Shown: one piece after another, positions 1 through 64,000 of the stretch
How positions within the stretch are numbered: the stretch's first letter is position 1
Layout: each line of letters begins with the position of its first letter
NCBI GenBank assembly: GCA_029834535.1
Contig: JAQMWT010000133.1
Coordinates: 18,350 to 82,349, forward strand
Origin: Chrysophaeum taylorii
Taxonomy: Eukaryota; Sar; Pelagophyceae; Pelagomonadales; Pelagomonadaceae
Length of the DNA: 64,000 bases
Direction: 5' to 3'
The notes under the pieces: model-generated
Seen by the model: the letters and a program-made list of their open reading frames with translations, nothing else
Databases searched by the model: none
Told to the model about the DNA's origin: nothing
Position numbers and translations under genes: made by a program

Positions 1-2
1 TC

Positions 3-1328
3 GACAGCCTGAGCGTCGTCGCGTCGAAGCAACAAAAGTGCGTGATTATGGACGAGGTCGACGGCATGAGCTCGGGCGACAGGGGGGGGTCTCGGGAGCT
101 CGCGCGAACGATAAGAACGGCGAAAAATCCCATCGTCTGCATCTGCAACGACCGGCAGGCTCCAAAGATCCGGAGCCTCGCGAATTCGTGCGTAGACCTC
201 AGGCTCAAGCGGCCGATGAAGGCGACGATCGCCAAGAGGCTCGTGCAGATCGCGGGCCGGGAAGGTCTCGACTTGGAACAGAACGCGGCCGAGCTCCTGG
301 CAGAATCGTGCGGCAACGACATCCGCCAGTGCCTCACCGCGCTCCAGATGTGGGGCATCTCGAGCTACGACGAGATGCGATCCAAGCTCAAGAAAATCAA
401 CAAGGACGCGGTGCTGCGCGCCACCGCCTTCGACGGTGCCAAGATGATCCTGAGCGACGTCGAACGCAAGACCCTCGCCGAGCGCGCGGAGGCCTACTTC
501 ATCGACTACAATCTCTGTCCGTTGTTGGTTCAGGAAAACTACGTTTCGGCTGCCGCGAACGCCAAGTGCGGTCAAGCGGAGAAAATGGATCGCCTCGCCG
601 CCGCGGCCGAATGCCTGAGCGACGCGGACGCGATCGAAAAAAGGATTCGCTCGGATCAGGCCTGGAGCCTCCTCACGACGCAAGCAGCCTTCGTCGTGCG
701 CGCTGGCGTCGAAATTAACGGCATGTGCGTCAACCCAAACTTTCCGTCTTGGTTTGGCAAGAACTCGACGACCGGTAAGAATTACCGTCTCTGTTCCGAG
801 CTCGCGACTCACTTATCCTCGAAAATCTCGGCCGCGCGAGCCGCGATCCGCCTCGATTACCTCCATAGTCTCCTCGAGTACTGCGGCGGTCCCGTGCTCA
901 ACGGAGACGTCGAAACGACAATATCCAGGCTCGACGACTACGGCCTCAGTCGCGACGACCTGCTGGAGTCTATGTGCGATCTCTCGCTCTCGGGATTTGC
1001 CAAAAGTCTAAAATCGCTCGACGCAAAGGCCAAGACCGCCTTCACCAAAGAATACAACAAGGGGCGCCACACCTCCCAGGCCCTCAACGACCAGCAGGTC
1101 GCCGTCGTCAAAAAGAAAAAAAGAACTGAGTTTGAGGACGACGACGACGATCCGGACGACGATCCGGACGACGACGACGACGTCGAGGCTAAGGAAAGAG
1201 ATCTCGCCCGGCAGTTTGTTGCGGCCAAGAAGCAAAAGACCTCCTCCTCCTCCTCCTCCTCCTCGAAACCGGCCGCTGCCAAAAAACCGGCCGTCCGCCC
1301 CAAAACGGACTTTTTCAAAAATAAGTAG
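3..1328 (+). CDS. RFC1: Replication factor C subunit 1 (RFC1), C-terminal part; 5' end outside the window
   Basis: Large subunit of the clamp loader that opens PCNA and loads it onto primer-template DNA in the nucleus. The frame is open from the window edge, so the gene starts upstream and the BRCT domain and Walker A are not seen. The first residues carry the AAA+ Walker B motif (CVIMDEVDGM), followed by the RFC-specific stretch CNDRQAPKIRSL, the sensor/lid region (NDIRQCLTAL) and the RFC1 C-terminal domain (PLLVQENY, then FPSWFGKNSTTGK and AYNKGRHT), in the same order as in animal and fungal RFC1. The tail is low complexity: an Asp-rich block, poly-Ser encoded by a tcc repeat, and a basic end with TDFFKNK. 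No intron is needed in the visible part. Identification rests on motif order and is firm. Confidence 0.95.
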   Translation, partial: DSLSVVASKQQKCVIMDEVDGMSSGDRGGSRELARTIRTAKNPIVCICNDRQAPKIRSLANSCVDLRLKRPMKATIAKRLVQIAGREGLDLEQNAAELLAESCGNDIRQCLTALQMWGISSYDEMRSKLKKINKDAVLRATAFDGAKMILSDVERKTLAERAEAYFIDYNLCPLLVQENYVSAAANAKCGQAEKMDRLAAAAECLSDADAIEKRIRSDQAWSLLTTQAAFVVRAGVEINGMCVNPNFPSWFGKNSTTGKNYRLCSELATHLSSKISAARAAIRLDYLHSLLEYCGGPVLNGDVETTISRLDDYGLSRDDLLESMCDLSLSGFAKSLKSLDAKAKTAFTKEYNKGRHTSQALNDQQVAVVKKKKRTEFEDDDDDPDDDPDDDDDVEAKERDLARQFVAAKKQKTSSSSSSSSKPAAAKKPAVRPKTDFFKNK

Positions 1329-1394
1329 GCTTTTTTTCTCCAGCCAGTCGGAGCCTCCTGGCTCGTTAATCTACCCGTCACTTCACTCCTCCGC

Positions 1395-1440
1395 GACGGA
1401 CGGACGAACGGACGGACGGACGGACGGACGGACGGACGGA
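1395..1440. repeat. GGAC tetranucleotide microsatellite
   Basis: About eleven ggac units in tandem with one interruption (gaac), just downstream of the RFC1 stop. It would lie in the 3' UTR or spacer. Confidence 0.9.
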
Positions 1441-1659
1441 CTCACCCACCCTCCAAGATGATTATGGTGTACTACTATATACGATTCCCAAACACCTGTT
1501 CTGTCGTCGTCGTCGCCGTCGTCGTCGATTTGGTGCGCACCAAAAGTTTGGAGCTTCTCGTTGAGAACCAGAGGCATACGATCGATCGATCCTCGAGGCG
1601 AAGTGCCTTTCATTCACCGATGATGACCGGGCGTTCACTTCACCAAAGATTTCACGATC

Positions 1660-2950
1660 GTGGCGACGTGCGTGTCGTGTGAAGTGAGTCGGAGCGCCAG
1701 GCGCCCAAGACGAAGCCTGCGCCCAAGACGGCGGACGCTGAGAAGAAGCGGCATGCGCAGCAGATATATCTTCGCGGAGGCCGTCAAGTACTGTCAGGAG
1801 GACCGCGTCCGGGCGAAGAGGTGCTTGCGCCCGGAGTGGGAGGAGGGCGTCATCACTGCGAGGACCGGCTCAACAAAGGGCGAGTGGTCTCCCAAGAGGA
1901 CGCACGTGCGCCCGAACCGCTTCTCGCGGAGATCGAAGAGAGGGCGCTGGTGTGTGCAGAAGGCAGTCGGCAACGAGGAGATCTGCGTCGCTAGATTTTG
2001 CTGACGAGGCGGCCAAGAACTTTTAAGGACGGCCGCGAGATCTTCAACGACGGCGGGCGTGCCCGAGGACACGGTTTTCGAGTTCTTTTACGTCCTCGAG
2101 CAGGCCCAGTGCATCATCAAGCCTAAGGTCAACGCAAGGACGCGGTGACTAACTTAACTAACTAACTACTAACTTCAGACCTCTCCCGAGCATGGGAGCC
2201 AGGCCGGACCGACAGGAGCCAGTCCGGAATCACGGGCCTGTAGACGAGGGGCGCCGAAAGGTGGGTCGGCGGAGAGTGATCATCAAGCTTGTCGCCATGC
2301 GACGAGGAGACCGCGATGTGACTGACAACCAACTCGTCGATAACCTTCCATCTTCGCCCCCCAGTCATACCCCGTCCCACTGCGAACGTTCCGGCTGCCA
2401 ACCGGCCCGCCCGGGAGGCGAATAGGTGCCAACCTACGCCGGGAGGGCGGATGCCCTCGCAAGGCTCAGGATTCATGAGGCACCGTCCTCCATCGCAACC
2501 ACGCGGTCGGCGATCAGGGTAATGTATTACGGTGACTAAGCCGACCAAGAAGAGTGTCTCGTCGCGCGTTCGGATCACCTTCGAGAATATATGTCAAGCT
2601 GTCGGATCTCCTGGGCAAGCTCAAAGCACAGGAGGTTGCCCGCACCCAGGAGGACTAGGCCAAGCGCGCCGAGAACCGAGAAGCGCTCCAAGCAGGAAGC
2701 GGCCAACGCGGAGCTACTGGCCGCCTTGACGTGACGCGAGAACGGGTGGATCATGCGCTGTGAGGACCTTCCGATCTGTGTGGAGGCTTGCGACGCCATC
2801 CGCCTCATCAGGTGCGAGACCTACTTCGACTTGAAGAGGAAGCTGGGCGGGAAGAGTATGTGCGGAGCCGAGCGCGAGGCTGGTGCAGACGTTGACATCG
2901 ACGAGGACGGTGACGGGCATGCAGGCGCCACCACCGAATGCTCCGGACAG
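1660..2950 (+). pseudogene. Decayed coding region of unknown family, split by a retroelement
   Basis: Protein-like stretches run on the + strand in shifting frames. An early one includes RYIFAEAVKYCQEDR, a middle one DTVFEFFYVLEQAQCIIKPK, and a later one IYVKLSDLLGKLKAQEVA followed by a charged, coiled-coil-like segment (AKRAENREALQAG). Stops and frame changes break it in at least four places. If the element at 2153-2529 is removed, the sequence on both sides of the target site reads on as KDAVTKPTKKSVSSRV after one frameshift, so the locus was coding-like before the insertion. I do not recognise the family. It could be a host gene or part of a mobile element. Confidence 0.4.
2153..2529 (-). 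mobile_element. Short non-LTR (SINE/LINE-3'-end-like) retroelement, copy A, 377 bp
   Basis: The reverse complement of 28958-29316, with a few substitutions. It is flanked by a 10-bp direct repeat (cggtgactaa at 2143-2152 and 2530-2539) and ends, in its own orientation, with a ttag-type simple-repeat tail. Variable-length target duplication, a short tandem tail and a head about 15 bp longer than the second copy fit target-primed reverse transcription with 5' truncation. A reading frame of about 115 codons with clustered Cys (CDGGRCLMNPEPC) is open in both copies, so it may be the 3' end of a LINE ORF and not a non-coding SINE. No clear tRNA-type A or B box was seen. Confidence 0.75.
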
Positions 2951-3249
2951 AAAGGGAGAACTTTTCGTGCGAACCCGCCTGCCTTAGGAGGGCCCGACCG
3001 AGCCCGACTTTACTTGGCTTCAAAGAAGCAGCCAACTGCTGCTGCACCGCGGGTTCTTACACGTGCCCACGCGACACCGCAGCGCAGATGAGAGACTGGG
3101 CGTGTAGCATGAAGGGAGGTGACAGACTCGAGGTGGAAAAGTCCCTGGGCTGAGCATAAGTAATATAGAAAGTTCCAGACACACCCCGCTAGAAAACCAA
3201 GACTCGCAATGTGGGGCATTGGGCTGCCGCATGCGACCACACCAGCGGA

Positions 3250-3350
3250 GCATCTCTGAGGGAAATTATGACCTAGTTTGCGTAGTAGTGCTTTCGGCAG
3301 ACTATCGCTGAGGGGAAATTATGGCCTAGTTTCCATAGTGCTTTAGGCCG
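3250..3350. repeat. Two-unit tandem repeat
   Basis: Two imperfect units of about 50 bp, both containing gaaattatg(a/g)cctagttt and ending in tagtgcttt. It lies in non-coding DNA. Nothing else is recognisable between 3150 and 4050. Confidence 0.6.
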
Positions 3351-4059
3351 GGGTAATTCATAAAGTCAGGCGGAGTTGATGGATGGTGTGAAGACACGTA
3401 GCATCATCGCGCTAGTCTTCTATTCAAACTCACGAGCGGCATATTCCAGCCCTGGACTTGCGCATCCTAGGACATGTGTAGAACACGCTATAATGAATTT
3501 GCTGAGTCTGCAGAGTCAACGGAGAGGTGATGAGAGCAAGTGGCGTGGGGGAAGCGTTCATCAAATATAGCCACCTGGCGCGTACGCGTCAGCAGGTAGT
3601 CATACGTGCGACGACGTCCTGCTGAATGCAGGCTGCTGCCTTGTTTGCAAGTGGCAGCGGCGTGGTGATGGCGAACCGAGACCTTCCCAAAGCAGCTGCG
3701 TGGCCCCATCCGTGGGAGATGCGGCGGAGCTGGGGCGCCGTGGCCGCGGTGACGTTCGCAGGTGCGGCGGAGCTCGTGGCACATCGCGGTGGCTTCGCCG
3801 CCGGCGCCGAGTACGAGGCCATCGACGTTGCCGTAGCTGCGTAAGCGCTAGACTGGGACCAATGGGGGCGGGCTGCCGCCCTAATAAGCTCGCGAAAATA
3901 GTTGCTGCGGACTCGCAGGGTATAATGCGGGCCAGCGCGCACATTCGGTGGAGCGAGCGGACCTTAGCGCGAATAGTTCCATAAAGATCACTCGTCGGTC
4001 AGCCTCTCGCGATGCAAAGCAGAGACGACATATTTGGTCCTCGGCCGACACGTACGCCG

Positions 4060-4840
4060 GTCACAACGAGGCCCATCGGTCACAAGAGTGATACCGGCGA
4101 GAGTGCAGGTGTCGTCCGGCGCGACTTGAGCGAGGTGCGGGACAATGGGGTGGTTCAGGAGACCGGTGCCAAAGCGCTCACATAATATGCCGCGTTCTTG
4201 TCCGGGCAGAGCTCCTCGTGGCTAGCTTGGACGTCACAAATATATACGAGAAAGCCTCGACAATCTCGCAAGGGCAAGCGGAGGCGTCGTCCATGCCGAC
4301 GCGCGCGGAGCAGCCGCGCGAGCGCGATCGAGGCACGTGTACCTTCACAAGAGTCGGAGTTGGTGCGAGAGACGCCCGTTGGTTGGGCCGTGGACCGACC
4401 GACCCAGCACTTCAGCTGAAATTGCTTGAACGTGAATAATGGCCAAAGGCCCGCAACTTTGCATCGGCACCGCGAGCGAGATTGTCCACGACTTCCAGCG
4501 CTTGGGCTTGTCGCAGGCATGGCCTTTGTCCAGCTTGATGACGACCTGGTTGGAATACTCTTCGGCATGCGTGCGAACGCAAAAGACGAGGTGCGAGGGA
4601 CCGCCCTCTTGATACCCACCCTATCGGATACAGCGCCTGTGAACACTTCTCTCGAACGCTTGGAGTGGAGGTCGCGCACCGTCCACACCGCTAGTGCGCA
4701 CGTCACGCGTGTGACAAGCGTCGGCGGCTGGGTGTTTGACGAACGGTAGGAGATTCGCCGCGGTAGCACCATCATGCGGGCAAGTCCGCCGACGAAAGAC
4801 GAGAGGACGGCTACTTTTTTCGATTCTTGTGATGGCATTC
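4060..4840 (-). pseudogene. Non-LTR retrotransposon reverse transcriptase relic, copy 1
   Basis: On the minus strand the segment encodes NQVVIKLDKGHAC, which resembles reverse-transcriptase motif A (KLDxxNAFN) of LINE elements. Stops and frameshifts lie on both sides. The nucleotide sequence aligns along its length with 24950-25760 and 43920-44700, which carry better versions of the motif, so this is a decayed member of a dispersed family of at least three copies. No intact catalytic YxDD was found. It sits just upstream of the first synthase copy, as the second relic sits upstream of copy 3. Confidence 0.55.
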
Positions 4841-4844
4841 GAAC

Positions 4845-5057
4845 AACAACAGAATCCCACGGTTATCCTGTCCTCACTAAAATTTTAATGTTATTTCGGA
4901 TGATTTGCGGCAGCAAAATTTTCGGGAAAGGCTTTGAATCCCCGATTCCAACAACAGAATCCCACCGTTATCCCCACTTATCACGTCCTCACTAATGTTA
5001 TTTGGAATGTTTGTGGCAGCAAATATTTCGGGAAGGGTTTTGAATCCCGACTTTAAA
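4845..5057. repeat. Two-unit tandem repeat (~107 bp) upstream of synthase copy 1
   Basis: Two units, each running from acagaatccca through a cgttatcc box and tcctcacta to ggcagcaaa and a ttgaatcc box. The reverse complement of the cgttatccc box also occurs upstream of copies 2 (about 16640) and 3 (about 25920), in inverted orientation. Its origin is unknown; it may be the 5' end of the adjacent retroelement family. Confidence 0.65.
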
Positions 5058-5190
5058 GAATCTGACCCGAGAGCTCTCGGAGGAGACAATGCTTCCCACA
5101 ACAACCACTTTACAGTTTTGTGAGAAAAGTCAAGTGCAGAAAAATCCACAACGTTGCGACATCGTTCGCGGCTGTGCACGCGTTGAACTT

Positions 5191-5225
5191 GACACCGCCC
5201 GCGCGCCGCAGAGGAGGACACCGCT
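5191..5225 (+). promoter_or_regulatory. 35-bp 5' leader block shared by three synthase copies (copy 1)
   Basis: The 35 bp directly before the start codon are identical in copies 1, 2 and 3, while the DNA further upstream differs. The block is GC-rich and ends gaggaggacaccgct before ATG. It may be the 5' UTR or core promoter retained with the duplicated unit. No TATA box is evident. Confidence 0.5.
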
Positions 5226-8200
5226 ATGACGTCGAGCAAGCCGCAATGGTGGTCCCCCTGGAGCGCCGAAGCGAGTTGGCAGGCTCAGGCACGCAAAACG
5301 GCAGCTGCTCTTGACAAGGAAGCGTTCCTGACGTGGCTCGACGGTGCTGGTGTCGAAGCTGCCAACCTATCTTACGGCGAGGTCTGGATCCGCTCGGCTT
5401 TCGTGGCGAACTGGCTTCTCGGGGATATCGGCCTCGCGCTGGGGGATCGCGCCATGCTCGTGTACGCTCCCGGCCCCGAGTTCTTCGTCGCCTTCGTCGC
5501 GTGTCTTCGCGCTGGCGTTTTGGCCGTACCGAATTATCCTCCAGACCCGGCCCAGCTTCAACGAGGCCTCGAGAAGCTGGACCTCGTAACCACAAACTGC
5601 GGTGCCGAGGTGGGTCTTACCGACAGTATTGTGAATAAGCTGCGCGTGACGACGAGCATATGGCACTCGTGGCCCGGGATACGCTGGTACAACACGGAGG
5701 GCCTTGGGGAGAGTGACAACGATGACGACCCGAGTAGAGCACTGTTCCATCGGCTGGTGAGCTCACGCGCGGAGTTTGTACGGTCGACATCGTCTCGCCA
5801 CTTTGTTACGAGCGACGATGCCGCCTCGGCGTTGTTGGGTGACGCCCGGCGATCAGAGGACGCCAGACCGCCAGTCGCCACCGTCTCCCTCAGCCACAGC
5901 CTCGACACAGGGTCGAGTGAATCACTACAGGAGCAGAGCACCAGTATTCTCGAGCAGTCTCCCCCCGATGACGTTGCCTTCCTCCAATTCACGTCCGGCT
6001 CGACAGGGTGCGTTTGTCACAGGGGCCGAAATTTCCTGATTGCCTTCCACAGGGACCCCAAGGGCGTCATGATTTCACACGGCAACATCTGGCATAATCT
6101 CAACGATATTTTCTTGCCCGCGCAGCGCCGATGTTTCGACCTTCGTTTGGGTGAGGCCAGCAGTAGCCGTTTGTGCAATCTGCACGAACCGTCGGTGCGC
6201 GTCCTGGCGGTCTCGTGGCTACCGCAGTTCCATGACACGGGTTTGATGCTGACGTTGCTCGGTCCGTTCTGCGCAGGCTACCACATGGTCAACTTCTCGC
6301 CTCTCTCGTTCCTCGCCGACCCCCTCATGTGGATGCGCGCCGTGTCGAAGTACCGCGCGCTGTGGACCGCGGCACCAGATTTCGGCTACCAGCTGTGTAC
6401 AAAGCGCGCCGCCGGCGCGTATATCAGCGACATCGACCTGAGTTGTGTGGTCATTCTGGCTTGTGGCGCTGGCCAGCGATGCGTGCCTTCGATCCTCCGC
6501 GAGTTCGCCGCGTACTTCGCCATTCACTGCAAGTTGCAGGACGACGGCAATCGCAGCTTATTCGTGCCGAACTATGGTCTGGCTGAGCACGTAGTCGCGA
6601 CGTGCGCCGAGGCCGAGGGCATCATAACATCCCGGCGGCGGCCAGACCTCGCCTCGTGTGGCTCCGAATTCCAGATTGACCTCCGCATCGTCGATGCGGA
6701 GACGCGATGCGTCGCTCCAGACGGTACGCCCGGCGAGCTGTGGTTGAGCTCTGGATCGGTCGCCCTGGGCTACTGGGGCAAACCGGACCTCAGCTCCGAG
6801 ACCTTTCACGCCCGACTCGAGCCGGACGATGGCAAGGTATACCTGAGGACGGGCGACGAGGCGTTCATCGAGGACGGCCGCCTCTTCATTTGCGGCCGAA
6901 TCAAAGACATGATCATCATCGGCGGCGAAAATTATTACAGCGACGACGTCGAAATTGCTGCGACGGAGGCCATGGTCGACGCCGTGAGATCGGGATGTAT
7001 TGCCGCCTTTTCGGTCGTCGGCTCTGACGACGACGACGAGTGGTTGTGTATCGTGCTTGAAGTCCGGGATCACGCTGCATCCGAGTGCGATGTTCTCGCA
7101 TCGACGCTCACAAAATGCGTTCGCAAAGCGGTTGGTCTGGCACCGCGCCGTGTCGTGTTCATCAAGCAGAAGACCATTCTAAAAACGACGAGCGGGAAGC
7201 TACGGCGCCGGGCGATTCGAGACGCGCTGTTAGCTGGCGAGCTAAGCGTCGTCTTTGATTCGAACCCAACACTCGGCGGCAAGCGACAGACACTATCCAG
7301 CGGGGCTGATTGCGGGCCCAACGTTTCCCGGAGCAACTCAGCAGATGATGGCGCCAATTTTTCCCAGTGGCTATGGCGGCTCGTCAGCTCTGTGAGTGAT
7401 ACGGTAGGTTACCCCCTCGATTCAACGGGCCTGGCACCACCAGAGGAGGTGGATACAGAATTTACCGCAGAAGCAGATCTGACATTAAAGTGGTCCGAGT
7501 GCTTGCTCGCTGAAGCTCAGGCTCAGGGACGCTGCTACGAGCTTTCTGACTTTCTGGGCGTGTGGGAAGTGCTCGACGACCACTACGTGATTCGAAAATT
7601 CGAAATCAAGGCCGAAAACACGATCGACGACAGTCGTAACCAGAGTCACAATCAAACACATGCTGGGATTTGCCTAAGAAAGTCTATGCAACACTGTGAT
7701 GAATCACAGCGAAGATTTTTTTATTTCCACAGGTAAAAACCTCTACTGCCAGCACCATCTGGGCTGTGGGCGTTGCGCGCACGAAGGTGCTGTGGTTGCA
7801 AAGATAGTCATATCGAAGGACGACATCGAGACGCGACCCTATGTTCAAGAGGACATAATGGCACAACTGCCGCACAAGGTCTATGTGCTTGTCCTCCATC
7901 AAAATGGCGTCGTCAAGTTCGTCCCTCACGCCTCGAGCTCGCGTCTCCTTCTCGCGGCGCTTGATAGCTGCGACAGCCTCGATAAGGAGATGAATCTTGC
8001 GCATTCGACAGAGTCGTGGAAGAGGCGATGCGTTGTGTTGTGTGAGCGCGCATTTTTAACGTGACTTTTTGAGTCTAGGCACGCTGATAAATTTGGGTGC
8101 TTCTGCTTTGGCATCGTTGTTGGCAAGAGCCGAGATCGCAGAATGATTCGCTGCAATCGATGGGCAACGGACAACCGCTATTTCTGGTCCGCTATCAACG

Positions 8201-11200
8201 TCACAACTGACTTTCATCCAGACGAAGTCGGTGAGCATCTCGTTGCGCCTGGCCTCGCGGCGCACTTCGGTGTCGACGGCGCGACTCCTTCCGGCGCGCT
8301 CCGCGACGCTATTGTTGCGATCGTTGGTGAAGGCTCTGGCCAGGAAGCCATCGCTTCAAGAGCAGCAAGTGCGGTCGCCAAACCAGCTGTCGATGATTTA
8401 TTGTTTGCGTGGCAATCCGACAGCACCGAGGGCTTGCACTCTCTCGGCTTGGCTCTCGTCGACCGCGTAGCGGACGAGATCGTTGGACTCTTTCCGCCAC
8501 ACACCTCGCTTAAAGACCATCCAGATATGCCAAGCATACTGCGGCAGCTTGACGTTCCGGAGGAGCTGATGCATCGTCTCGAATACGACGAGTCTGTTGT
8601 CTATGTCCCAGCTTTCGTCGATGCGGTCAAGTCAGACCTCATCAAGATGCCCGTGGTCCTGCACGTCGCGCAAGATCTCGAGATCAAAAAGCCCGGCCGC
8701 GGTCTCCCCATTTCAGATGAGCGCGCTGCCGCCGACCTGCGCCATGCGGTTGTATATTGTTTCGCTCTTCACACGCTCGCGATCTCGATGATGCGGCCGT
8801 CTGCGCCACCAGGAAACTCGGACTTCTTGCTCGACTTTTTGAAGGCCCAAGAAGCTGCCATAAATCGCGCGAATGATACCATGGTAGTGAATACATCTTC
8901 ACCTTTCGAGTATGACCCTCATGTGTTCCAGTTGACTCTACGCAAATCAAACGCAGGCTCATGAAACACGAGGCGGTTCTATCGGCTATGCGGAACATAG
9001 CCGAGACGAGACGCGATTCGAGTCAACTCGCCACCGCGCGCATAGCTGGGGGGCTGCTTGCGGACAATATCATAATGGCAGCCATCGAGGACGTATCGAA
9101 AATTTTCGACCGCAATGCACGCGCTACGCCAGTGTCCGTGTTCTCAATTGCGGTTGTGCAAGGCAAAATGCATACGCGTGCTGAGCACGGTCGTCTCAGG
9201 CGCTGGTTTCGAGCTCGCTTACTGGAGCTGCGTGCTTCAACAACCAACCGCATGTGTAGAAAATTTTACGAAGACAATGTATTCAGGTGTCGCAGAGTTA
9301 GTGCGCTTTGAAACGTGCCCAGCTATGATGTCGGAATGGGTCCAAGTGTATATCGTGTGGAATCTTACGTTTGGGTTAGCAGAGCCGCGCCCTTTCCTGC
9401 CTCACGTCGCGAAGCTTTTGGTACCATGCTTGCTATCGTTGACGAACGAAGACCCAGCTTTGTTTCCATGGATGCGTCTCGTGACATTAAATATGCACGC
9501 CACTTCTTTGGCGTGTCATCCCGAGCTTAGGCAGATATCAGCGACGACGTATGACTGGCGTTCGACAGAGACTAGCAATGCTTTGGGCGCGCTCAGCGAA
9601 CGTCTTGCGTGCCAATCAGAGTTCGAACTTTCTCGTGGTTCTTGTCATCTGACGTGTTAAACATTATATGTTGAGTTTGTATCGCTTTCGTGTGAAATTT
9701 CGACCTCAGGTGCCAACTCTCAAATGCAATCTCGGCGAAGATCGCCAAAAACAGCCGATCTCGGTGCAACGTGAAAAGCGATGCACAGCTCGCAACGTTG
9801 TTTTTAAAGACGCGGCACGAGATCCTCGAGAGGTATCAGATGTTGCATGGTGCGGCGCTTAACAATCAAAGTGGTGCTCTCGGCATCGGATGGCTCGACA
9901 AGATTCGGTCGCGCGTGATGAGACGAGGCGAGGCGCCCGAAGAAGAACCTAATGGAAGTGGGAACTCGATCCGTTGTTGCGGGAATGGGCTCTCTGAAAA
10001 GCAAGATGTCGTCGAAATAGTAGACGTTTGTGACAAGTCCGAGATGGCAGAGCGGACAGATTCTCGGGAGATGAAGGTGCGACGAGAACAGCTTGCGTAC
10101 GTACGAGCGACTCTCCTTCACATTCTCGCGTCGATGGCAGAGAGCGACATCGACGCGCAGACAACGTCCGTCGCACATCTTGGCCTGTCTTCCCAAGACG
10201 CTCTGGTGGTACAGACAAATCTGCGGCGAGAGTTGTCTGTGGAAGTGCATTTCGATACGTTTATGGATCCAAATATTTCAATCGCAGAATTGGCCGATAA
10301 GATTCTGTGTATAGCGCGTGGCGAAGATGAGCACCAGATCGAGCCTCTTGCCGCACTCCCCAATGATTTCGTTCTCGAATCTACTTTGAGGTTGCCGCAA
10401 TGGGCGTGTGACATGATTCAGGCATTGTCGGTGGTCGTCGTCATCGTCTTGGTCTCGATCGCGCTCGTTCCGTCGTATCACTGGGGGCACTGGGTACAGT
10501 GGCGAAAGAAGTCGATAGGCTCAAGTCGCATCGACGTGAGGCGCGACGACGCCCCGTGGTCACACATCAAAGTAGAGGGCACGAGCAAGGTCTTCGTCTA
10601 TGGTCTAGGAATTCCACTCGTGATTCCGACATTCATGATATCACTCTCGCTGGTTGCAGTCAGAGTCCAACAGTCTTCGATCATAATTTAGTCCACGCCA
10701 AGAACGCAGAGGCTGTATGCTGCGTGTGTGTGTGTGTGACTCGTGTGAATAATCCTCGCTCGTAGGTTGTCATATGTGCCAAGTGGATATTGGTTGGTCG
10801 TCGTCGGCCGACCGCCGTGGTTGTCGGATCCTTGGATTATTTGCGCTGGTGGGTCGTTGAACGGCTCTTCGATCAGTGGGAGTTATGGTGCGGCGAGTTC
10901 ATCAAGGACACGATTCTCATGAACGGCTTCTACCGTGCCTGTGGTTGCAACGTTTCGATTTTTGGTGGTGCACGGATCGACACCTTCTTGCGAGATGTCG
11001 ACCTGGTCGAAGTCGGTCCCGGAGCTTCGATTGAGGGAAACGTCTACGCACGCACTTTTTTTCGCGAGGGCCGGGATTTAGGCCTGCGTTTTGCGCCCGT
11101 GACTATTCGGGGCACTGTCGAAAAATCTGCGGTCGTGCAGCTAGGGGTCGAAATTGATGACGGAGCCATCCTGAAGCATCTGAGCGTCGCGCCGCCCTTT

Positions 11201-12791
11201 TCTCGCCTGGAAGGGGGAGCCAAGACTACTATGACGCACATGTCTCTGCCCTCGTGTTGGATCGAGCTCGCCAAGCTCGCTTCGCTCGTGCCGCTGCTGT
11301 ACGCGCCGTTCGTGACGACGTCTGCCGTTGTCGCTTGGACAATGCGGCGCGTCGGGTGGTTTGCCCTAACTTTCCGTTACCGCCCTCTCCTTTGGTGGGT
11401 AATCTCGTACTACAGCGGGCTTCTCGTATTGGTTCTTTTCTCTATCATATGCAAGTGGCTGCTGATCGGTCGCGCGCACTCCGGTTCTCCTCGTTCGGTC
11501 GTGAGAGCGTGGTTTGTGGACTATGTTTGGCACCGAATCGTAGTGCGGCTCTCTGGGCTGTTGTTTCAAGGCAATGGTATCGCGACAAATCTCCTCCTGC
11601 GGGCGCTTGGTGTTGACATGGCTTGGTCAGGCAGATTTGTCTCGGCTGATGCGGTTTCGGCTTCGGAAGCAGACGTGATTACCGTCGAGGCTGACGCGCA
11701 AATATCGCAGTGTGTTGTTTCATGTGTCACGGCCGCCACCTCTTACGCTCCGGTACGCATCGGACGCGACGCCGAGGTAGGACTCGACGCTTACATTGAG
11801 GCCGGCACCGAGATAGGAGATGGTTCCGTGGTCGCGCAGCAGACGCTGGTTTCGTGCAGCTTGGCAGCAGGGTCGGTGAAATTGGGCTCGGCCACATTTC
11901 GGCATGCAGGTGGCGCTCAAAAGCGAAAGATCGTTGATCCAACTGGGGTCGATCGCCTCGCCGTCATCATCGCCCCCTTCGTATCTCGGGCCCTCTTGCT
12001 CGCGCTCGTGGGGTTCGTCGCCCTCATCCCCAGCTACGAACTAGCCGTTCGAGTATTGTTTGGTTCGGCGACCTTCTACGATGACGACGAGTACCTGAGG
12101 GGTGTGAAACGTGATGGTTCGCGCTGGACGCCGCCCGTCGACCGGAACATTGGTATCCTCTGCATTGGCCCCATCGCCCTGGTCGCCTTCGCGTGCATGT
12201 CATTCGTTTTCCGGTTTTGGGTGTATCTTATCCTTGGCAACTTCCGCAACCTTGACGGGACTTCGCGGTGGGTGTTCGAAAAATTCCACGAGTACCAGTT
12301 CATGATAATCTATGCCTCGCACAAATTTATCATGCCTCTCGTACGCGGTAGTCGTTTGGCGATTCTCTACATGCGTTTCTGGTGAGATACGTTCACCTTG
12401 ATTGCTTTCGTGCGTACGGCGACCAATCGGCCTGTTCCTGTTGCGTAGGGGCGCCAACGTCGACGCGTCGGCATTCGTCAACAATCAGGTCTTCTACGAG
12501 CCACCGCTTCTCTCTCTCGAATCGGGCTGTGTTGTCGATGAATGCGTGCGGCATCTTGGCCACGTCTTCATACATAACATCAGTGTTTTTTGAAACAAAT
12601 AAATCTTGTGCTGCAAGTTGTACTGACTTCTTGCGCAGGTATTCATGGGAGGGGGCCTAGTTTTCGCGCCGAATCGCATCTGCTCTGGCGCCATCCTGCA
12701 CCCGAACGTCATCACCTGGGCCGGCGACGTGGTACCCTCCGACGTGGTGTTGGGCCCGCTTACACGTGTGACAACGATTCGAAGGTGCTGA
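5226..12791 (+). CDS. Fatty acyl-AMP ligase / carrier protein / left-handed beta-helix membrane synthase, copy 1
   Basis: Ten exons, by comparison with copies 2 and 3: 5226-6007, 6053-7635, 7733-8000, 8079-8909, 8957-9120, 9200-9608, 9710-10652, 10766-12381, 12449-12563, 12639-12791. They sum to 6864 nt, an exact number of codons (2287 aa). Residues about 1-660 are a fatty acyl-AMP ligase: FTSGSTG joined by splicing to DPKGVM, WLPQFHDTGL, TAAPDFGYQLC, YLRTGD, GRIKDMIIIGGENYY and KTTSGKLRR. Residues about 680-1440 are unrecognised and helix-rich. A carrier domain follows (LGLSSQDAL; the phosphopantetheine Ser is probably Ser1507), then two or more membrane helices and hexapeptide/LbH segments between further membrane helices, as in the terminal domain of bacterial Pls/PosA synthetases. 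Expected role: activate a fatty acid as acyl-AMP, load the carrier, and process it at a membrane. The product is unknown. Introns 8001-8078 and 9121-9199 have GC donors. Exon calls not tested against RNA. Confidence 0.85.
9609..9709 (+). mobile_element. Introner-like intron present in copies 1 and 3, absent from copy 2
   Basis: The 101-nt intron starts with gtgccaa and the next exon starts with the same gtgccaa, so the donor GT lies in a 7-bp direct repeat. Copy 2 is continuous at this point. Near the ends are imperfect inverted repeats, clearest in the copy 3 version (30732-30846): tcgagctttctc at the 5' side and gagaaaattcga at the 3' side, 10 of 12 complementary. These are the marks of an intron made by insertion of a small DNA transposon with target-site duplication. 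Confidence 0.65.
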
Positions 12792-15700
12792 TAGAAGCGG
12801 CTCAGGTGGAGCGAGTCTATGCAGTGCGCGCAAAGGATGTCTGCTGAGAGTGTAAAGTCGAGCTTCCGGAGAGAGAGGCAAGCGCGTGGCATCAAGTAGA
12901 GGGCTACGCAAGCGAACAGAAAGGACTGAATTGGTCGCGATAGGAGCGTGCACAGTTCGCGGCTGATCGGAGCGTCCGCGTCGCAAAATCTGGGGGAGTG
13001 AGTGAATGAGTGAGGGGACCTCGATAACCAGAAATCGTGCGAGCACAACGAAAGCGAGAATCAACTCGCTCCGCCACAGGTCAGTAAGCATCGGATGAAT
13101 ACTCTTGCGCGCCAAGCTGATTTCGTTGAGCAGCAAAACGGTAAGGTGTGAATATATTTGGCTCACGCGACGCCAATAACGAACTATGTCTATCACCCTT
13201 GTGTCAACGACGACCAGCTCTCTGAGGTCTTGCAGTAGTGTAGAATTCTCGGATAGCAGCACCATGCGCAACAAGATCCCCCAGCAGTCTAGGAGTGGGC
13301 GGTAGGGAGGATCGAGAATTGCCAAAGGTGAGACTGAGTTGTGCTCTGTGGCGGGGGTTCTACCGCCATATGCCCCTCGAGAATTGCCAAAGGTGATACT
13401 GAGTTGTGCTCTGTGGCGGGGGTTCTACCGCCATATGCCCCGAACGAAGCAAGCAGGGGGAATCCGGCAAATAGAGGACCTAGGCAGGTCCGTGAATGGC
13501 GGCAACGAAGAGTCATAATAAACGTTGAATGCACGCACAGATTATTTGAGAGAAACCGCAAGAAGCCGAGGCGCGCCGGCGCCGCAACAGCCGCCCGGCG
13601 GACAGGGAGGAAGCCGCACCTGGCGCCATCGTCCTGCTCTCACACGCCTCATGATCCCTAGCCGCAAGCACTTAACTGGGACACAGGGGCAGCTCGCCGC
13701 CGCTTCCTGGGCCTGCCGAAATATGCCTGCTCGCAGGGTATGATGATGATTTTGAGCTTGAGCAGCTGCTTCAGCCGCTCTTGTTCGACAGTGTTCACCT
13801 TGATTTCCTTGACGGATTTGATGCCGGCTGGCACCTCCCTCAGTTTGGCGTCACTACGGGACGCAGGCGCGAGCCGGCATTCGTACGGGAGACGTAAGGT
13901 GCGTTGCCTCACGGCGCTGCTAGGTAAGAAGCCTGTGCCTCTCCAAGGACGATGGTGGCCGGGGCTGGCGGAAAAGGCAAGCTCTCTCAGCCGGCGTCGC
14001 CATCGCGTCGAACCACTGAACCAGCCTGTTGGCCTTCGAGCTTTTCCGTGATTTGAGAGGAGGACGGTCGTCTCGGGATCTCAAGTAGTCGCTGGCGAGG
14101 CTGTCTCTGATGGTGGTCTCGGTAGAGTGTCATGTTGACGAGGGGCTGCTTGTTGCTCGATGGTGGGCGTGGTCGCGCTGCTTGAAATGCTTGAGCGCGG
14201 GCTGAGGAAGCTGGAGCGGGACGAGTCGCGTCGATCGCCATCAACCGAATGAAGGCTGGATCGCAGAATCGGCCGCCGGTTCGGGCCGTTGCCCTCGAGG
14301 CAATCACCGCGTCAGTCGAGTCTGGGTCCAGAAGAGGCGATTCGGCTGGCCGAACCGTGCATTTGCCAGCTCGAGGCACGTCGGCACCGTCTTCTCCGCG
14401 ATCTCGCACCCGAAGATGCTCGCCAGCGTTCCACAGCCCCGGCGGAATCTTGTAGGTCTCGGCGAGAAAGGACGCGAGCAAGGCTTCTTTCTTCTGTGAG
14501 ACATCATCTCTGTTGCTCCCAAACATCGACGGACACCCCGTCGTCCGCGTGTGGCACGTAGACATCGGCGCCGCGATCTTGGTCCACCAGGACGTCGACG
14601 CGCCCGCACTCGCGATTTCCGGTGTGGTGGCGCGTCACCAACAAGAGGAGCGCCGACGGCGTTTCCGGAACCTCTGCGTTACCACACACACCTCTGCGCT
14701 CCCTTCGCGCGCGCGGCCGTCGTGGTCAAGAGAAACTTCTGGGTGGGGGGACCGCGAGCCCACGGTTCGCTCGGAGCGCTGAGGAAGCATTACAAGGCGC
14801 AGCAAGTGGTAGTCGACGACGCGCGAAGCATCGAGAGCGTCAAGTTTTTTATCCATAGGCGCTATGCGGGAGGGCGACAAGTGCGGCCGAGCCATCGCCG
14901 CCGCGAAAACGCGAAGGGTGACGCTCTGAAACTCGCGCGAGGAAGGTGCTCGAGCGCACGAGCAGCCCGTGGCTCCGCCGACACCGCCGTCGTCGACGGT
15001 CCGGCCGGCGCCTCCCCGAATTAAACACGACGCCGCCGCCGTCGCCCAGGTGCGCGTCAACGCTAGGCTCTCAACGCCCATTCAAGGGTTGGACGAGAGC
15101 CTCGCGTCATCGCTCCGCCGTCGCAATAAGTTGGGCGGCTTCTCCGCTCGCGCGACCCGCGTTGTTGTAATCCAGCAGCTCGATATGCCCAATGATAAAG
15201 TGATCGCGGCATTCGACATGCGGATGCAGCGACAGAACGCCGCCTCGCTCCGCGAGCGTGGCAGGTACCGCGGCCGTATCTCCATCGCCGTGCCCCTCTC
15301 GTCGGGGCGTTCTTGGAGCCCGGGATCCAGCTAAGAATCTCCGTGACACCAAGCGAGCCGGCTACTACTTCGTCGGCGAGTAGAGCTACATACAGTAGGA
15401 CCCCACGTTGACGCTGGGCCCCGGCCAAGCTAGCCTCCAGCACCAACCTCGACTGGACGACGACCGAAGACTAAGAAGATGACCGTATCCGCGCGGCCAC
15501 TACTGCTGCCCCGCACGACGCGACAGCAGCAGCCGGACGTGTCGAACTGGCCGCCCGCCCGAAAGATGGAGGAAGAATGGACTCAAGGCGGCGGACGGGG
15601 CGTTGTTGACGGCGATGGGTCCGGTGATCCAGCGGTCCCCGCTCCCCATCGAGCGACGTCGCGGATCTCGGAACAAACTGGAACGTGCACGTCGAGTACG

Positions 15701-16747
15701 AGATTCCCTTTGCTCGAGGAGGAGGCTGCCAGCAAGGAGCCGAGCAAGGCCAAGGCCATGGCAAATTTGTAATTTGCCGGGCGACGTCTGGGAGAAGCGC
15801 CGCTCTGTGGTCCACGGAGCGGCCAATCGCCGCCGCTTTCGGGATGACCGTCGCGAAGCTCTGTTGTCTAAAGTCCTTCATGTACGGCCACACCAGCAAG
15901 GGCGCCAAGGCCAAGAACAACAAGGGGAATGCGGTCGTGGAAGAGGTCCGCTTCCACGTCGACAAGCACCTGCTTCTGCCTCCGACGCCAGCACCAGCTC
16001 GACAAAACAAGCGGCTGCCCCCAAAGATGGGCCCGCCGTGCCGCCCTCGCTGACGACGACAACAGCCTGGCCGAGAGCGAGATTGTCGGTTTCTTCGGCG
16101 ATCTTGTCGATGACTCCGAAGTCGATGCTTGATTCCTGCCCGCGCTGCGGGCCCCGCGACTCGCCGTGCACCTCCAAGTCACCACCCTCGAGACACATCC
16201 GCCCTCACTGGTGGGGCTTCTCGTGGCCCTTCCCTTCCTCGAATAACGCCCACCCCGTCTCGAATGTCTGCCTCGTCCCACAAAAGGCCGCTTTCGTGCG
16301 CGAAAGTAGAACAAAACTCGCCTCAGAAAGACCCGGCGTTGACGCGACTGCCACACCTTGCAGTGCCAGCCACTTCTGCGGGTAAACTTCCCCGGTGTGG
16401 GCGCGGAGGACATCGAGTCTGTGTTGCTGGCTCGGCCAGGGGTCGACCTGATGTAAAAAAAAACTGGCGCATCTATAACGTTGCTTGCCCGGAGCGTCCC
16501 AAAACCATTTTTTGCCAATCTGGTCAAGTTCTTTCTTTTCGTCGTCGGGGCCCGAACACATTTCGCGCTTTTATTTCTGCCACAAAATACGCAAATAGTA
16601 CGCAAATTTTACTCAGGGAGTGTTTTGATGTCGTAAGAGGGGATAACGGTCGGATTCTGTTCTTGGAATAATGCCACAATAATCATCGAAATGAATAGCC
16701 CTATTTGCACGAACACTCTCAATTGAGGTGCGCGCGCTGAACTTGTT
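12792..16747. other. Spacer between synthase copies 1 and 2; no intact gene seen
   Basis: 12990-13560 matches the DNA downstream of copy 2 (24310-24790), so the duplicated unit extends past the stop codon. From 13.6 to 16.6 kb there are only broken protein-like stretches. The best are on the minus strand at 15.9-16.5 kb, for example FGVIDKIAEETDNLALGQAV and a hydrophobic FLALAPLLVWPYM. They lie in different frames and have no recognised family. I would treat the interval as decayed DNA. Confidence 0.5.
13312..13441. repeat. 65-bp tandem duplication
   Basis: Two near-identical 65-bp units, each beginning tcgagaattgccaaaggtga and containing ctaccgccatatgccc. The equivalent sequence downstream of copy 2 (about 24658) is a single diverged unit. 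Confidence 0.85.
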
Positions 16748-16782
16748 GACACCGCCCGCGCGCCGCAGAGGAGGACACCGCT
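16748..16782 (+). promoter_or_regulatory. 35-bp 5' leader block, synthase copy 2
   Basis: Identical to the block before copies 1 and 3 and placed directly before the start codon. The sequence further upstream shares only short boxes with the other copies. Confidence 0.5.
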
Positions 16783-19700
16783 ATGACGTCGAGCAAGCCG
16801 CAATGGTGGTCCCCCTGGAGCGCCGAAGCGAGTTGGCAGGCTCAGGCACGCAAAACGGCAGCTGCACTTGACACGGAAGCTTTCCTGACGTGGCTCGACG
16901 GTGCTGGTGTCGAAGCTGCCAACCTATCTTACGGCGAGGTCTGGAGCCGCTCGGCTTTCGTGGCGAACTGGCTTCTTGGGGATATCGGCCTCGCGCTGGG
17001 GGATCGCGCCATGCTCGTGTACGCTCCCGGCCCCGAGTTCTTCGTCGCCTTCGTCGCGTGTCTTCGCGCTGGCGTTTTGGCCGTACCGAATTATCCTCCA
17101 GACCCGGCCCAGCTTCAACGAGGCCTCGAGAAGCTGGACCTCGTAACCACAAACTGCGGTGCCGAGGTGGGTCTTACCGACAGTATTGTGAATAAGCTGC
17201 GCGTGACGACGAGCATATGGCACTCGTGGCCCGGGATACGCTGGTACAACACGGAGGGCCTGGGGGAGAGTGACAACGATGACGACCCGAGTAGAGCACT
17301 CTTCCATCGGCTGGTGAGCTCACGCGCGGAGTTTGTACGGTCGACATCGTCTCGCCACTTTGTTTCGAGTGACGATGCAGCCTCGGCGTCGTGGGGCGAC
17401 GCCCGACGATCGGAGGACGCCACACCGGCAGTCGCCACAGTCTCCCTCAGCCTCAGCCTCAACACAGGGTCGAGTGAATCACTACTTCATGACGACCAGC
17501 ACGAAGTCGCATATCTATCACGCGCGCACGGTGACCAGGAAGAAGGGAACAGTCTCCTCGAGCAATTCCCCCCCGACGACATTGCCTTCCTCCAATTCAC
17601 GTCCGGCTCTACAGGGTGCGTTTGTCACAAGGCCAAAAGCTTCCTGATGGTCTTTCTTTCTTTTTTTCTTTCTTTCGCAGGGATCCCAAGGGCGTCATGA
17701 TTTCACACGGCAACATCTGGCACAATCTTAACGAAATATTCTTGCCTGCTCAACGCCGAGCCCTCGACGTGCGCTTAGGTGAGGCCAAGAGCAACCGTTT
17801 GCACGATCTCCAGGACCACTCGGAACGTATCGTTGCGGTCAGCTGGCTCCCGCAGTTCCATGACCTGGGCTTGGTGGCCATGCTGCTCGGGCCGTGGTGC
17901 GCAGGCTACCACATGGTCAGCTTGTCGCCTCTCTCGTTCCTCGCTGACCCCCTCATGTGGATGCGCGCCATGTCCAAGTACCGTGCACAGTGGACCGCGG
18001 CGCCAGACTTTGCCTACCAGTTATGTACGAAGCGCGCCGCCAATGCCGATGTCAGCGACATCGACCTTGGCTGTGTGGTTTACTTGGTTGGCGGGTCGGG
18101 CCAGCGGTGCGTGCCTTCGACCTTGCGGGAATTCGCGGCGTACTTTGCCATTCATTGCAACCTCCCTGACGACGGCGGCCGCGGTATCTTTGTACCGAAT
18201 TACGGCCTGGCAGAGCATGTAGCTCCGACGTGCGGCGAGGCCGAGGGCATCATAACGTCCCGGCGGCGGCCAGACCTCGCCTCGTGCGGCTCCGAATTCC
18301 AGATTGACCTCCGCATCGTCGATGAGGAGACGCGGTGCGTCGCTCCAGACGGTACGCCCGGCGAGCTGTGGTTGAGCTCTGGCTCGGTCGCCCTGGGCTA
18401 CTGGGGCAAACCGGAACTCAGCTCCGAGACCTTTCACGCCCGACTCGAGCCGGACGATGGCAAGGTATACCTGAGGACGGGCGACGAGGCGTTCATCGAG
18501 GACGGCCGCCTCTTCATTTGCGGCCGAATCAAAGACATGATCATCATCGGCGGCGAAAATTATTACAGCGACGACGTCGAAATTGCTGCGACGGAGGCCA
18601 TGGTCGACGCCGTGAGATCGGGATGTATTGCCGCCTTTTCGGTCGTCGGCTCTGACGACGACGACGAGTGGTTGTGTATCGTGCTCGAAGTCCGCGATCA
18701 CGCTGCATCCGAGTGCGATGTTCTCGCATCGACGCTCACAAAATGCGTTCGCAAAGCGGTTGGTCTGGCACCGCGCCGTGTCGTGTTCATCAAGCAGAAG
18801 ACCATTCTAAAAACGACGAGCGGGAAGCTACGGCGCCGGGCGATTCGAGACGCGCTGTTAGCTGGCGAGCTAAGCGTCGTCTTTGATTCAAACCCAACAC
18901 TCGGCGGCAAGCGACAGACACTATCCAGCGGGGCTGATTGCGGGCCCAACGTTTCCCGGAGCAACTCAGCAGATGATGGCGCCAATTTTTCCCAGTGGCT
19001 ATGGCGGCTCGTCAGCTCTGTGAGTGATACGGTGGGTTACCCCCTCGATTCATCAGGCCTGGCACCACCAGAGGAGGTGGATAGAGAATTTACCGCAGAA
19101 GCAGATCCGACATTGAAGTGGTCCGAGTGCTTGGTCGCGGAAGCTCAGGCTCAGGGACGCTGCTACGAGCTTTCCGACTTTCTGGGCGTGTGGGAAGTGC
19201 TCGACGACCACTATGTGATTCGAAAATTCGAAATCAAGGCCGAAAACACGATCGACGACAGTCGTAACCAGAGTCACGATCAAACACATGCTGGGATTTG
19301 CCTAAGAAAGTCTATGCAACACTGTGATGAATCACAGCGATGATTTTTTAATTCCACAGGTAAAAACCTCTACTGCCAGCACCATCTGGGCTGCGGGCGT
19401 TGCGCGCACGAAGGTGCTTTGGTCGCAAAGATAGTCATATCGAAGGACGACATCGAGACGCGACCCTATGTTCAAGAGGACATATTGGCGCAACTGCCGC
19501 ACAAGATATATGTGCTTGTCCTCCATCAAAATGGCGTCATCAAGTTCGTCCCTCACGCCTCGAGCTCGCGACTCCTCATCGCGGCGCTTGATAGCTGCGA
19601 CAACCTCGATAAGGAGATGAATCTCGCGTATGTGGCAGTGTCTCGGAAAAAAAAGCTATGCGTTGTTTTGTGTGCGTGCGCATTTTTAACGTGACTTTTT

Positions 19701-22700
19701 GAATCTAGGCACGCTGATAAATTTGGGTGCTTCTGTTTTGGCATCGTCGTCGGCGAGGGCCGAGATCGCAGATTGATTCGCTGCAATCGATGGGCAACGG
19801 ACAACCGCTATTTCTGGTCCGCTGTCAACGTCACAACCGACTTTCATCCAGACGAAGTCGGTGAGCATCTCATTGCGCCTGGCCTCGAAGCGCACTTCGG
19901 TGTTGACGGCGCGACTCCTTCGGGGGCGCTTCGTGACGCTATTGTTGCGATCGCTGGCGAAGGCTCTGGTCAGGAAGCCATTGCTTCACGAGCAGCGGGT
20001 GCGGTCGCCAAACCAGCTGTCGATGATCTATTGTTTGTGTGGCAATCCGAGAGCAGCGAGGACGTGCACTCTCTCGGCTTGGCTCTCGTCGACCGCGTAG
20101 CGGAGCAGATCGTTGGGCTCTTCCCGCCAGACACCTCGCTTAAAGACCATCCAGATATGCTAAGCATACTGCGGCAGCTTGACGTTCCGGAGGAGCTGAT
20201 GCATCGTCTCGAGTACGACGAGTCTGTTGTCTATGTCGCAGCTTTCGTCGAGGCGGTCAAGTCAAACCTCATCAAGATGCCCGTGCTCCTGCACGTCGCG
20301 CAAGATCTCGAGATCAAAAAGCCCGGCCGCGGTCTCCCCATTTCAGATGAGCGCGCTGCCGCCGACCTGCGCCATGCGGTTGTTTATTGTTTCGCTCTTC
20401 ACACGCTCGCGATCTCGATGATGCGGCCGTCTGCGCCATCAGGAAACTCGGACTTCTTGCTCGACTTTTTGAAGGCCCAAGAAGCTGCCATAAATCTCGT
20501 GAACAACGCGGTGGACATAAACACGTCTTCGCCCTTCGAGTATGACGCGCATGTATTTCATGTGATTCGATGCAAATCAAATGTAGGCTCATGAAGCACG
20601 AGGCGGTTCTATCGGCTATGCGGAACATAGCCGAGACGAGACGCGACCCGAGTCAAATCGCCAATGCTCGCGCAGCCGGCGAGCTGCTCGCGGACAATAT
20701 CGTGATGGCAGCCGTTGAGGACGTCTCTAAGGCATTTGACCGCAACGCTCGCAAGTCGACAGAGCCCATGGTTTATTCATTTCGTCAAACGCAAGACGCG
20801 CTTTTGTGCCTGTGAGTGTATGACAACCCCCATCTTAGGCGCTGGGTTTGAACTTGCCTACTGGAGCTGTGTGCTCTACCAACCAACTGCACGCGTGGAA
20901 GTTTCCGCAAGTCCGCTGTATTCGGGCCTCACACAGTTGGTACGTTTCGAAGTGTGCCCAGCTATGATGTCGGAATGGATCCAAACTTATATACTCTGGA
21001 ATCTTACGTTTGGATTAGCAGAGCCGCGCCCTTTTCTACCTCACGTCGCTAAGCTCCTGGTGCCATGCTTGCTTTCGTTGACGAACGAAGACCCGGCGTT
21101 GTTTTTGTGGATGCGTATCGTGACACTGCACACGCACGCCACTTCTCTTGCTTGTCACCCCGAGCTTAGGCAGATATCAGCGACGACGTATGACTGGCGT
21201 TCGACAGAGACCACAGCTGCCTTGGGCGAGCTGAGCGAGGCGCTCGCATGTCAACTGTCAAATTTAATTGTGGCAAAGCTGGCCAATAGTCGTCAATCTC
21301 AAGGCGACGCGCAGCTTGCAACATTGTTTTCCAAGATGTGGCACCAAGTCCTCGAGAGATATCAAATGTTGCATAGAGCAGCGTGGAATGACCGGAGTGG
21401 TTCTCTCGGCCACGGGTGGCTTCACAAGATTAGATCGCGTGTGGCGGAATCTTTCGACGATAAGGCACGCGAAGTACATTCTGTTGATGGTTCTGCCCAT
21501 TCGGCCAGCGGACTCTCTGAAGAGATCAACCCCATCGACATATCCGTGGCTTGGGTGCCTGAGGTGGTCGCGTCGACGGACGCACTTGAGACCGCCGTGC
21601 GCCGCGAACAGCGCGCGTATGTCCAAGACACTCTCCTTCGCCTTCTCGCGTCCATAGCAGAGACGGACGTTGACGCGCAGACAACATCCCTCGCACAGCT
21701 CGGCTTATCGTCGCAAGACGCACTGGTAGTGCAGACACAGTTGAAGCAAGAGCTGACTGTAGACGTACATTTCAACATACTCATGGATCCAAATTTTTCG
21801 ATTGCGGAATTGGCTGACAATATTCTATGTATCTCGCGACGGGAAGATGAGCAGCCGCACGCACCGCTAGTGCCACTCCCCGATAATGTTAATCTCGAAT
21901 CTCCTTTGAGGTTGCCGCAATGGGCGTGTGACATGATTCAGGCATTGTCGGTGGTCGTCGTCATCGTCTTGGTCTCGATCGCGCTCGTTCCGTCGTATCA
22001 CTGTGGGCACTGGGTACAGTGGCGAAAGAAGTCGATAGGCTCAAGTCGCATCGACGTGAGGCGCGACGACGCCCCGTGGTCACACATCAAAGTAGAGGGC
22101 ACGAGCAAGGTCTTCGTCTATGGTCTAGGAATTCCACTCGTGATTCCGACATTCATGATATCACTCTCGCTGGTTGCAGTCAGAGTCCAACAGTCTTCGA
22201 TCATAATTTAGTCCACGCCAAGAACGCAGAGGCTGTATGCTGCGTGTGTGTGTGTGTGACTCGTGTGAATAATCCTCGCTCGTAGGTTGTCATATGTGCC
22301 AAGTGGATATTGGTTGGTCGTCGTCGGCCGACCGCCGTGGTTGTCGGATCCTTGGATTATTTGCGCTGGTGGGTCGTTGAACGGCTCTTCGATCAGTGGG
22401 AGTTATGGTGCGGCGAGTTCATCAAGGACACGATTCTCATGAACGGCTTCTACCGTGCCTGTGGTTGCAACGTTTCGATTTTTGGTGGTGCACGGATCGA
22501 CACCTTCTTGCGAGATGTCGACCTGGTCGAAGTCGGTCCCGGAGCTTCGATTGAGGGAAACGTCTACGCACGCACTTTTTTTCGCGAGGGCCGGGATTTA
22601 GGCCTGCGTTTTGCGCCCGTGACTATTCGGGGCACTGTCGAAAAATCTGCGGTCGTGCAGCTAGGGGTCGAAATTGATGACGGAGCCATCCTGAAGCATC

Positions 22701-24304
22701 TGAGCGTCGCGCCGCCCTTTTCTCGTCTGGAAGGGGGAGCCAAGACTACTATGACGCACATGTCTCTGCCCTCGTGTTGGATCGAGCTCGCCAAGCTCGC
22801 TTCGCTCGTGCCGCTGCTGTACGCGCCGTTCGTGACGACATCTGCCGTTGTCGCTTGGACAATGCGGCGCGTCGGGTGGTTTGCCCTAACTTTCCGTTAC
22901 CGCCCTCTCCTTTGGTGGGTAATCTCGTACTACAGCGGGCTTCTCGTATTGGTTCTTTTCTCTATCATATGCAAGTGGCTGCTGATCGGTCGCGCGCACA
23001 CCGGTTCTCCTCGTTCGGTCGTGAGAGCGTGGTTTGTGGACTATGTTTGGCACCGAATCGTAGTGCGGCTCTCTGGGCTGTTGTTTCAAGGCAATGGTAT
23101 CGCGACAAATCTCCTCCTGCGGGCGCTTGGTGTTGACATGGCTTGGTCAGGCAGATTTGTCTCGGCTGATGCGGTTTCGGCTTCGGAAGCAGACGTGATC
23201 ACCGTCGAGGCTAATGCACAATTATCGCTCTGCGTTGTTTCTTGTGTCACGGCCACCTCCTCTTACGCTCCGGTACGCATCGGACGCGACGCCGAGGTAG
23301 GACTCGACGCTTACATTGAGGCCGGCACCGAGATAGGAGATGGTTCCGTGGTCGCGCAGCAGACGCTGGTTTCGTGCAGCTTGGCAGCAGGGTCGGTGAA
23401 ATTGGGCTCGGCCACATTTCGGCATGCAGGTGGCGCTCAAAAGCGAAAGATCGTTGATCCAACCGGGGTCGATCGCCTCGCCGTCATCATCGCCCCCTTC
23501 GTATCTCGGGCCCTCTTGCTCGCGCTCGTGGGGTTCGTCGCCCTCATCCCCAGCTACGAACTAGCCGTTCGAGTATTGTTTGGTTCGGCGACCTTCTACG
23601 ATGACGACGAGTACCTGAGGGGTGTGAAACGTGATGGTTCGCGCTGGACGCCGCCCGTCGACCGAAACATTGGTATCCTCTGCATTGGCCCCATCGCTCT
23701 GGTCGCCTTCGCGTGCATGTCATTCGTTTTCCGGTTTTGGGTGTATCTTATCCTTGGCAACTTCCGCAACCTTGACGGGACTTCGCGGTGGGTGTTCGAA
23801 AAATTCCACGAGTACCAGTTCATGATAATCTATGCCTCGCATAAATTTATCATGCCTCTCGTACGCGGTAGTCGTTTGGCGATTCTCTACATGCGTTTCT
23901 GGTGAGATACGTTCACCTTGATTGCTTTCGTGCGTACGGCGACCAATCGGCCTGTTGCTGCTGTGTAGGGGCGCCGACATCGACGCGTCGGCATTCGTCA
24001 ACAGCCAGCTATTCTACGAGCCACCGCTTCTCTCTCTCGAAGCGGACTGTGTTGTCGATGAATGCGTGCGGCATCTTGGCCACGTCTTTATACATAACAT
24101 CAGTGTTTTTGAAACAAATAAATCTTGTGCTGCCACTTGTACTGACTTCTTGCGCAGGTATTCATGGGAGGGCGCCTAGTTTTCGCACCGAATCGCATCT
24201 GCTCTGGCGCCATCCTGCACCCGCACGTCATCACCTGGGCTGGCGACGTGGTACCCTCCGACGTGGTGTTGGGCCCGCGTACACGTGTGGCAAAGTCCGC
24301 GTGA
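16783..24304 (+). CDS. Fatty acyl-AMP ligase / carrier protein / left-handed beta-helix membrane synthase, copy 2
   Basis: Nine exons: 16783-17615, 17681-19263, 19360-19627, 19709-20539, 20587-20750, 20839-22172, 22286-23901, 23969-24083, 24158-24304. They sum to 6891 nt, an exact number of codons (2296 aa). Domain order is as in copy 1. The intron after FTSGSTG is 65 nt here against 45 and 46 nt in copies 1 and 3, and only its removal joins the two halves of the ligase in frame. Copy 2 lacks the intron at copy 1 9609-9709. Its ligase is diverged over about 17700-18230 (WLPQFHDLGLVAMLLGPW; TAAPDFAYQLC), which includes the FAAL acyl-binding region, while the sequence after it and the beta-helix exon are nearly identical to copy 1. 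A shift in substrate preference is possible. Intron 20751-20838 has a GC donor with good consensus (gcaagt). This is the best-preserved copy. Confidence 0.87.
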
Positions 24305-24949
24305 CGTGATCTGGAGGAGTGAGTGAGTGATTGAGCGAGTGAGGGGGCCTCGAGAAACAAGCATCGTGCGACAACAACAACGAATGCGAAAATCAACTCG
24401 CTTCGCCTGTCTCTAAGCATCCGATACTCTTGCGCGTCGAGCTGATTTCGTTGAGCAGCAAAAACTGAATCGTATGAATTCAGGAGGTTCAGGCGACGCC
24501 AATAACCAACTATCACTCACCCTTGTTGTCTCAGCAACGACCAGCTGTCCGATGACGTCGTGTTGTAGTGTTGAAAGCTCGGATGACACCACCATGCGCC
24601 ACAAAGTCCCTTAGAAGTCTAGTTGTGGGCGGTGCGGAGTAGTTGGCGGTAGGGAGGAGCGAGAATTGCCGAAGGTGATACTAATAAGTTGTGTTATGAG
24701 AACCCCCGCCATATTCTTCGAAGCAAGCGCGGGGAATCTAGCAGAGGAGACAATTTAGGCAGGTCCGTGTACGGCCGCAACGAAGGGACGTAGACAATGA
24801 ATGTACACGACGAAAGAGACGTCGAAGTAGATGTGTACGCAGGGAAGCTAGATGAGAGACAGAAGACAGTAGACAAGCGGACGCCAGCGGGGCCAGCGCT
24901 GCCATCGGAAGCTACTGTCGAAGGGAGTGCGGATCCTAGAAGTGCCAAA
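24305..24949. other. Downstream flank of synthase copy 2
   Basis: 24310-24790 is homologous to 12990-13560 downstream of copy 1 and so belongs to the duplicated unit. No coding region was recognised. Confidence 0.5.
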
Positions 24950-25760
24950 GCCAGCAACAGTCGGAGACAAGGAGGTGGCGACAAGGGCGCATCTCGTTGG
25001 CGCCTGGCGCGACTTGAGGTGCGGGACGTCGGAGTGGTCGAGAAGACCGGCGCCAAGCGTTGGTCATAATGCCGCACTTTCGCCCGCGGGTGAAGCTCCT
25101 CCCTACTAGCTCGACAACCTCGCAAGGTCGAGCGAAGTCGACACCGTCGTCCTTGTCAACACGTGCATAGCAGCCACACGCGCGCGATCGAGAGCCTGTG
25201 CGGCGTCGTGGGTCGCCAAGCACTAGGCAGGAGAGTAGGTGGGATCGCCGTGCAGGCCGCCTTCCCGAAAGTCGGAGTGGGCGCGAGCGACGCCGCAGCT
25301 CGACCGCCCCACGCAGGACGTCAGCTCAAGTTGCTTGAACATGAACAATGGCCAAAGGGCCGCAACTTGGCATCGGCGCGGTGAGCGAGATTGTCCAAGA
25401 CATTAAGTCATTCGTTGAAGGCATTGCCTTTGTCCAGCTTGATGGCGATCTGGTTGGGATACTGCTCCGCATGCGCGCGGGCGCATAACACGAGGCGCGA
25501 GGGACCTCGCTCTTGACACCCACCGCGTCGATGATCGGGTACAACGCTGAGAAAACTCGGAGTGGAAGTCTCACACGAGGCACCGTCCACACGGCGGCGG
25601 ACGGTGCCCATAACGGTAGTGCGCACGTCACGCGCGCGGCTAGCGTCGGCGGCGGGGTGTTCGACCAGTGGTATGAGATTCGCCGCGGTTGCACCAAGCG
25701 GCAACGCCGTGAACGATGTCTCGACGTCGTGGATATCCATTCTATTTCCTCAAGAACGGA
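24950..25760 (-). pseudogene. Non-LTR retrotransposon reverse transcriptase relic, copy 2
   Basis: The best-preserved member of the relic family. The minus strand encodes PNQIAIKLDKGNAFNE, which matches LINE reverse-transcriptase motif A (KLDxxNAFN). Further 3', in another frame, CYARVDKDDGVDFARP lies where the (A/Y)xDD motif would be expected, but it is not a clean match. Stops separate the pieces. It lies directly upstream of synthase copy 3, mirroring the relic upstream of copy 1, so it may have travelled with the duplicated unit. Confidence 0.6.
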
Positions 25761-25990
25761 CATTACTAATCAATTTGGTTTGTGGTAGCCGGCTGAGTAA
25801 TGTGGCAACTGCAGAAAGTTTCTTACGCTCGTTGTCAGGTCCCTTGTGTCGGGACCTCAAAATCTTTCCAGAAATAATGCACAAACAGCACTGAGAGAGG
25901 ATAATAATTCGAGCCGAGAGGGGATAACCGTGGGATTCCCAAAAAGTAGCCCTCTTCCTCATCTCCATTTGAGGTGCACGCGTCGAACTT

Positions 25991-26025
25991 GACACCGCCC
26001 GCGCGCCGCAGAGGAGGACACCGCT
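25991..26025 (+). promoter_or_regulatory. 35-bp 5' leader block, synthase copy 3
   Basis: Identical to the leader of copies 1 and 2 although the gene behind it is broken. Either the duplication is recent or the block has been homogenised by gene conversion. Confidence 0.45.
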
Positions 26026-28957
26026 ATGACGTCGAGCAAGCCGCAATGGTGGTCCCCCTGGAGCGCCGAAGCGAGTTGGCAGGCTCAGGCACGCAAAACG
26101 GCAGCTGCTCTTGACAAGGAAGCGTTCCTGACGTGGCTCGACGGTGCTGGTGTCGAAGCTGCCAACCTATCTTACGGCGAGGTCTGGAGCCGCTCGGCTT
26201 TCGTGGCGAACTGGCTTCTCGGGGATATCGGCCTCGCGCTGGGGGATCGCGCCATGCTCGTGTACGCTCCCGGCCCCGAGTTCTTCGTCGCCTTCGTCGC
26301 GTGTCTTCGCGCAGGCGTTTTGGCCGTACCGAATTATCCTCCAGACCCGGCCCAGCTTCAACGAGGCCTCGAGAAGCTGGACCTCGTAACCACAAACTGC
26401 GGTGCCGAGGTTGGTCTTACCGACAGTATTGTGAATAAGCTGCGCGTGACGACGAGCGTATGGCACTCGTGGCCCTGGATACGCTGGCACAACACGGAGG
26501 GCCGGGGAGAGGGTGACAACGATGACGACCCGAGTAGAGCACTCTTCCATCGGCTGGTGAGCTCACGCGCGGAGTTTGTACGGTGACGCCCGACGATCAG
26601 AGGACGCCAGACGACCGCCAGTCGCCACCGTCTCCCTCAGCCACAGCCTCGACAGGGTCGAGTGAATCACTACAGGACCAAAGCACCAGTCTTCTCGACG
26701 AGTCTCCCCCCGATGACATTACCTTCCTCCAATTCACGTCCGGCTCGACAGGGTGCGTTTGTCACAGGGCCCGAAAATTTCCTGATTGCCTTCCACAGGG
26801 ACCCCAAGGGCGTCATGATTTCACACGGCAACATCTGGCATAATCTCAACGATATTTTCTTGCCCGCGCAGCGCCGATGTTTCGACCTTCGTTTGGGTGA
26901 GGCCAGCAGTAGCCGTTTGTGCAATCTGCACGAACCGTCGGTGCGCGTCCTGGCGGTCTCGTGGCTACCGCAGTTCCATGACACGGGTTTGATGCTGACG
27001 TTGCTCGGTCCGTTCTGCGCAGGCTACCACATGGTCAACTTCTCGCCTCTCTCGTTCCTCGCCGACCCCCTCATGTGGATGCGCGCCGTGTCGAAGTACC
27101 GCGCGCTGTGGACCGCGGCACCAGATTTCGGCTACCAGCTGTGTACAAAGCGCGCCCCCGGCGCGTATATCAGCGACATCAACCTGAGTTGTGTGGTCAT
27201 TCTGGCTTGTGGCGCTGGCCAGCGATGCGTGCCTTCGATCCTCCGCGAGTTCGCCGCGTACTTCGCCATTCACTGCAAGTTGCAGGACGACGGCAATCGC
27301 AGCTTATTCGTGCCGAACTATGGTCTGGCTGAGCACGTAGTCGCGACGTGCGCCGAGGCCGAGGGCATCATAACATCCCGGCGGCGGCCAGACCTCGCCT
27401 CGTGTGGCTCCGAATTCCAGATTGACCTCCGCATCGTCGATGCGGAGACGCGATGCGTCGCTCCAGACGGTACGCCCGGCGAGCTGTGGTTGAGCTCTGG
27501 CTCGGTCGCCCTGGGCTACTGGGGCAAACCAGAACTCAGCTCCGAGATCTTCAGCGCCCGACTCGAGCCGGACGATGGCAAGGTATACCTGAGGACGGGC
27601 GACGAGGCGTTCATCGAGCACGGCCGCCTTTTTCATTTGCGGCCGAATCAAAGACATGATCATCATCGGCGGCGAAAATTATTACAGCGACGACGTCGAA
27701 ATTGCTGCGACGGAGGCTATGGTCGACGCCGTGAGACCGGGATGTATTGCCGCCTTTTCGGTCGTCGGCTCTGATTACGACGACGAGTGGTTGTGTATCG
27801 TGCTTGAAGTCCGGGATCACGCTGCATCCGAGTGCGATGTTCTCGCATCGACGCTCACAAAATGCGTTCGCAAAGCGGTTGGTCTGGCACCGCGCCGTGT
27901 CGTGTTCATCAAGCAGAAGACCATTCTAAAAACGACGAGAGGGAAGCTACGGCGCCGGGCGATTCGAGACGCGCTGTTAGCTGGCGAGCTAAGCGTCGTT
28001 TTTGATTCGAACCCAACACTCGGCGGCAAGCGACAGACACTATCCAGCGGGGCTGATTGCGGGCCCAACGTTTCCCGGAGCAACTCAGCAGATGATGGCG
28101 CCAATTTTTCCCAGTGGCCATGGCGGCTCGTCAGCTCTGTGAGTGATACGGTGGGTCACCCCCTCGATTTGACGGGCCTGGCATCACCGGAGGAGCTGGA
28201 AAGAGAATTTACCGCACAAACAGATCCAACATTAAAGTGGTCCGTCCGAGTGCTTGCTCGCGGAAGCTCAGGCTCAGGGACGCTGCTACGAGCTTTCTGA
28301 CTTTCTGGGCGTGTGGGAAGTGCTCGACGACCACTACGTGATTCGAAAATTCGAAATCAAGGCCGAAAACACGATCGACGACAGTCGTTACCAGATTCAC
28401 AATCAAACACATGCTGGGATTTGCCTAAGAAAGTCTATGCAACACTGTGATGAATCACAGCGAAGATTTTTTTTTTTTCCACAGGTAAAAACCTCTACTG
28501 CCAGCACCATCTGGGCTGTGGGCGTTGCGCGCACGAAGGTGCTTTGGTCGCAAAGATAGTCATATCGAAGGACGACATCGAGACGCGACCCTATGTTCAA
28601 GAGGACATAATGGCACAACTGCCGCACAAGGTCTATGTGCTTGTCCTCCATCAAAATGGCGTCGTCAAGTTCGTCCCTCACGCCTCGAGCTCGCGTCTCC
28701 TTCTCGCGGCGCTTGATAGCTGCGACAGCCTCGATAAGGAGATGAATCTTGCGCATTCGACAGAGTCGTGGAAGAGGCGATGCGTTGTGTTGTGTGAGCG
28801 CGCATTTTTAACGTGACTTTTTGAATCTAGGCACGCTGATAAATTTGGGTGCTTCTGCTTTGGCATCGTTGTTGGCAAGGGCCGAGATCGCAGAATGATT
28901 CGCTGCAATCGATGGGCGACGGATAACCGCTATTTCTGGTCCGCTATCAACGTCACA

Positions 28958-29316
28958 TGATCGCCGACTGCGGTTGCGATGGAGGACGGTGCCTCATGAA
29001 TCCTGAGCCTTGCGAGGGCATCCGCCCTCCCGGCGTAGGTTGGCACCTATTCGCCTCCCGGGCGGGCCGGTTGGCAGCCGGAACGTTCGCAGTGGGACGG
29101 GGTATGGCCGGGGGGCGAAGACGGAAGGTTATCGACGAGTTGGTTGTCAGTCACATCGCGGTCTCCTCGTCGCATGGCGACAAGCTTGATGGTCACTCTC
29201 CGCCGACCGACCTTTCGGCGCTCCTCGTGTACAGGCCCGTGATTCCGGACTGGCTCCTGTCGGTCCGGCCTGGCTCCCATGCTCGGGAGAGGTCTGAAGT
29301 TAGTTAGTTAGTTAGT
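28958..29316 (+). mobile_element. Short non-LTR retroelement, copy B, 359 bp, inserted in synthase copy 3
   Basis: Comparison with copy 1 gives the exact empty site. The insertion is bounded by a 13-bp target duplication, tatcaacgtcaca, at 28945-28957 and 29317-29329. The element begins tgatcgccgactgcgg and ends with ttag repeats. It is the reverse complement of 2153-2529, minus a few bases at the head. Its internal frame starts MIADCGCDGGRCLMNPEPC and stays open for 116 codons. It breaks an exon, so the insertion came after the duplication. Confidence 0.85.
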
Positions 29317-30731
29317 TATCAACGTCACAACTGACTTTCATCCAGACGAAGTCGGTGAGCATCTAATCGCGCCTGGCCTCGCGGCGCACTTCGGTGTCGA
29401 CGGCGCGACTCCTTCGGGCGCACTCCGCGACACTATTGTTGCGCTTGAGGGCGAAGGCTCTGGCCAGGAAGCCATAGCTTCACGAGCAGCGAGTGCGGTC
29501 GCCATACCAGCTGTGGATGATCTGTTGTTTGCGTGGCAATCCGACAGCACCGAGGGCTTGCACTCTCTCGGCTTGGCTCTGATCGACCGTGCAGCGGAGC
29601 AGATCGTTGGACTCTTCCCGCCAGACACCTCGCTCAAAGACCACCCAGATATGCCAAGCATACTGCGGCAGCTTGACGTTCCGGAGGAGCTGATGCATCG
29701 TCTCGAGTACGACGAGTCTGTTGTCTATGTCGCAGCTTTCGTCGAGGCGGTCAAGTCAAACCTCATCAAGATGCCCGTGCTCCTGCACGTCGCACAAGAT
29801 CTCGAGATCAAAAAGCCCGGCCGCGGTCTCCCCATTTCAGATGAGCGCGCTGCCGCCGACCTGCGCCATGCGGTTGTTTATTGTTTCGCTCTTCACACGC
29901 TCGCGATCTCGATGATGCGGCCGTCTGCACCATAAGGAAACTCGGACTTCTTGCTCGACTTTTTGAAGGCCCAAGAAGCTGCCATAAATCTCGCAAACTA
30001 CGCGGTGGACATAGACAAGTCTTCGCCCTTCGAGTATGACCCTCATGTATTTAAATCGAGTAAACGCAAATAAAACGCAGGCTCGTGAAACACGAGGCGG
30101 TTCTATCGGCTATGCGGAACATAGCCGAGACGAGACGTGATTCGAGTCAACTCGCCACCGCGCGCATATCTGGGGGGCTGCGCGGACAATATCATAATGG
30201 CAGCCATTGAGGACGTATCGAAAAATTTCGACCGCAATGCACGCGCTACGCCAGAGTCCATTCTCAATTGCAGTTGTTCAAGGCAAAATTCATATGCATG
30301 CTGAGCACGGTCATCACAGGCGCTGGTTTCGAACTTGCTTACTGGAGCTGCGTGCTTCAACAACCAACCGCACGTGTAGACGTCTTCACGGAGACAATGT
30401 ATTCAGGTGTCGCAGAGTTCGTATGTTTTGAGACGTCCCCAGCTATGATGTCGGAATGGGTCCAAGTGTATATCGTGTGGAATCTTACATTCGGGTTAGC
30501 AGAGCCGCGCCCTTTTCTACCTCACGCTGCTAAGCTCCTGGTGCCATGCTTGCTATCGTTGACGAACGAAGACCCGGCGTTATTTTTGTGGATACGTATC
30601 GTGACGCTGCACACGCACGCCACTTCTTTGGCATGTCACCCCGAGCTTAGCCAGATATCAGCGACGACGTATGACTGGCGTTCGACAGAGACCACCTCTG
30701 CCTTGGGCGCCGCGCTGAGCGAACGTCTTGC

Positions 30732-30846
30732 GTAACAACCAGAGTTCGAGCTTTCTCGTGGTTCTCGTCCGTTCACGTGTTAAGCATTACATTTATCCGC
30801 GTTTGGAGGAGTTGTCTCGCTTTCGCGAGAAAATTCGAGACCCCAG
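30732..30846 (+). mobile_element. Introner-like intron in synthase copy 3
   Basis: Equivalent of copy 1 9609-9709: same position, 115 nt, donor gtaaca, acceptor ccccag. Its imperfect 12-bp terminal inverted repeats (tcgagctttctc and gagaaaattcga) are the clearest of the set. Copy 2 has no intron here. Confidence 0.6.
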
Positions 30847-33800
30847 GTGCCAACTCTCAAATGCAATCTCAGCGAAGATCGCCAACAACAGCCGAACTCA
30901 GCGCAAAGTCGAAAGCGATGCACAGCTTGCAACGTTGTTTTTAAAGACGCGGCTTGAGATCCTTGAGAGATACAAGTTGTTGCACGTTGCGGCATTAAAC
31001 AATCAAAGTGGAGCCCTCGGCGACGGATGGCTCGAGAAGATTCGATCGCGCGTGACGAGACTGGACAAGGAGGCCGGAGACGAACACGCAGGCGGCGAAA
31101 CCTCGACCCATTGCGGAAGCGGGCGCTCTAGAAAGCAAGGCATCGTCGTCCGAATATTAGACCGTTGTGGTCGAGTTCGAGATGGCAGCGCCGATAGACT
31201 CTCTGGAGATGAATGTGCGACAAGAACAGCTAGCGTATGTACAAGCTACTCTTCTTCACATTCTTGCATCGATGGCAGAGACCGATATCGACGCTAATAG
31301 AGCATCCGTCGCACAACTTGGCCTTTCTTCCCAAGACGCGCTGGTGGTGCAGACACAGTTGCGGCGGGTTTTGTCCGTTGAAGTGCACTTCAACACACTT
31401 ATGAATCCGAATCTTGCGATTGCTGAGTTGGCTAACGAGATTCTTCGTACTGCGCGCGAGGAAATTGAGCCGCGGCTCGCAGCGCTCGTGCCAATCCCCG
31501 ACGGCATTGAACTTGGGTCCACAACAAGACTGCCGCAATGGGTCGTCGACATGGTTCAGGCGCTCTCGGTGATCGTCGTTGTAATCTTGGTGTCGATCGC
31601 GCTCGTTCCATCGTATCACTTTGGGCGCAGGGTGCAGTGGCGTACCAAGTCGCTAGGTATGAACATCAAAGCGCATCGAGGTTCGGCGTGACAATGCACC
31701 GTGGTCACACATCAAGATTGCCGGGACGGACCGCGTCTATACTTATGGTCTCTTACTACCGTTGGTTATCCCGCTCTTCATGGTGTCGCTTGCAGTGATC
31801 ACCATTCTTGCAAAGTGGCTTGTGATCGGTCGCTACCGTGTCGGAGCAACATACCGAGGCACGCCGTAATTTTTTGTGTTGGTGGCTCGTCGATAGGCTT
31901 CTCGACCAATTCGACTTTTGGGTTGGCGCATTCAACCACGACACGCTGTTCGTTAACGTGTTCTGTTTAGTAATGGGCGTGCACATCTCGGTTCGTGCGT
32001 CTGTCGAAGTTATGTTCCGATAGTTCGACCTGATCTCAGTTGGGGAGCACGCACGAGTAAGCGGCCTTTGTTACGCCCGTATGTTTGAACCCGATGGCCG
32101 TATGCGCTTCGCGCGCGTTGTCATCGAACCACACTCAATGGTCCAATCAGGTAGTGTTGTGATGCCAGGCTGCAAACTAGAGGACGGTGCTGTGCTAGAC
32201 AACGGCGCCGCAACAACGAGCGGCCAACTTCTGGCCCGTGAGAGCCTGTATCAATCGAGCCCGGCGCAATTGGCGGGCGTTGTGAACATCGCGCACGTCG
32301 TCGTCGACACGTCGCCGCCGATCAATTTGTTCTGTTTCGAGATCGCGAAACGTGCGACGCTCGCGTGCTTCCTCTACGGATCGCTGGTCGGGTCGAATGT
32401 GCTCTAGAGTATCTTTTGCGGCAGCTCGATTGGTACTCGTGGCGATTTCGATATCGCGAGCTTATTTACTTCGTATCGGGTTATTTCTTGGCGATGTTTA
32501 TCTCGGCAGGTGTTGGCGTTGTGGTGTTCAAGTTGTTGCTTATCGGCCGTTTACGTCTAGGGGTACACAAGTGCGAAGATTGGACGTGGCGTCTGCGGAC
32601 ATGGTTCGTTGAGTGGATTTGGTATCACTTGTCTTGTTGAAATTCGGGGCTTTGGTGTGGGAAGAAAATGGCTTGTTGAGTTGACGTTGATGAAGGCTTT
32701 GGGCGTGCGCGTTCACTCTACGGCAAAAAACATGGCAAGCGTCTTTTTCTTTTCACCTGTCGAAGCGGACTTGATCGAGGTCGCAACAGCAGTGTTCTTG
32801 CTTCATCTCCCAATGATACTTTTGTTGTGAATAGCGCAATGAGCACCCTCTGATATCACTGACTATTCGCCACCTCTCAGGTCAGCGAGTTTGCAACTCT
32901 GTCCGTGTTTGTAGTTTCTAGCTAAGGATTCACAGGAGAGTATAAACCGATCAGGATCGGGGTGGGGGCACAAGTTGGTCTTCGCTCACGACTCAACGCC
33001 GGCGTGGTCCTCGAAGACGGCGCAGTCGTGGGACATCAAACGGTGGTACCGGAGAACTTCGTCGTCCAGACGGGGTCGACGTACTTTGCGTCCAGCGTCT
33101 TCTCGCGCACGACTGTGCCTGTGGACGGTGAACAGAAAAATAAAAAGGTACGACACGGCATTGTTGCGCTCATTCCTGCGTGCGAATGCGCCGTTTGGCT
33201 ACTCTACAAGAGAGCAAATTACTTCAAATCTGACTACTACAACAACGGATTCCGTGTCCGCGACTCCGGGCGAATCCGAGTATGGCAGCCCCCGGTGGCG
33301 CGCACTCCCGCGCTCGTGCTCGTCGGACCCATCGCCCTCGTTGCTTACGCGTCAATGGCAGTAGCCTTCCGTGCATGGCAGTGGCTGATAATGCGCGACT
33401 GGAAAAGCGCAAGCGACACCGTGTGGTCGCCTTGGCAAAACTTGGCATACATGGATTACCAGATGATCTTCTTCAGCCTTTGTGGACAAATCATGCCACT
33501 GATCCGCGGTAGTCGACTCGCCATTGCATACATGCGTTTGTTTGGCGCAAGGGTTGAATCTACCGCCTTTGTGAATAGCTACTACCTCTTTGAACCACCG
33601 TTGCTCACGATCGGTACTGACGCCGTCTTAGACGAATTCTCGGCGAATTATGCTCACGTAGTGAGGCGGTGTCCTAGACGCATGCTTGGGTGTGCTAGAA
33701 AGAAGTCGTGTACGAATAGGTTGACGCAGAAACGCAGTCGTCTGACATATTGGTTTGTGCTCAGGTCTTCGAGCACGGGCACCTCACTTTCCAGAGAAAG

Positions 33801-34010
33801 ATAATTGGCAGAGGCGCGATTTTGCATCCGGGATCCATTACTTGGGCTGGCGACGTCGTCCCTGCTGGCGTCGTATTAGGCCCCAAAGCACAGCTTGAAA
33901 CCCGTGACACTTTGATCTACCCACCTGGATCGTACCTCCAAGGCTGTCCGGCCCGAGACTACGCGACACTGCTCTACAGTTCTCGTGCAAAGCACACGCA
34001 GCTTCTATGA

Positions 34011-35860
34011 TTTCACTGCGCGACGTGTCTCATATACGAGTTGAGTGACATTCATGGTACTCCAAGCCAGGCTAAATATCGCGCCGAAATCGCACGATTC
34101 GGCGAGTCGCGACCTTTCGTCGGCACCCTCCCTCCAACCAACGCGCGTGCAGCCACCTGTCCAGGATACGCTTGGATTTGGTTGGAACATGTCGTGTGTT
34201 TAAGGGTGGACGGTTAAGAGGGGGGGAATGACCACGCATGGTGTTCAGTGGTTTGAGGGTGACTCTGTACCAAGCTACGTTCTAGGCTTGTCCGTCCATT
34301 GTAGGCTTGTCCTCCAAGCCGTCATTGGGTTGATGTCACACCTGCGCAACACCCCGCCCTGTTTAGTGTTGCACAGGCCTTGATGAATTCTCTCACATGC
34401 ACCTCAAAGTTTTCTGTCATGGTTTCTCCCCCACTTGTCACCAAGATTTTCATCCCCGTGTGGATCTTAATATGACAGTTAAGCCTTATATAGCGGGAAT
34501 CCAGAGACTTTTGCCCATATCCGGTTATTATCTCGATGTGTTTCCTCAGTACTCGGCGCTTTTATGACCTTCTTTTCTTTATGAGGTTTTCTCTCCGTTC
34601 CGTAGTACTTTCCCCCTACCTTCTTGTTCTTTGTCACACTTACATTTTCCAATACATTTGAGTCTTCCTCTTGGTTTGTCCCTCACAGTCAGTCCACACC
34701 TCGCGTGCCGTAAAATGCAGAGTCCTACTGTTTAGCTAGCAGTTATTTGCGTTTCTCTGCCAGTGTGAAAGCTAGCGGGCGTAATGGTGCCTGCGAAGTA
34801 AGTTTGCTAGGAGCATGCGGTGAGGGGGAATGGTCTATTTTCATCTTTGGGCAGCATCGTCCCACCTCTCTGGAGGCTATGGGCCCAGATTGCGAAGATG
34901 ATTTAATCGAAACTAATGCACCAATTATGTTTGTGCGCATAAGATTCTTTTTTTTTTCTGACGCAACTTGTCGCCAGGCCTTTTTGTGAGTACAACGGTT
35001 AAAATTGAATGTCGGTCTCCAGTACATATAGACAGCACCCGAATAGAACTAATCTCGCGCGGGTACCCTGTACATCGCCATAGATGTTTTTGATTGCGAT
35101 GTCCGCTTCGCTATTCGAAGCCGCGAACGAACGGGGTCGTTTTGCCAGGATTTCGTACGATGAACGCCCCACTGGGCATATGCGGCTGAGAGAGTTAAGA
35201 AGTCGGATTTATTGGGCACTTGAAGTTTTGGTCTAAGCGTGCGTCAGTCATAAGGGGCAAGTCTACTAGCGCAAGAACGGTGCTTTGCGGACAAATAACC
35301 CCTTCCCTGATCTCCGGCTCCCATCGTCACATGTCTCAAAAACTATACAAAACAAAAACTTTGAGGTGGATTTCTCGAAATTAGGTCGTGTCACTAACTT
35401 CGGCTTTGTAACTCTCTCAGCCACATATTCTCTTTTATGGACTGTCCAGCAAAGGTCAATTCCACATTGTTATTATCATCCTGTAATGCACGATTGCATT
35501 GCTTTGTGTTGTACATAGTCTTCGACGCCACCAGGGTACTTTGGCTCGCGTGCGTCCTGCACATGGCCGCTTATGCGAGGTCCTTTCTTTCTGACATTTT
35601 CTGACGTCCAATAGTAATGTCTTACTTGCCGTGACCAACTGCAGGTTTGCGCATGACAAGTCATGGCCAAGCAGATAAATCTAAAGCTGACATTATCAAA
35701 GCCAAGCAAGTCCTCAAAGACAAGGTCTAATAGCTAGCGCTTTGTTGAGAATTCTACGAAGGTTAGTTTGCAAATTGACCAACTTGAAGGTATCTCGCGT
35801 TTCCTCATGCCGACGCTCCCTTAATTAAAGTATGATTCGCTCGAAGCGTTATAAGAGATG
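34011..35860. other. Intergenic DNA, nothing recognised
   Basis: Lower GC than the surrounding genes, with scattered short open frames and no domain, repeat family or RNA gene that I could identify. Confidence 0.5.
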
Positions 35861-35879
35861 CTCCGCAGTAGGATACTAT

Positions 35880-36704
35880 GTTGTCGGCTGCGATCGACGA
35901 AACATTCAGCGCTTACATTGAGGCCGGCACCAAGATAGGCGATGGCTCCGTCGTCGCGCAGCAGAAGGTGGTTGCATTGCATTGCATTGCATTGCATTGC
36001 GTTGCATTGCATTGCGTTGCATTGCATTGCATTGTATTGCACTGCATTGCACTGCATTGCACTGCATTGCACTGCAGCGGGGTCTGTCAAATTGGGCTCG
36101 GCCACATTTTGGCAAGCAGGTGTTCCTCAAAAGCGAATGATCGTTGATCCAATCGGGGTCGAGCGCTGACATCGTCGCCTCCTTCGTATCTTCCGGTTTT
36201 TGGTGTTTCTTATCCTCGGTAACTTTCGCATCCTCGACGGGACTTCGCGCGGTGGGCGTTCGAAAAACTCCGCGAGTACCAGTTCATCACGATAATCTCA
36301 CCGCCTCTCGTACGCGGCAGCGGATTGGCGCTTCTCTACATGCGTTTCTGGTAGATACATCCGCCTCGTTTGTTTTTGTGTTCGGCGATCAATCGGTGGT
36401 TGCTGGTGCACAGGGGCTTCAACGGCATTCGTCAACAACCAGCTATATTCTATGAGCCGCCGCTTCTCTGTCTCGAAGCGGACAGCGAGGAAGTCGATGA
36501 GTGCGTGCGGCACCGCTTCACGCCTCGAAAAAAAAAAAAACTTGTGCTGCTGCTACGCGTTTAGTCGCGCAGGTATTCATCCATCCATCCATCCATATGG
36601 GTTGCCCAGGTGCTGCTTTCGCACAAAATTGCATCTTCTCTCGTGTCATCCTGCGCGTCATCACATCGGCCGGCGACGTGGTACCTACCGTCCGCGTCGT
36701 GTGA
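35880..36704 (+). pseudogene. Synthase copy 4, 3' fragment
   Basis: Pieces of the beta-helix and terminal exons are recognisable in order. AYIEAGTKIGDGSVVAQQK matches copy 1 at about 11790. After the pentanucleotide tract come VKLGSATFWQAG, the membrane segment with an internal deletion of about 200 nt, LALLYMRFW with a stop in place of the splice donor, a remnant of the next exon (YEPPLLCLEAD), and AGDVVP of the last exon. No ligase or carrier part remains. It marks the 3' edge of the array and abuts the start of the GT2 gene. Confidence 0.8.
35971..36076. repeat. ATTGC pentanucleotide tract inside the copy 4 relic
   Basis: About twenty attgc/actgc/gttgc units. They replace a short stretch that in copies 1 and 2 reads tttcgtgcagcttggcagc, between conserved beta-helix sequence on both sides, so the tract expanded within the dead gene. 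Confidence 0.9.
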
Positions 36705-36783
36705 TCTTAGACCTGAGAAATCTTCTTCTTTATTATTACCACAAAGTAGTTCGAGAGAAATTCGAGTACGCAAGCTCCCCAGA

Positions 36784-39618
36784 ATGTACGCCTCCGAAGA
36801 GGGCGCGCCGCTGGTGGTGAAACCGTCGTCGTCGTCGTCGGAAGAGGAGGAGGAGGTGGAGGGGTGCTGCGTGAGCGAGGAGACGCCGTGGGCGACATCG
36901 ACGGGCCGGCGCGTCGCGTTAGTTGTCGGCATCGGCGCGAGCTTCGTTGGGTTGTCGGTGTTGTTCATCAGCCAGGTGGAAGTTCGTGGGTTCGAAGAGG
37001 TGAAGATCGGCGGCGACTTCGTGACTTCGTTTGACCGCACGACACCGTTCGCCTGCACTCCGCGGCGGTGCCAGTGGACGAACGGCAACGCTTTCTGCGT
37101 CGACTGCGACGAGGTCGCGTTCGGCGTACCTTTCGAAGGTTCGAGAAACTTGTCGGGCGCGGAAATCACGCTCCGTGGAAACTCCGAGTGTTCGTGCGAG
37201 TCGAGCAACGTCGCGGCGGGGCACTTGAGCACGCGCGAGTACTTTGGGTACGGGAGAGCCGTCGCGACCGCGCGGTTTTTGGGCGAGGCGCGGGGGTCGT
37301 CGGCGCAGATCGCGTGCTTCGCTCTCTTCTCTGAGCTCGGCGGGAAGTCGTCGCGCGACGAGATGAATTTTTGCGTCGACACGAAAACTCGTCGACGGCT
37401 GAGTCTCTCGTGGGTGAAGGGCAGCTTTACTCATTCGATCACCTACGATCCGGGGTTCGATCCGAGGGCAGAGTTTCGCGAGTACGCGCTCGAATGGAAC
37501 GCGACGGCGATGAGGTGGGCGGTGGACGGCGAGATCGCGTACGAGCGCATGGAGGGGGGGTGCGGGAGGGGCCCCGCGATCGAGAACGCGACCTCGGTGA
37601 CCTATTCTAAGTACGAGAACGGCGAGTGGCATTACGAGGACTTCTTTGGAGACGAATGCGAATTTTCTTTCGATCCGTCGTCGTCGTCGACTTTGACCGA
37701 ACCAATGCAGATTCGATTCGTGGCTCATCCCCTCGGCGCCGTGTCATCCGACGACATCTTTTCCCGAACAGATCTGGTATCGGTGTCCTACGAGAATCAT
37801 CTCGACGATCGCTGGCGATCTAAGTGGGACGGCTATCGGTACGACTGCTGGACTCGGGTTGGCGGCGACTCGAAGAAATTACGATCAGGAGACTGCGGGA
37901 AGTATGGCGTGCGGTACTTCTTGAACCTGGCCAAAGATTTCTTTCCGTGGATTCTCGCGCTGATCTTGGGGGTCTTCTGCGGTACGATCTTCGGGACGTG
38001 CGCGCGCCTATCGAGGAGACAGCAGCAGCAGCAGCAGCAGAAAACGAAGAAAAGTAATCTCGCCGCCGCCGCGTCGTGGACGCCCGTCGGAATCGCCGGA
38101 ATCTACGCGCCGCGTGGAAGCAGAACGAGATGCGTGCTGTGGGTCTTGTTTCTCGCGATTCTAGCAGCCAGCTTCGCGCCCTTCGCGAAATCTTGGTGGC
38201 ACCTGCTCTCTCTGCGCGAGACCGAGGCGTCCTTCTTCAACACGGTCGTCCTCGGCCTCGCGTTGATGCAGACCTTCCATTTCATCGCGCTCCTCTTTAC
38301 CCCGCTCCCCTCTGGAACGAATAAAACGAACAACATCGCGGGGTTGGTAGGGGTTGTGATCCCGTGTCACAGATCCGCGAAGGAAATCGCGAAAACGATC
38401 GAATCCGTCTTGGCCGCCGGGATACTAAAACAACACGTCGTCGTCGTCGACAACGCAAACGCCCAGACCCCGCCCGACAACACGATGGAAGTCGTGAGCG
38501 GGTACGGCGTCCATTACCAGTACGTACCGATTGGACTCAAGTCTCTGGCTTTGAAGAAGGGCGTCGCCGCGCTTCCGGCGACAGCAAAATTTGTCCTTCA
38601 CATCGACGACGACACGATATTGCCCGAGTCGATGATCTTCGACGGGCGACACTTCGACACCGATCCAGCCGTGTGTGCGGTGAGCTACGGCATTGTGTGC
38701 TTCCGCGACGGCACCGTCCAGCGCCTCGTCGATTTCGAGCTCGCGTTGTGGAGCCACTGGCGCCTTTACAGGGCGAAACACGCGGCAACCGCTTGGTTTT
38801 GCCACGGCATCGCCGGCCTCTGGCGCCGCGACCGACTCGCGGCAGCCCTCGAACAACACCCCTACCTTCCCTTTGGCGAAGACGGCTGGCTCGGCGCCAT
38901 TTCCCTAGCCAACGGCGACCGGATATCCCAAGAACTCCGTTGCTCCGTGGTTACGTTCGCGCCTCCGCGGCTCTTTCCGGGCGGCTCGCGTCTCCAGGGC
39001 TACGGCGCCGCGTCCGTATGGAAACAGCGTTCGATGCGATGGTTTGTCAACGCGCCGCGACGCCTGCCCTACATCGCGCTCTGGTTCCTCTTCTACAGCT
39101 CCTCCGACCGTTCCTTCGTCGCAGATCTTCTTTTTCGAGTCGAAGTCGCGCGTCACGTCGTCATCACCATGGTCATTCTCGCGTACCCGTGCTTCCTCCT
39201 GCGCGTCTTTTTCGACAACACCTGGCTCGACCTGCTCTACTTGAAGCTCGTCCTCTTCGTCCTCGACCTCCTCCTCTACGCCGGGATCAACTATATCCTA
39301 TGGCGCGATCACCGCGCCCGGGCCTCGCTCGACACCGTCCTCCTCTACCCTTTCTACCGCACCTTCCTCCGCGCGGCCTACGTCTTCGGCCACTGGCGCT
39401 GCATCCTCTACTACATACCCTGCGTCCCGATGCGCACGGGAGAGTACCTCACCGCCGACGACCCCTTCTTCTTCTTCAAGCCCACCTTCGCCAACTTTTT
39501 CAAATGGCTCACAAGCCGCCCATTCTACTACGTCCCCGACCGCACTCCGATCAATTATCAACAACCTGCTGATGCGAAGAAGCTTCTCGCCTCAGAAAAT
39601 AATCCGTTCGAAACATAA
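36784..39618 (+). CDS. GH16-like / family 2 glycosyltransferase membrane protein
   Basis: 944 residues from the first in-frame ATG; upstream open frame belongs to the copy 4 relic. Acidic N-terminus, then a signal-anchor helix (about 44-64). Residues about 95-330 form a concanavalin-like GH16-type domain (EYFGYGRAVATARF; then YALEWNATAMRWAVDGEIAYE). Where GH16 enzymes have ExDxE it reads EMNFC, so the nucleophile Glu is kept but the Asp and the acid/base Glu are lost; it is probably a glycan-binding, non-hydrolytic domain. Several membrane helices and a poly-Gln stretch follow, then a GT2 domain: VVIPCH (about 524), HIDDDT (about 606), EDGW (about 699) and QRSMRW (about 748, the QxxRW motif of processive beta-glycosyltransferases such as chitin, hyaluronan and cellulose synthases), then C-terminal membrane helices. 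Likely makes and binds a beta-linked cell-surface polysaccharide. Donor sugar not predictable. Confidence 0.85.
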   Translation: MYASEEGAPLVVKPSSSSSEEEEEVEGCCVSEETPWATSTGRRVALVVGIGASFVGLSVLFISQVEVRGFEEVKIGGDFVTSFDRTTPFACTPRRCQWTNGNAFCVDCDEVAFGVPFEGSRNLSGAEITLRGNSECSCESSNVAAGHLSTREYFGYGRAVATARFLGEARGSSAQIACFALFSELGGKSSRDEMNFCVDTKTRRRLSLSWVKGSFTHSITYDPGFDPRAEFREYALEWNATAMRWAVDGEIAYERMEGGCGRGPAIENATSVTYSKYENGEWHYEDFFGDECEFSFDPSSSSTLTEPMQIRFVAHPLGAVSSDDIFSRTDLVSVSYENHLDDRWRSKWDGYRYDCWTRVGGDSKKLRSGDCGKYGVRYFLNLAKDFFPWILALILGVFCGTIFGTCARLSRRQQQQQQQKTKKSNLAAAASWTPVGIAGIYAPRGSRTRCVLWVLFLAILAASFAPFAKSWWHLLSLRETEASFFNTVVLGLALMQTFHFIALLFTPLPSGTNKTNNIAGLVGVVIPCHRSAKEIAKTIESVLAAGILKQHVVVVDNANAQTPPDNTMEVVSGYGVHYQYVPIGLKSLALKKGVAALPATAKFVLHIDDDTILPESMIFDGRHFDTDPAVCAVSYGIVCFRDGTVQRLVDFELALWSHWRLYRAKHAATAWFCHGIAGLWRRDRLAAALEQHPYLPFGEDGWLGAISLANGDRISQELRCSVVTFAPPRLFPGGSRLQGYGAASVWKQRSMRWFVNAPRRLPYIALWFLFYSSSDRSFVADLLFRVEVARHVVITMVILAYPCFLLRVFFDNTWLDLLYLKLVLFVLDLLLYAGINYILWRDHRARASLDTVLLYPFYRTFLRAAYVFGHWRCILYYIPCVPMRTGEYLTADDPFFFFKPTFANFFKWLTSRPFYYVPDRTPINYQQPADAKKLLASENNPFET

Positions 39619-39760
39619 TCAGAAAGAAAGAAAGAAAGAAAGAAATGCTGCGTTTCGTTTTTTTTTTTTTTAACGGGCGCGTTGTTGTTGTTGTTGTTGT
39701 TACGAATTAGAATTAGCACCCACCCCCCCCTTTTTTTAGCAGCCCCGACCGACTTTTTTT
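39619..39760. repeat. Microsatellites in a short spacer
   Basis: The 142-bp spacer holds aaag repeats, a long T run, a gtt repeat and a C run. They probably lie in the 3' UTR of the GT2 gene or the promoter of the next gene. Confidence 0.7.
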
Positions 39761-40771
39761 ATGTGGAAGGCTGGGCGCGTGGTCCTTCTTCGGGTCCGCG
39801 GACTCCCGCGCGTCAAGCCCCTGCGCTGCCTCACCGCAGGCAAGGAGGAGGAGGACCCCGTGCACGCAGCGCAGCACCAGTTGGAGCATCGGGTCAAGGA
39901 GAAAGCCGGAATCAAAGCAGCGGAGCGCGTTGTCGAGCGTTTGGTGGAGCGCGGGGCGGAGACTGCTGAAAGGGCTGGCGAACGTTTTGCTGAGAGGGCC
40001 GGCGAACGTTTGGCTGAGAGGGCCGGCGAACGTTTGGCTGAGAGGGCCGGCGAACGTTTGGCTGAGAGGGCCGGCGAACGGTTGACTGAACGCGCTGGCG
40101 AACGGTTGGCTGAGAGGGCTGGCGAACGGTTGGCTGAGAGGGCTGGCGAACGGTTAGCTGAGAGAGCTGGCGAACAGTTGGCTGAACGCGCTGGCGAACG
40201 GCTTGCTGAGAGGGCTGGCGAACGGTTGGCTGAACGCGCTGGCGAACAGTTGGCTGAAAAGGCTGGCGAACGAGTCGCCGAACGCGCCGGCGAACGACTC
40301 GCCGAACGCGCCGGCGAACGACTCGCCGAACGCACGAGCGAACGTATAGCCGAACGCACGAGCGAAGGGCTGGCCGAACGCGTTGCCGGGCACGTCGGGG
40401 ACACGGCAAAGGTGGCGCGACGGACGACGCAAAGTATCGGAAGAAGGACGGTCGGGGTCGGCGTGGGGCGGCGCGTGCTGATCGCTTTACCCGTGGTTGG
40501 GGGCGTTTTTGCGAGCTACATGTGCTACCAGGACAGCCGGCGGATGGTAGAGGAGGCGGAGAAGGAAAATAAGCGGAGTGCGGTGTTGTTCGGCGTGGCC
40601 GCAGGCGCCGACGTCGTGGACGCCGCGAGCCACTTCGTGCTGGCGTACGGTATGTACGTTGATTGGCCCCACGCGTCCCTGGCCCTTCCCGAGGAGGTGT
40701 CGATAGGGGCAGCGATCGTGTCGATAGGGGCCGCCATTTCTGGGGAATTAGTGTCGCGAGGCTCGAATTAA
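39761..40771 (+). CDS. Octapeptide-repeat (AERAGERL) membrane protein
   Basis: 336 residues. The N-terminus (MWKAGRVVLLRVRGLPRVKP) is Arg-rich with no acidic residues, like a mitochondrial or plastid presequence. From about residue 69 to 212 there are eighteen copies of an eight-residue unit, AERAGERL or close variants, encoded by a 24-bp minisatellite. The later units drift (AERTSERI), so selection keeps the A-E-R pattern and not just the DNA repeat. The C-terminal third has two or three hydrophobic helices (VLIALPVVGGVFASYMCY; AVLFGVAAGADVVDAASHFVLAY; VSIGAAIVSIGAAIS). The repeat should form a long, highly charged helix, tethered to a membrane. No homologous family recognised. The reading frame is chosen for its composition and membrane segments; the minus strand is also partly open because of the repeat. 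Confidence 0.7.
   Translation: MWKAGRVVLLRVRGLPRVKPLRCLTAGKEEEDPVHAAQHQLEHRVKEKAGIKAAERVVERLVERGAETAERAGERFAERAGERLAERAGERLAERAGERLAERAGERLTERAGERLAERAGERLAERAGERLAERAGEQLAERAGERLAERAGERLAERAGEQLAEKAGERVAERAGERLAERAGERLAERTSERIAERTSEGLAERVAGHVGDTAKVARRTTQSIGRRTVGVGVGRRVLIALPVVGGVFASYMCYQDSRRMVEEAEKENKRSAVLFGVAAGADVVDAASHFVLAYGMYVDWPHASLALPEEVSIGAAIVSIGAAISGELVSRGSN
39965..40396 (+). repeat. 24-bp coding minisatellite, about 18 units
   Basis: In-frame tandem units of the type gctgagagggccggcgaacg plus four bases. Central units are nearly identical and the edge units are diverged. Length polymorphism is likely. Confidence 0.9.
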
Positions 40772-40832
40772 TTTACTAAGATTCCCCACGAGTTTCCAGT
40801 ACTTTGGGCGAATACCGGAAACGAAATCAAAC

Positions 40833-41582
40833 ATGTGGCACAGCAAAAGAACGTTTGCCGAGAAGGCGCGGGCTGACAAGGCGCTGACGGGGACGGTGGA
40901 CCTGGCGTACCGCACGGCCCTCGAAGCGCGCGGTCCGCAGGCAACGGAAATCGAGGAAGATTTGTTCCGCCGCGCGTTGGACTTTAAGGAAGATCGTTTG
41001 TTGCAGCAGGCGATGCGGACATACAGGGCAACTATCGTGGTCGGGGGGAGTGCCGACGCGCACAACAACCTCGGGGTCTGCTTCGAGGAGCAGGGACTCT
41101 ACTGGGAAGCCTTGGACGCCTATAACGAAGCCTTGGTGGCCGCGCCGGAGCACGCGGCCGCGCGACAGAACCGAGACGAACTGATGGATCAGCTCGGGCT
41201 GGACGACGACTGGTCCGGCTGCGAGGACCCGCGCGTCGTGAGCCTCCGGAGGCAGCAGAGCGCCAAAACCGAGAGCGTCGCCACTCCCGAAGCCGCAGTA
41301 TCTCCCAACAGTACTCGAAGCGACGAGCCCGAGGGTATACACCCCAAGGTTATATTCGAGATCCTCCAGGAGTCCGTCTCCGAAGACACGGGTCTCCCCG
41401 ACACCCCCCTCACCTACGGCGAGGCCATGTCATACTTTCCGAGAACCACAAAAGTCTGCGACCTCAGCATCACGATCCCCCCCGAGCGCCGAGTCCGACC
41501 AAGGCAATTGTCCGACTACGAAGCCCAATTGCTCGCCTCCGCGACCGCCTCGCCCGCCAAGGGCGGCCTCACCTACTTGTGA
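40833..41582 (+). CDS. Tetratricopeptide-repeat protein
   Basis: 249 residues starting MWHSKRTFAEKA. Residues about 45-115 contain TPR units, including DAHNNLGVCFEEQGLYWEAL followed by DAYNEALVAAPEHAAARQN, with the G-x-x-x-A-x-x-Y/A pattern. The C-terminal half is acidic and Ser/Pro-rich with no recognised domain, and ends AKGGLTYL. Such proteins act as adaptors; no partner can be named. It starts 61 bp after the upstream gene and ends 135 bp before the next, so spacing is tight. No intron needed. Confidence 0.75.
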   Translation: MWHSKRTFAEKARADKALTGTVDLAYRTALEARGPQATEIEEDLFRRALDFKEDRLLQQAMRTYRATIVVGGSADAHNNLGVCFEEQGLYWEALDAYNEALVAAPEHAAARQNRDELMDQLGLDDDWSGCEDPRVVSLRRQQSAKTESVATPEAAVSPNSTRSDEPEGIHPKVIFEILQESVSEDTGLPDTPLTYGEAMSYFPRTTKVCDLSITIPPERRVRPRQLSDYEAQLLASATASPAKGGLTYL

Positions 41583-41717
41583 GGTCGAGGGACGTACCTT
41601 CTTCAACCGCCTCAAAAAGTATCCGTATCACAACACGTTCCGCGAGAAGGAAGTTCGTTTTTGGTGGTGTATCCTTGTTGTTGGGGGTTATTAAGGCATT
41701 GCCGACCAGGCGTAACG

Positions 41718-42491
41718 ATGGTTGGGTTTAAGCAGCGCCTCGACGATGGCGTGTTCGAGGAGGTCGGCGCGAAGCAGGGGCTCGACGCCAACGAGCTCCG
41801 GGAGGTCGCCCGGAGTCTGTTGTGCGACGAAGCGCGTTTCGCCAAGCTCAAGCCATCGATGCAGACCAAAGTCAGCCAGCACAGGTTCCTCAGCGAGTAC
41901 GCGAAGCATCGCGGTGCCGTGGCGACGATCGTCGGCGAGGATGAAAATGTGGCGAAAATTATGGCGCTGACCGACGAGGGGCTCCCGGAAGCCAAGCGGC
42001 AGGAGATCCGCGAGGGGGCAGCGCGCCTGGCCGAGGTTATGGCGCTGACCGAGGAGGAGCAGATCGCGCGTTATCCGGAAGAGGAGCGGGCTAAGATTCG
42101 CGTGCTGCGGGAGGGTCGAGAGTCCGCGGCGCTCCGCGGGTGGTGCCTCGCGCACGGTCTCATTTCGCACCAAGACGACGACGACGACGACGAGGAACCC
42201 GTCCTCGTAGAAGTCCCCGACGAACCTGCGGACGACTTTTTGCGCGAGGACGACATCGACGAGATATTCGTCAAGGACCGCGGGGCTTATTTGGAAGTAG
42301 CCCTGCCCTTCCAGGCCTACGCCCTCGAGACCGACGGGTGGCGCCTCCGCGTCGACGGCGAGACGAGCGTCGACCTCCCCTGCCAAGTCGTCGCCGGGGA
42401 CGCGGTCCGCAGCGCCAAGCGCGGCACCCTCACGCTCCGCCTCTTGAAGAAGAAGAAGAAGAAGAAGAAGAAGATGCCTCCTCCTACATAA
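41718..42491 (+). CDS. Hypothetical protein with PIH1/CS-like C-terminal domain
   Basis: 257 residues from the first ATG. The N-terminal half is helical and charged, including MALTDEGLPEAKRQEIREG. After an acidic linker, the C-terminal part reads AYLEVALPFQAYALETDGW and later KRGTLTLRLLKK, the pattern of CS-type beta-sandwiches in PIH1 co-chaperones, which help Hsp90 assemble axonemal dynein and snoRNP complexes. The N-terminal PIH1 domain was not recognised, so the assignment is tentative. It ends in a run of nine Lys from an aag microsatellite. Its last 8 bp overlap the end of the convergent RBR gene. Confidence 0.65.
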   Translation: MVGFKQRLDDGVFEEVGAKQGLDANELREVARSLLCDEARFAKLKPSMQTKVSQHRFLSEYAKHRGAVATIVGEDENVAKIMALTDEGLPEAKRQEIREGAARLAEVMALTEEEQIARYPEEERAKIRVLREGRESAALRGWCLAHGLISHQDDDDDDEEPVLVEVPDEPADDFLREDDIDEIFVKDRGAYLEVALPFQAYALETDGWRLRVDGETSVDLPCQVVAGDAVRSAKRGTLTLRLLKKKKKKKKKMPPPT

Positions 42492-43356
42492 GGACGCAGT
42501 GGGCGGGCGGGGCCTTGAAGGTGTCGCCTTCGGCGTCGCGGCAGGCGTAGTGGTCGGGGGACCAGGGTGACTCGCACACGAAGCACCAGTGCTGGCGGCA
42601 GCCCGGGCACTCGATGTGATTGCAGCCGTAGGACCGCTGGACACGGAGGCTGCAGGAGGGGCAGGCGCGCGCCCCCGCGGCGTCGCCGACGGCGGCGAAG
42701 TCGTCGTTGGTCGCGAGGCTCCGGCCGGCAAAAGCCACGCAGCTCCTAAAGTCGTGGCTCTCCATGGGGGGCCGCTGCGTGCGGCACCCCTTCATAGGCT
42801 GTTGCCAGGGTCGTCGGCACAGCGAACAGAACGCGCGCCGGCACGAGTTGCAGTAGACGCGGCGCGCGTCGCCCGACCCTAACTTTGGCGTCGAATAAAG
42901 AAAGCGCCGAGCCAAGGGATTCCAGTAGCTCTGCGGCTCGCTTCGAAGCTTGTTCTTGCGCGCGCTGGCCTCGACGAGAAACAGATTCTCGCAGTCGAGC
43001 CCGGGACACCGCAGGACCTCGAACTCGGGGACCAACTCGCGTAGACCTCGCCCGACGCTCCAGCCCTCCCACCGTCGCACCAGCTTCGCCTTAGTCCGCC
43101 AGAACGCGCCGTACCACGTCGCCGCGTTGATCGCGGCACGGACCTCGAGGTCCGTCAGCTCTACCGCACAGCACGGGCACCGAAGCGGACGCTCGTCGGA
43201 CAGGACGCCCTCGATGTGACCCATCAGACATCGCCAGCATACTACGTTCCCGCAGCACGGCCGTTTTTTTAGGTTCAGGGGCACGCCGAATTTGTCCCAG
43301 CAAATCGAACACTCTCTCGTGCCTTGCTCCACACCGGCCACGCGCCGCAACGCCAT
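42484..43356 (-). CDS. RBR-type E3 ubiquitin ligase with C-terminal CaaX box
   Basis: 290 residues from the first ATG (MALRRVAGVEQGTREC). RING1 starts CSICWDKFG, continues CCGNVVCWRC and closes with CPCC. The in-between-ring region has paired cysteines (VYCNSCRRAFCSLC). RING2 reads ACPSCSLRVQRSYGCNHIEC and then CRQHWCFVC; the Cys of GCNH is the expected catalytic residue that forms the ubiquitin thioester in RBR ligases. The enzyme takes ubiquitin from an E2 and passes it to substrates. The last four residues are CVLM, a typical farnesylation-type CaaX motif, preceded by APPAH, so the protein may be anchored to a membrane by prenylation. Single exon. The stop codon overlaps the convergent upstream gene. 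Confidence 0.88.
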   Translation of the reverse strand: MALRRVAGVEQGTRECSICWDKFGVPLNLKKRPCCGNVVCWRCLMGHIEGVLSDERPLRCPCCAVELTDLEVRAAINAATWYGAFWRTKAKLVRRWEGWSVGRGLRELVPEFEVLRCPGLDCENLFLVEASARKNKLRSEPQSYWNPLARRFLYSTPKLGSGDARRVYCNSCRRAFCSLCRRPWQQPMKGCRTQRPPMESHDFRSCVAFAGRSLATNDDFAAVGDAAGARACPSCSLRVQRSYGCNHIECPGCRQHWCFVCESPWSPDHYACRDAEGDTFKAPPAHCVLM

Positions 43357-43919
43357 CTCACCAAGATGTCGGAGAGACTCACGACTTATCACTGTTTGAT
43401 GAAAAAAGGATGTGTGTGGTTTATCACACACACGGTGGGTAAGTAAACTCAAAGGTTAATAAAGTGAGCAGCTTAGTTTGGCGGGGTGAGAGCGGTCGAG
43501 CGGGGGACATGACATATTGGGGGTTGGGTTAGCATTCACGACCTTAGCGCATTATGATGGTTTTTGCAACTCCCAGGCTCAAAGAGCCAGAATGGAGACG
43601 GCCTTTGATTATAACCCGAAAGGCTTCGGCTCCAACGCGTCTTCTGGTCCCCCGATCCCTCCAAGGGCAGCAGCGACGACAAAGCTGGGATAATATTTAT
43701 CGTCGCTGCCGAGGCAGTAGCACGGAAGCAATGGTGCAAGATGTAGTTAGTCCTCTCGCGGAACGATGCAGGAGCAAGCCCGGGCGCACACGCAGCTGGG
43801 GGAGACTCTCTCAAGCTTAGCGAGAACGTAGTGCGCACGTAAATAAATTACTTGATCGTCGTCACGCTGCGGAGCGACATAGTTAGGAATCCCCAGCAGG
43901 CCCGGTACAGGACCCGATG
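43357..43919. other. Upstream region of the RBR gene; no gene seen
   Basis: Contains a short tgtgtg tract near 43410-43430 and otherwise nothing recognisable. The RBR promoter should lie at its start. Confidence 0.4.
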
Positions 43920-44700
43920 TGTAGACTGTACACAACGAGGCCGTCAGCAACAACAACAGGGATTCCTGCAAGAGTGCAGGTGGCTTCCGGCGGCACGACT
44001 TGGATGAGGTGCGTGGGTTGACCACCAAGAAGAAGATCCGCGCCAAGCGCCCAACGGAACGCCGCGCTCTTTTCTGGGCGGAACTCCTCGCCGCTACCTC
44101 AGTCGCCACTGAGAGAGAGCCTCGACAAACTCATGAGGGGAACTGGAGGCGATGCCGTCGTCCTTGCCAACGCGCGCGTAGCCGCCAAAAATGCGCGCAA
44201 CGGGCATTGAGGGCCTGTACGGCACCACGCGTCGCAAAGCAGTAGGTAGGACCGTCCAACTGGCCATATCTTCCCGAGAGTCGGAGTGGGCGCGAGAAAC
44301 GCCCGTCAGACCTTGAACCGCGCCACGCAGGACGTTTGCTTAAGTTGCTCGAACACGAACAACGAGGCCCTCAACTCGACATTGGCGCGGTGGGGGAGGT
44401 TGTTCACGACCTTCCGCCGCGTTGAAGGCATTGCGTTTGTCGAGCTTTATGGCGACCTGGTTGGGAGATTCTTTCGCCGGCGCCAAAAACATGGTGCAAG
44501 TGTCCACCCTTCTTGACACGGACCGAGTCGTTGATTAGAAAAAACGCCTCAGAGAACTCGAAAAGGGAGGCACCGTCCAGTGGCACGGCGGCGGACGGCG
44601 CCGCCGATACTGCAAAGGCGGCGCACGTCACGTGGCTAGCGCAGGCCGCGGGGTGTTTGAGCAGTGGGGGATGAGAGTCATCGCGATGGCGACGAACGAG
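43920..44700 (-). pseudogene. Non-LTR retrotransposon reverse transcriptase relic, copy 3
   Basis: The minus strand encodes PNQVAIKLDKRNAFNAA, again LINE motif A, flanked by frameshifts. The nucleotide sequence aligns with 4060-4840 and 24950-25760. This copy is outside the synthase array, which shows the family was dispersed. Confidence 0.58.
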
Positions 44701-44999
44701 CAACGTACAGGGCCTCGACTTTGTCTATATCTCTGGGTTCCGGGGAGAAGCTCTTCAGACCTTTGTGCGCTGCGTCATCAAGCTGGGTTATAGTTCGTTT
44801 TGGGGCGATAGCAAGAAGTGCTTGCGGCGGAGTTGCTCGGTCTTTTGGGTTGTGGCCTATTGATCTTGGCAATCGACGAGCGTCCATCTTTTGGGAGTAG
44901 CGCACGAGCGGGCTGTTCAGTCGCATCGATCGACCGGAAGATGTGTGGTTGGCTGCTTCCTCTCGGTGACGGTGTCATTTATTGAGAGGGTAGCACTGC

Positions 45000-45740
45000 T
45001 TGATCTTCCCCGCCGTTGCTGGAGAGAAAGGGATGGCATTTTCAAAACGACAAGATCATCTTGCCGCCTCGGTTCTCGAAACGACAGCAGTTCCTCTGAT
45101 TCTTCGGTGCATCCGCCAGAATCCGACGTCCCGGGCATGGAGCTCCCGTGCTTGTCGAGCCCAGAGCCCGCGCTCGAAGAGCACCTTCTTGCAACATACC
45201 CCTCGAGCTTGTTGAAGGGCGGTGGGTCCTCCACCTGGAAGGTTTTGCGTTTTGCGCGTCACCAGAACTGAAGAAGGCGGCTTTCATAATTCCGCTGCTT
45301 GTTCGGCAAGCCGGTCGATACCTCATCCACGAATCCGCTCTCTCGTCGCCGAGGCAGCCCTCGTCCACCACCGTGCCCCGAAGGATTCCCACCAGCGCAC
45401 GGGCGATGTTGAGCCCGTTGAACTACTCGTCGTATCCGGACGAGTGAGCGACAGAGAAACTGGTAGCCCCGGATTTCGCCAGATTTCCGCGCGTTTTCGA
45501 TCCCATCCTCGACCATGGGCACCAGCGTCGACCACTCTTTCGTCCTCGTGGTAGGGAAGAAGGCGCGTCGGCTGCTTTCTTGGCGATGCTCGCGGCTGAA
45601 GAAAGAGACTTCAGGTAATAAGTAACTTCCCGAATCATTTCTTGGCCGAACCAGCAGAGCCAATGTCCTCGCGTAGCACGGGCCTGGGCAACTAATAAAT
45701 CGAGGATAAATTGTACTTGGGGACTCAAAAAGACGCGAGC
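45000..45740 (-). pseudogene. Possible decayed gene, family unknown
   Basis: Minus-strand stretches such as FILDLLVAQARATRGHWLCW and MVEDGIENARKSGEIRGYQF look protein-like but change frame several times and contain stops. No domain recognised. It could equally be chance open frames in GC-rich DNA. Confidence 0.25.
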
Positions 45741-46274
45741 GTTAATGTCTCGAGGTCTTGATGATGCTGAGCGAGACGGAGATAATTCCTCAAAGAGAAT
45801 TACGACGTGTCGCTCGTAGAAGCCGCGCTCGTCCTTTGTTGTGAAGCGGCCGGATATTGATGGTACCGAGCCAGCAACCTGAACGTCATACGATGAGATG
45901 GCCAGCTGCTTTTATGGGGCAGGAGATGAAGCGACAATCCTTGTGGTAATTTATTACTGGTGAAGAACTCTTGAATGCCTCCCTCCCGACATCAGTCTTG
46001 AAATAGGCGCCAGCTCCCCCCCTAGATCGGTCGGTCGGTCGGTCTCTTGGCGGCAGTCATCGCCAACTGTTCTTGTAGCGGCGCGCGCTTTAGATTCAAA
46101 AATGGACGTCCATTCAAAAAGGATTTTTTTTTGCTTGACCTCGTACAAAAAAACTCAAAAGAACTTGCGAAGGAAGGATGCATCCCCATCGGATTCTCGC
46201 GCGCCACTTACATAGGTGGTCGGGAAGTAGTTATATTACTTGGCACGCGAGACAGATGATCCTGGTTATTGTTG
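45741..46274. other. Spacer, nothing recognised
   Basis: Short repeats only (a cggt run near 46027-46042). Confidence 0.4.
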
Positions 46275-47327
46275 TTAGGCGAGGGAGATGATCGCACGAG
46301 CGGGGGCCGACGACCAGCGGGAGCCGTCCTCGTAGTGAAGGTCGTGAAGGTCATCAGCGTGGTTGACGGCTTTGACGGTCGCCGGCCAGGCTCGGAGCCC
46401 GGTCCGCCAGCGGGCGAGGACGCGGTCTCCCGGGCTCAGTTTTTTTACTTTATTTTCGGAGGAAGAAGAAGAAGGAGAAGAAGAAGAAATCAGTTCGATT
46501 TTTTTGCGCGCGAGGGCGACCAGGAATTTGGCGAGCTTGGCATCTCGCTTGGCCGCGTCGAGGGTAAGGGTAGAAGAAGAATAGCGGTTCGCTGCCTGGT
46601 AGAGCTTGACGGTGGCGTTGAAGGCGTCCGAGTGTTCGGGGGCGCGCTCGTTCGCTTCTCTAACCCTGTCGGAAAACACGTTAAAGCCAAGAATAACCCG
46701 GGATCCCCGACTTATAGCTTGGATTTTCGAGGCGTAGTGGGGATACTCGCCGTCGTGGACAATGGCTCGATTCGCTCGGTACGGTATCCCGACCCAGCCC
46801 TCGTCGGTTTCGTCTACCGGAGCCTTGTACCCTCGCTCTTCGTAGTGGTCGAGACCCCTCGTGTTTGCAACGAAGTCTCCGCCGGATATATCGATGTCGC
46901 TGGCCTGATAGGTCCCAGCAACGAGGGGCGGGACGATTTCGTTGGTTTCGTAGCGATGAAGCTCGGAATAATCGAGGTGGTATTCGACGGCCGCGCCGAG
47001 GTCGGATGCGAGGCACCACACGGCGACGCCGTGGGCGCGCGGGTCCGAGAGATATCCATGCTTTTCGAGGACCTCGCGCACCACCACTCGAGCGAGCTCC
47101 TCGTACCTCGATGAAGAAGAAGAGTTGTTGTTCACATCTTCGAGCCTAAGGTAGACCCCCCAAGGCTTGCCGGCGGTCACACCGACCTCGTAGATTTCGC
47201 GGCGGTATTTCTCGGGGAGGACGTCGTCGTAGACGTCGAGGAAGTTGGCCTTTTTCCCCGGATACCGGACGAGCGTCCCCGGCCGGCGGAAGCCATCGTC
47301 CCAAGGCATCACCACCACCTCCATCAT
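46275..47327 (-). CDS. 2-oxoglutarate/Fe(II)-dependent oxygenase with C-terminal Tudor-like domain
   Basis: 350 residues, start MMEVVVMPWDDG. The double-stranded beta-helix fold is indicated by YHLDYSELH (metal ligands His117 and Asp119), GGDF near 149-152, DGEYPHYASKI (probable third ligand His197) and GSRVILGFNVF (Arg210, the expected 2-oxoglutarate-binding Arg), as in prolyl-hydroxylase-like enzymes. These couple decarboxylation of 2-oxoglutarate to hydroxylation of a protein or small molecule. After a poly-Ser linker encoded by gaag repeats, residues about 300-350 (LSPGDRVLARW; then LHYEDGSRW) resemble a Tudor/agenet-type barrel, which in other proteins binds methylated Lys or Arg. A chromatin or RNP substrate is possible but inferred. 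Single exon. The start is the first ATG and faces the UGM gene across 56 bp. Confidence 0.75.
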   Translation of the reverse strand: MMEVVVMPWDDGFRRPGTLVRYPGKKANFLDVYDDVLPEKYRREIYEVGVTAGKPWGVYLRLEDVNNNSSSSSRYEELARVVVREVLEKHGYLSDPRAHGVAVWCLASDLGAAVEYHLDYSELHRYETNEIVPPLVAGTYQASDIDISGGDFVANTRGLDHYEERGYKAPVDETDEGWVGIPYRANRAIVHDGEYPHYASKIQAISRGSRVILGFNVFSDRVREANERAPEHSDAFNATVKLYQAANRYSSSTLTLDAAKRDAKLAKFLVALARKKIELISSSSPSSSSSENKVKKLSPGDRVLARWRTGLRAWPATVKAVNHADDLHDLHYEDGSRWSSAPARAIISLA

Positions 47328-47383
47328 GTCCGTTGATTAATTAATAACGGTCGTTGCCAACGACGACGACGACGACAAAAAAG
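47328..47383. promoter_or_regulatory. 56-bp bidirectional promoter region
   Basis: The whole space between the start codons of the divergent oxygenase and UGM genes. Contains an AT-rich palindromic element, attaattaat, in otherwise GC-rich DNA. Both genes must start transcription within it or within each other, so co-regulation is likely. Confidence 0.55.
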
Positions 47384-48814
47384 ATGAACCTCGTGACGCA
47401 GTGCTTTGCTAAGCCGCAGGTCGCCGACGAGACAGGACCCTTTCCCCACCGCGCCGAGGAACCGTGGAGGTCCTTGAACCGCGTCGAGGGGGTCTGCGGC
47501 TACGACGCCCTCTTCGCTTCGGGGGAAACCTCGGAAGCTCCGCTCGAGTTGGACGCTGAGGTGACCTCCGGCGACCTCGGCCCCCTAAAACGCAAACGAT
47601 TCGATCTCCTTATTGTCGGCGCGGGCCTGAGCGGTGCGGTCATCGCCGAGAGGTGTAGCTCGCTCGGTCTCACGTCGCTCGTGATAGATTCTAGACCTCA
47701 CGTGGGCGGCAACTGTTACGACTACGTCGACGAGGCTGGCATTCGGTGCAGCAAGTACGGAGCGCACCTCTTTCACACCAAGTACGAGCGCGTGTGGCGA
47801 TACGTCCAGCAGTTCTCCGAGTGGCTCCCGAACGATCACCGCGTCCGAGGGATCGTGGAGGACGTCGAGGGCGAGAAGAAGCTCGTCCCTATCCCGCCCA
47901 CGCAAGACACGGTGAACACGTTATTTCCCGACGCCAACATCAAGAACGAGGAGGATATGGAAGCGTGGTACGCATCGCAACGGATCGCGCCGCCCAACAA
48001 TGGCGTGCCAGCGAACGGCGAAGAGGCCGCTCTCAGTCGCGTGGGTCCTCTATTATACGAACGGATTTTTAAGCATTACACAAAAAAACAGTGGGACAAA
48101 TACCCCGCCGAACTCGACGCCTCTGTCCTCCTGCGCCTCCCCTGTCGCACGACCACCGACGACCGCTACTTTGGCGACCCCTGGCAGGCCCTTCCCCTCC
48201 GGGGGTATACGCGCGTCTTCGAGAACATGCTCCTCCAAGACCCCAGGATCACCGTCAAGCTCAACGTCGATTTCTTCCAGGCGAAAAAGCTCGGCCAACT
48301 CCCTAAATTTGGCAAGCTCGTCTTCACGGGCCCGATCGACGCCTATTTCCAGGGTCTCCCAAAGCTCGAATACCGCTCGCTCCGCTTCGAGGAGGAGTTT
48401 ATCCCCGAACCTACGGGCGGCTTCTATCAGCCGGCTTTTGTCGTCAATTACCCCTCCTCCGACGTCGACTTCACGCGGATCGTCGAGTACAAGCACGTCC
48501 CCAACCAGCCGACCCCCGTCAAGCAGGGTATGGTCAAGGGGACAAGGATCGCCCGCGAGTACTCCTCTGCGACCGGACCCCCCTACTACCCCGTCCCTAA
48601 CCCCGAAAACCGCGCCCTCTACGAGAGGTACCGCCTCCTCGCCGAACAAGAGGCCGACGTCTGCTTCGTCGGCCGCCTCGCCTCCTACAAGTATTTCAAC
48701 ATGGACCAGGCCATCCTCAACGCCCTCGAGATCTTCGACACCCTCAAAGAAACCGGCAATCTCCAGCCCAAGCGTCGCCCCCAGGACTTTGGCCCCGGCG
48801 ACGGTCCCAAGTGA
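47384..48814 (+). CDS. GLF: UDP-galactopyranose mutase
   Basis: 476 residues. A flavoenzyme that interconverts UDP-galactopyranose and UDP-galactofuranose, the donor for galactofuranose in cell-surface glycans. The FAD-binding Rossmann motif is at 79-84 (VGAGLSGA), followed by DSRPHVGGNCYD, the substrate-loop region KYGAHLFHT, a central YTKKQWDKYP, GPIDAYF, and the C-terminal FAD contact GRLASYKYFNMDQAI, all as in bacterial-type UGMs. About 70 extra residues precede the catalytic domain. The upstream in-frame sequence has no ATG, so the start is MNLVTQCF. The close match to the bacterial family, single exon and short intergenic space allow an old lateral transfer, but UGM occurs in many protists and algae. 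Confidence 0.95.
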   Translation: MNLVTQCFAKPQVADETGPFPHRAEEPWRSLNRVEGVCGYDALFASGETSEAPLELDAEVTSGDLGPLKRKRFDLLIVGAGLSGAVIAERCSSLGLTSLVIDSRPHVGGNCYDYVDEAGIRCSKYGAHLFHTKYERVWRYVQQFSEWLPNDHRVRGIVEDVEGEKKLVPIPPTQDTVNTLFPDANIKNEEDMEAWYASQRIAPPNNGVPANGEEAALSRVGPLLYERIFKHYTKKQWDKYPAELDASVLLRLPCRTTTDDRYFGDPWQALPLRGYTRVFENMLLQDPRITVKLNVDFFQAKKLGQLPKFGKLVFTGPIDAYFQGLPKLEYRSLRFEEEFIPEPTGGFYQPAFVVNYPSSDVDFTRIVEYKHVPNQPTPVKQGMVKGTRIAREYSSATGPPYYPVPNPENRALYERYRLLAEQEADVCFVGRLASYKYFNMDQAILNALEIFDTLKETGNLQPKRRPQDFGPGDGPK

Positions 48815-48829
48815 GGGTGTTTTCTATCT

Positions 48830-48935
48830 ATCTATCTATCTATCCATCCCGCGGTTTCTTCCGCTTCTCCTCTTGATAAGTAAACCTCCTTCTCCTTTCT
48901 TCTTCTTCTTCTTCTTCTTCTTCTTCTTCTTCTTC
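48830..48935. repeat. Microsatellites after the UGM stop (tatc and ttc repeats)
   Basis: A tatc tetranucleotide run just after the stop, then a ttc run of about 12 units. Similar pyrimidine tracts follow the C2/CUE gene. Confidence 0.85.
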
Positions 48936-50553
48936 GGCCATTATTAAGTAATAATATCAATGAGGGAAATCGCGATATTATTGTCTCATCGCGACTTTTC
49001 TTTCAAGTCTCTTGTCGGTTGTCCCCGCTTTTTTGCCTGTTGTTCGGAGGCCGTCCAAGCGTCACTGGTCACAACTTGTAATAATAACAACAACAACAAT
49101 AATAATAAGAGGGGGGAGAGGGCGGTAGACGACATTATTGCGCGCTGTGGCGTTGTCGGAAGCTATATTATACGCGTTTGGCGTTAGGTGTCGACCCAGA
49201 AGACGATATCCTCGGGCTTGCCTGTTGTCGGGGAATTATTTGAGAGAAACTCTCGAGACTGGGGAAAAGAGCGAGGCGTCCGTGTTCCGACAATAGAAGA
49301 AACAATGATGCTTACCCGTCGTTGTAGTAGTACTTGAAGGATTCGTTGAAGTACCTGTACAATCCAGAAAATAAAAATTCCTTGAACAATTGCAGGAAGG
49401 CTCTCGATACGCTCCCGGCAACGACGAATGCGGCGGTAGCCGTATTAATCGTTGTGCGGGGCGGAAACTCGTGCCAGCTCTTGGAGTATTTGGACTACTT
49501 ATGTACGACATCGTCCAAGTCTAGAGCTTTGTGGCCGACGACGAGGAGTCGGGAAAGAACGGACGGGCCACTGATGACGAAGGTGCCGAGGCGCGTGGAT
49601 GTTTTATAACACAACGAGAAGAAGAGGCGAGGCCGAATCACCACCTCGCCGGCTTGCCGTTTCGTGGTTTTTTGTTTTGTCGGGGCAAACCTTAAGGTCC
49701 CCGGACCATGGCAGAGGAGATGCCACTGTTTCATAATTTAGCACCAACTATTACAAGCAATAATAATAATAATAACTCATCCACGTCTCGTCGCTTCCGA
49801 GCACGTAAACTCGCGGCGGCGCCAAGGCGGTGCCACCGCGAGGGCGACCTTCCTACCAAGCCCGCGTCGTCGTCGTCGTGCCAAAGTACGCCGCCAAGGT
49901 GGTGGTGTGCACCGATAGGTGCGTGATCGCCACGACAAACGAGAGCCCCAGGGAATCACCGTCCTTCCGTGCTGGGGCTGCCGTCGCGAGCCCCCGCCGC
50001 AACGTGAAGAAAAATGCATGGGCGACAAAGCACGCTCTCTATGCAGGGACTTTTGCTGTAATGAGCGTCGTCGAGGCGCTCCGCTTCCGGAACACGACGA
50101 CAAAGAGCGTTGATCTCCTCCTCCTCATCAAGGGCCGGAGTAAACTCGAAGGTTACCTACCGAAAAAGGTGCGCTGATCAAAGCGGCTTATTGGATCGGG
50201 TGCGGCGGGGGTGAGAGCGTCGAGAGCTGAAATGAGAGTGGACGGTTACAACCCCAAGCGCGGTAGGTCGTGTCCCGTTGTTGTTGTTGCGAAGGGAACC
50301 ATGTCGGGAATAATCTTAGTAGAAAAATTTCGCAAATCGGATGAGTACCGAAGTAAATAGGTTTGCGCGTCAGTCGAATTTGATTCTGCCCAGTTCGCCG
50401 CCGCCAACCTGTTTAGGAATGTACCGGTAATCAGAGAGGAGTTCTATTTACTTGCTGTAAATAAGAATAAGAATACCAGAGGTTCGTGTTGTTGTTGTTG
50501 TTTGGTCCAACAACACCACCACCAGACACACAAACCAACGGCCGGTCCAGAGG
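48936..50553. other. Spacer with no recognised gene
   Basis: Several short frames exist on both strands (for example + strand 49708 MAEEMPLFHNLAPTITSN, and 49830-50177), but none shows a domain and their composition follows local repeats (aac, aat and gtt tracts). A small or multi-exon gene cannot be ruled out. Confidence 0.4.
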
Positions 50554-53500
50554 ATGTTGATGGCCGGGGAGGTGGAGGGGGAGTTGTCGGACGAGCGGCA
50601 ATTGGTGGAGGTGGAGATCCTCGACGCCCGGGGGCTCGAGAGTTTAAGCCACGACGAAGATGTGGTACTCGTGTGCGAGAATTTGGGGGAGCGATTTTAC
50701 TACGAGGTGTCGGTGCATTTGGTGGACGCCGCCCTCGGGACGGCGCTCGAGGGGTCGCCTCTGGTGTGGCATCGGCTCGGGGACGCGCGGCGCAAGAGTT
50801 TCATGTCGCAGCGGCACGCGGGCGACCGCGTCGTTTTCGGAAGCGTGCCGCCGAATCTCGCGGTGCGATTCGACGTGTTTAAGAAGGCGGCCAACCAGCG
50901 GGAGACTGCGGGTGCCAAGGCGTCGCCGACGAGCGTGCTGGGAACCGGGTGCGGGTCGACCCCGGCGTCGTATTGCCGGCTGATCGGGGCGGCCGAAGTG
51001 ATTCCGTGGATTATTTTGGACGAGGAACCGAGCAAATACGTGAGGTGGGTGAAGTTGGTGGAGGACGTCGACAAGCTCCACGGGCGGGATTCGTTGGCGT
51101 CGGCGACCGCGCAGTCCTCCTCGTCGTCGGGGATGTTGTTTTCGCAGCGAAGCCAGTCGTCGAAATCGGCTTCGACGTCGAAACCGTCGGCGAGACAGAA
51201 TCACCACAAGCTCATCAAGCTGCTGGGGCCCGAGCTGCGCGTGCGCGTGACGACGAGGAGATCGACGGGCGACGCGACCAAGGATGCGATGCTCGCGGCC
51301 GACATGATTCCGAGGTGGTTTTTCGCGCCGGCACTCGAAGCTCCGAACGTCGTGCGCGTCGCCGTCGCCAGGTGCTCGTCCACCGAGTACTTTACTCCCC
51401 ATGGAAGCAGCAGCCACGCGGTGGTCGCGGCGAAGCTCGCGAGCGAGGACGAGGACCAGTTTCTGGTCGAGGACGCCTCGCCCTTTTTCGGACCCGGGAT
51501 TACGGCCCCCCATCAAAACGCGATCCAGACGACGCGAAAGTCGTCGACGGGCGTCTGGCTCCAGACGCTCACGCTCCCGATTCCCCGCGGCCGCGAACTC
51601 TTGTCGAGCTACTACGATCACGGGTCCTCGCTCTGCGTCGACGTCGCGATGCTCGACGTCGTCGTCGCGCCGAACGGCCGCCAATCGAGCGAACGGCTCT
51701 TTGGCCGTGCGTTGATCCCCGTCGACAACATCGACACAGACGACTGGTGCTGGGTCGAGTTGCGCCAGGGGCTGTCGCTCAAGCTGGCCTTCAAGCTCGA
51801 CTACGACGAGACGCGAGATCTCAACGAGACGCGGCCCTACTTTGACTCGGAGCGATTTTTGGAGGAAACCAAGGACGACGGGAGGAGTACGAACGTCGCG
51901 CGCATCGCGATCGCTCGAGCCGTTGGCTTGACGGGGGCCTCGCGGTGCACGGCGACGGTCCACCTCGATTCGCTCGGCCTCAACTCGCCGCTGCCCGTCA
52001 TGCACCGCTCGACGACGAGCGTTCCCGTCCATCGGGACGGCACGGCCGTGTGGAACGACTGCTTCGAGTTCGCGTATCCTCGTCAGGACACGACCGAGCA
52101 AATTCGCGTCGTTCTGAGCGCCAAGGAGGAACTTTTTTTCGAGCAACGCGTCGTGGTCGAAGCCCCCTTCGGCCGCGTCTCGCGGCGCTGGTACGACCTC
52201 CCGCATCACCACGGCCAGCTCCTCGTCATCGCGACCCAGTATTTCGACCCCTCGTACAAGAGCGACGTCGACGCGCGCAAGGACGTCATCACCGAGGCCC
52301 TCAGCTTTGCGTACCCCGAGGTCGATCTCGGCTCGATAGAGCGCGTCTTCGAGTCGACGCAGGGCAACGTCAAAGAGACATCCATGGCCCTCGGTACGAT
52401 GTCGCTCGCGACGAGACGCAAGGCCGGCGACGCGAACGTCGAGTTCCTCGAGTATCGCGACTCGAACGCCACGGACTTGTCTTGGGCGATCGAGCCCGAG
52501 CACGACAAGCTCAAGGCCGTCGAGGAGGACGGCGAGTACTTTGAAGTCCCCGACGACCTCATGTCGGTCTACGACGACCCGCGCCACCGCGGCGGCGGGG
52601 TGTCGCCCCCCGGAGGCGGCCGCGGCGGCGGCCGCGGCGGCGAAACGTCGTCGGCGACGGGAAAGACGCCCATCGTTCTCTCGAAAGCCGAAGCTATTGC
52701 GCTCATGAAACTCCAGCCCATCCACACCCTCAAGGTGGCGATGAAGCGCGAGCTCGTCGCGCCCTCGTACGACGGTATGGAGCACGGGGTTGAGGAGCTC
52801 ACTACTTTGGACGACGTCGAAGACGACGACAAGATGGCCGCCGGCGAAAAACGCGCGTTGCTCGTCACTTTAGCCCCCGAAGACCGACGACGACCCTACG
52901 GCAAGAGCATCCTGCGCGTCCGGACGAACTTCAGCAACGTCCAGCAACGTCCGCGGTCGGTCGCACGCAAACTCGAGTCGAGTCCGCTCGAACTCACGAG
53001 GATAGACGTCGACGTCGACCGCAAGCCGCGCGATTTCATCACTCTCCGATGGGGCTTGACCACCAAGCTCGGGACAAACGAGATCCCAGACCTCCCGCGG
53101 TGGGTCACCGTCGCGCTCCGACTCAAGCCGAAAGCACAGCAACGATCCCTCGCGGCCGGCCTCACGGCAGCTTCGCTTTCGACGGCCGTCGCCGCGATCA
53201 CGGGCGTCGTCCCGGCCCTTGCCGTCTCGGGCGGCATTTGCGTCGGCGCCGTCGCCTGCGCCGGCACGATGCAAACCCAAAAAGTGATCACCCGTACGAT
53301 CGTCGACCGCGACATCGCCAAGTGTACCTGGCTCTCGGATGTCGTCGAAGCGATAGCCAACTCTTCGGCACCCCAATTTCGAAAAGACGATGCCGCCATC
53401 TTCCTCAAGCAATTTCTTGCCCACGGCGGACGATGCCTCATGTATCAGGGTCCCAAACCAAAACGGGCACCGAAACTCTCCTCGCTCAAGTCGCACCACG

Positions 53501-53724
53501 TCATTAAAACCAGCAGCCGATCCACCGCCTCCACCCTCATGGCCGACTACAACCGGGCCACCAGCGAACGCTCCGTCTCTAAGAGCGAGGAAACCTCGGC
53601 CGCCCCCGCCTCCACCGCCTCCCTCAACTGGCACGGCCGCGCCTTCAGCGACCGCTCCTTCAAGAGCGACCTCTCGGGCTCCAGCAGTATTTCCACCCTC
53701 CACTCCACAAAGCCCTCCGACTGA
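50554..53724 (+). CDS. Large C2 / CUE-domain protein
   Basis: 1056 residues. The N-terminal 150 residues begin with a C2-like strand (VEVEILDARGLESL). A second beta-rich C2-like region lies at about 260-420 (VVRVAVARCSSTEYFT; later ERLFGRALIPVDNID and WVELRQG). A clearer C2 domain is at about 445-560 (ARIAIARAVGLTGA, then DGTAVWNDCFEFAY), followed at about 572-617 by a CUE-like ubiquitin-binding helix bundle (VITEALSFAYPEVDLGSIER). A Gly-rich linker follows, and a hydrophobic stretch at about 862-905 (AGLTAASLSTAVAAITGVV) could be a membrane hairpin. The tail is Ser-rich. Together this suggests a membrane-associated adaptor linking lipids or calcium with ubiquitin, as in trafficking or endosomal sorting. 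The calcium-binding Asp set is incomplete, so lipid binding may be calcium-independent. Single exon. Confidence 0.72.
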   Translation: MLMAGEVEGELSDERQLVEVEILDARGLESLSHDEDVVLVCENLGERFYYEVSVHLVDAALGTALEGSPLVWHRLGDARRKSFMSQRHAGDRVVFGSVPPNLAVRFDVFKKAANQRETAGAKASPTSVLGTGCGSTPASYCRLIGAAEVIPWIILDEEPSKYVRWVKLVEDVDKLHGRDSLASATAQSSSSSGMLFSQRSQSSKSASTSKPSARQNHHKLIKLLGPELRVRVTTRRSTGDATKDAMLAADMIPRWFFAPALEAPNVVRVAVARCSSTEYFTPHGSSSHAVVAAKLASEDEDQFLVEDASPFFGPGITAPHQNAIQTTRKSSTGVWLQTLTLPIPRGRELLSSYYDHGSSLCVDVAMLDVVVAPNGRQSSERLFGRALIPVDNIDTDDWCWVELRQGLSLKLAFKLDYDETRDLNETRPYFDSERFLEETKDDGRSTNVARIAIARAVGLTGASRCTATVHLDSLGLNSPLPVMHRSTTSVPVHRDGTAVWNDCFEFAYPRQDTTEQIRVVLSAKEELFFEQRVVVEAPFGRVSRRWYDLPHHHGQLLVIATQYFDPSYKSDVDARKDVITEALSFAYPEVDLGSIERVFESTQGNVKETSMALGTMSLATRRKAGDANVEFLEYRDSNATDLSWAIEPEHDKLKAVEEDGEYFEVPDDLMSVYDDPRHRGGGVSPPGGGRGGGRGGETSSATGKTPIVLSKAEAIALMKLQPIHTLKVAMKRELVAPSYDGMEHGVEELTTLDDVEDDDKMAAGEKRALLVTLAPEDRRRPYGKSILRVRTNFSNVQQRPRSVARKLESSPLELTRIDVDVDRKPRDFITLRWGLTTKLGTNEIPDLPRWVTVALRLKPKAQQRSLAAGLTAASLSTAVAAITGVVPALAVSGGICVGAVACAGTMQTQKVITRTIVDRDIAKCTWLSDVVEAIANSSAPQFRKDDAAIFLKQFLAHGGRCLMYQGPKPKRAPKLSSLKSHHVIKTSSRSTASTLMADYNRATSERSVSKSEETSAAPASTASLNWHGRAFSDRSFKSDLSGSSSISTLHSTKPSD

Positions 53725-53727
53725 CCT

Positions 53728-53940
53728 CCTTCTTCTTCTTCTTCTTCTCTCTCCACGCGTGCGCCTCTCCACTCGCCCTTCACTCCACTTCACTTTCGTG
53801 GCGCCCTTCTCCTTCTTCTTCTTCTTCTTCTTCTTCTTCAAAATCTATTTCCCGCTTCCACATCCTCCTCCCTCTGCGTCTTCCCCAACACCTCGGCGAC
53901 GATATGACCCTTCTTCTTCTTCTTCTTCTTCTTCTTCTTC
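53728..53940. repeat. Three ttc/ctt pyrimidine tracts downstream of the C2/CUE gene
   Basis: Runs of ttc at about 53728-53746, 53809-53838 and 53908-53940. They start 4 bp after the stop codon. They may lie in the 3' UTR. Confidence 0.8.
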
Positions 53941-56900
53941 TTTATCTCGAAGATCCGCGATCTCTCTCTTTTTCCATACAACGACGTCGCCCGGCGATGA
54001 GACGCAACACACACACGCCCTCGATCGAACGAAGCCCATCATCATGACCCACTTTTACTTAATTAATTAATTAATGAATTGCCCTCTCCTCCCTACTTTC
54101 CCGTTCACGCCCGACTTCCCTTCCTTCCTTCCTTCCTTCCTTCTTCTTCTCGTTTTACGAACTGCAGAGCGAGGTCGGCGGGATACACAACCATAGTCGC
54201 CCCGGAATGTGGCACCTACGTACGAGGGCGAGGCGTCCTCGACACCTTTTTTTGCGCAGCATGAAGAAAATGCTCGCGTTGGTTAGCCAAATGGGCTTCC
54301 AACCGGCCAACATCACAATAAAGCGCGAGGCTTCCCTCGAGCTCACCCGCGCGCCATTCAGGCCATCGAACGAAATCCCCAGCCGGATTACCGTCATCAA
54401 CAACAACAACGCGACCGGTACGTCCTTTGCCGGGGGAGAGTTCCGCGCGTGCAACCCACCGACGCGATGCTGTCGGGTGCCTTCGCACAGCGATGGCAAG
54501 CTGTCTATTCGACCACAAAACGGGATTTTGCTTATATTATGTGTGCGACATTTTTGCAGCTGCTGCACCGCCAAAGAAGGGTTTCCTCTTGGGCGCCCGC
54601 GAAAGAGTAAGTGTATCTGGGCGAGCCTGCATGACCTCCTTGCCTGGCGTGAGCCCAATTTCGGCTCGCGATTCAAGCCGCGAGTCGCGAAGGACTGCTA
54701 CCTGCCCCAACGCAGCGCGTTTTGAGGCCGGGAACCAGGTATTTGGCTAAACTCTGACGCTGTCACCGCAGGAAGAACAGTAGAGACGCTGCGGGCGTTG
54801 TGTTTACTCTTGAGGCTTCCACCTTCTCGTTCTCTCCCCCTAGGCATCACCATCTTGGATTGCAATGCTGCTGCGCTTCCTATTATCTCTCTGGCAGGCC
54901 TGCCTCCTGTCCGTCGAGAAGTGTCAGCAAGCTTCTTGCGCCGGCGTTTCTCTTTTAGATGATTCAATCGAGATTTAAAACTTGCCGCGGCGCGACTCTT
55001 TGCCTGGGTACCCGACCGACCAATTGGGGGTCGCCCCTAATTTCAGGCTCGAAAAAACTATCACTGTAGCTCCGCGTGGCGCTTTTATTATCTCTGGAGG
55101 CCATCGCCAGCTGATGCAAGAGTATCCACCTGCATGCGCAGAGTAGGCGTCCGCTGCCTCAACCATTATACCCTGATTCACGTTGGGTTTTTAAAGAGGT
55201 CGACGACTGATAAGAAGGGAGGCACGGATTTTAAAAGTCGACTGCTTATTAGAGCGCGGGGTGTTGGTGGATTGCGTGAAAGCGAATGCGAATGGTGGGC
55301 CTCGTGGTGGTGGGTGGAAAGGACACGACGCCTCGACATGTCCTACGACCTCGGGCCCTGCCAAATTGTTGCGAGTCCACTACTGATCCGTTTGTTTGTT
55401 TTCCAGCCGCAGTATTTAAAGCCGCACGACACGGCGGGAAACGCATCAAATGTCGTTAGCCCTGGCGACGCCGGTAATCTCCAGGTCGGCCCGTTCGCGC
55501 ACGAACCATCGAGGACACTCTCGCCGCCTAGGAGGCTCTCGTCCCGGGTCGGGTGCGCCACCACTCCATCCCCGAGCGTCCAGACGGTGTTGCTGGGATA
55601 CGAGTCCGGGTCCACTCAGAGGATTGTGAGGCACGTCGACGCAAATCTTGCTAGACTATGTCGAAGCCCCCCTTCCTTATCCGCGACGAGGCCTCAGTGC
55701 GCGCTAGCCAACACGGCCACACGAAGCCTCATCGTCGTCCGGAAGCTGTTCGTCGTCAACCATGAAATTGGATGCACGACTCGTTCCGCGAATGATGAAT
55801 AGAAGAAGAATTGATACATTCTTCCACAAACAAAGTTTTATTTTTTCTTTCTTTTTTCTGTTCCCGCGTTTTTTTTTAGATGTACCGTCAATAAATAAAT
55901 AATAATAATCAAGCTGCTGTTGGCAGAGAGGCTTTCTTCTTCGTTTAGAGCAGCTCGAGCAGATTCCAGCACGTGACTGGGCACGCGCCACGCGCGCCTC
56001 GTCATTAACTTCAGGACCTCAATTGAGGAACCAGTCGATACATCGAGCTTAAGAGAAGACACTTCGACATTCAAGGCGGTGCGCGGCGCGGCATATCGAC
56101 GTTGCCATGGATACGTCGTGCACCGTCGACATCGACTCTGTCGACGAGCATGGGTAGGTATTTCGTTGATGAAGTGTGTCTTGCTTGATGCGACGACGTT
56201 TTTAGCATTCTCAGAGATCGCGAAACAAATCCGCGCGTTTTGTCTCGACGTCTCCGAGAGGCCTCATAATCTCGACAAACTCGTTACTTTTTTCGGTACC
56301 CCATTTCGGGCAGTCGTCGACGTTTTAAGCGCCATCATGCTTGCACCAGCCACGACGCTCCGGGTCGACTATGGCGCTAATTTACCCCAAAGGCTCTCAT
56401 CGACACTGTATCGGGGCTTTTAAGTGCCGGACGCGCGAATCGATTTCCTGGAGCGCCCCGCGCACAGCTACTTCCAACCTCGGAGAAGCGCGGGGTCGTT
56501 TGGCATTCTCGCCAGCACAACCTACGATGTAAGTCGGAACGACGCGAAGTACCTGGACGCGCAAAAAAATCTCTGCCCTTGGCCGGTTCGTGAGACTGAA
56601 TCGTCGCTGTCTCGGCGCACCTACGGTGGACGCCGGCTCCCACCGCATTGATTATTGCGTCCAGTTACATCGAGGACCAAGGCCAGTCTACGCCACCCGC
56701 CTCACCGGACATCAACCCCCCGCGTTGTTGCCTTTGGATTTCAAGATGCGACCGTTCGCGCGACGTAGGCGCGACTCTGCCCTATAGTCACAAATCCGCT
56801 CGGCGGGTCGCATGGGCGACTCCGCACTGCTCATGCTCGGGGATGAGTGACTTGTCCAGCATGTTCGACTAGCTCGGCCTCGCCTCTCGAGGACTCGTTG

Positions 56901-58051
56901 ACGGTTGGAAGGGCGGCCCTCCGCGCGAAGGACCAAGGCGACGAAGAAGTACCGGGATCCGGAGCGCACGTGGCGCAACCGTGAGGAGCTAGTTGGCCAC
57001 GAACGCCGAGCCTCTCCAGCACATGCCATACGACAGACTGGGAGCTTCATACGCAAAAGGACCTCGAGCCTGGATGATTTAACCGCCGGATGTTTGTGAC
57101 AGTACACCATCAAGTAGCGAAACATCCGGAGAAGCCGACCCCTTTTGCCGCTACAGTCGTTCCGCGTCGCCCCGTCGTCGCTCGGCGCCTCTACGCATGG
57201 CCGTTGTCCACAACAAGAGTGGGTGGCCCTGACCGTGATGAGGCTCCAGTTGGGTGTTCTTCTATAGGAGGTCTAATTTTCCACACGCCAGCAAAATACT
57301 ACTGTTTTTTTTGCCGCAGTAAAACTACTAGGTAGGATTTGTGCGAGTGCGGAGGCCTCCACTTCCTTCAAGGACGCACTAGGGCCAACCACCAGAGCCA
57401 ACGACTGTAGTTGTTGACCGTACGATGCAATGGGTACATCCCCGTAGACGTACACGCTCAGCTCACGGGGTGGTCTCGTTCGATTCGACCGGGGGAGCCC
57501 GCGACGACGGACCCATTGCTCCAAGGAGGGGCAAGATTTGTGAGGTAGAGTTTCTTGTACGCAGATTGAGCAACTCGAGCAGCGCCGGGCGCCTTCCCAA
57601 CCGCCTCGTGTGGGGAGAGGGGTCTCGTCGTTCGAAACGTTGCGGACATCGAGCTTCGGCCCGGACCTCGGCGGTGTTGTCGAACCGTTTGAACGGAAAC
57701 TCGTTTGTGAGGTTCTCGGCGAGACGACGACAGGCTCATCGGTCGGCACTGGGGGATTCTCTCGAACCTGTCACGGCGGCGACCGCTTGGGCGGTCGGAT
57801 AATATGCTTGTCGGAACCCGACAACTCGTTCTGCTCGACGCTTCCGCCGTCGCCTCGGGTTCAGCTCGTGGTGTTCGCACTCGACGGCTCGGGTTGGTGA
57901 CTCGACCAACGCGGTAGCATCAGCGCGGGGATGCGCGTCGCCGAGATACTGGTTTGAAGCCTGCTGACCTTTTGGCTAGAGCACCTCGCTTCTTCGCAGG
58001 CTGTCGCCGCCAGCCCGCCCGCCCGGTACAATTTTCTCTTCGCTTCTTTTC
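53941..58051. other. Gene-poor region, no supported gene
   Basis: Contains attaattaat repeats at about 54059, a ttcc run near 54120-54145 and an aat/aaat-rich patch near 55850-55910. Candidate exons without support: 54263 (MKKMLALVSQMGFQPANI, after a tttttttgcgcag acceptor-like site); minus strand 55343-55615 (TRDESLLGGESVLDG); and 56105-56420, where a gtaggt/tttttag pair could splice. I assign no gene. Confidence 0.35.
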
Positions 58052-58402
58052 CTAAAGTGGTTTTGAGATGCGCCCAACAAGAGGACGACCCGGCCCTCTC
58101 GGCGCGCCGGCGTCAACACTGATATCGAACCGGGTATGCAAAACTATCGGCGGCGGTGGAGCCAGGCGTCGGTCGATTATCGCGCGGACGATGATGCCTT
58201 GCCCTTGCCGGGGGATGATCCAATCGGATAGAGTCGGCGACTTTGGGATCCAAGACCTCAACGTCGGCGACGCGCGCGCGGTCTTTAGGACGGCGTCCCG
58301 ATCGAACCATTGAGCTGCCTCGAGCTCTGTGGGGTCCACTTGGAGGGGTCGCTGCCACGTGCCGTGCGTGCTCGACCCGACACACTTCATCGGCAGCTCC
58401 AT
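58052..58402 (-). pseudogene. C-terminal fragment of a Nudix (NADH pyrophosphatase-like) hydrolase
   Basis: The minus strand encodes DPTELEAAQWFDRDAVL, the segment that in NudC-type NADH pyrophosphatases follows the Nudix box (D-x-x-E-L-x-x-A-x-W-F), and further on SDWIIPRQGQGIIVRAII. The Nudix box (GX5EX7REUXEEXGU) was not found upstream within 1 kb. It is either the last exon of an unrecognised spliced gene or a fragment. The family call rests on one short motif. Confidence 0.45.
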
Positions 58403-58705
58403 ATTAAGATGCCCACGAGATCACCAGATTGGTCCTGGAGCTCCCGCCGACGTCATCGACAACTGGCTTCTCCAGATCCTGAAAGAACTTGTGGATTTAC
58501 TAGACTCTTCTCCCGTTTACCATGTTCCGGGGGAAATCCGGGGCAATCAATCGTTGAAGGTTAAGACGTGCATGGCCGCATAATGGGGAGAAAGGGGGGT
58601 ACCCGCATCGGCACTCTGGGCGACACAATGCGTGGCGTCGAAAGCCGTGTCTGACGGAAAATCCGAAATTGACGTGCACTGCAAGGATTGTACAGGTTTA
58701 TTTAA

Positions 58706-59243
58706 TTAATTAATAACCCCTTGACACCATGAGGGGTTATGGAGTGCAGTGTAGATTCCGTTTCGTGCTTCCAAGTCCGTTGCTGCCCCACAGCGAGGAT
58801 GGAGACGCAGCGACGATGAAGTGGACCAATGCCCTCGAGCAAATTCGCGGTGCTTCAAGGGAGGAACACCGTCTTCCAGAAAAAAAACGAGTCGCTGCCG
58901 CGATTCCCCACATCCCTCCAACTCTACCGGCGCGCCCCCTGGGAGAAGCAAGCAAGCTCTCCGTACAATGAGACAGTCGTCCCCAGGGAATCAATCTTAG
59001 GTAGTTATGTCGTCGTTTGTCTCGCCGCTCCCGGGTACAGGATCTGCGAGACGGTGACGCGACATATCGCAACGTCCGCTTACCTCCTTGAATCCCTGCC
59101 TTGAGCCGAAAGTACTCCGCCGAGAAAGCTATGACGTTCTTCGGATTTGCTCGAATGATCGCCTTCGAGTAGTCCTTGAGGATCACCGGGAGCTCCGGAT
59201 GGACCTCGATCTGCTCCGCGCTGAATATGCGGGTCGTCTCCAT
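58706..59243 (-). CDS. RIIa-domain (R2D2) protein
   Basis: The first exon, 59084-59243, starts METTRIFSAEQIEV and contains HPELPVILKDYSKAIIR followed by NVIAFSAEYF, the dimerisation/docking fold of PKA regulatory subunits and of ropporin- and radial-spoke-type flagellar proteins. The exon ends in ggag followed by gtaagc. A matching acceptor (ttctcccag, exon from about 58940) continues the frame as GAPVELEGCGESRQRL and runs to a stop at 58706. That second exon has no recognisable domain and its C-terminus looks unselected, so the 3' structure is uncertain. The likely role is docking of an amphipathic AKAP-type helix in a flagellum, which would mean the organism has a flagellate stage. Confidence 0.6.
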
Positions 59244-59619
59244 GCTCGGTTTACTGTTAAGAATGCCGTTAAGAATCCCGTTGTAATTTCCGTTAAGTTC
59301 AATGTTCGATGGTAAAAGAACCCGATTCCGTTAGGATGATTATTAAGCCGAACACACGAAGCTCCTACGACGACTATTCGGTGCGCATACTGCGAAACCT
59401 CGTACCTTGGGGATTCGTTGGCGACGGCCTGCAGTAGAGAGCTGTGCCCGGAGCTCGGCCCACTATCTGGTTGTCGCGTACCGAGGAGCCCGCGAACAAA
59501 GTCAAGCCGGCGGACGTCTTCATAAACCAGCCTCGCGCGCTCCTCCGCTCGGCCAAAGCGGGGTACCAGGTCGGCGGCCGCGATGTTGTTCTTCACTTGC
59601 CGCGATAAAGATAACTTAG

Positions 59620-60360
59620 TTCCGGGGTGCGATCCACAACGTCGAGCGCATCTGTCTGCAACGCGCGAAGGACGCCCGGCGAGGACCCGGACAATCCGGC
59701 CGCGTACCTTCGGATGATCGAGGGAATCGTCGATGTCTACTTGCGCGAGGGCATCAAGGATTCCTTTGTGCGCATCGCATCTTCGGCGGCATCCTCGGCG
59801 AGCGGGCGTCTGAGCCGGCACGGATTTCGGGCTTGTGCCGGGACCTCAAGTTCGAGCGGGGGGTGACGAAGACGCCGAGGTCGGCAGGTGCTAGCTCGGG
59901 GCCGTGGTGGCCGGGGCCCGACCGACCTGCGACGTGCTCTTCGCCGCGGGTTGCTTCGTGGTGACGACTCGATTCGATTGCTGGGACTGCGCGACAACGC
60001 CGACTTCGCTCGTTGGCTCTACCCCTTCTTCTTCGCGCGAGGTTGCCAAGAACGTTGGCAAGAAGCTCGAGAACTGCTGGCTCGAGGACCTGGTGGTTGG
60101 CAGCGACTGCAGACTCCGCAAGGACTGGCAACTCCGGTGCCAGGCGAGCTCGCCGTTAACATCGCGGGCACCGACGACCTGCGAGGCGTCAGCGCCTTCT
60201 TCGACTACGTCAGGGCGGACATCGCCGTCCTCATGCCCGGCGTTCTCGCTGTTTGGTCGACACCACCACAACCGTACGGTTCTTGCGGCACTGGTCCGAA
60301 TCCCACCTCCTCGATTGCGATCCTCATCATCAATCACCCTTGGCTTGGACGAGGCTAGGC
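59620..60360 (+). pseudogene. Decayed coding region, family unknown
   Basis: Protein-like stretches in shifting frames: AAYLRMIEGIVDVYLREGIK, then FGGILGERASEPARISG and DLKFERG, then FARWLYPFFFARGCQERW and GVSAFFDYVRADIAVLMPG. Stops and frame changes separate them. No family recognised. Confidence 0.3.
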
Positions 60361-61905
60361 TCCGCTGCATGGTCGTCGCACCTTTTCGACGGCCTTGGCG
60401 TGTCTGGCCTGGTGGTGGTCGATGGTGGCTTTCCGACGCGCATCGGCCTCCTCCATGTATTCCGTGCGGCTGAGGAGATCTGCCTCGATGACGGCCAGCC
60501 CGACGTCCGCGTCGATATCGCCCCGCTCCGTATATATCCCCAGGCCTCGGCGTCGGAGACACTCGTCTGACACTTCACGGCTAACGTATTGGCGCAGCGA
60601 CCGAATGTCGAGCTGACACCAGACGATGCCGGACGCGCTTTGGACATGCATGTTGAAGAATATCCCGGGGCGTAGTAAAGCTGAGCTCGCTCTTCGTGAA
60701 CCGGCGCGAGCTCTCGTATCTCGTCGGCCGCGGCGAGGTCGCCGTCGTCGACGTAGCGCACGGCCTGGCCGGTCTTGAAGGTGCGGATGCAGCCCCAGCC
60801 CCAGGCTTCGATTACCTGGAGGAAAATGGTCTTGGTTTTCGGTTTCTTGTCCACGTCACATCGAGCTTCGTAGAGCCTCGCGCTCGCGGCCGCGAGGTCA
60901 AAGATCTTCGTCCGACAGTCTGATCGACAGTCTGATCGACGCCGCCCGCCGCCGCGCGAGAAGCTTGGCGTAATCCTCCGCGGACACGTCGCACAGCGCT
61001 CACTCTGCTGTCGCCACGATCTGTGGGTCGTCCTGGAAAGTCTCCAAAAACGTAAGCGCGTGCTCGTTGATTCGAGCCACTTCGAGGGTATGGACCAGTC
61101 GCCGAGGTCTTGGGAGGCGGCGAAGAAGCGGAAGGGTATAATGAGCTTGTCTTGGATGACGCCCCGTCCTAGTAAGGTGCCAATGACCTCATTATTTTGC
61201 GGTGAACGTGATGAAGAGGTTAGACTGCGACGCGTTCCTCTACTCGAGCTCCTCGACGCGCCGATTTCCTCGTCGTGGGCCTCGAGGCGGTTCTTGGCGG
61301 CAGGTTTGGGTGTCATTCGCTTCGTGTTGCGATTAATAGCAGCGTGGCGGTCCTCGAGTCGGCAGAAACTTTGAGGGTCATACTGCTTCGCACAACCCCT
61401 TCGTTCGTTCTGTCGCGTCGGCCGCCGCCACCTTGGTACCTTCCTTCGCCGCCTCTAACTTGTGTATCGCGCTTTGAAGTTTCGTATCACGTCGCGCTCG
61501 CCCTGCTTCTCCCTCGTGGCGATCGATCAGGACCCGGAGTTGCTCCTCCCGACGCGCGGCATCCCGGGCCTTATCCTCGTGCTTCCTCTTGGCGGCCATC
61601 CGTGCCTCCGTAGCCAAGGCTTCCTCTACGGCCGCGAAGGCGCCGGCGTGGGACATCTCCGTCTCGTGCTCGGCAACGACACCGCGCCGCTGCTGCGTCC
61701 ATTGGCCACCTTGAGGAGACTGATGATGATCTAGTCCTGCTGTGCTAACTGCTTCCGAAGTCACGGCGAGGACGTGCTGGGCGCGTTGGTTGGTCGAGAT
61801 TGAAGAGGTCGTCGCGCGCGGCTCGCGCCTCTGTACGCGCCGCCAAGGGACCATTGTGTTCTCCTTCTCTGCGTTTTTGCGAACGCCGGTAAGTAAGGCC
61901 AACAT
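60330..61905 (-). pseudogene. Decayed large gene, family unknown
   Basis: Reading the minus strand from 61905: a charged coiled-coil (AAKRKHEDKARDAARREEQL), then with frame changes EVIGTLLGRGVIQDKLIIPF and FLETFQDDPQIVATAE, then YEARCDVDKKPKTKTIFLQV and IEAWGWGCIRTFKTGQAVRY, and finally ASGIVWCQLDIRSLRQYVSR and RGLGIYTERGDIDADVG. The pieces are in order and non-repetitive, which suggests one former gene of more than 450 codons with at least five lesions. No domain was recognised. A viral or mobile-element origin is possible but unsupported. Confidence 0.45.
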
Positions 61906-62655
61906 TGACTACCGTCTTCTCGACAACGTACTCAACAACGAGCGCGTCGCAGTTTGTAACTCATCTTCTGAACCACCCCCAAACCTCTCGTCCACTCTTT
62001 TACCGCTCGAATAATCTAGAGCGACGCACACCTTATCGTCCGGCCGAATCCGCGTCTTGAGATGTTTTGTCAGCGCATGCGAGGATAGCTTGTCTTAACG
62101 CTTCGCGGGTGCGAAGTCTCGCCTACAAGAAGCTGAGCAAAAATTGAATTCGGGTGCTGCCGTCGAGTCCCGAGATGTGCATGATGCGCCCCAGGTCGAG
62201 CGGCTCTCCCAAACGTTTGTCGAGCTTGGCAACGCAACAGACGCACTCTCCATCAACCAGATCTCTCACGTCTGGCGGCTTTCAAGCGTTTTTTTTCCCG
62301 GCGGATCCGCCGCGTTGGGAGCGTCGGTAGGCTGATCCCCGACGTGCACATAAATTCCCATCGGCTCAGCTCACACGCCGCCATTGCCGCGCCAGGCGCC
62401 CAACTAAAGATCGAACTTTGTTGTACGATGGGCGCGTTCTTCGTTGATGCGCTCTTGAACAAGGGTTTCTCGTCCAGTGTTCGAAAATAAATGGAGGCTA
62501 GGACCTAGTTTTGAGCCTTCTTTGTATAACCCTATGACATCATCCGTCCCTTTTTCCTACCTTCGGAGGCGAATCTTTTCTGTCACAGCCAGCAAATTTT
62601 ATTTCGAGGAATTCGGTCACAGCCAGGGAAGTTTGTTTCAAGCAATCAGGGAACC
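61906..62655. other. Upstream region of the ADH gene
   Basis: No gene recognised. The last 100 bp are AT-richer and should hold the ADH promoter and 5' UTR. Confidence 0.4.
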
Positions 62656-63735
62656 ATGAGTCTGGAGACCGAGGCGTACGTGTGCAAGGCCAAGGGCGAG
62701 CCCCTCAAGCTCGAGAAAATTGTGCTCCCCCCTCTCGAGGCCAACGAGGTCGAATGCGACATGGTGTGTTGTGGGCTGTGTCATACGGATTGCCATATGT
62801 GCACGAATGACTGGGGCATCTCCGACTTTCCCATGGTACCCGGGCACGAGGGCGTCGGGATCGTGCGCGCGGTGGGCTCGGCCGTCTCCACGCACGCCGT
62901 CGGCGACCGCGTCGGCATCGCGTGGATGCGCGACTCGTGCCAAGCGTGCGAGGCTTGTCTCTGCGGCCGAGAGAATATTTGCCAACCTGGCTACCAGGGC
63001 ACCTTTCTCAGCAAGTCGGCCGGTGTCTGGGGCAAGAAGCCGTACAACCTGACCGGCGGCTGTTTCTCCAAGGTGATGCGCGTCGCGGCCCGCTTCGCGT
63101 TCAAGATCCCGGAAGGTGTCCCAGACGACGTCGCGTGCCCCTTGCTTTGCGGCGGCGGGACAGTGTACGAGCCCCTTTGTGATTATTGTGAGCCGGGGAC
63201 CCAGCTCGGAGTGGCTGGGATCGGCGGGCTCGGCACCGCAGCAATCAAACTGGCCAAGCTTCGCGGGGTCACCCCCACCGCAATCTCGTCGTCGCCCCAC
63301 AAGAAGCAGGCCGCGCTCGCCGCCGGCGCCAAGGACTTCGTCTGCTTCGACGACGATCTCGCCGCGTGGGCGGGAAAATTTGACGTCATCATCGACACCT
63401 CCCCGGCCAACACGCAGCCCGCTGCCACGTACTTGAACCTTCTCAAGTTTGGCGGAACCTACTGCCGCGTCGGCATTCCCGCGGCTGGCGAGGGGTTCAA
63501 GTACGACTGGATCCCGCTTATTTTCACCCAGCGGAAGGTCGTCGGCTCCATCGTTACTGGCTCGAAATGCATGCACTCCATGTTCAACCTCGTCAAGGAC
63601 AACCTCGACTTCCTCCAAGCCGACAACCCAGACCTCCAGAACATCGAGAAGGTCCCCTTCTCCCAAGCCAACGCGGCCATGAAAAATCTCGTCGAGCGCA
63701 AGAATAAGGGCTACCGCTACGTCCTGGTCTGGTGA
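62656..63735 (+). CDS. Zinc-dependent alcohol dehydrogenase, cinnamyl-alcohol-dehydrogenase type
   Basis: 359 residues, the usual length for the medium-chain family, with no intron. It reduces aldehydes or oxidises alcohols with a nicotinamide cofactor. Catalytic zinc ligands: Cys42 and His64-Glu65 of PGHEGVG, with a third Cys in the VACPLLCGG segment. Structural zinc ligands: Cys95, Cys98, Cys101 and Cys109 (CQACEACLCGRENIC). The nucleotide-binding glycine motif is GVAGIGGLGTAAIKLAK, followed by SSSPHKK, where the Ser/Lys pattern suggests NADP(H) over NAD(H). The best overall match is to the CAD/YahK-type aldehyde reductases. The start is the first ATG of the frame (MSLETEAYV). Confidence 0.93.
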   Translation: MSLETEAYVCKAKGEPLKLEKIVLPPLEANEVECDMVCCGLCHTDCHMCTNDWGISDFPMVPGHEGVGIVRAVGSAVSTHAVGDRVGIAWMRDSCQACEACLCGRENICQPGYQGTFLSKSAGVWGKKPYNLTGGCFSKVMRVAARFAFKIPEGVPDDVACPLLCGGGTVYEPLCDYCEPGTQLGVAGIGGLGTAAIKLAKLRGVTPTAISSSPHKKQAALAAGAKDFVCFDDDLAAWAGKFDVIIDTSPANTQPAATYLNLLKFGGTYCRVGIPAAGEGFKYDWIPLIFTQRKVVGSIVTGSKCMHSMFNLVKDNLDFLQADNPDLQNIEKVPFSQANAAMKNLVERKNKGYRYVLVW

Positions 63736-64000
63736 ATATTGTCTCCTTCAAAAGAAGACGACCCAAACATTTCATCTGAAAAACCTCTTTCTTTCTTTCT
63801 TTCTTCGGCGCGAGAAGTACCGTTTCCCTCCAGCTGTAACTCTCGACGCGCACGACGACGGTCATCCTCGACCTCACAACAGACACGTGACTTCCCGAAA
63901 ACATTTCAAAAACCTCCTCGCGAGGCAGCATCTAGTAGATAGAACACCGACGCTGCCGCACACCGTGAGCACTGGCTCTTCTGGGCCGCTACGTGGCCTT
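63736..64000. other. Downstream flank of the ADH gene
   Basis: Contains a tttc repeat (about 63785-63805) and no recognised coding sequence before the window ends. Confidence 0.5.

Follow-up and report, generated by a model that had tools for sequence, protein, structure and literature searches.

The forward strand of a contig from the pelagophyte Chrysophaeum taylorii (GCA_029834535.1, JAQMWT010000133.1) carries repeated copies of a long gene in the 64,000-nucleotide stretch analysed here (positions 18,350 to 82,349; hereafter the window, to which all coordinates refer). They raise the question of whether a eukaryote encodes a fatty acyl-AMP ligase (FAAL), its own carrier and a membrane terminal module of the Pls/PosA type in one chain. 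A sequence-only reading had proposed such a protein, with the FAAL replacing the amino-acid adenylation (A) domain, and had placed it in a protist genome, in agreement with the species and with the short GT-AG introns. Bacterial contamination is ruled out, as the genes have such introns and lie in a 70.8-Mb genome.

The tandem array and its gene copies

A blastn search of the window with positions 4900-13200 as query returned blocks of 85–96% identity at 16728-24293 and 25974-31715; those at 35910-36512 were shorter and less similar (75–91%). Together with splicing and tblastn, these bore out the array as first described, with two full copies, a pseudogene and a 3′ fragment, all on the plus strand. 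Copy 1 (5226..12791) comprises ten exons, stop included (5226-6007, 6053-7695, 7733-8039, 8079-8922, 8973-9155, 9214-9608, 9710-10658, 10766-12381, 12449-12584 and 12639-12791), and encodes 2335 aa; copy 2 (16783..24304) comprises nine (16783-17615, 17681-19323, 19360-19669, 19709-20552, 20603-20783, 20839-22178, 22286-23901, 23969-24104 and 24158-24304) and encodes 2349 aa. With introns placed by hand, both spliced frames are stop-free, as the earlier reading had stated, over 2335 and 2349 codons rather than the roughly 2290 it had given. The intron at 9609-9709 of copy 1 is absent from copy 2. Near intron 5 of copy 1 (9156-9213) there is a 2-nt difference, and the frame of copy 1 holds only if a TTCGAG acceptor is used, the one that fits copy 2 breaking it; the acceptor of this intron is uncertain. 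Comparison of the two copies gave a dN/dS of 0.32 across 2327 codons and of 0.25 within the FAAL part, and on the former value we take both to be maintained as protein.

Copy 3 (26026..33896) is a pseudogene. An in-frame TGA lies inside its first 188 residues, and alignments with copies 1 and 2 revealed the loss of 2 nt near 30180 and a net gain of 7 nt near 31660. A 361-nt insertion at 28958-29318 (no strand assigned) is marked as a mobile-element insertion, for which the alignment shows a 12-base target duplication, TATCAACGTCAC. By tblastn, six frame changes occur along copy 3 and four in copy 1, the latter explained by introns. Beyond 31666, copy 3 shares just 32–59% identity with copy 2 and is from there on of a different paralogue type. 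The fourth copy is a 3′ fragment (35905..36689) with pieces of residues 2057-2335, which we count as a separate remnant because this 3′ part is already present in copy 3.

Domain order of the encoded protein

Profile and PDB-chain scores assign to copies 1 and 2 the order FAAL, middle region of ~800 aa, acyl carrier and Pls/PosA-like terminal module. The FAAL, PP-binding and TIGR02353 models, which the earlier reading had put forward as a check, all matched, and the protein is almost certainly a single-chain FAAL–carrier–Pls-type synthase. The domains named in that reading were recovered; the ~800 aa between FAAL and carrier had been overlooked.

The FAAL domain of copy 1 (5226..7220, plus strand, about residues 1-650) carries the motifs FTSGSTGDPKG (residue 255), SWLPQFHD (315), YGLAEH (435) and KTTSGKLRR (638). 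Among NCBIfam models, the fatty-acid--AMP ligase PRK05850 and FAAL21 scored 256 and 221 bits, whereas the amino-acid adenylation model gave 91 bits and the acyl-CoA ligase PRK06187 gave 106; models not named for FAALs also scored close (PRK05691 NRPS/PKS, 254 bits; PRK07768 'long-chain-fatty-acid--CoA ligase', 215), and no NCBIfam model, the FAAL ones included, reached its curated cut-off. The nearest solved chains were one named 'Polyketide synthase' (185 bits) and Saframycin Mx1 synthetase B (167), followed by the FAALs FadD23 (146) and FadD32 (126), with an amino-acid adenylation chain at 80 bits and the CoA ligase FadD8 at 45. By these scores the ligase is nearer to FAALs than to acyl-CoA ligases or amino-acid A domains, with the exception of PRK07768, and a FAAL occupies the place where a Pls/PosA-type synthetase has its amino-acid A domain. 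A DltA-like D-alanine--carrier ligase identity was rejected for copy 1, on which the DltA chain 3e7w scored 51 bits. In the eukaryotic members read by eye, the segment after YGLAE, where the FAAL-specific insertion lies, appears shorter than in bacterial FAALs, so rejection of CoA by their FAAL domain is conjectural.

Could the ligase take a different carboxylic acid (aromatic, dicarboxylic or amino) and lead to a specialised small molecule, perhaps one connected with the chrysophaentins of this alga? The FAAL-family models cannot name the acid, the many paralogues suggest varied substrates, and PMC10366177 suggests that N-terminal adenylation domains of algal PKSs could load cinnamate-type starters. 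Against this, FAAL models and crystal structures outscore amino-acid and most CoA-ligase types (again excepting PRK07768), and a role restricted to chrysophaentins fits poorly with a family that is also present in a diatom, chytrids and plants; we regard this alternative as unlikely.

For the middle region (7221..9989 in copy 1, plus strand, about 800 aa), a search with two pieces of copy 2 gave no Pfam match even with E allowed to reach 10. Among 251 proteins compared, genuine matches to it were confined to C. taylorii, with no BLAST match elsewhere better than E 0.4. A PH-like assignment for one part was guesswork and was dropped. The carrier follows at 9990..10360 (plus strand; PP-binding E 4.1e-5, 24.2 bits, cut-off 20.8), with E 4e-5 in copies 1 and 2 alike. 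Its motif in copy 1 is LGLSSQDAL, with residue 1546 taken to be the attachment serine, and it sits directly ahead of the terminal module, as the Pls/PosA type demands. The PPTase family has matches at four places in the genome.

The terminal module spans 10390..12791 in copy 1 and 21912..24304 (residues 1629-2349) in copy 2, both on the plus strand. In copy 1, pairs of hydrophobic peaks (residues 1613-1645/1677-1713, 1872-1891/1908-1939 and 2096-2125/2159-2177) are each followed by one beta-helix-like block, three in all, the fold being judged from the sequence alone. A crude Kyte-Doolittle profile (threshold 1.60) gives six peaks in the modules of both copies, the sixth scarcely above threshold (1.62), and seven in those of the bacterial loci L043 and L045; further weak peaks occur elsewhere, four in copy 1 and two in copy 2. 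These crude peaks are consistent with the Pls arrangement, in which three acetyltransferase-like blocks are set apart by six membrane segments. TIGR02353 matched the two copies at E 6.7e-20 and 1.2e-18 (71 and 67 bits), though below the curated cut-off of 423, which none of the 73 TIGR02353 places in the genome exceeds. A lack of similarity to the Pls terminal domain, which would have counted against the original proposal, was thus not what we found; the E-values, an alignment (A1) and the tree described below point to common descent with the Pls module. A PDB sequence search with the module gave ten weak matches at E 0.057 or worse. Most were hexapeptide acetyltransferases, with an adhesin and a ribosomal protein among the rest, and this result proves nothing.

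A histidine is conserved in the third block (residue 2278 in copy 1, 2294 in copy 2) and is present in 38 of 38 third-block matches, from FAAL-type and non-FAAL relatives alike; among first-block matches, 8 of 11 have Arg in the histidine column. The module might instead be a non-catalytic membrane anchor, the acyl-ACP being passed to another enzyme. Low TIGR02353 similarity fits such a role, as does the Arg, since that block may lack the residue; we nevertheless hold it very unlikely given the invariant third-block histidine and the intact module in copies 1 and 2.

The available text of PMC8117764 gives the Pls layout as A, T, six TM and C1-C3. As in Pls-type synthetases (epsilon-poly-L-lysine, poly-diaminopropionate and poly-diaminobutanoate; TIGR02353), the algal copies join an adenylating domain, a carrier and membrane pairs in one chain, share the three acetyltransferase-like blocks with the third-block His, and have no detected condensation or thioesterase domain. 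They differ in having a FAAL for the A domain, a large middle region and a much-diverged module (67–71 bits versus 423). The available text of PMC11837247 describes bacterial FAAL-ACP didomains and FAAL-started PKS/NRPS systems in which, as in the alga, the FAAL is followed by its own carrier; there the acyl-ACP leads to ketosynthase or condensation domains, whereas the algal carrier leads to the membrane beta-helix-like module. A Pfam profile search of these copies found neither a condensation domain nor a second adenylation domain. The protein may be the self-contained lipid or lipopeptide synthase first suggested, but 'lipopeptide' is without direct support because those two domains were not found.

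Relatives in the genome, in other eukaryotes and in bacteria

The C. taylorii genome holds at least 38 FAAL clusters, 31 of them with a terminal module downstream (a TIGR02353 match within 12 kb on the same strand), and the architecture is present at some thirty places, broken copies counted. At three other loci both parts are fused without splicing in uninterrupted ORFs: a 1170-aa ORF at L029 (contig C390) joins the FAAL C-terminus, carrier region and whole terminal module; a 1031-aa ORF at L008 joins the FAAL core, carrier region and N half of the module; and a 3067-aa ORF at L041 contains TIGR02353 matches. Three deposited C. taylorii gene models (P0001-P0003) have the same order, and the source of P0007 (1901 aa) labels it a complete transcript ORF. 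The hand-placed introns and the uncertain acceptor in copy 1 leave room for a single gene having been read from two adjacent ones, or from an assembly join, but the uninterrupted ORFs, the deposited models and the same order in diatom, chytrid and plant proteins make this barely conceivable, and separate genes were rejected.

The same architecture, which the earlier reading had recommended seeking in algal genomes, is present in the diatom Seminavis robusta and also occurs in chytrids, land plants and further database records. The novelty claimed for it therefore stands in part: we found no published description of a FAAL–carrier–Pls chain in the literature, but the protein is not an isolated occurrence. 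The family is large, with more than 50 proteins (55 listed) in Seminavis alone, mostly named 'D-alanine--D-alanyl carrier protein ligase', that unite a FAAL with the same terminal module; both models score in 54 of 56 proteins (P0027 and P0121-P0175, namely 55 from Seminavis and one ENA record). By homology that name appears ill-fitting, the DltA comparison having been made on window copy 1, and the FAAL-Pls family at large is mostly misnamed in public databases. The Seminavis proteins differ from the algal copies in length (845–2154 aa) and in having no middle-region match better than E 0.4; precomputed Pfam calls list the carrier family in 4 of 55, and flavin-oxidase-like families occur in 11 of 55. 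The family reaches wild soybean, where the Glycine soja 'FadD28' (P0247, 2342 aa) has FAAL, carrier and hexapeptide block as in the alga, but also an amine-oxidase-like domain in front, a catalase match, weak at 24.9 bits (cut-off 25), within the terminal part, and a terminal module that the tree places at a distance from the algal clade. DIP2 of animals and fungi likewise has eukaryotic FAAL-like domains; the available text of PMC8460268 describes two of them with a DMAP1-binding domain, and no carrier or membrane module.

In a tree of terminal modules, built without L025 and P0001 (removed by hand) or L038 (too short to include), 19 of 22 FAAL-type modules, P0008, P0239, P0241 and P0172 included, formed one branch (support 100/98) apart from bacteria, while two plant rows and L041 fell outside it with long branches. 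The 18 rows grouped as 'bacterial' include P0243 and P0246, and the group 'amino-acid type eukaryotes' takes in L021, by grouping alone, and P0242, P0244, P0245 and P0248, which have no match to the amino-acid model and represent a third ligase type; their separation from the FAAL-type rows is all that we take from this tree. With both parts in one chain and modules largely in one clade, we tentatively propose a eukaryotic FAAL-ACP-Pls family.

No bacterial FAAL-Pls fusion was found among the GTDB genome contigs sampled. A motif scan of such contigs yielded ten stretches and four relatives, all four with amino-acid A domains (369–378 bits on a home-made amino-acid model versus 85–109 on a home-made FAAL model, one of the two made from just six sequences and the other from three). 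TIGR02353 at E 1e-30, a cut-off that would miss modules as diverged as the algal ones, matched in 15/296 genomes of one phylum and 27/398 of another; these two phyla made up the phylum-wise sampling, with cyanobacteria and myxobacteria not among the groups. In a first set of 23 loci, a ligase match was obtained for 19, and in every one of these the amino-acid model gave the higher score, clearly in 16 and narrowly in L064-L066 (87–110 versus 64–73); in a second set of 29, all 27 that matched were of amino-acid type (257–307 versus 57–86). L047, L048 and L069 repeat L043, L045 and L042. In classifiable bacterial loci, the module is thus preceded by adenylation domains scoring higher as amino-acid type.

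Proposed activity

The explanation we favour, and consider probable, is a membrane protein resembling epsilon-poly-lysine synthetase in which the amino-acid adenylation domain has been swapped for a FAAL. The FAAL would use ATP to form an acyl-AMP, the acyl group would pass to the phosphopantetheine of the protein's own carrier, and the carrier would swing over to the terminal module. There, with the conserved third-block His as the likely base, a beta-helix acyltransferase would move the acyl group to an amine or hydroxyl of an acceptor at the membrane, giving an amide or ester lipid. We think this acyl-transfer mechanism reasonably likely to be correct; the acid, the acceptor and the product are inferences.

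Alternatively, the module may still polymerise, with the FAAL supplying hydroxy- or amino-fatty acids for aliphatic polyesters or polyamides. Homology to an amino-acid-polymerising module, the third-block His common to both kinds, and oxidase-like or acyl-CoA dehydrogenase domains in some homologues, which could functionalise the chain, lend this some appeal. A plain fatty acid offers no second nucleophile, however, so that single transfer is simpler, and most FAAL-type modules form a separate clade that may have lost iteration; we judge polymerisation quite improbable. It is a long shot, too, that a widespread eukaryotic class of membrane-bound, self-loading FAAL-Pls enzymes oligomerises hydroxy- or amino-fatty acids (or caps a surface acceptor); if it did, algae, chytrids and land plants would owe to it polymers that are resistant and aliphatic or associated with mucilage.

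The fusion of a ligase to its likely carrier and likely acyl-transferring partner provides one protein in which to seek acid, acceptor and product. It also suggests a Pls terminal module whose use is not tied to amino-acid polymers. Tandem duplication and divergence, as seen in the array, further suggest a family of acyl specificities.

State of the tandem copies and their domains

Copies 1 and 2 (5226–12791 and 16783–24304, plus strand) were spliced manually with the three-copy alignment as a guide, giving gene models in which all introns are GT-AG and 36–107 nt long, and products of 2335 and 2349 aa that share 88% identity. Pfam matches comprised AMP-binding (E 2.6e-44), PP-binding over its cut-off (E 4e-5), and hexapeptide repeats slightly under theirs, while TIGR02353, the NCBIfam model of the Pls-type terminal module, matched copies 1, 2, and 3 with E-values of 6.7e-20, 1.2e-18, and 2e-11, respectively. 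In the NCBIfam ranking, a fatty-acid--AMP ligase model (256 bits) was followed by an NRPS/PKS model (254), FAAL21 (221), and one that bears the name CoA ligase (215); the solved structures nearest to copy 1 exon 2 were a 'Polyketide synthase' chain, Saframycin Mx1 synthetase B, and the FAALs FadD23 and FadD32. A KTTSGKLRR motif, a P-loop, and a carrier serine were found in each copy. For the ~800 aa between FAAL and carrier, two pieces of copy 2 gave no Pfam match at E-values up to 10. Hydrophobic peaks in the terminal module form three pairs, each followed by a beta-helix-like block, which is the order of membrane segments and C1–C3 in Pls, where, according to the passages on its layout, the C domains are separated by six TM domains (PMC8117764, PMC4668381).

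Between copies 1 and 2, dN/dS was below 1 in all four regions (FAAL 0.25, middle 0.30, carrier 0.32, terminal 0.41). The dS values were 0.20 in the FAAL, 0.85 around the carrier, and only 0.036 in the terminal part; because of this fall, and the near-identity of the terminal parts in the alignment, we infer recent gene conversion across roughly 10400–12600. An intron at 9609–9709 of copy 1 is shared with copy 3 and precisely missing from copy 2 (alignment site 21230–21245); GTGCCAA is found at its start and again just past its end. Intron 5 of copy 1 requires an alternative acceptor to keep the frame and, if this acceptor is unused, copy 1 is frameshifted and copy 2 alone is certainly intact. 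Copy 3 (26026–33896) carries several separate breaks plus a mobile insertion at 28958–29318. The inserted element, a short repeat ending in (GTTA)n, is flanked by a 12-base target duplication and recurs at 2155–2516; with at least 41 genome matches at 99–100% identity, the copy-3 one counted, it is a young SINE-like family.

The next gene downstream of the array is a long ORF with domain matches to glycoside hydrolase 16 and glycosyltransferase 2 (36565–39618). A UDP-galactopyranose mutase (GLF) is encoded in one ORF at 47348–48814 (E 6e-66), and a zinc-type alcohol dehydrogenase ORF lies at 62530–63735.

Occurrence of the fusion in C. taylorii and other eukaryotes

The searched genome of the pelagophyte alga C. 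taylorii, in which the window occupies positions 18350–82349 of contig C133, amounts to 70.8 Mb in 697 contigs (published assembly: 71 Mb, 702 contigs; PMC10366177, assembly description). It yielded at least 87 FAAL matches, grouped into 38 clusters, and at least 73 TIGR02353 matches. For 31 of the 38 clusters, the next 12 kb downstream contained a same-strand TIGR02353 match (7 had none), where simple arithmetic from 73 matches in 70.8 Mb predicts well below one such neighbour by chance. Some FAAL clusters contain internal stops; on contig C488, several FAAL and TIGR02353 matches lie within long open frames.

Three other loci of this genome, read as open frames, provide independent proof of the fusion. 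L029 (contig C390) is a single 1170-aa ORF with the FAAL C-terminus, carrier region, and full terminal module; L008 (C45) is a 1031-aa ORF with the FAAL core, carrier region, and first part of the terminal module, the ~800-aa middle region being missing from both. At L041 (G000:C451:10001-20000, minus strand), one reading frame stays open for 3067 aa or more and takes in a pair of almost identical FAALs, two parts resembling acyl-CoA dehydrogenase, and a terminal module (TIGR02353 matches). In P0004 (CTAYLR_004312), also from C. taylorii, the FAAL is fused to a PAP2 phosphatase part in place of the terminal module. An HHVTPD motif lies between the two parts of P0004; we take it to resemble the HX4D of glycerol-phosphate acyltransferases.

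Protein databases were searched with copy 2, diatom protein P0027, and the carrier plus terminal module of P0008; the last search, by a method needing shared exact words, returned 14 proteins only, so that the reach of the architecture given here is a lower bound. The architecture was present in C. taylorii gene models, Seminavis robusta (55 proteins listed), the chytrids Gorgonomyces and Kappamyces (P0178, P0179), the land plants Glycine soja, Sesbania, and Nyssa (P0247, P0249, P0250), the EukProt transcript ORF P0007, and records P0008, P0239–P0241, and P0172. Both the FAAL and terminal models scored in 54 of 56 rows (P0027 and P0121–P0175: 55 from Seminavis and one ENA record). Precomputed Pfam calls the carrier in part of the homologues only (4 of 55 Seminavis rows). 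The three plant proteins (~2200–2350 aa) combine amine-oxidase-like, FAAL, carrier, and hexapeptide parts with a catalase-like match. A FAAL survey describes FAALs of plants that carry HemY, catalase, and amino-acid-oxidase domains, and its text lacks the term 'hexapeptide' (PMC8460268). In P0242, P0244, P0245, and P0248, the ligase that precedes a Pls-like terminal module obtains low scores or none from both the FAAL and the amino-acid model; judged by these scores, they are a third kind of ligase–terminal module protein, with Chytriomyces among the sources.

Relation to bacterial Pls synthetases

Bacterial ligases were typed on two home-made models, FAAL versus amino-acid. The amino-acid model won at every bacterial locus matching either one (4/4, 19/19, and 27/27; three of the 19 weakly, and three loci counted twice over the sets), and six more loci matched neither. 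As all classifiable bacterial loci score as amino-acid type, the results support, within the limits set by genome sampling, the E cut-off, and the few sequences behind the home-made models, the FAAL exchange being a eukaryotic feature. When 47 terminal modules were placed in a tree, a single branch (ultrafast bootstrap 100, SH-aLRT 98) held 19 of the 22 rows of FAAL type and stood apart from the 18 that were grouped as bacterial. The remaining three, L041 and the two from plants, were placed elsewhere, on long branches carrying a tool warning; plants may or may not have acquired the fusion separately.

The window proteins share their terminal module with Pls synthetases by descent and probably resemble them in mode of working, but lack the amino-acid A domain that defines Pls. 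On these two grounds we file them as a variant of the Pls kind not described before, and as a candidate eukaryotic family in its own right. Our literature search found no description of a FAAL–carrier–Pls protein in the texts covered, and none appeared, for the terms tried, in the text of a 2025 FAAL review, the DIP2 paper, or the S. robusta genome paper. The text of the C. taylorii genome paper reports nine NRPS genes and mentions adenylation-like domains at the N-terminus, together with 'LbH', as atypical synthase domains; 'fatty acyl' and 'lysine' are absent from this text (PMC10366177).

A conserved histidine and a proposed mechanism

In Pls, as outlined in the relevant passages, the loaded amino acid is handed on from the carrier by three C domains (PMC8117764, PMC4668381). 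Of 50 terminal-module rows, assigned to blocks by distance from the module start, 41 have His at one alignment column, 8 have Arg, and 1 has a gap. All 38 third-block matches carry His; they range over actinobacterial Pls, diatoms, and the window copies (His 2278 in copy 1, His 2294 in copy 2). The 11 first-block matches comprise eight Arg and three His (two plants and locus L031), and the chytrid protein P0178, matching between the first and third blocks, has the gap. Reasoning from other acyltransferases of the left-handed beta-helix type, we regard the third-block His as the likely base of acyl transfer. The group transferred would most likely be a fatty acyl chain, because a FAAL stands in front, and the product, formed at a membrane, most likely an amide or an ester. 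The PPTase family was detected above its cut-off at four places in the genome, so that the carrier could plausibly be armed.
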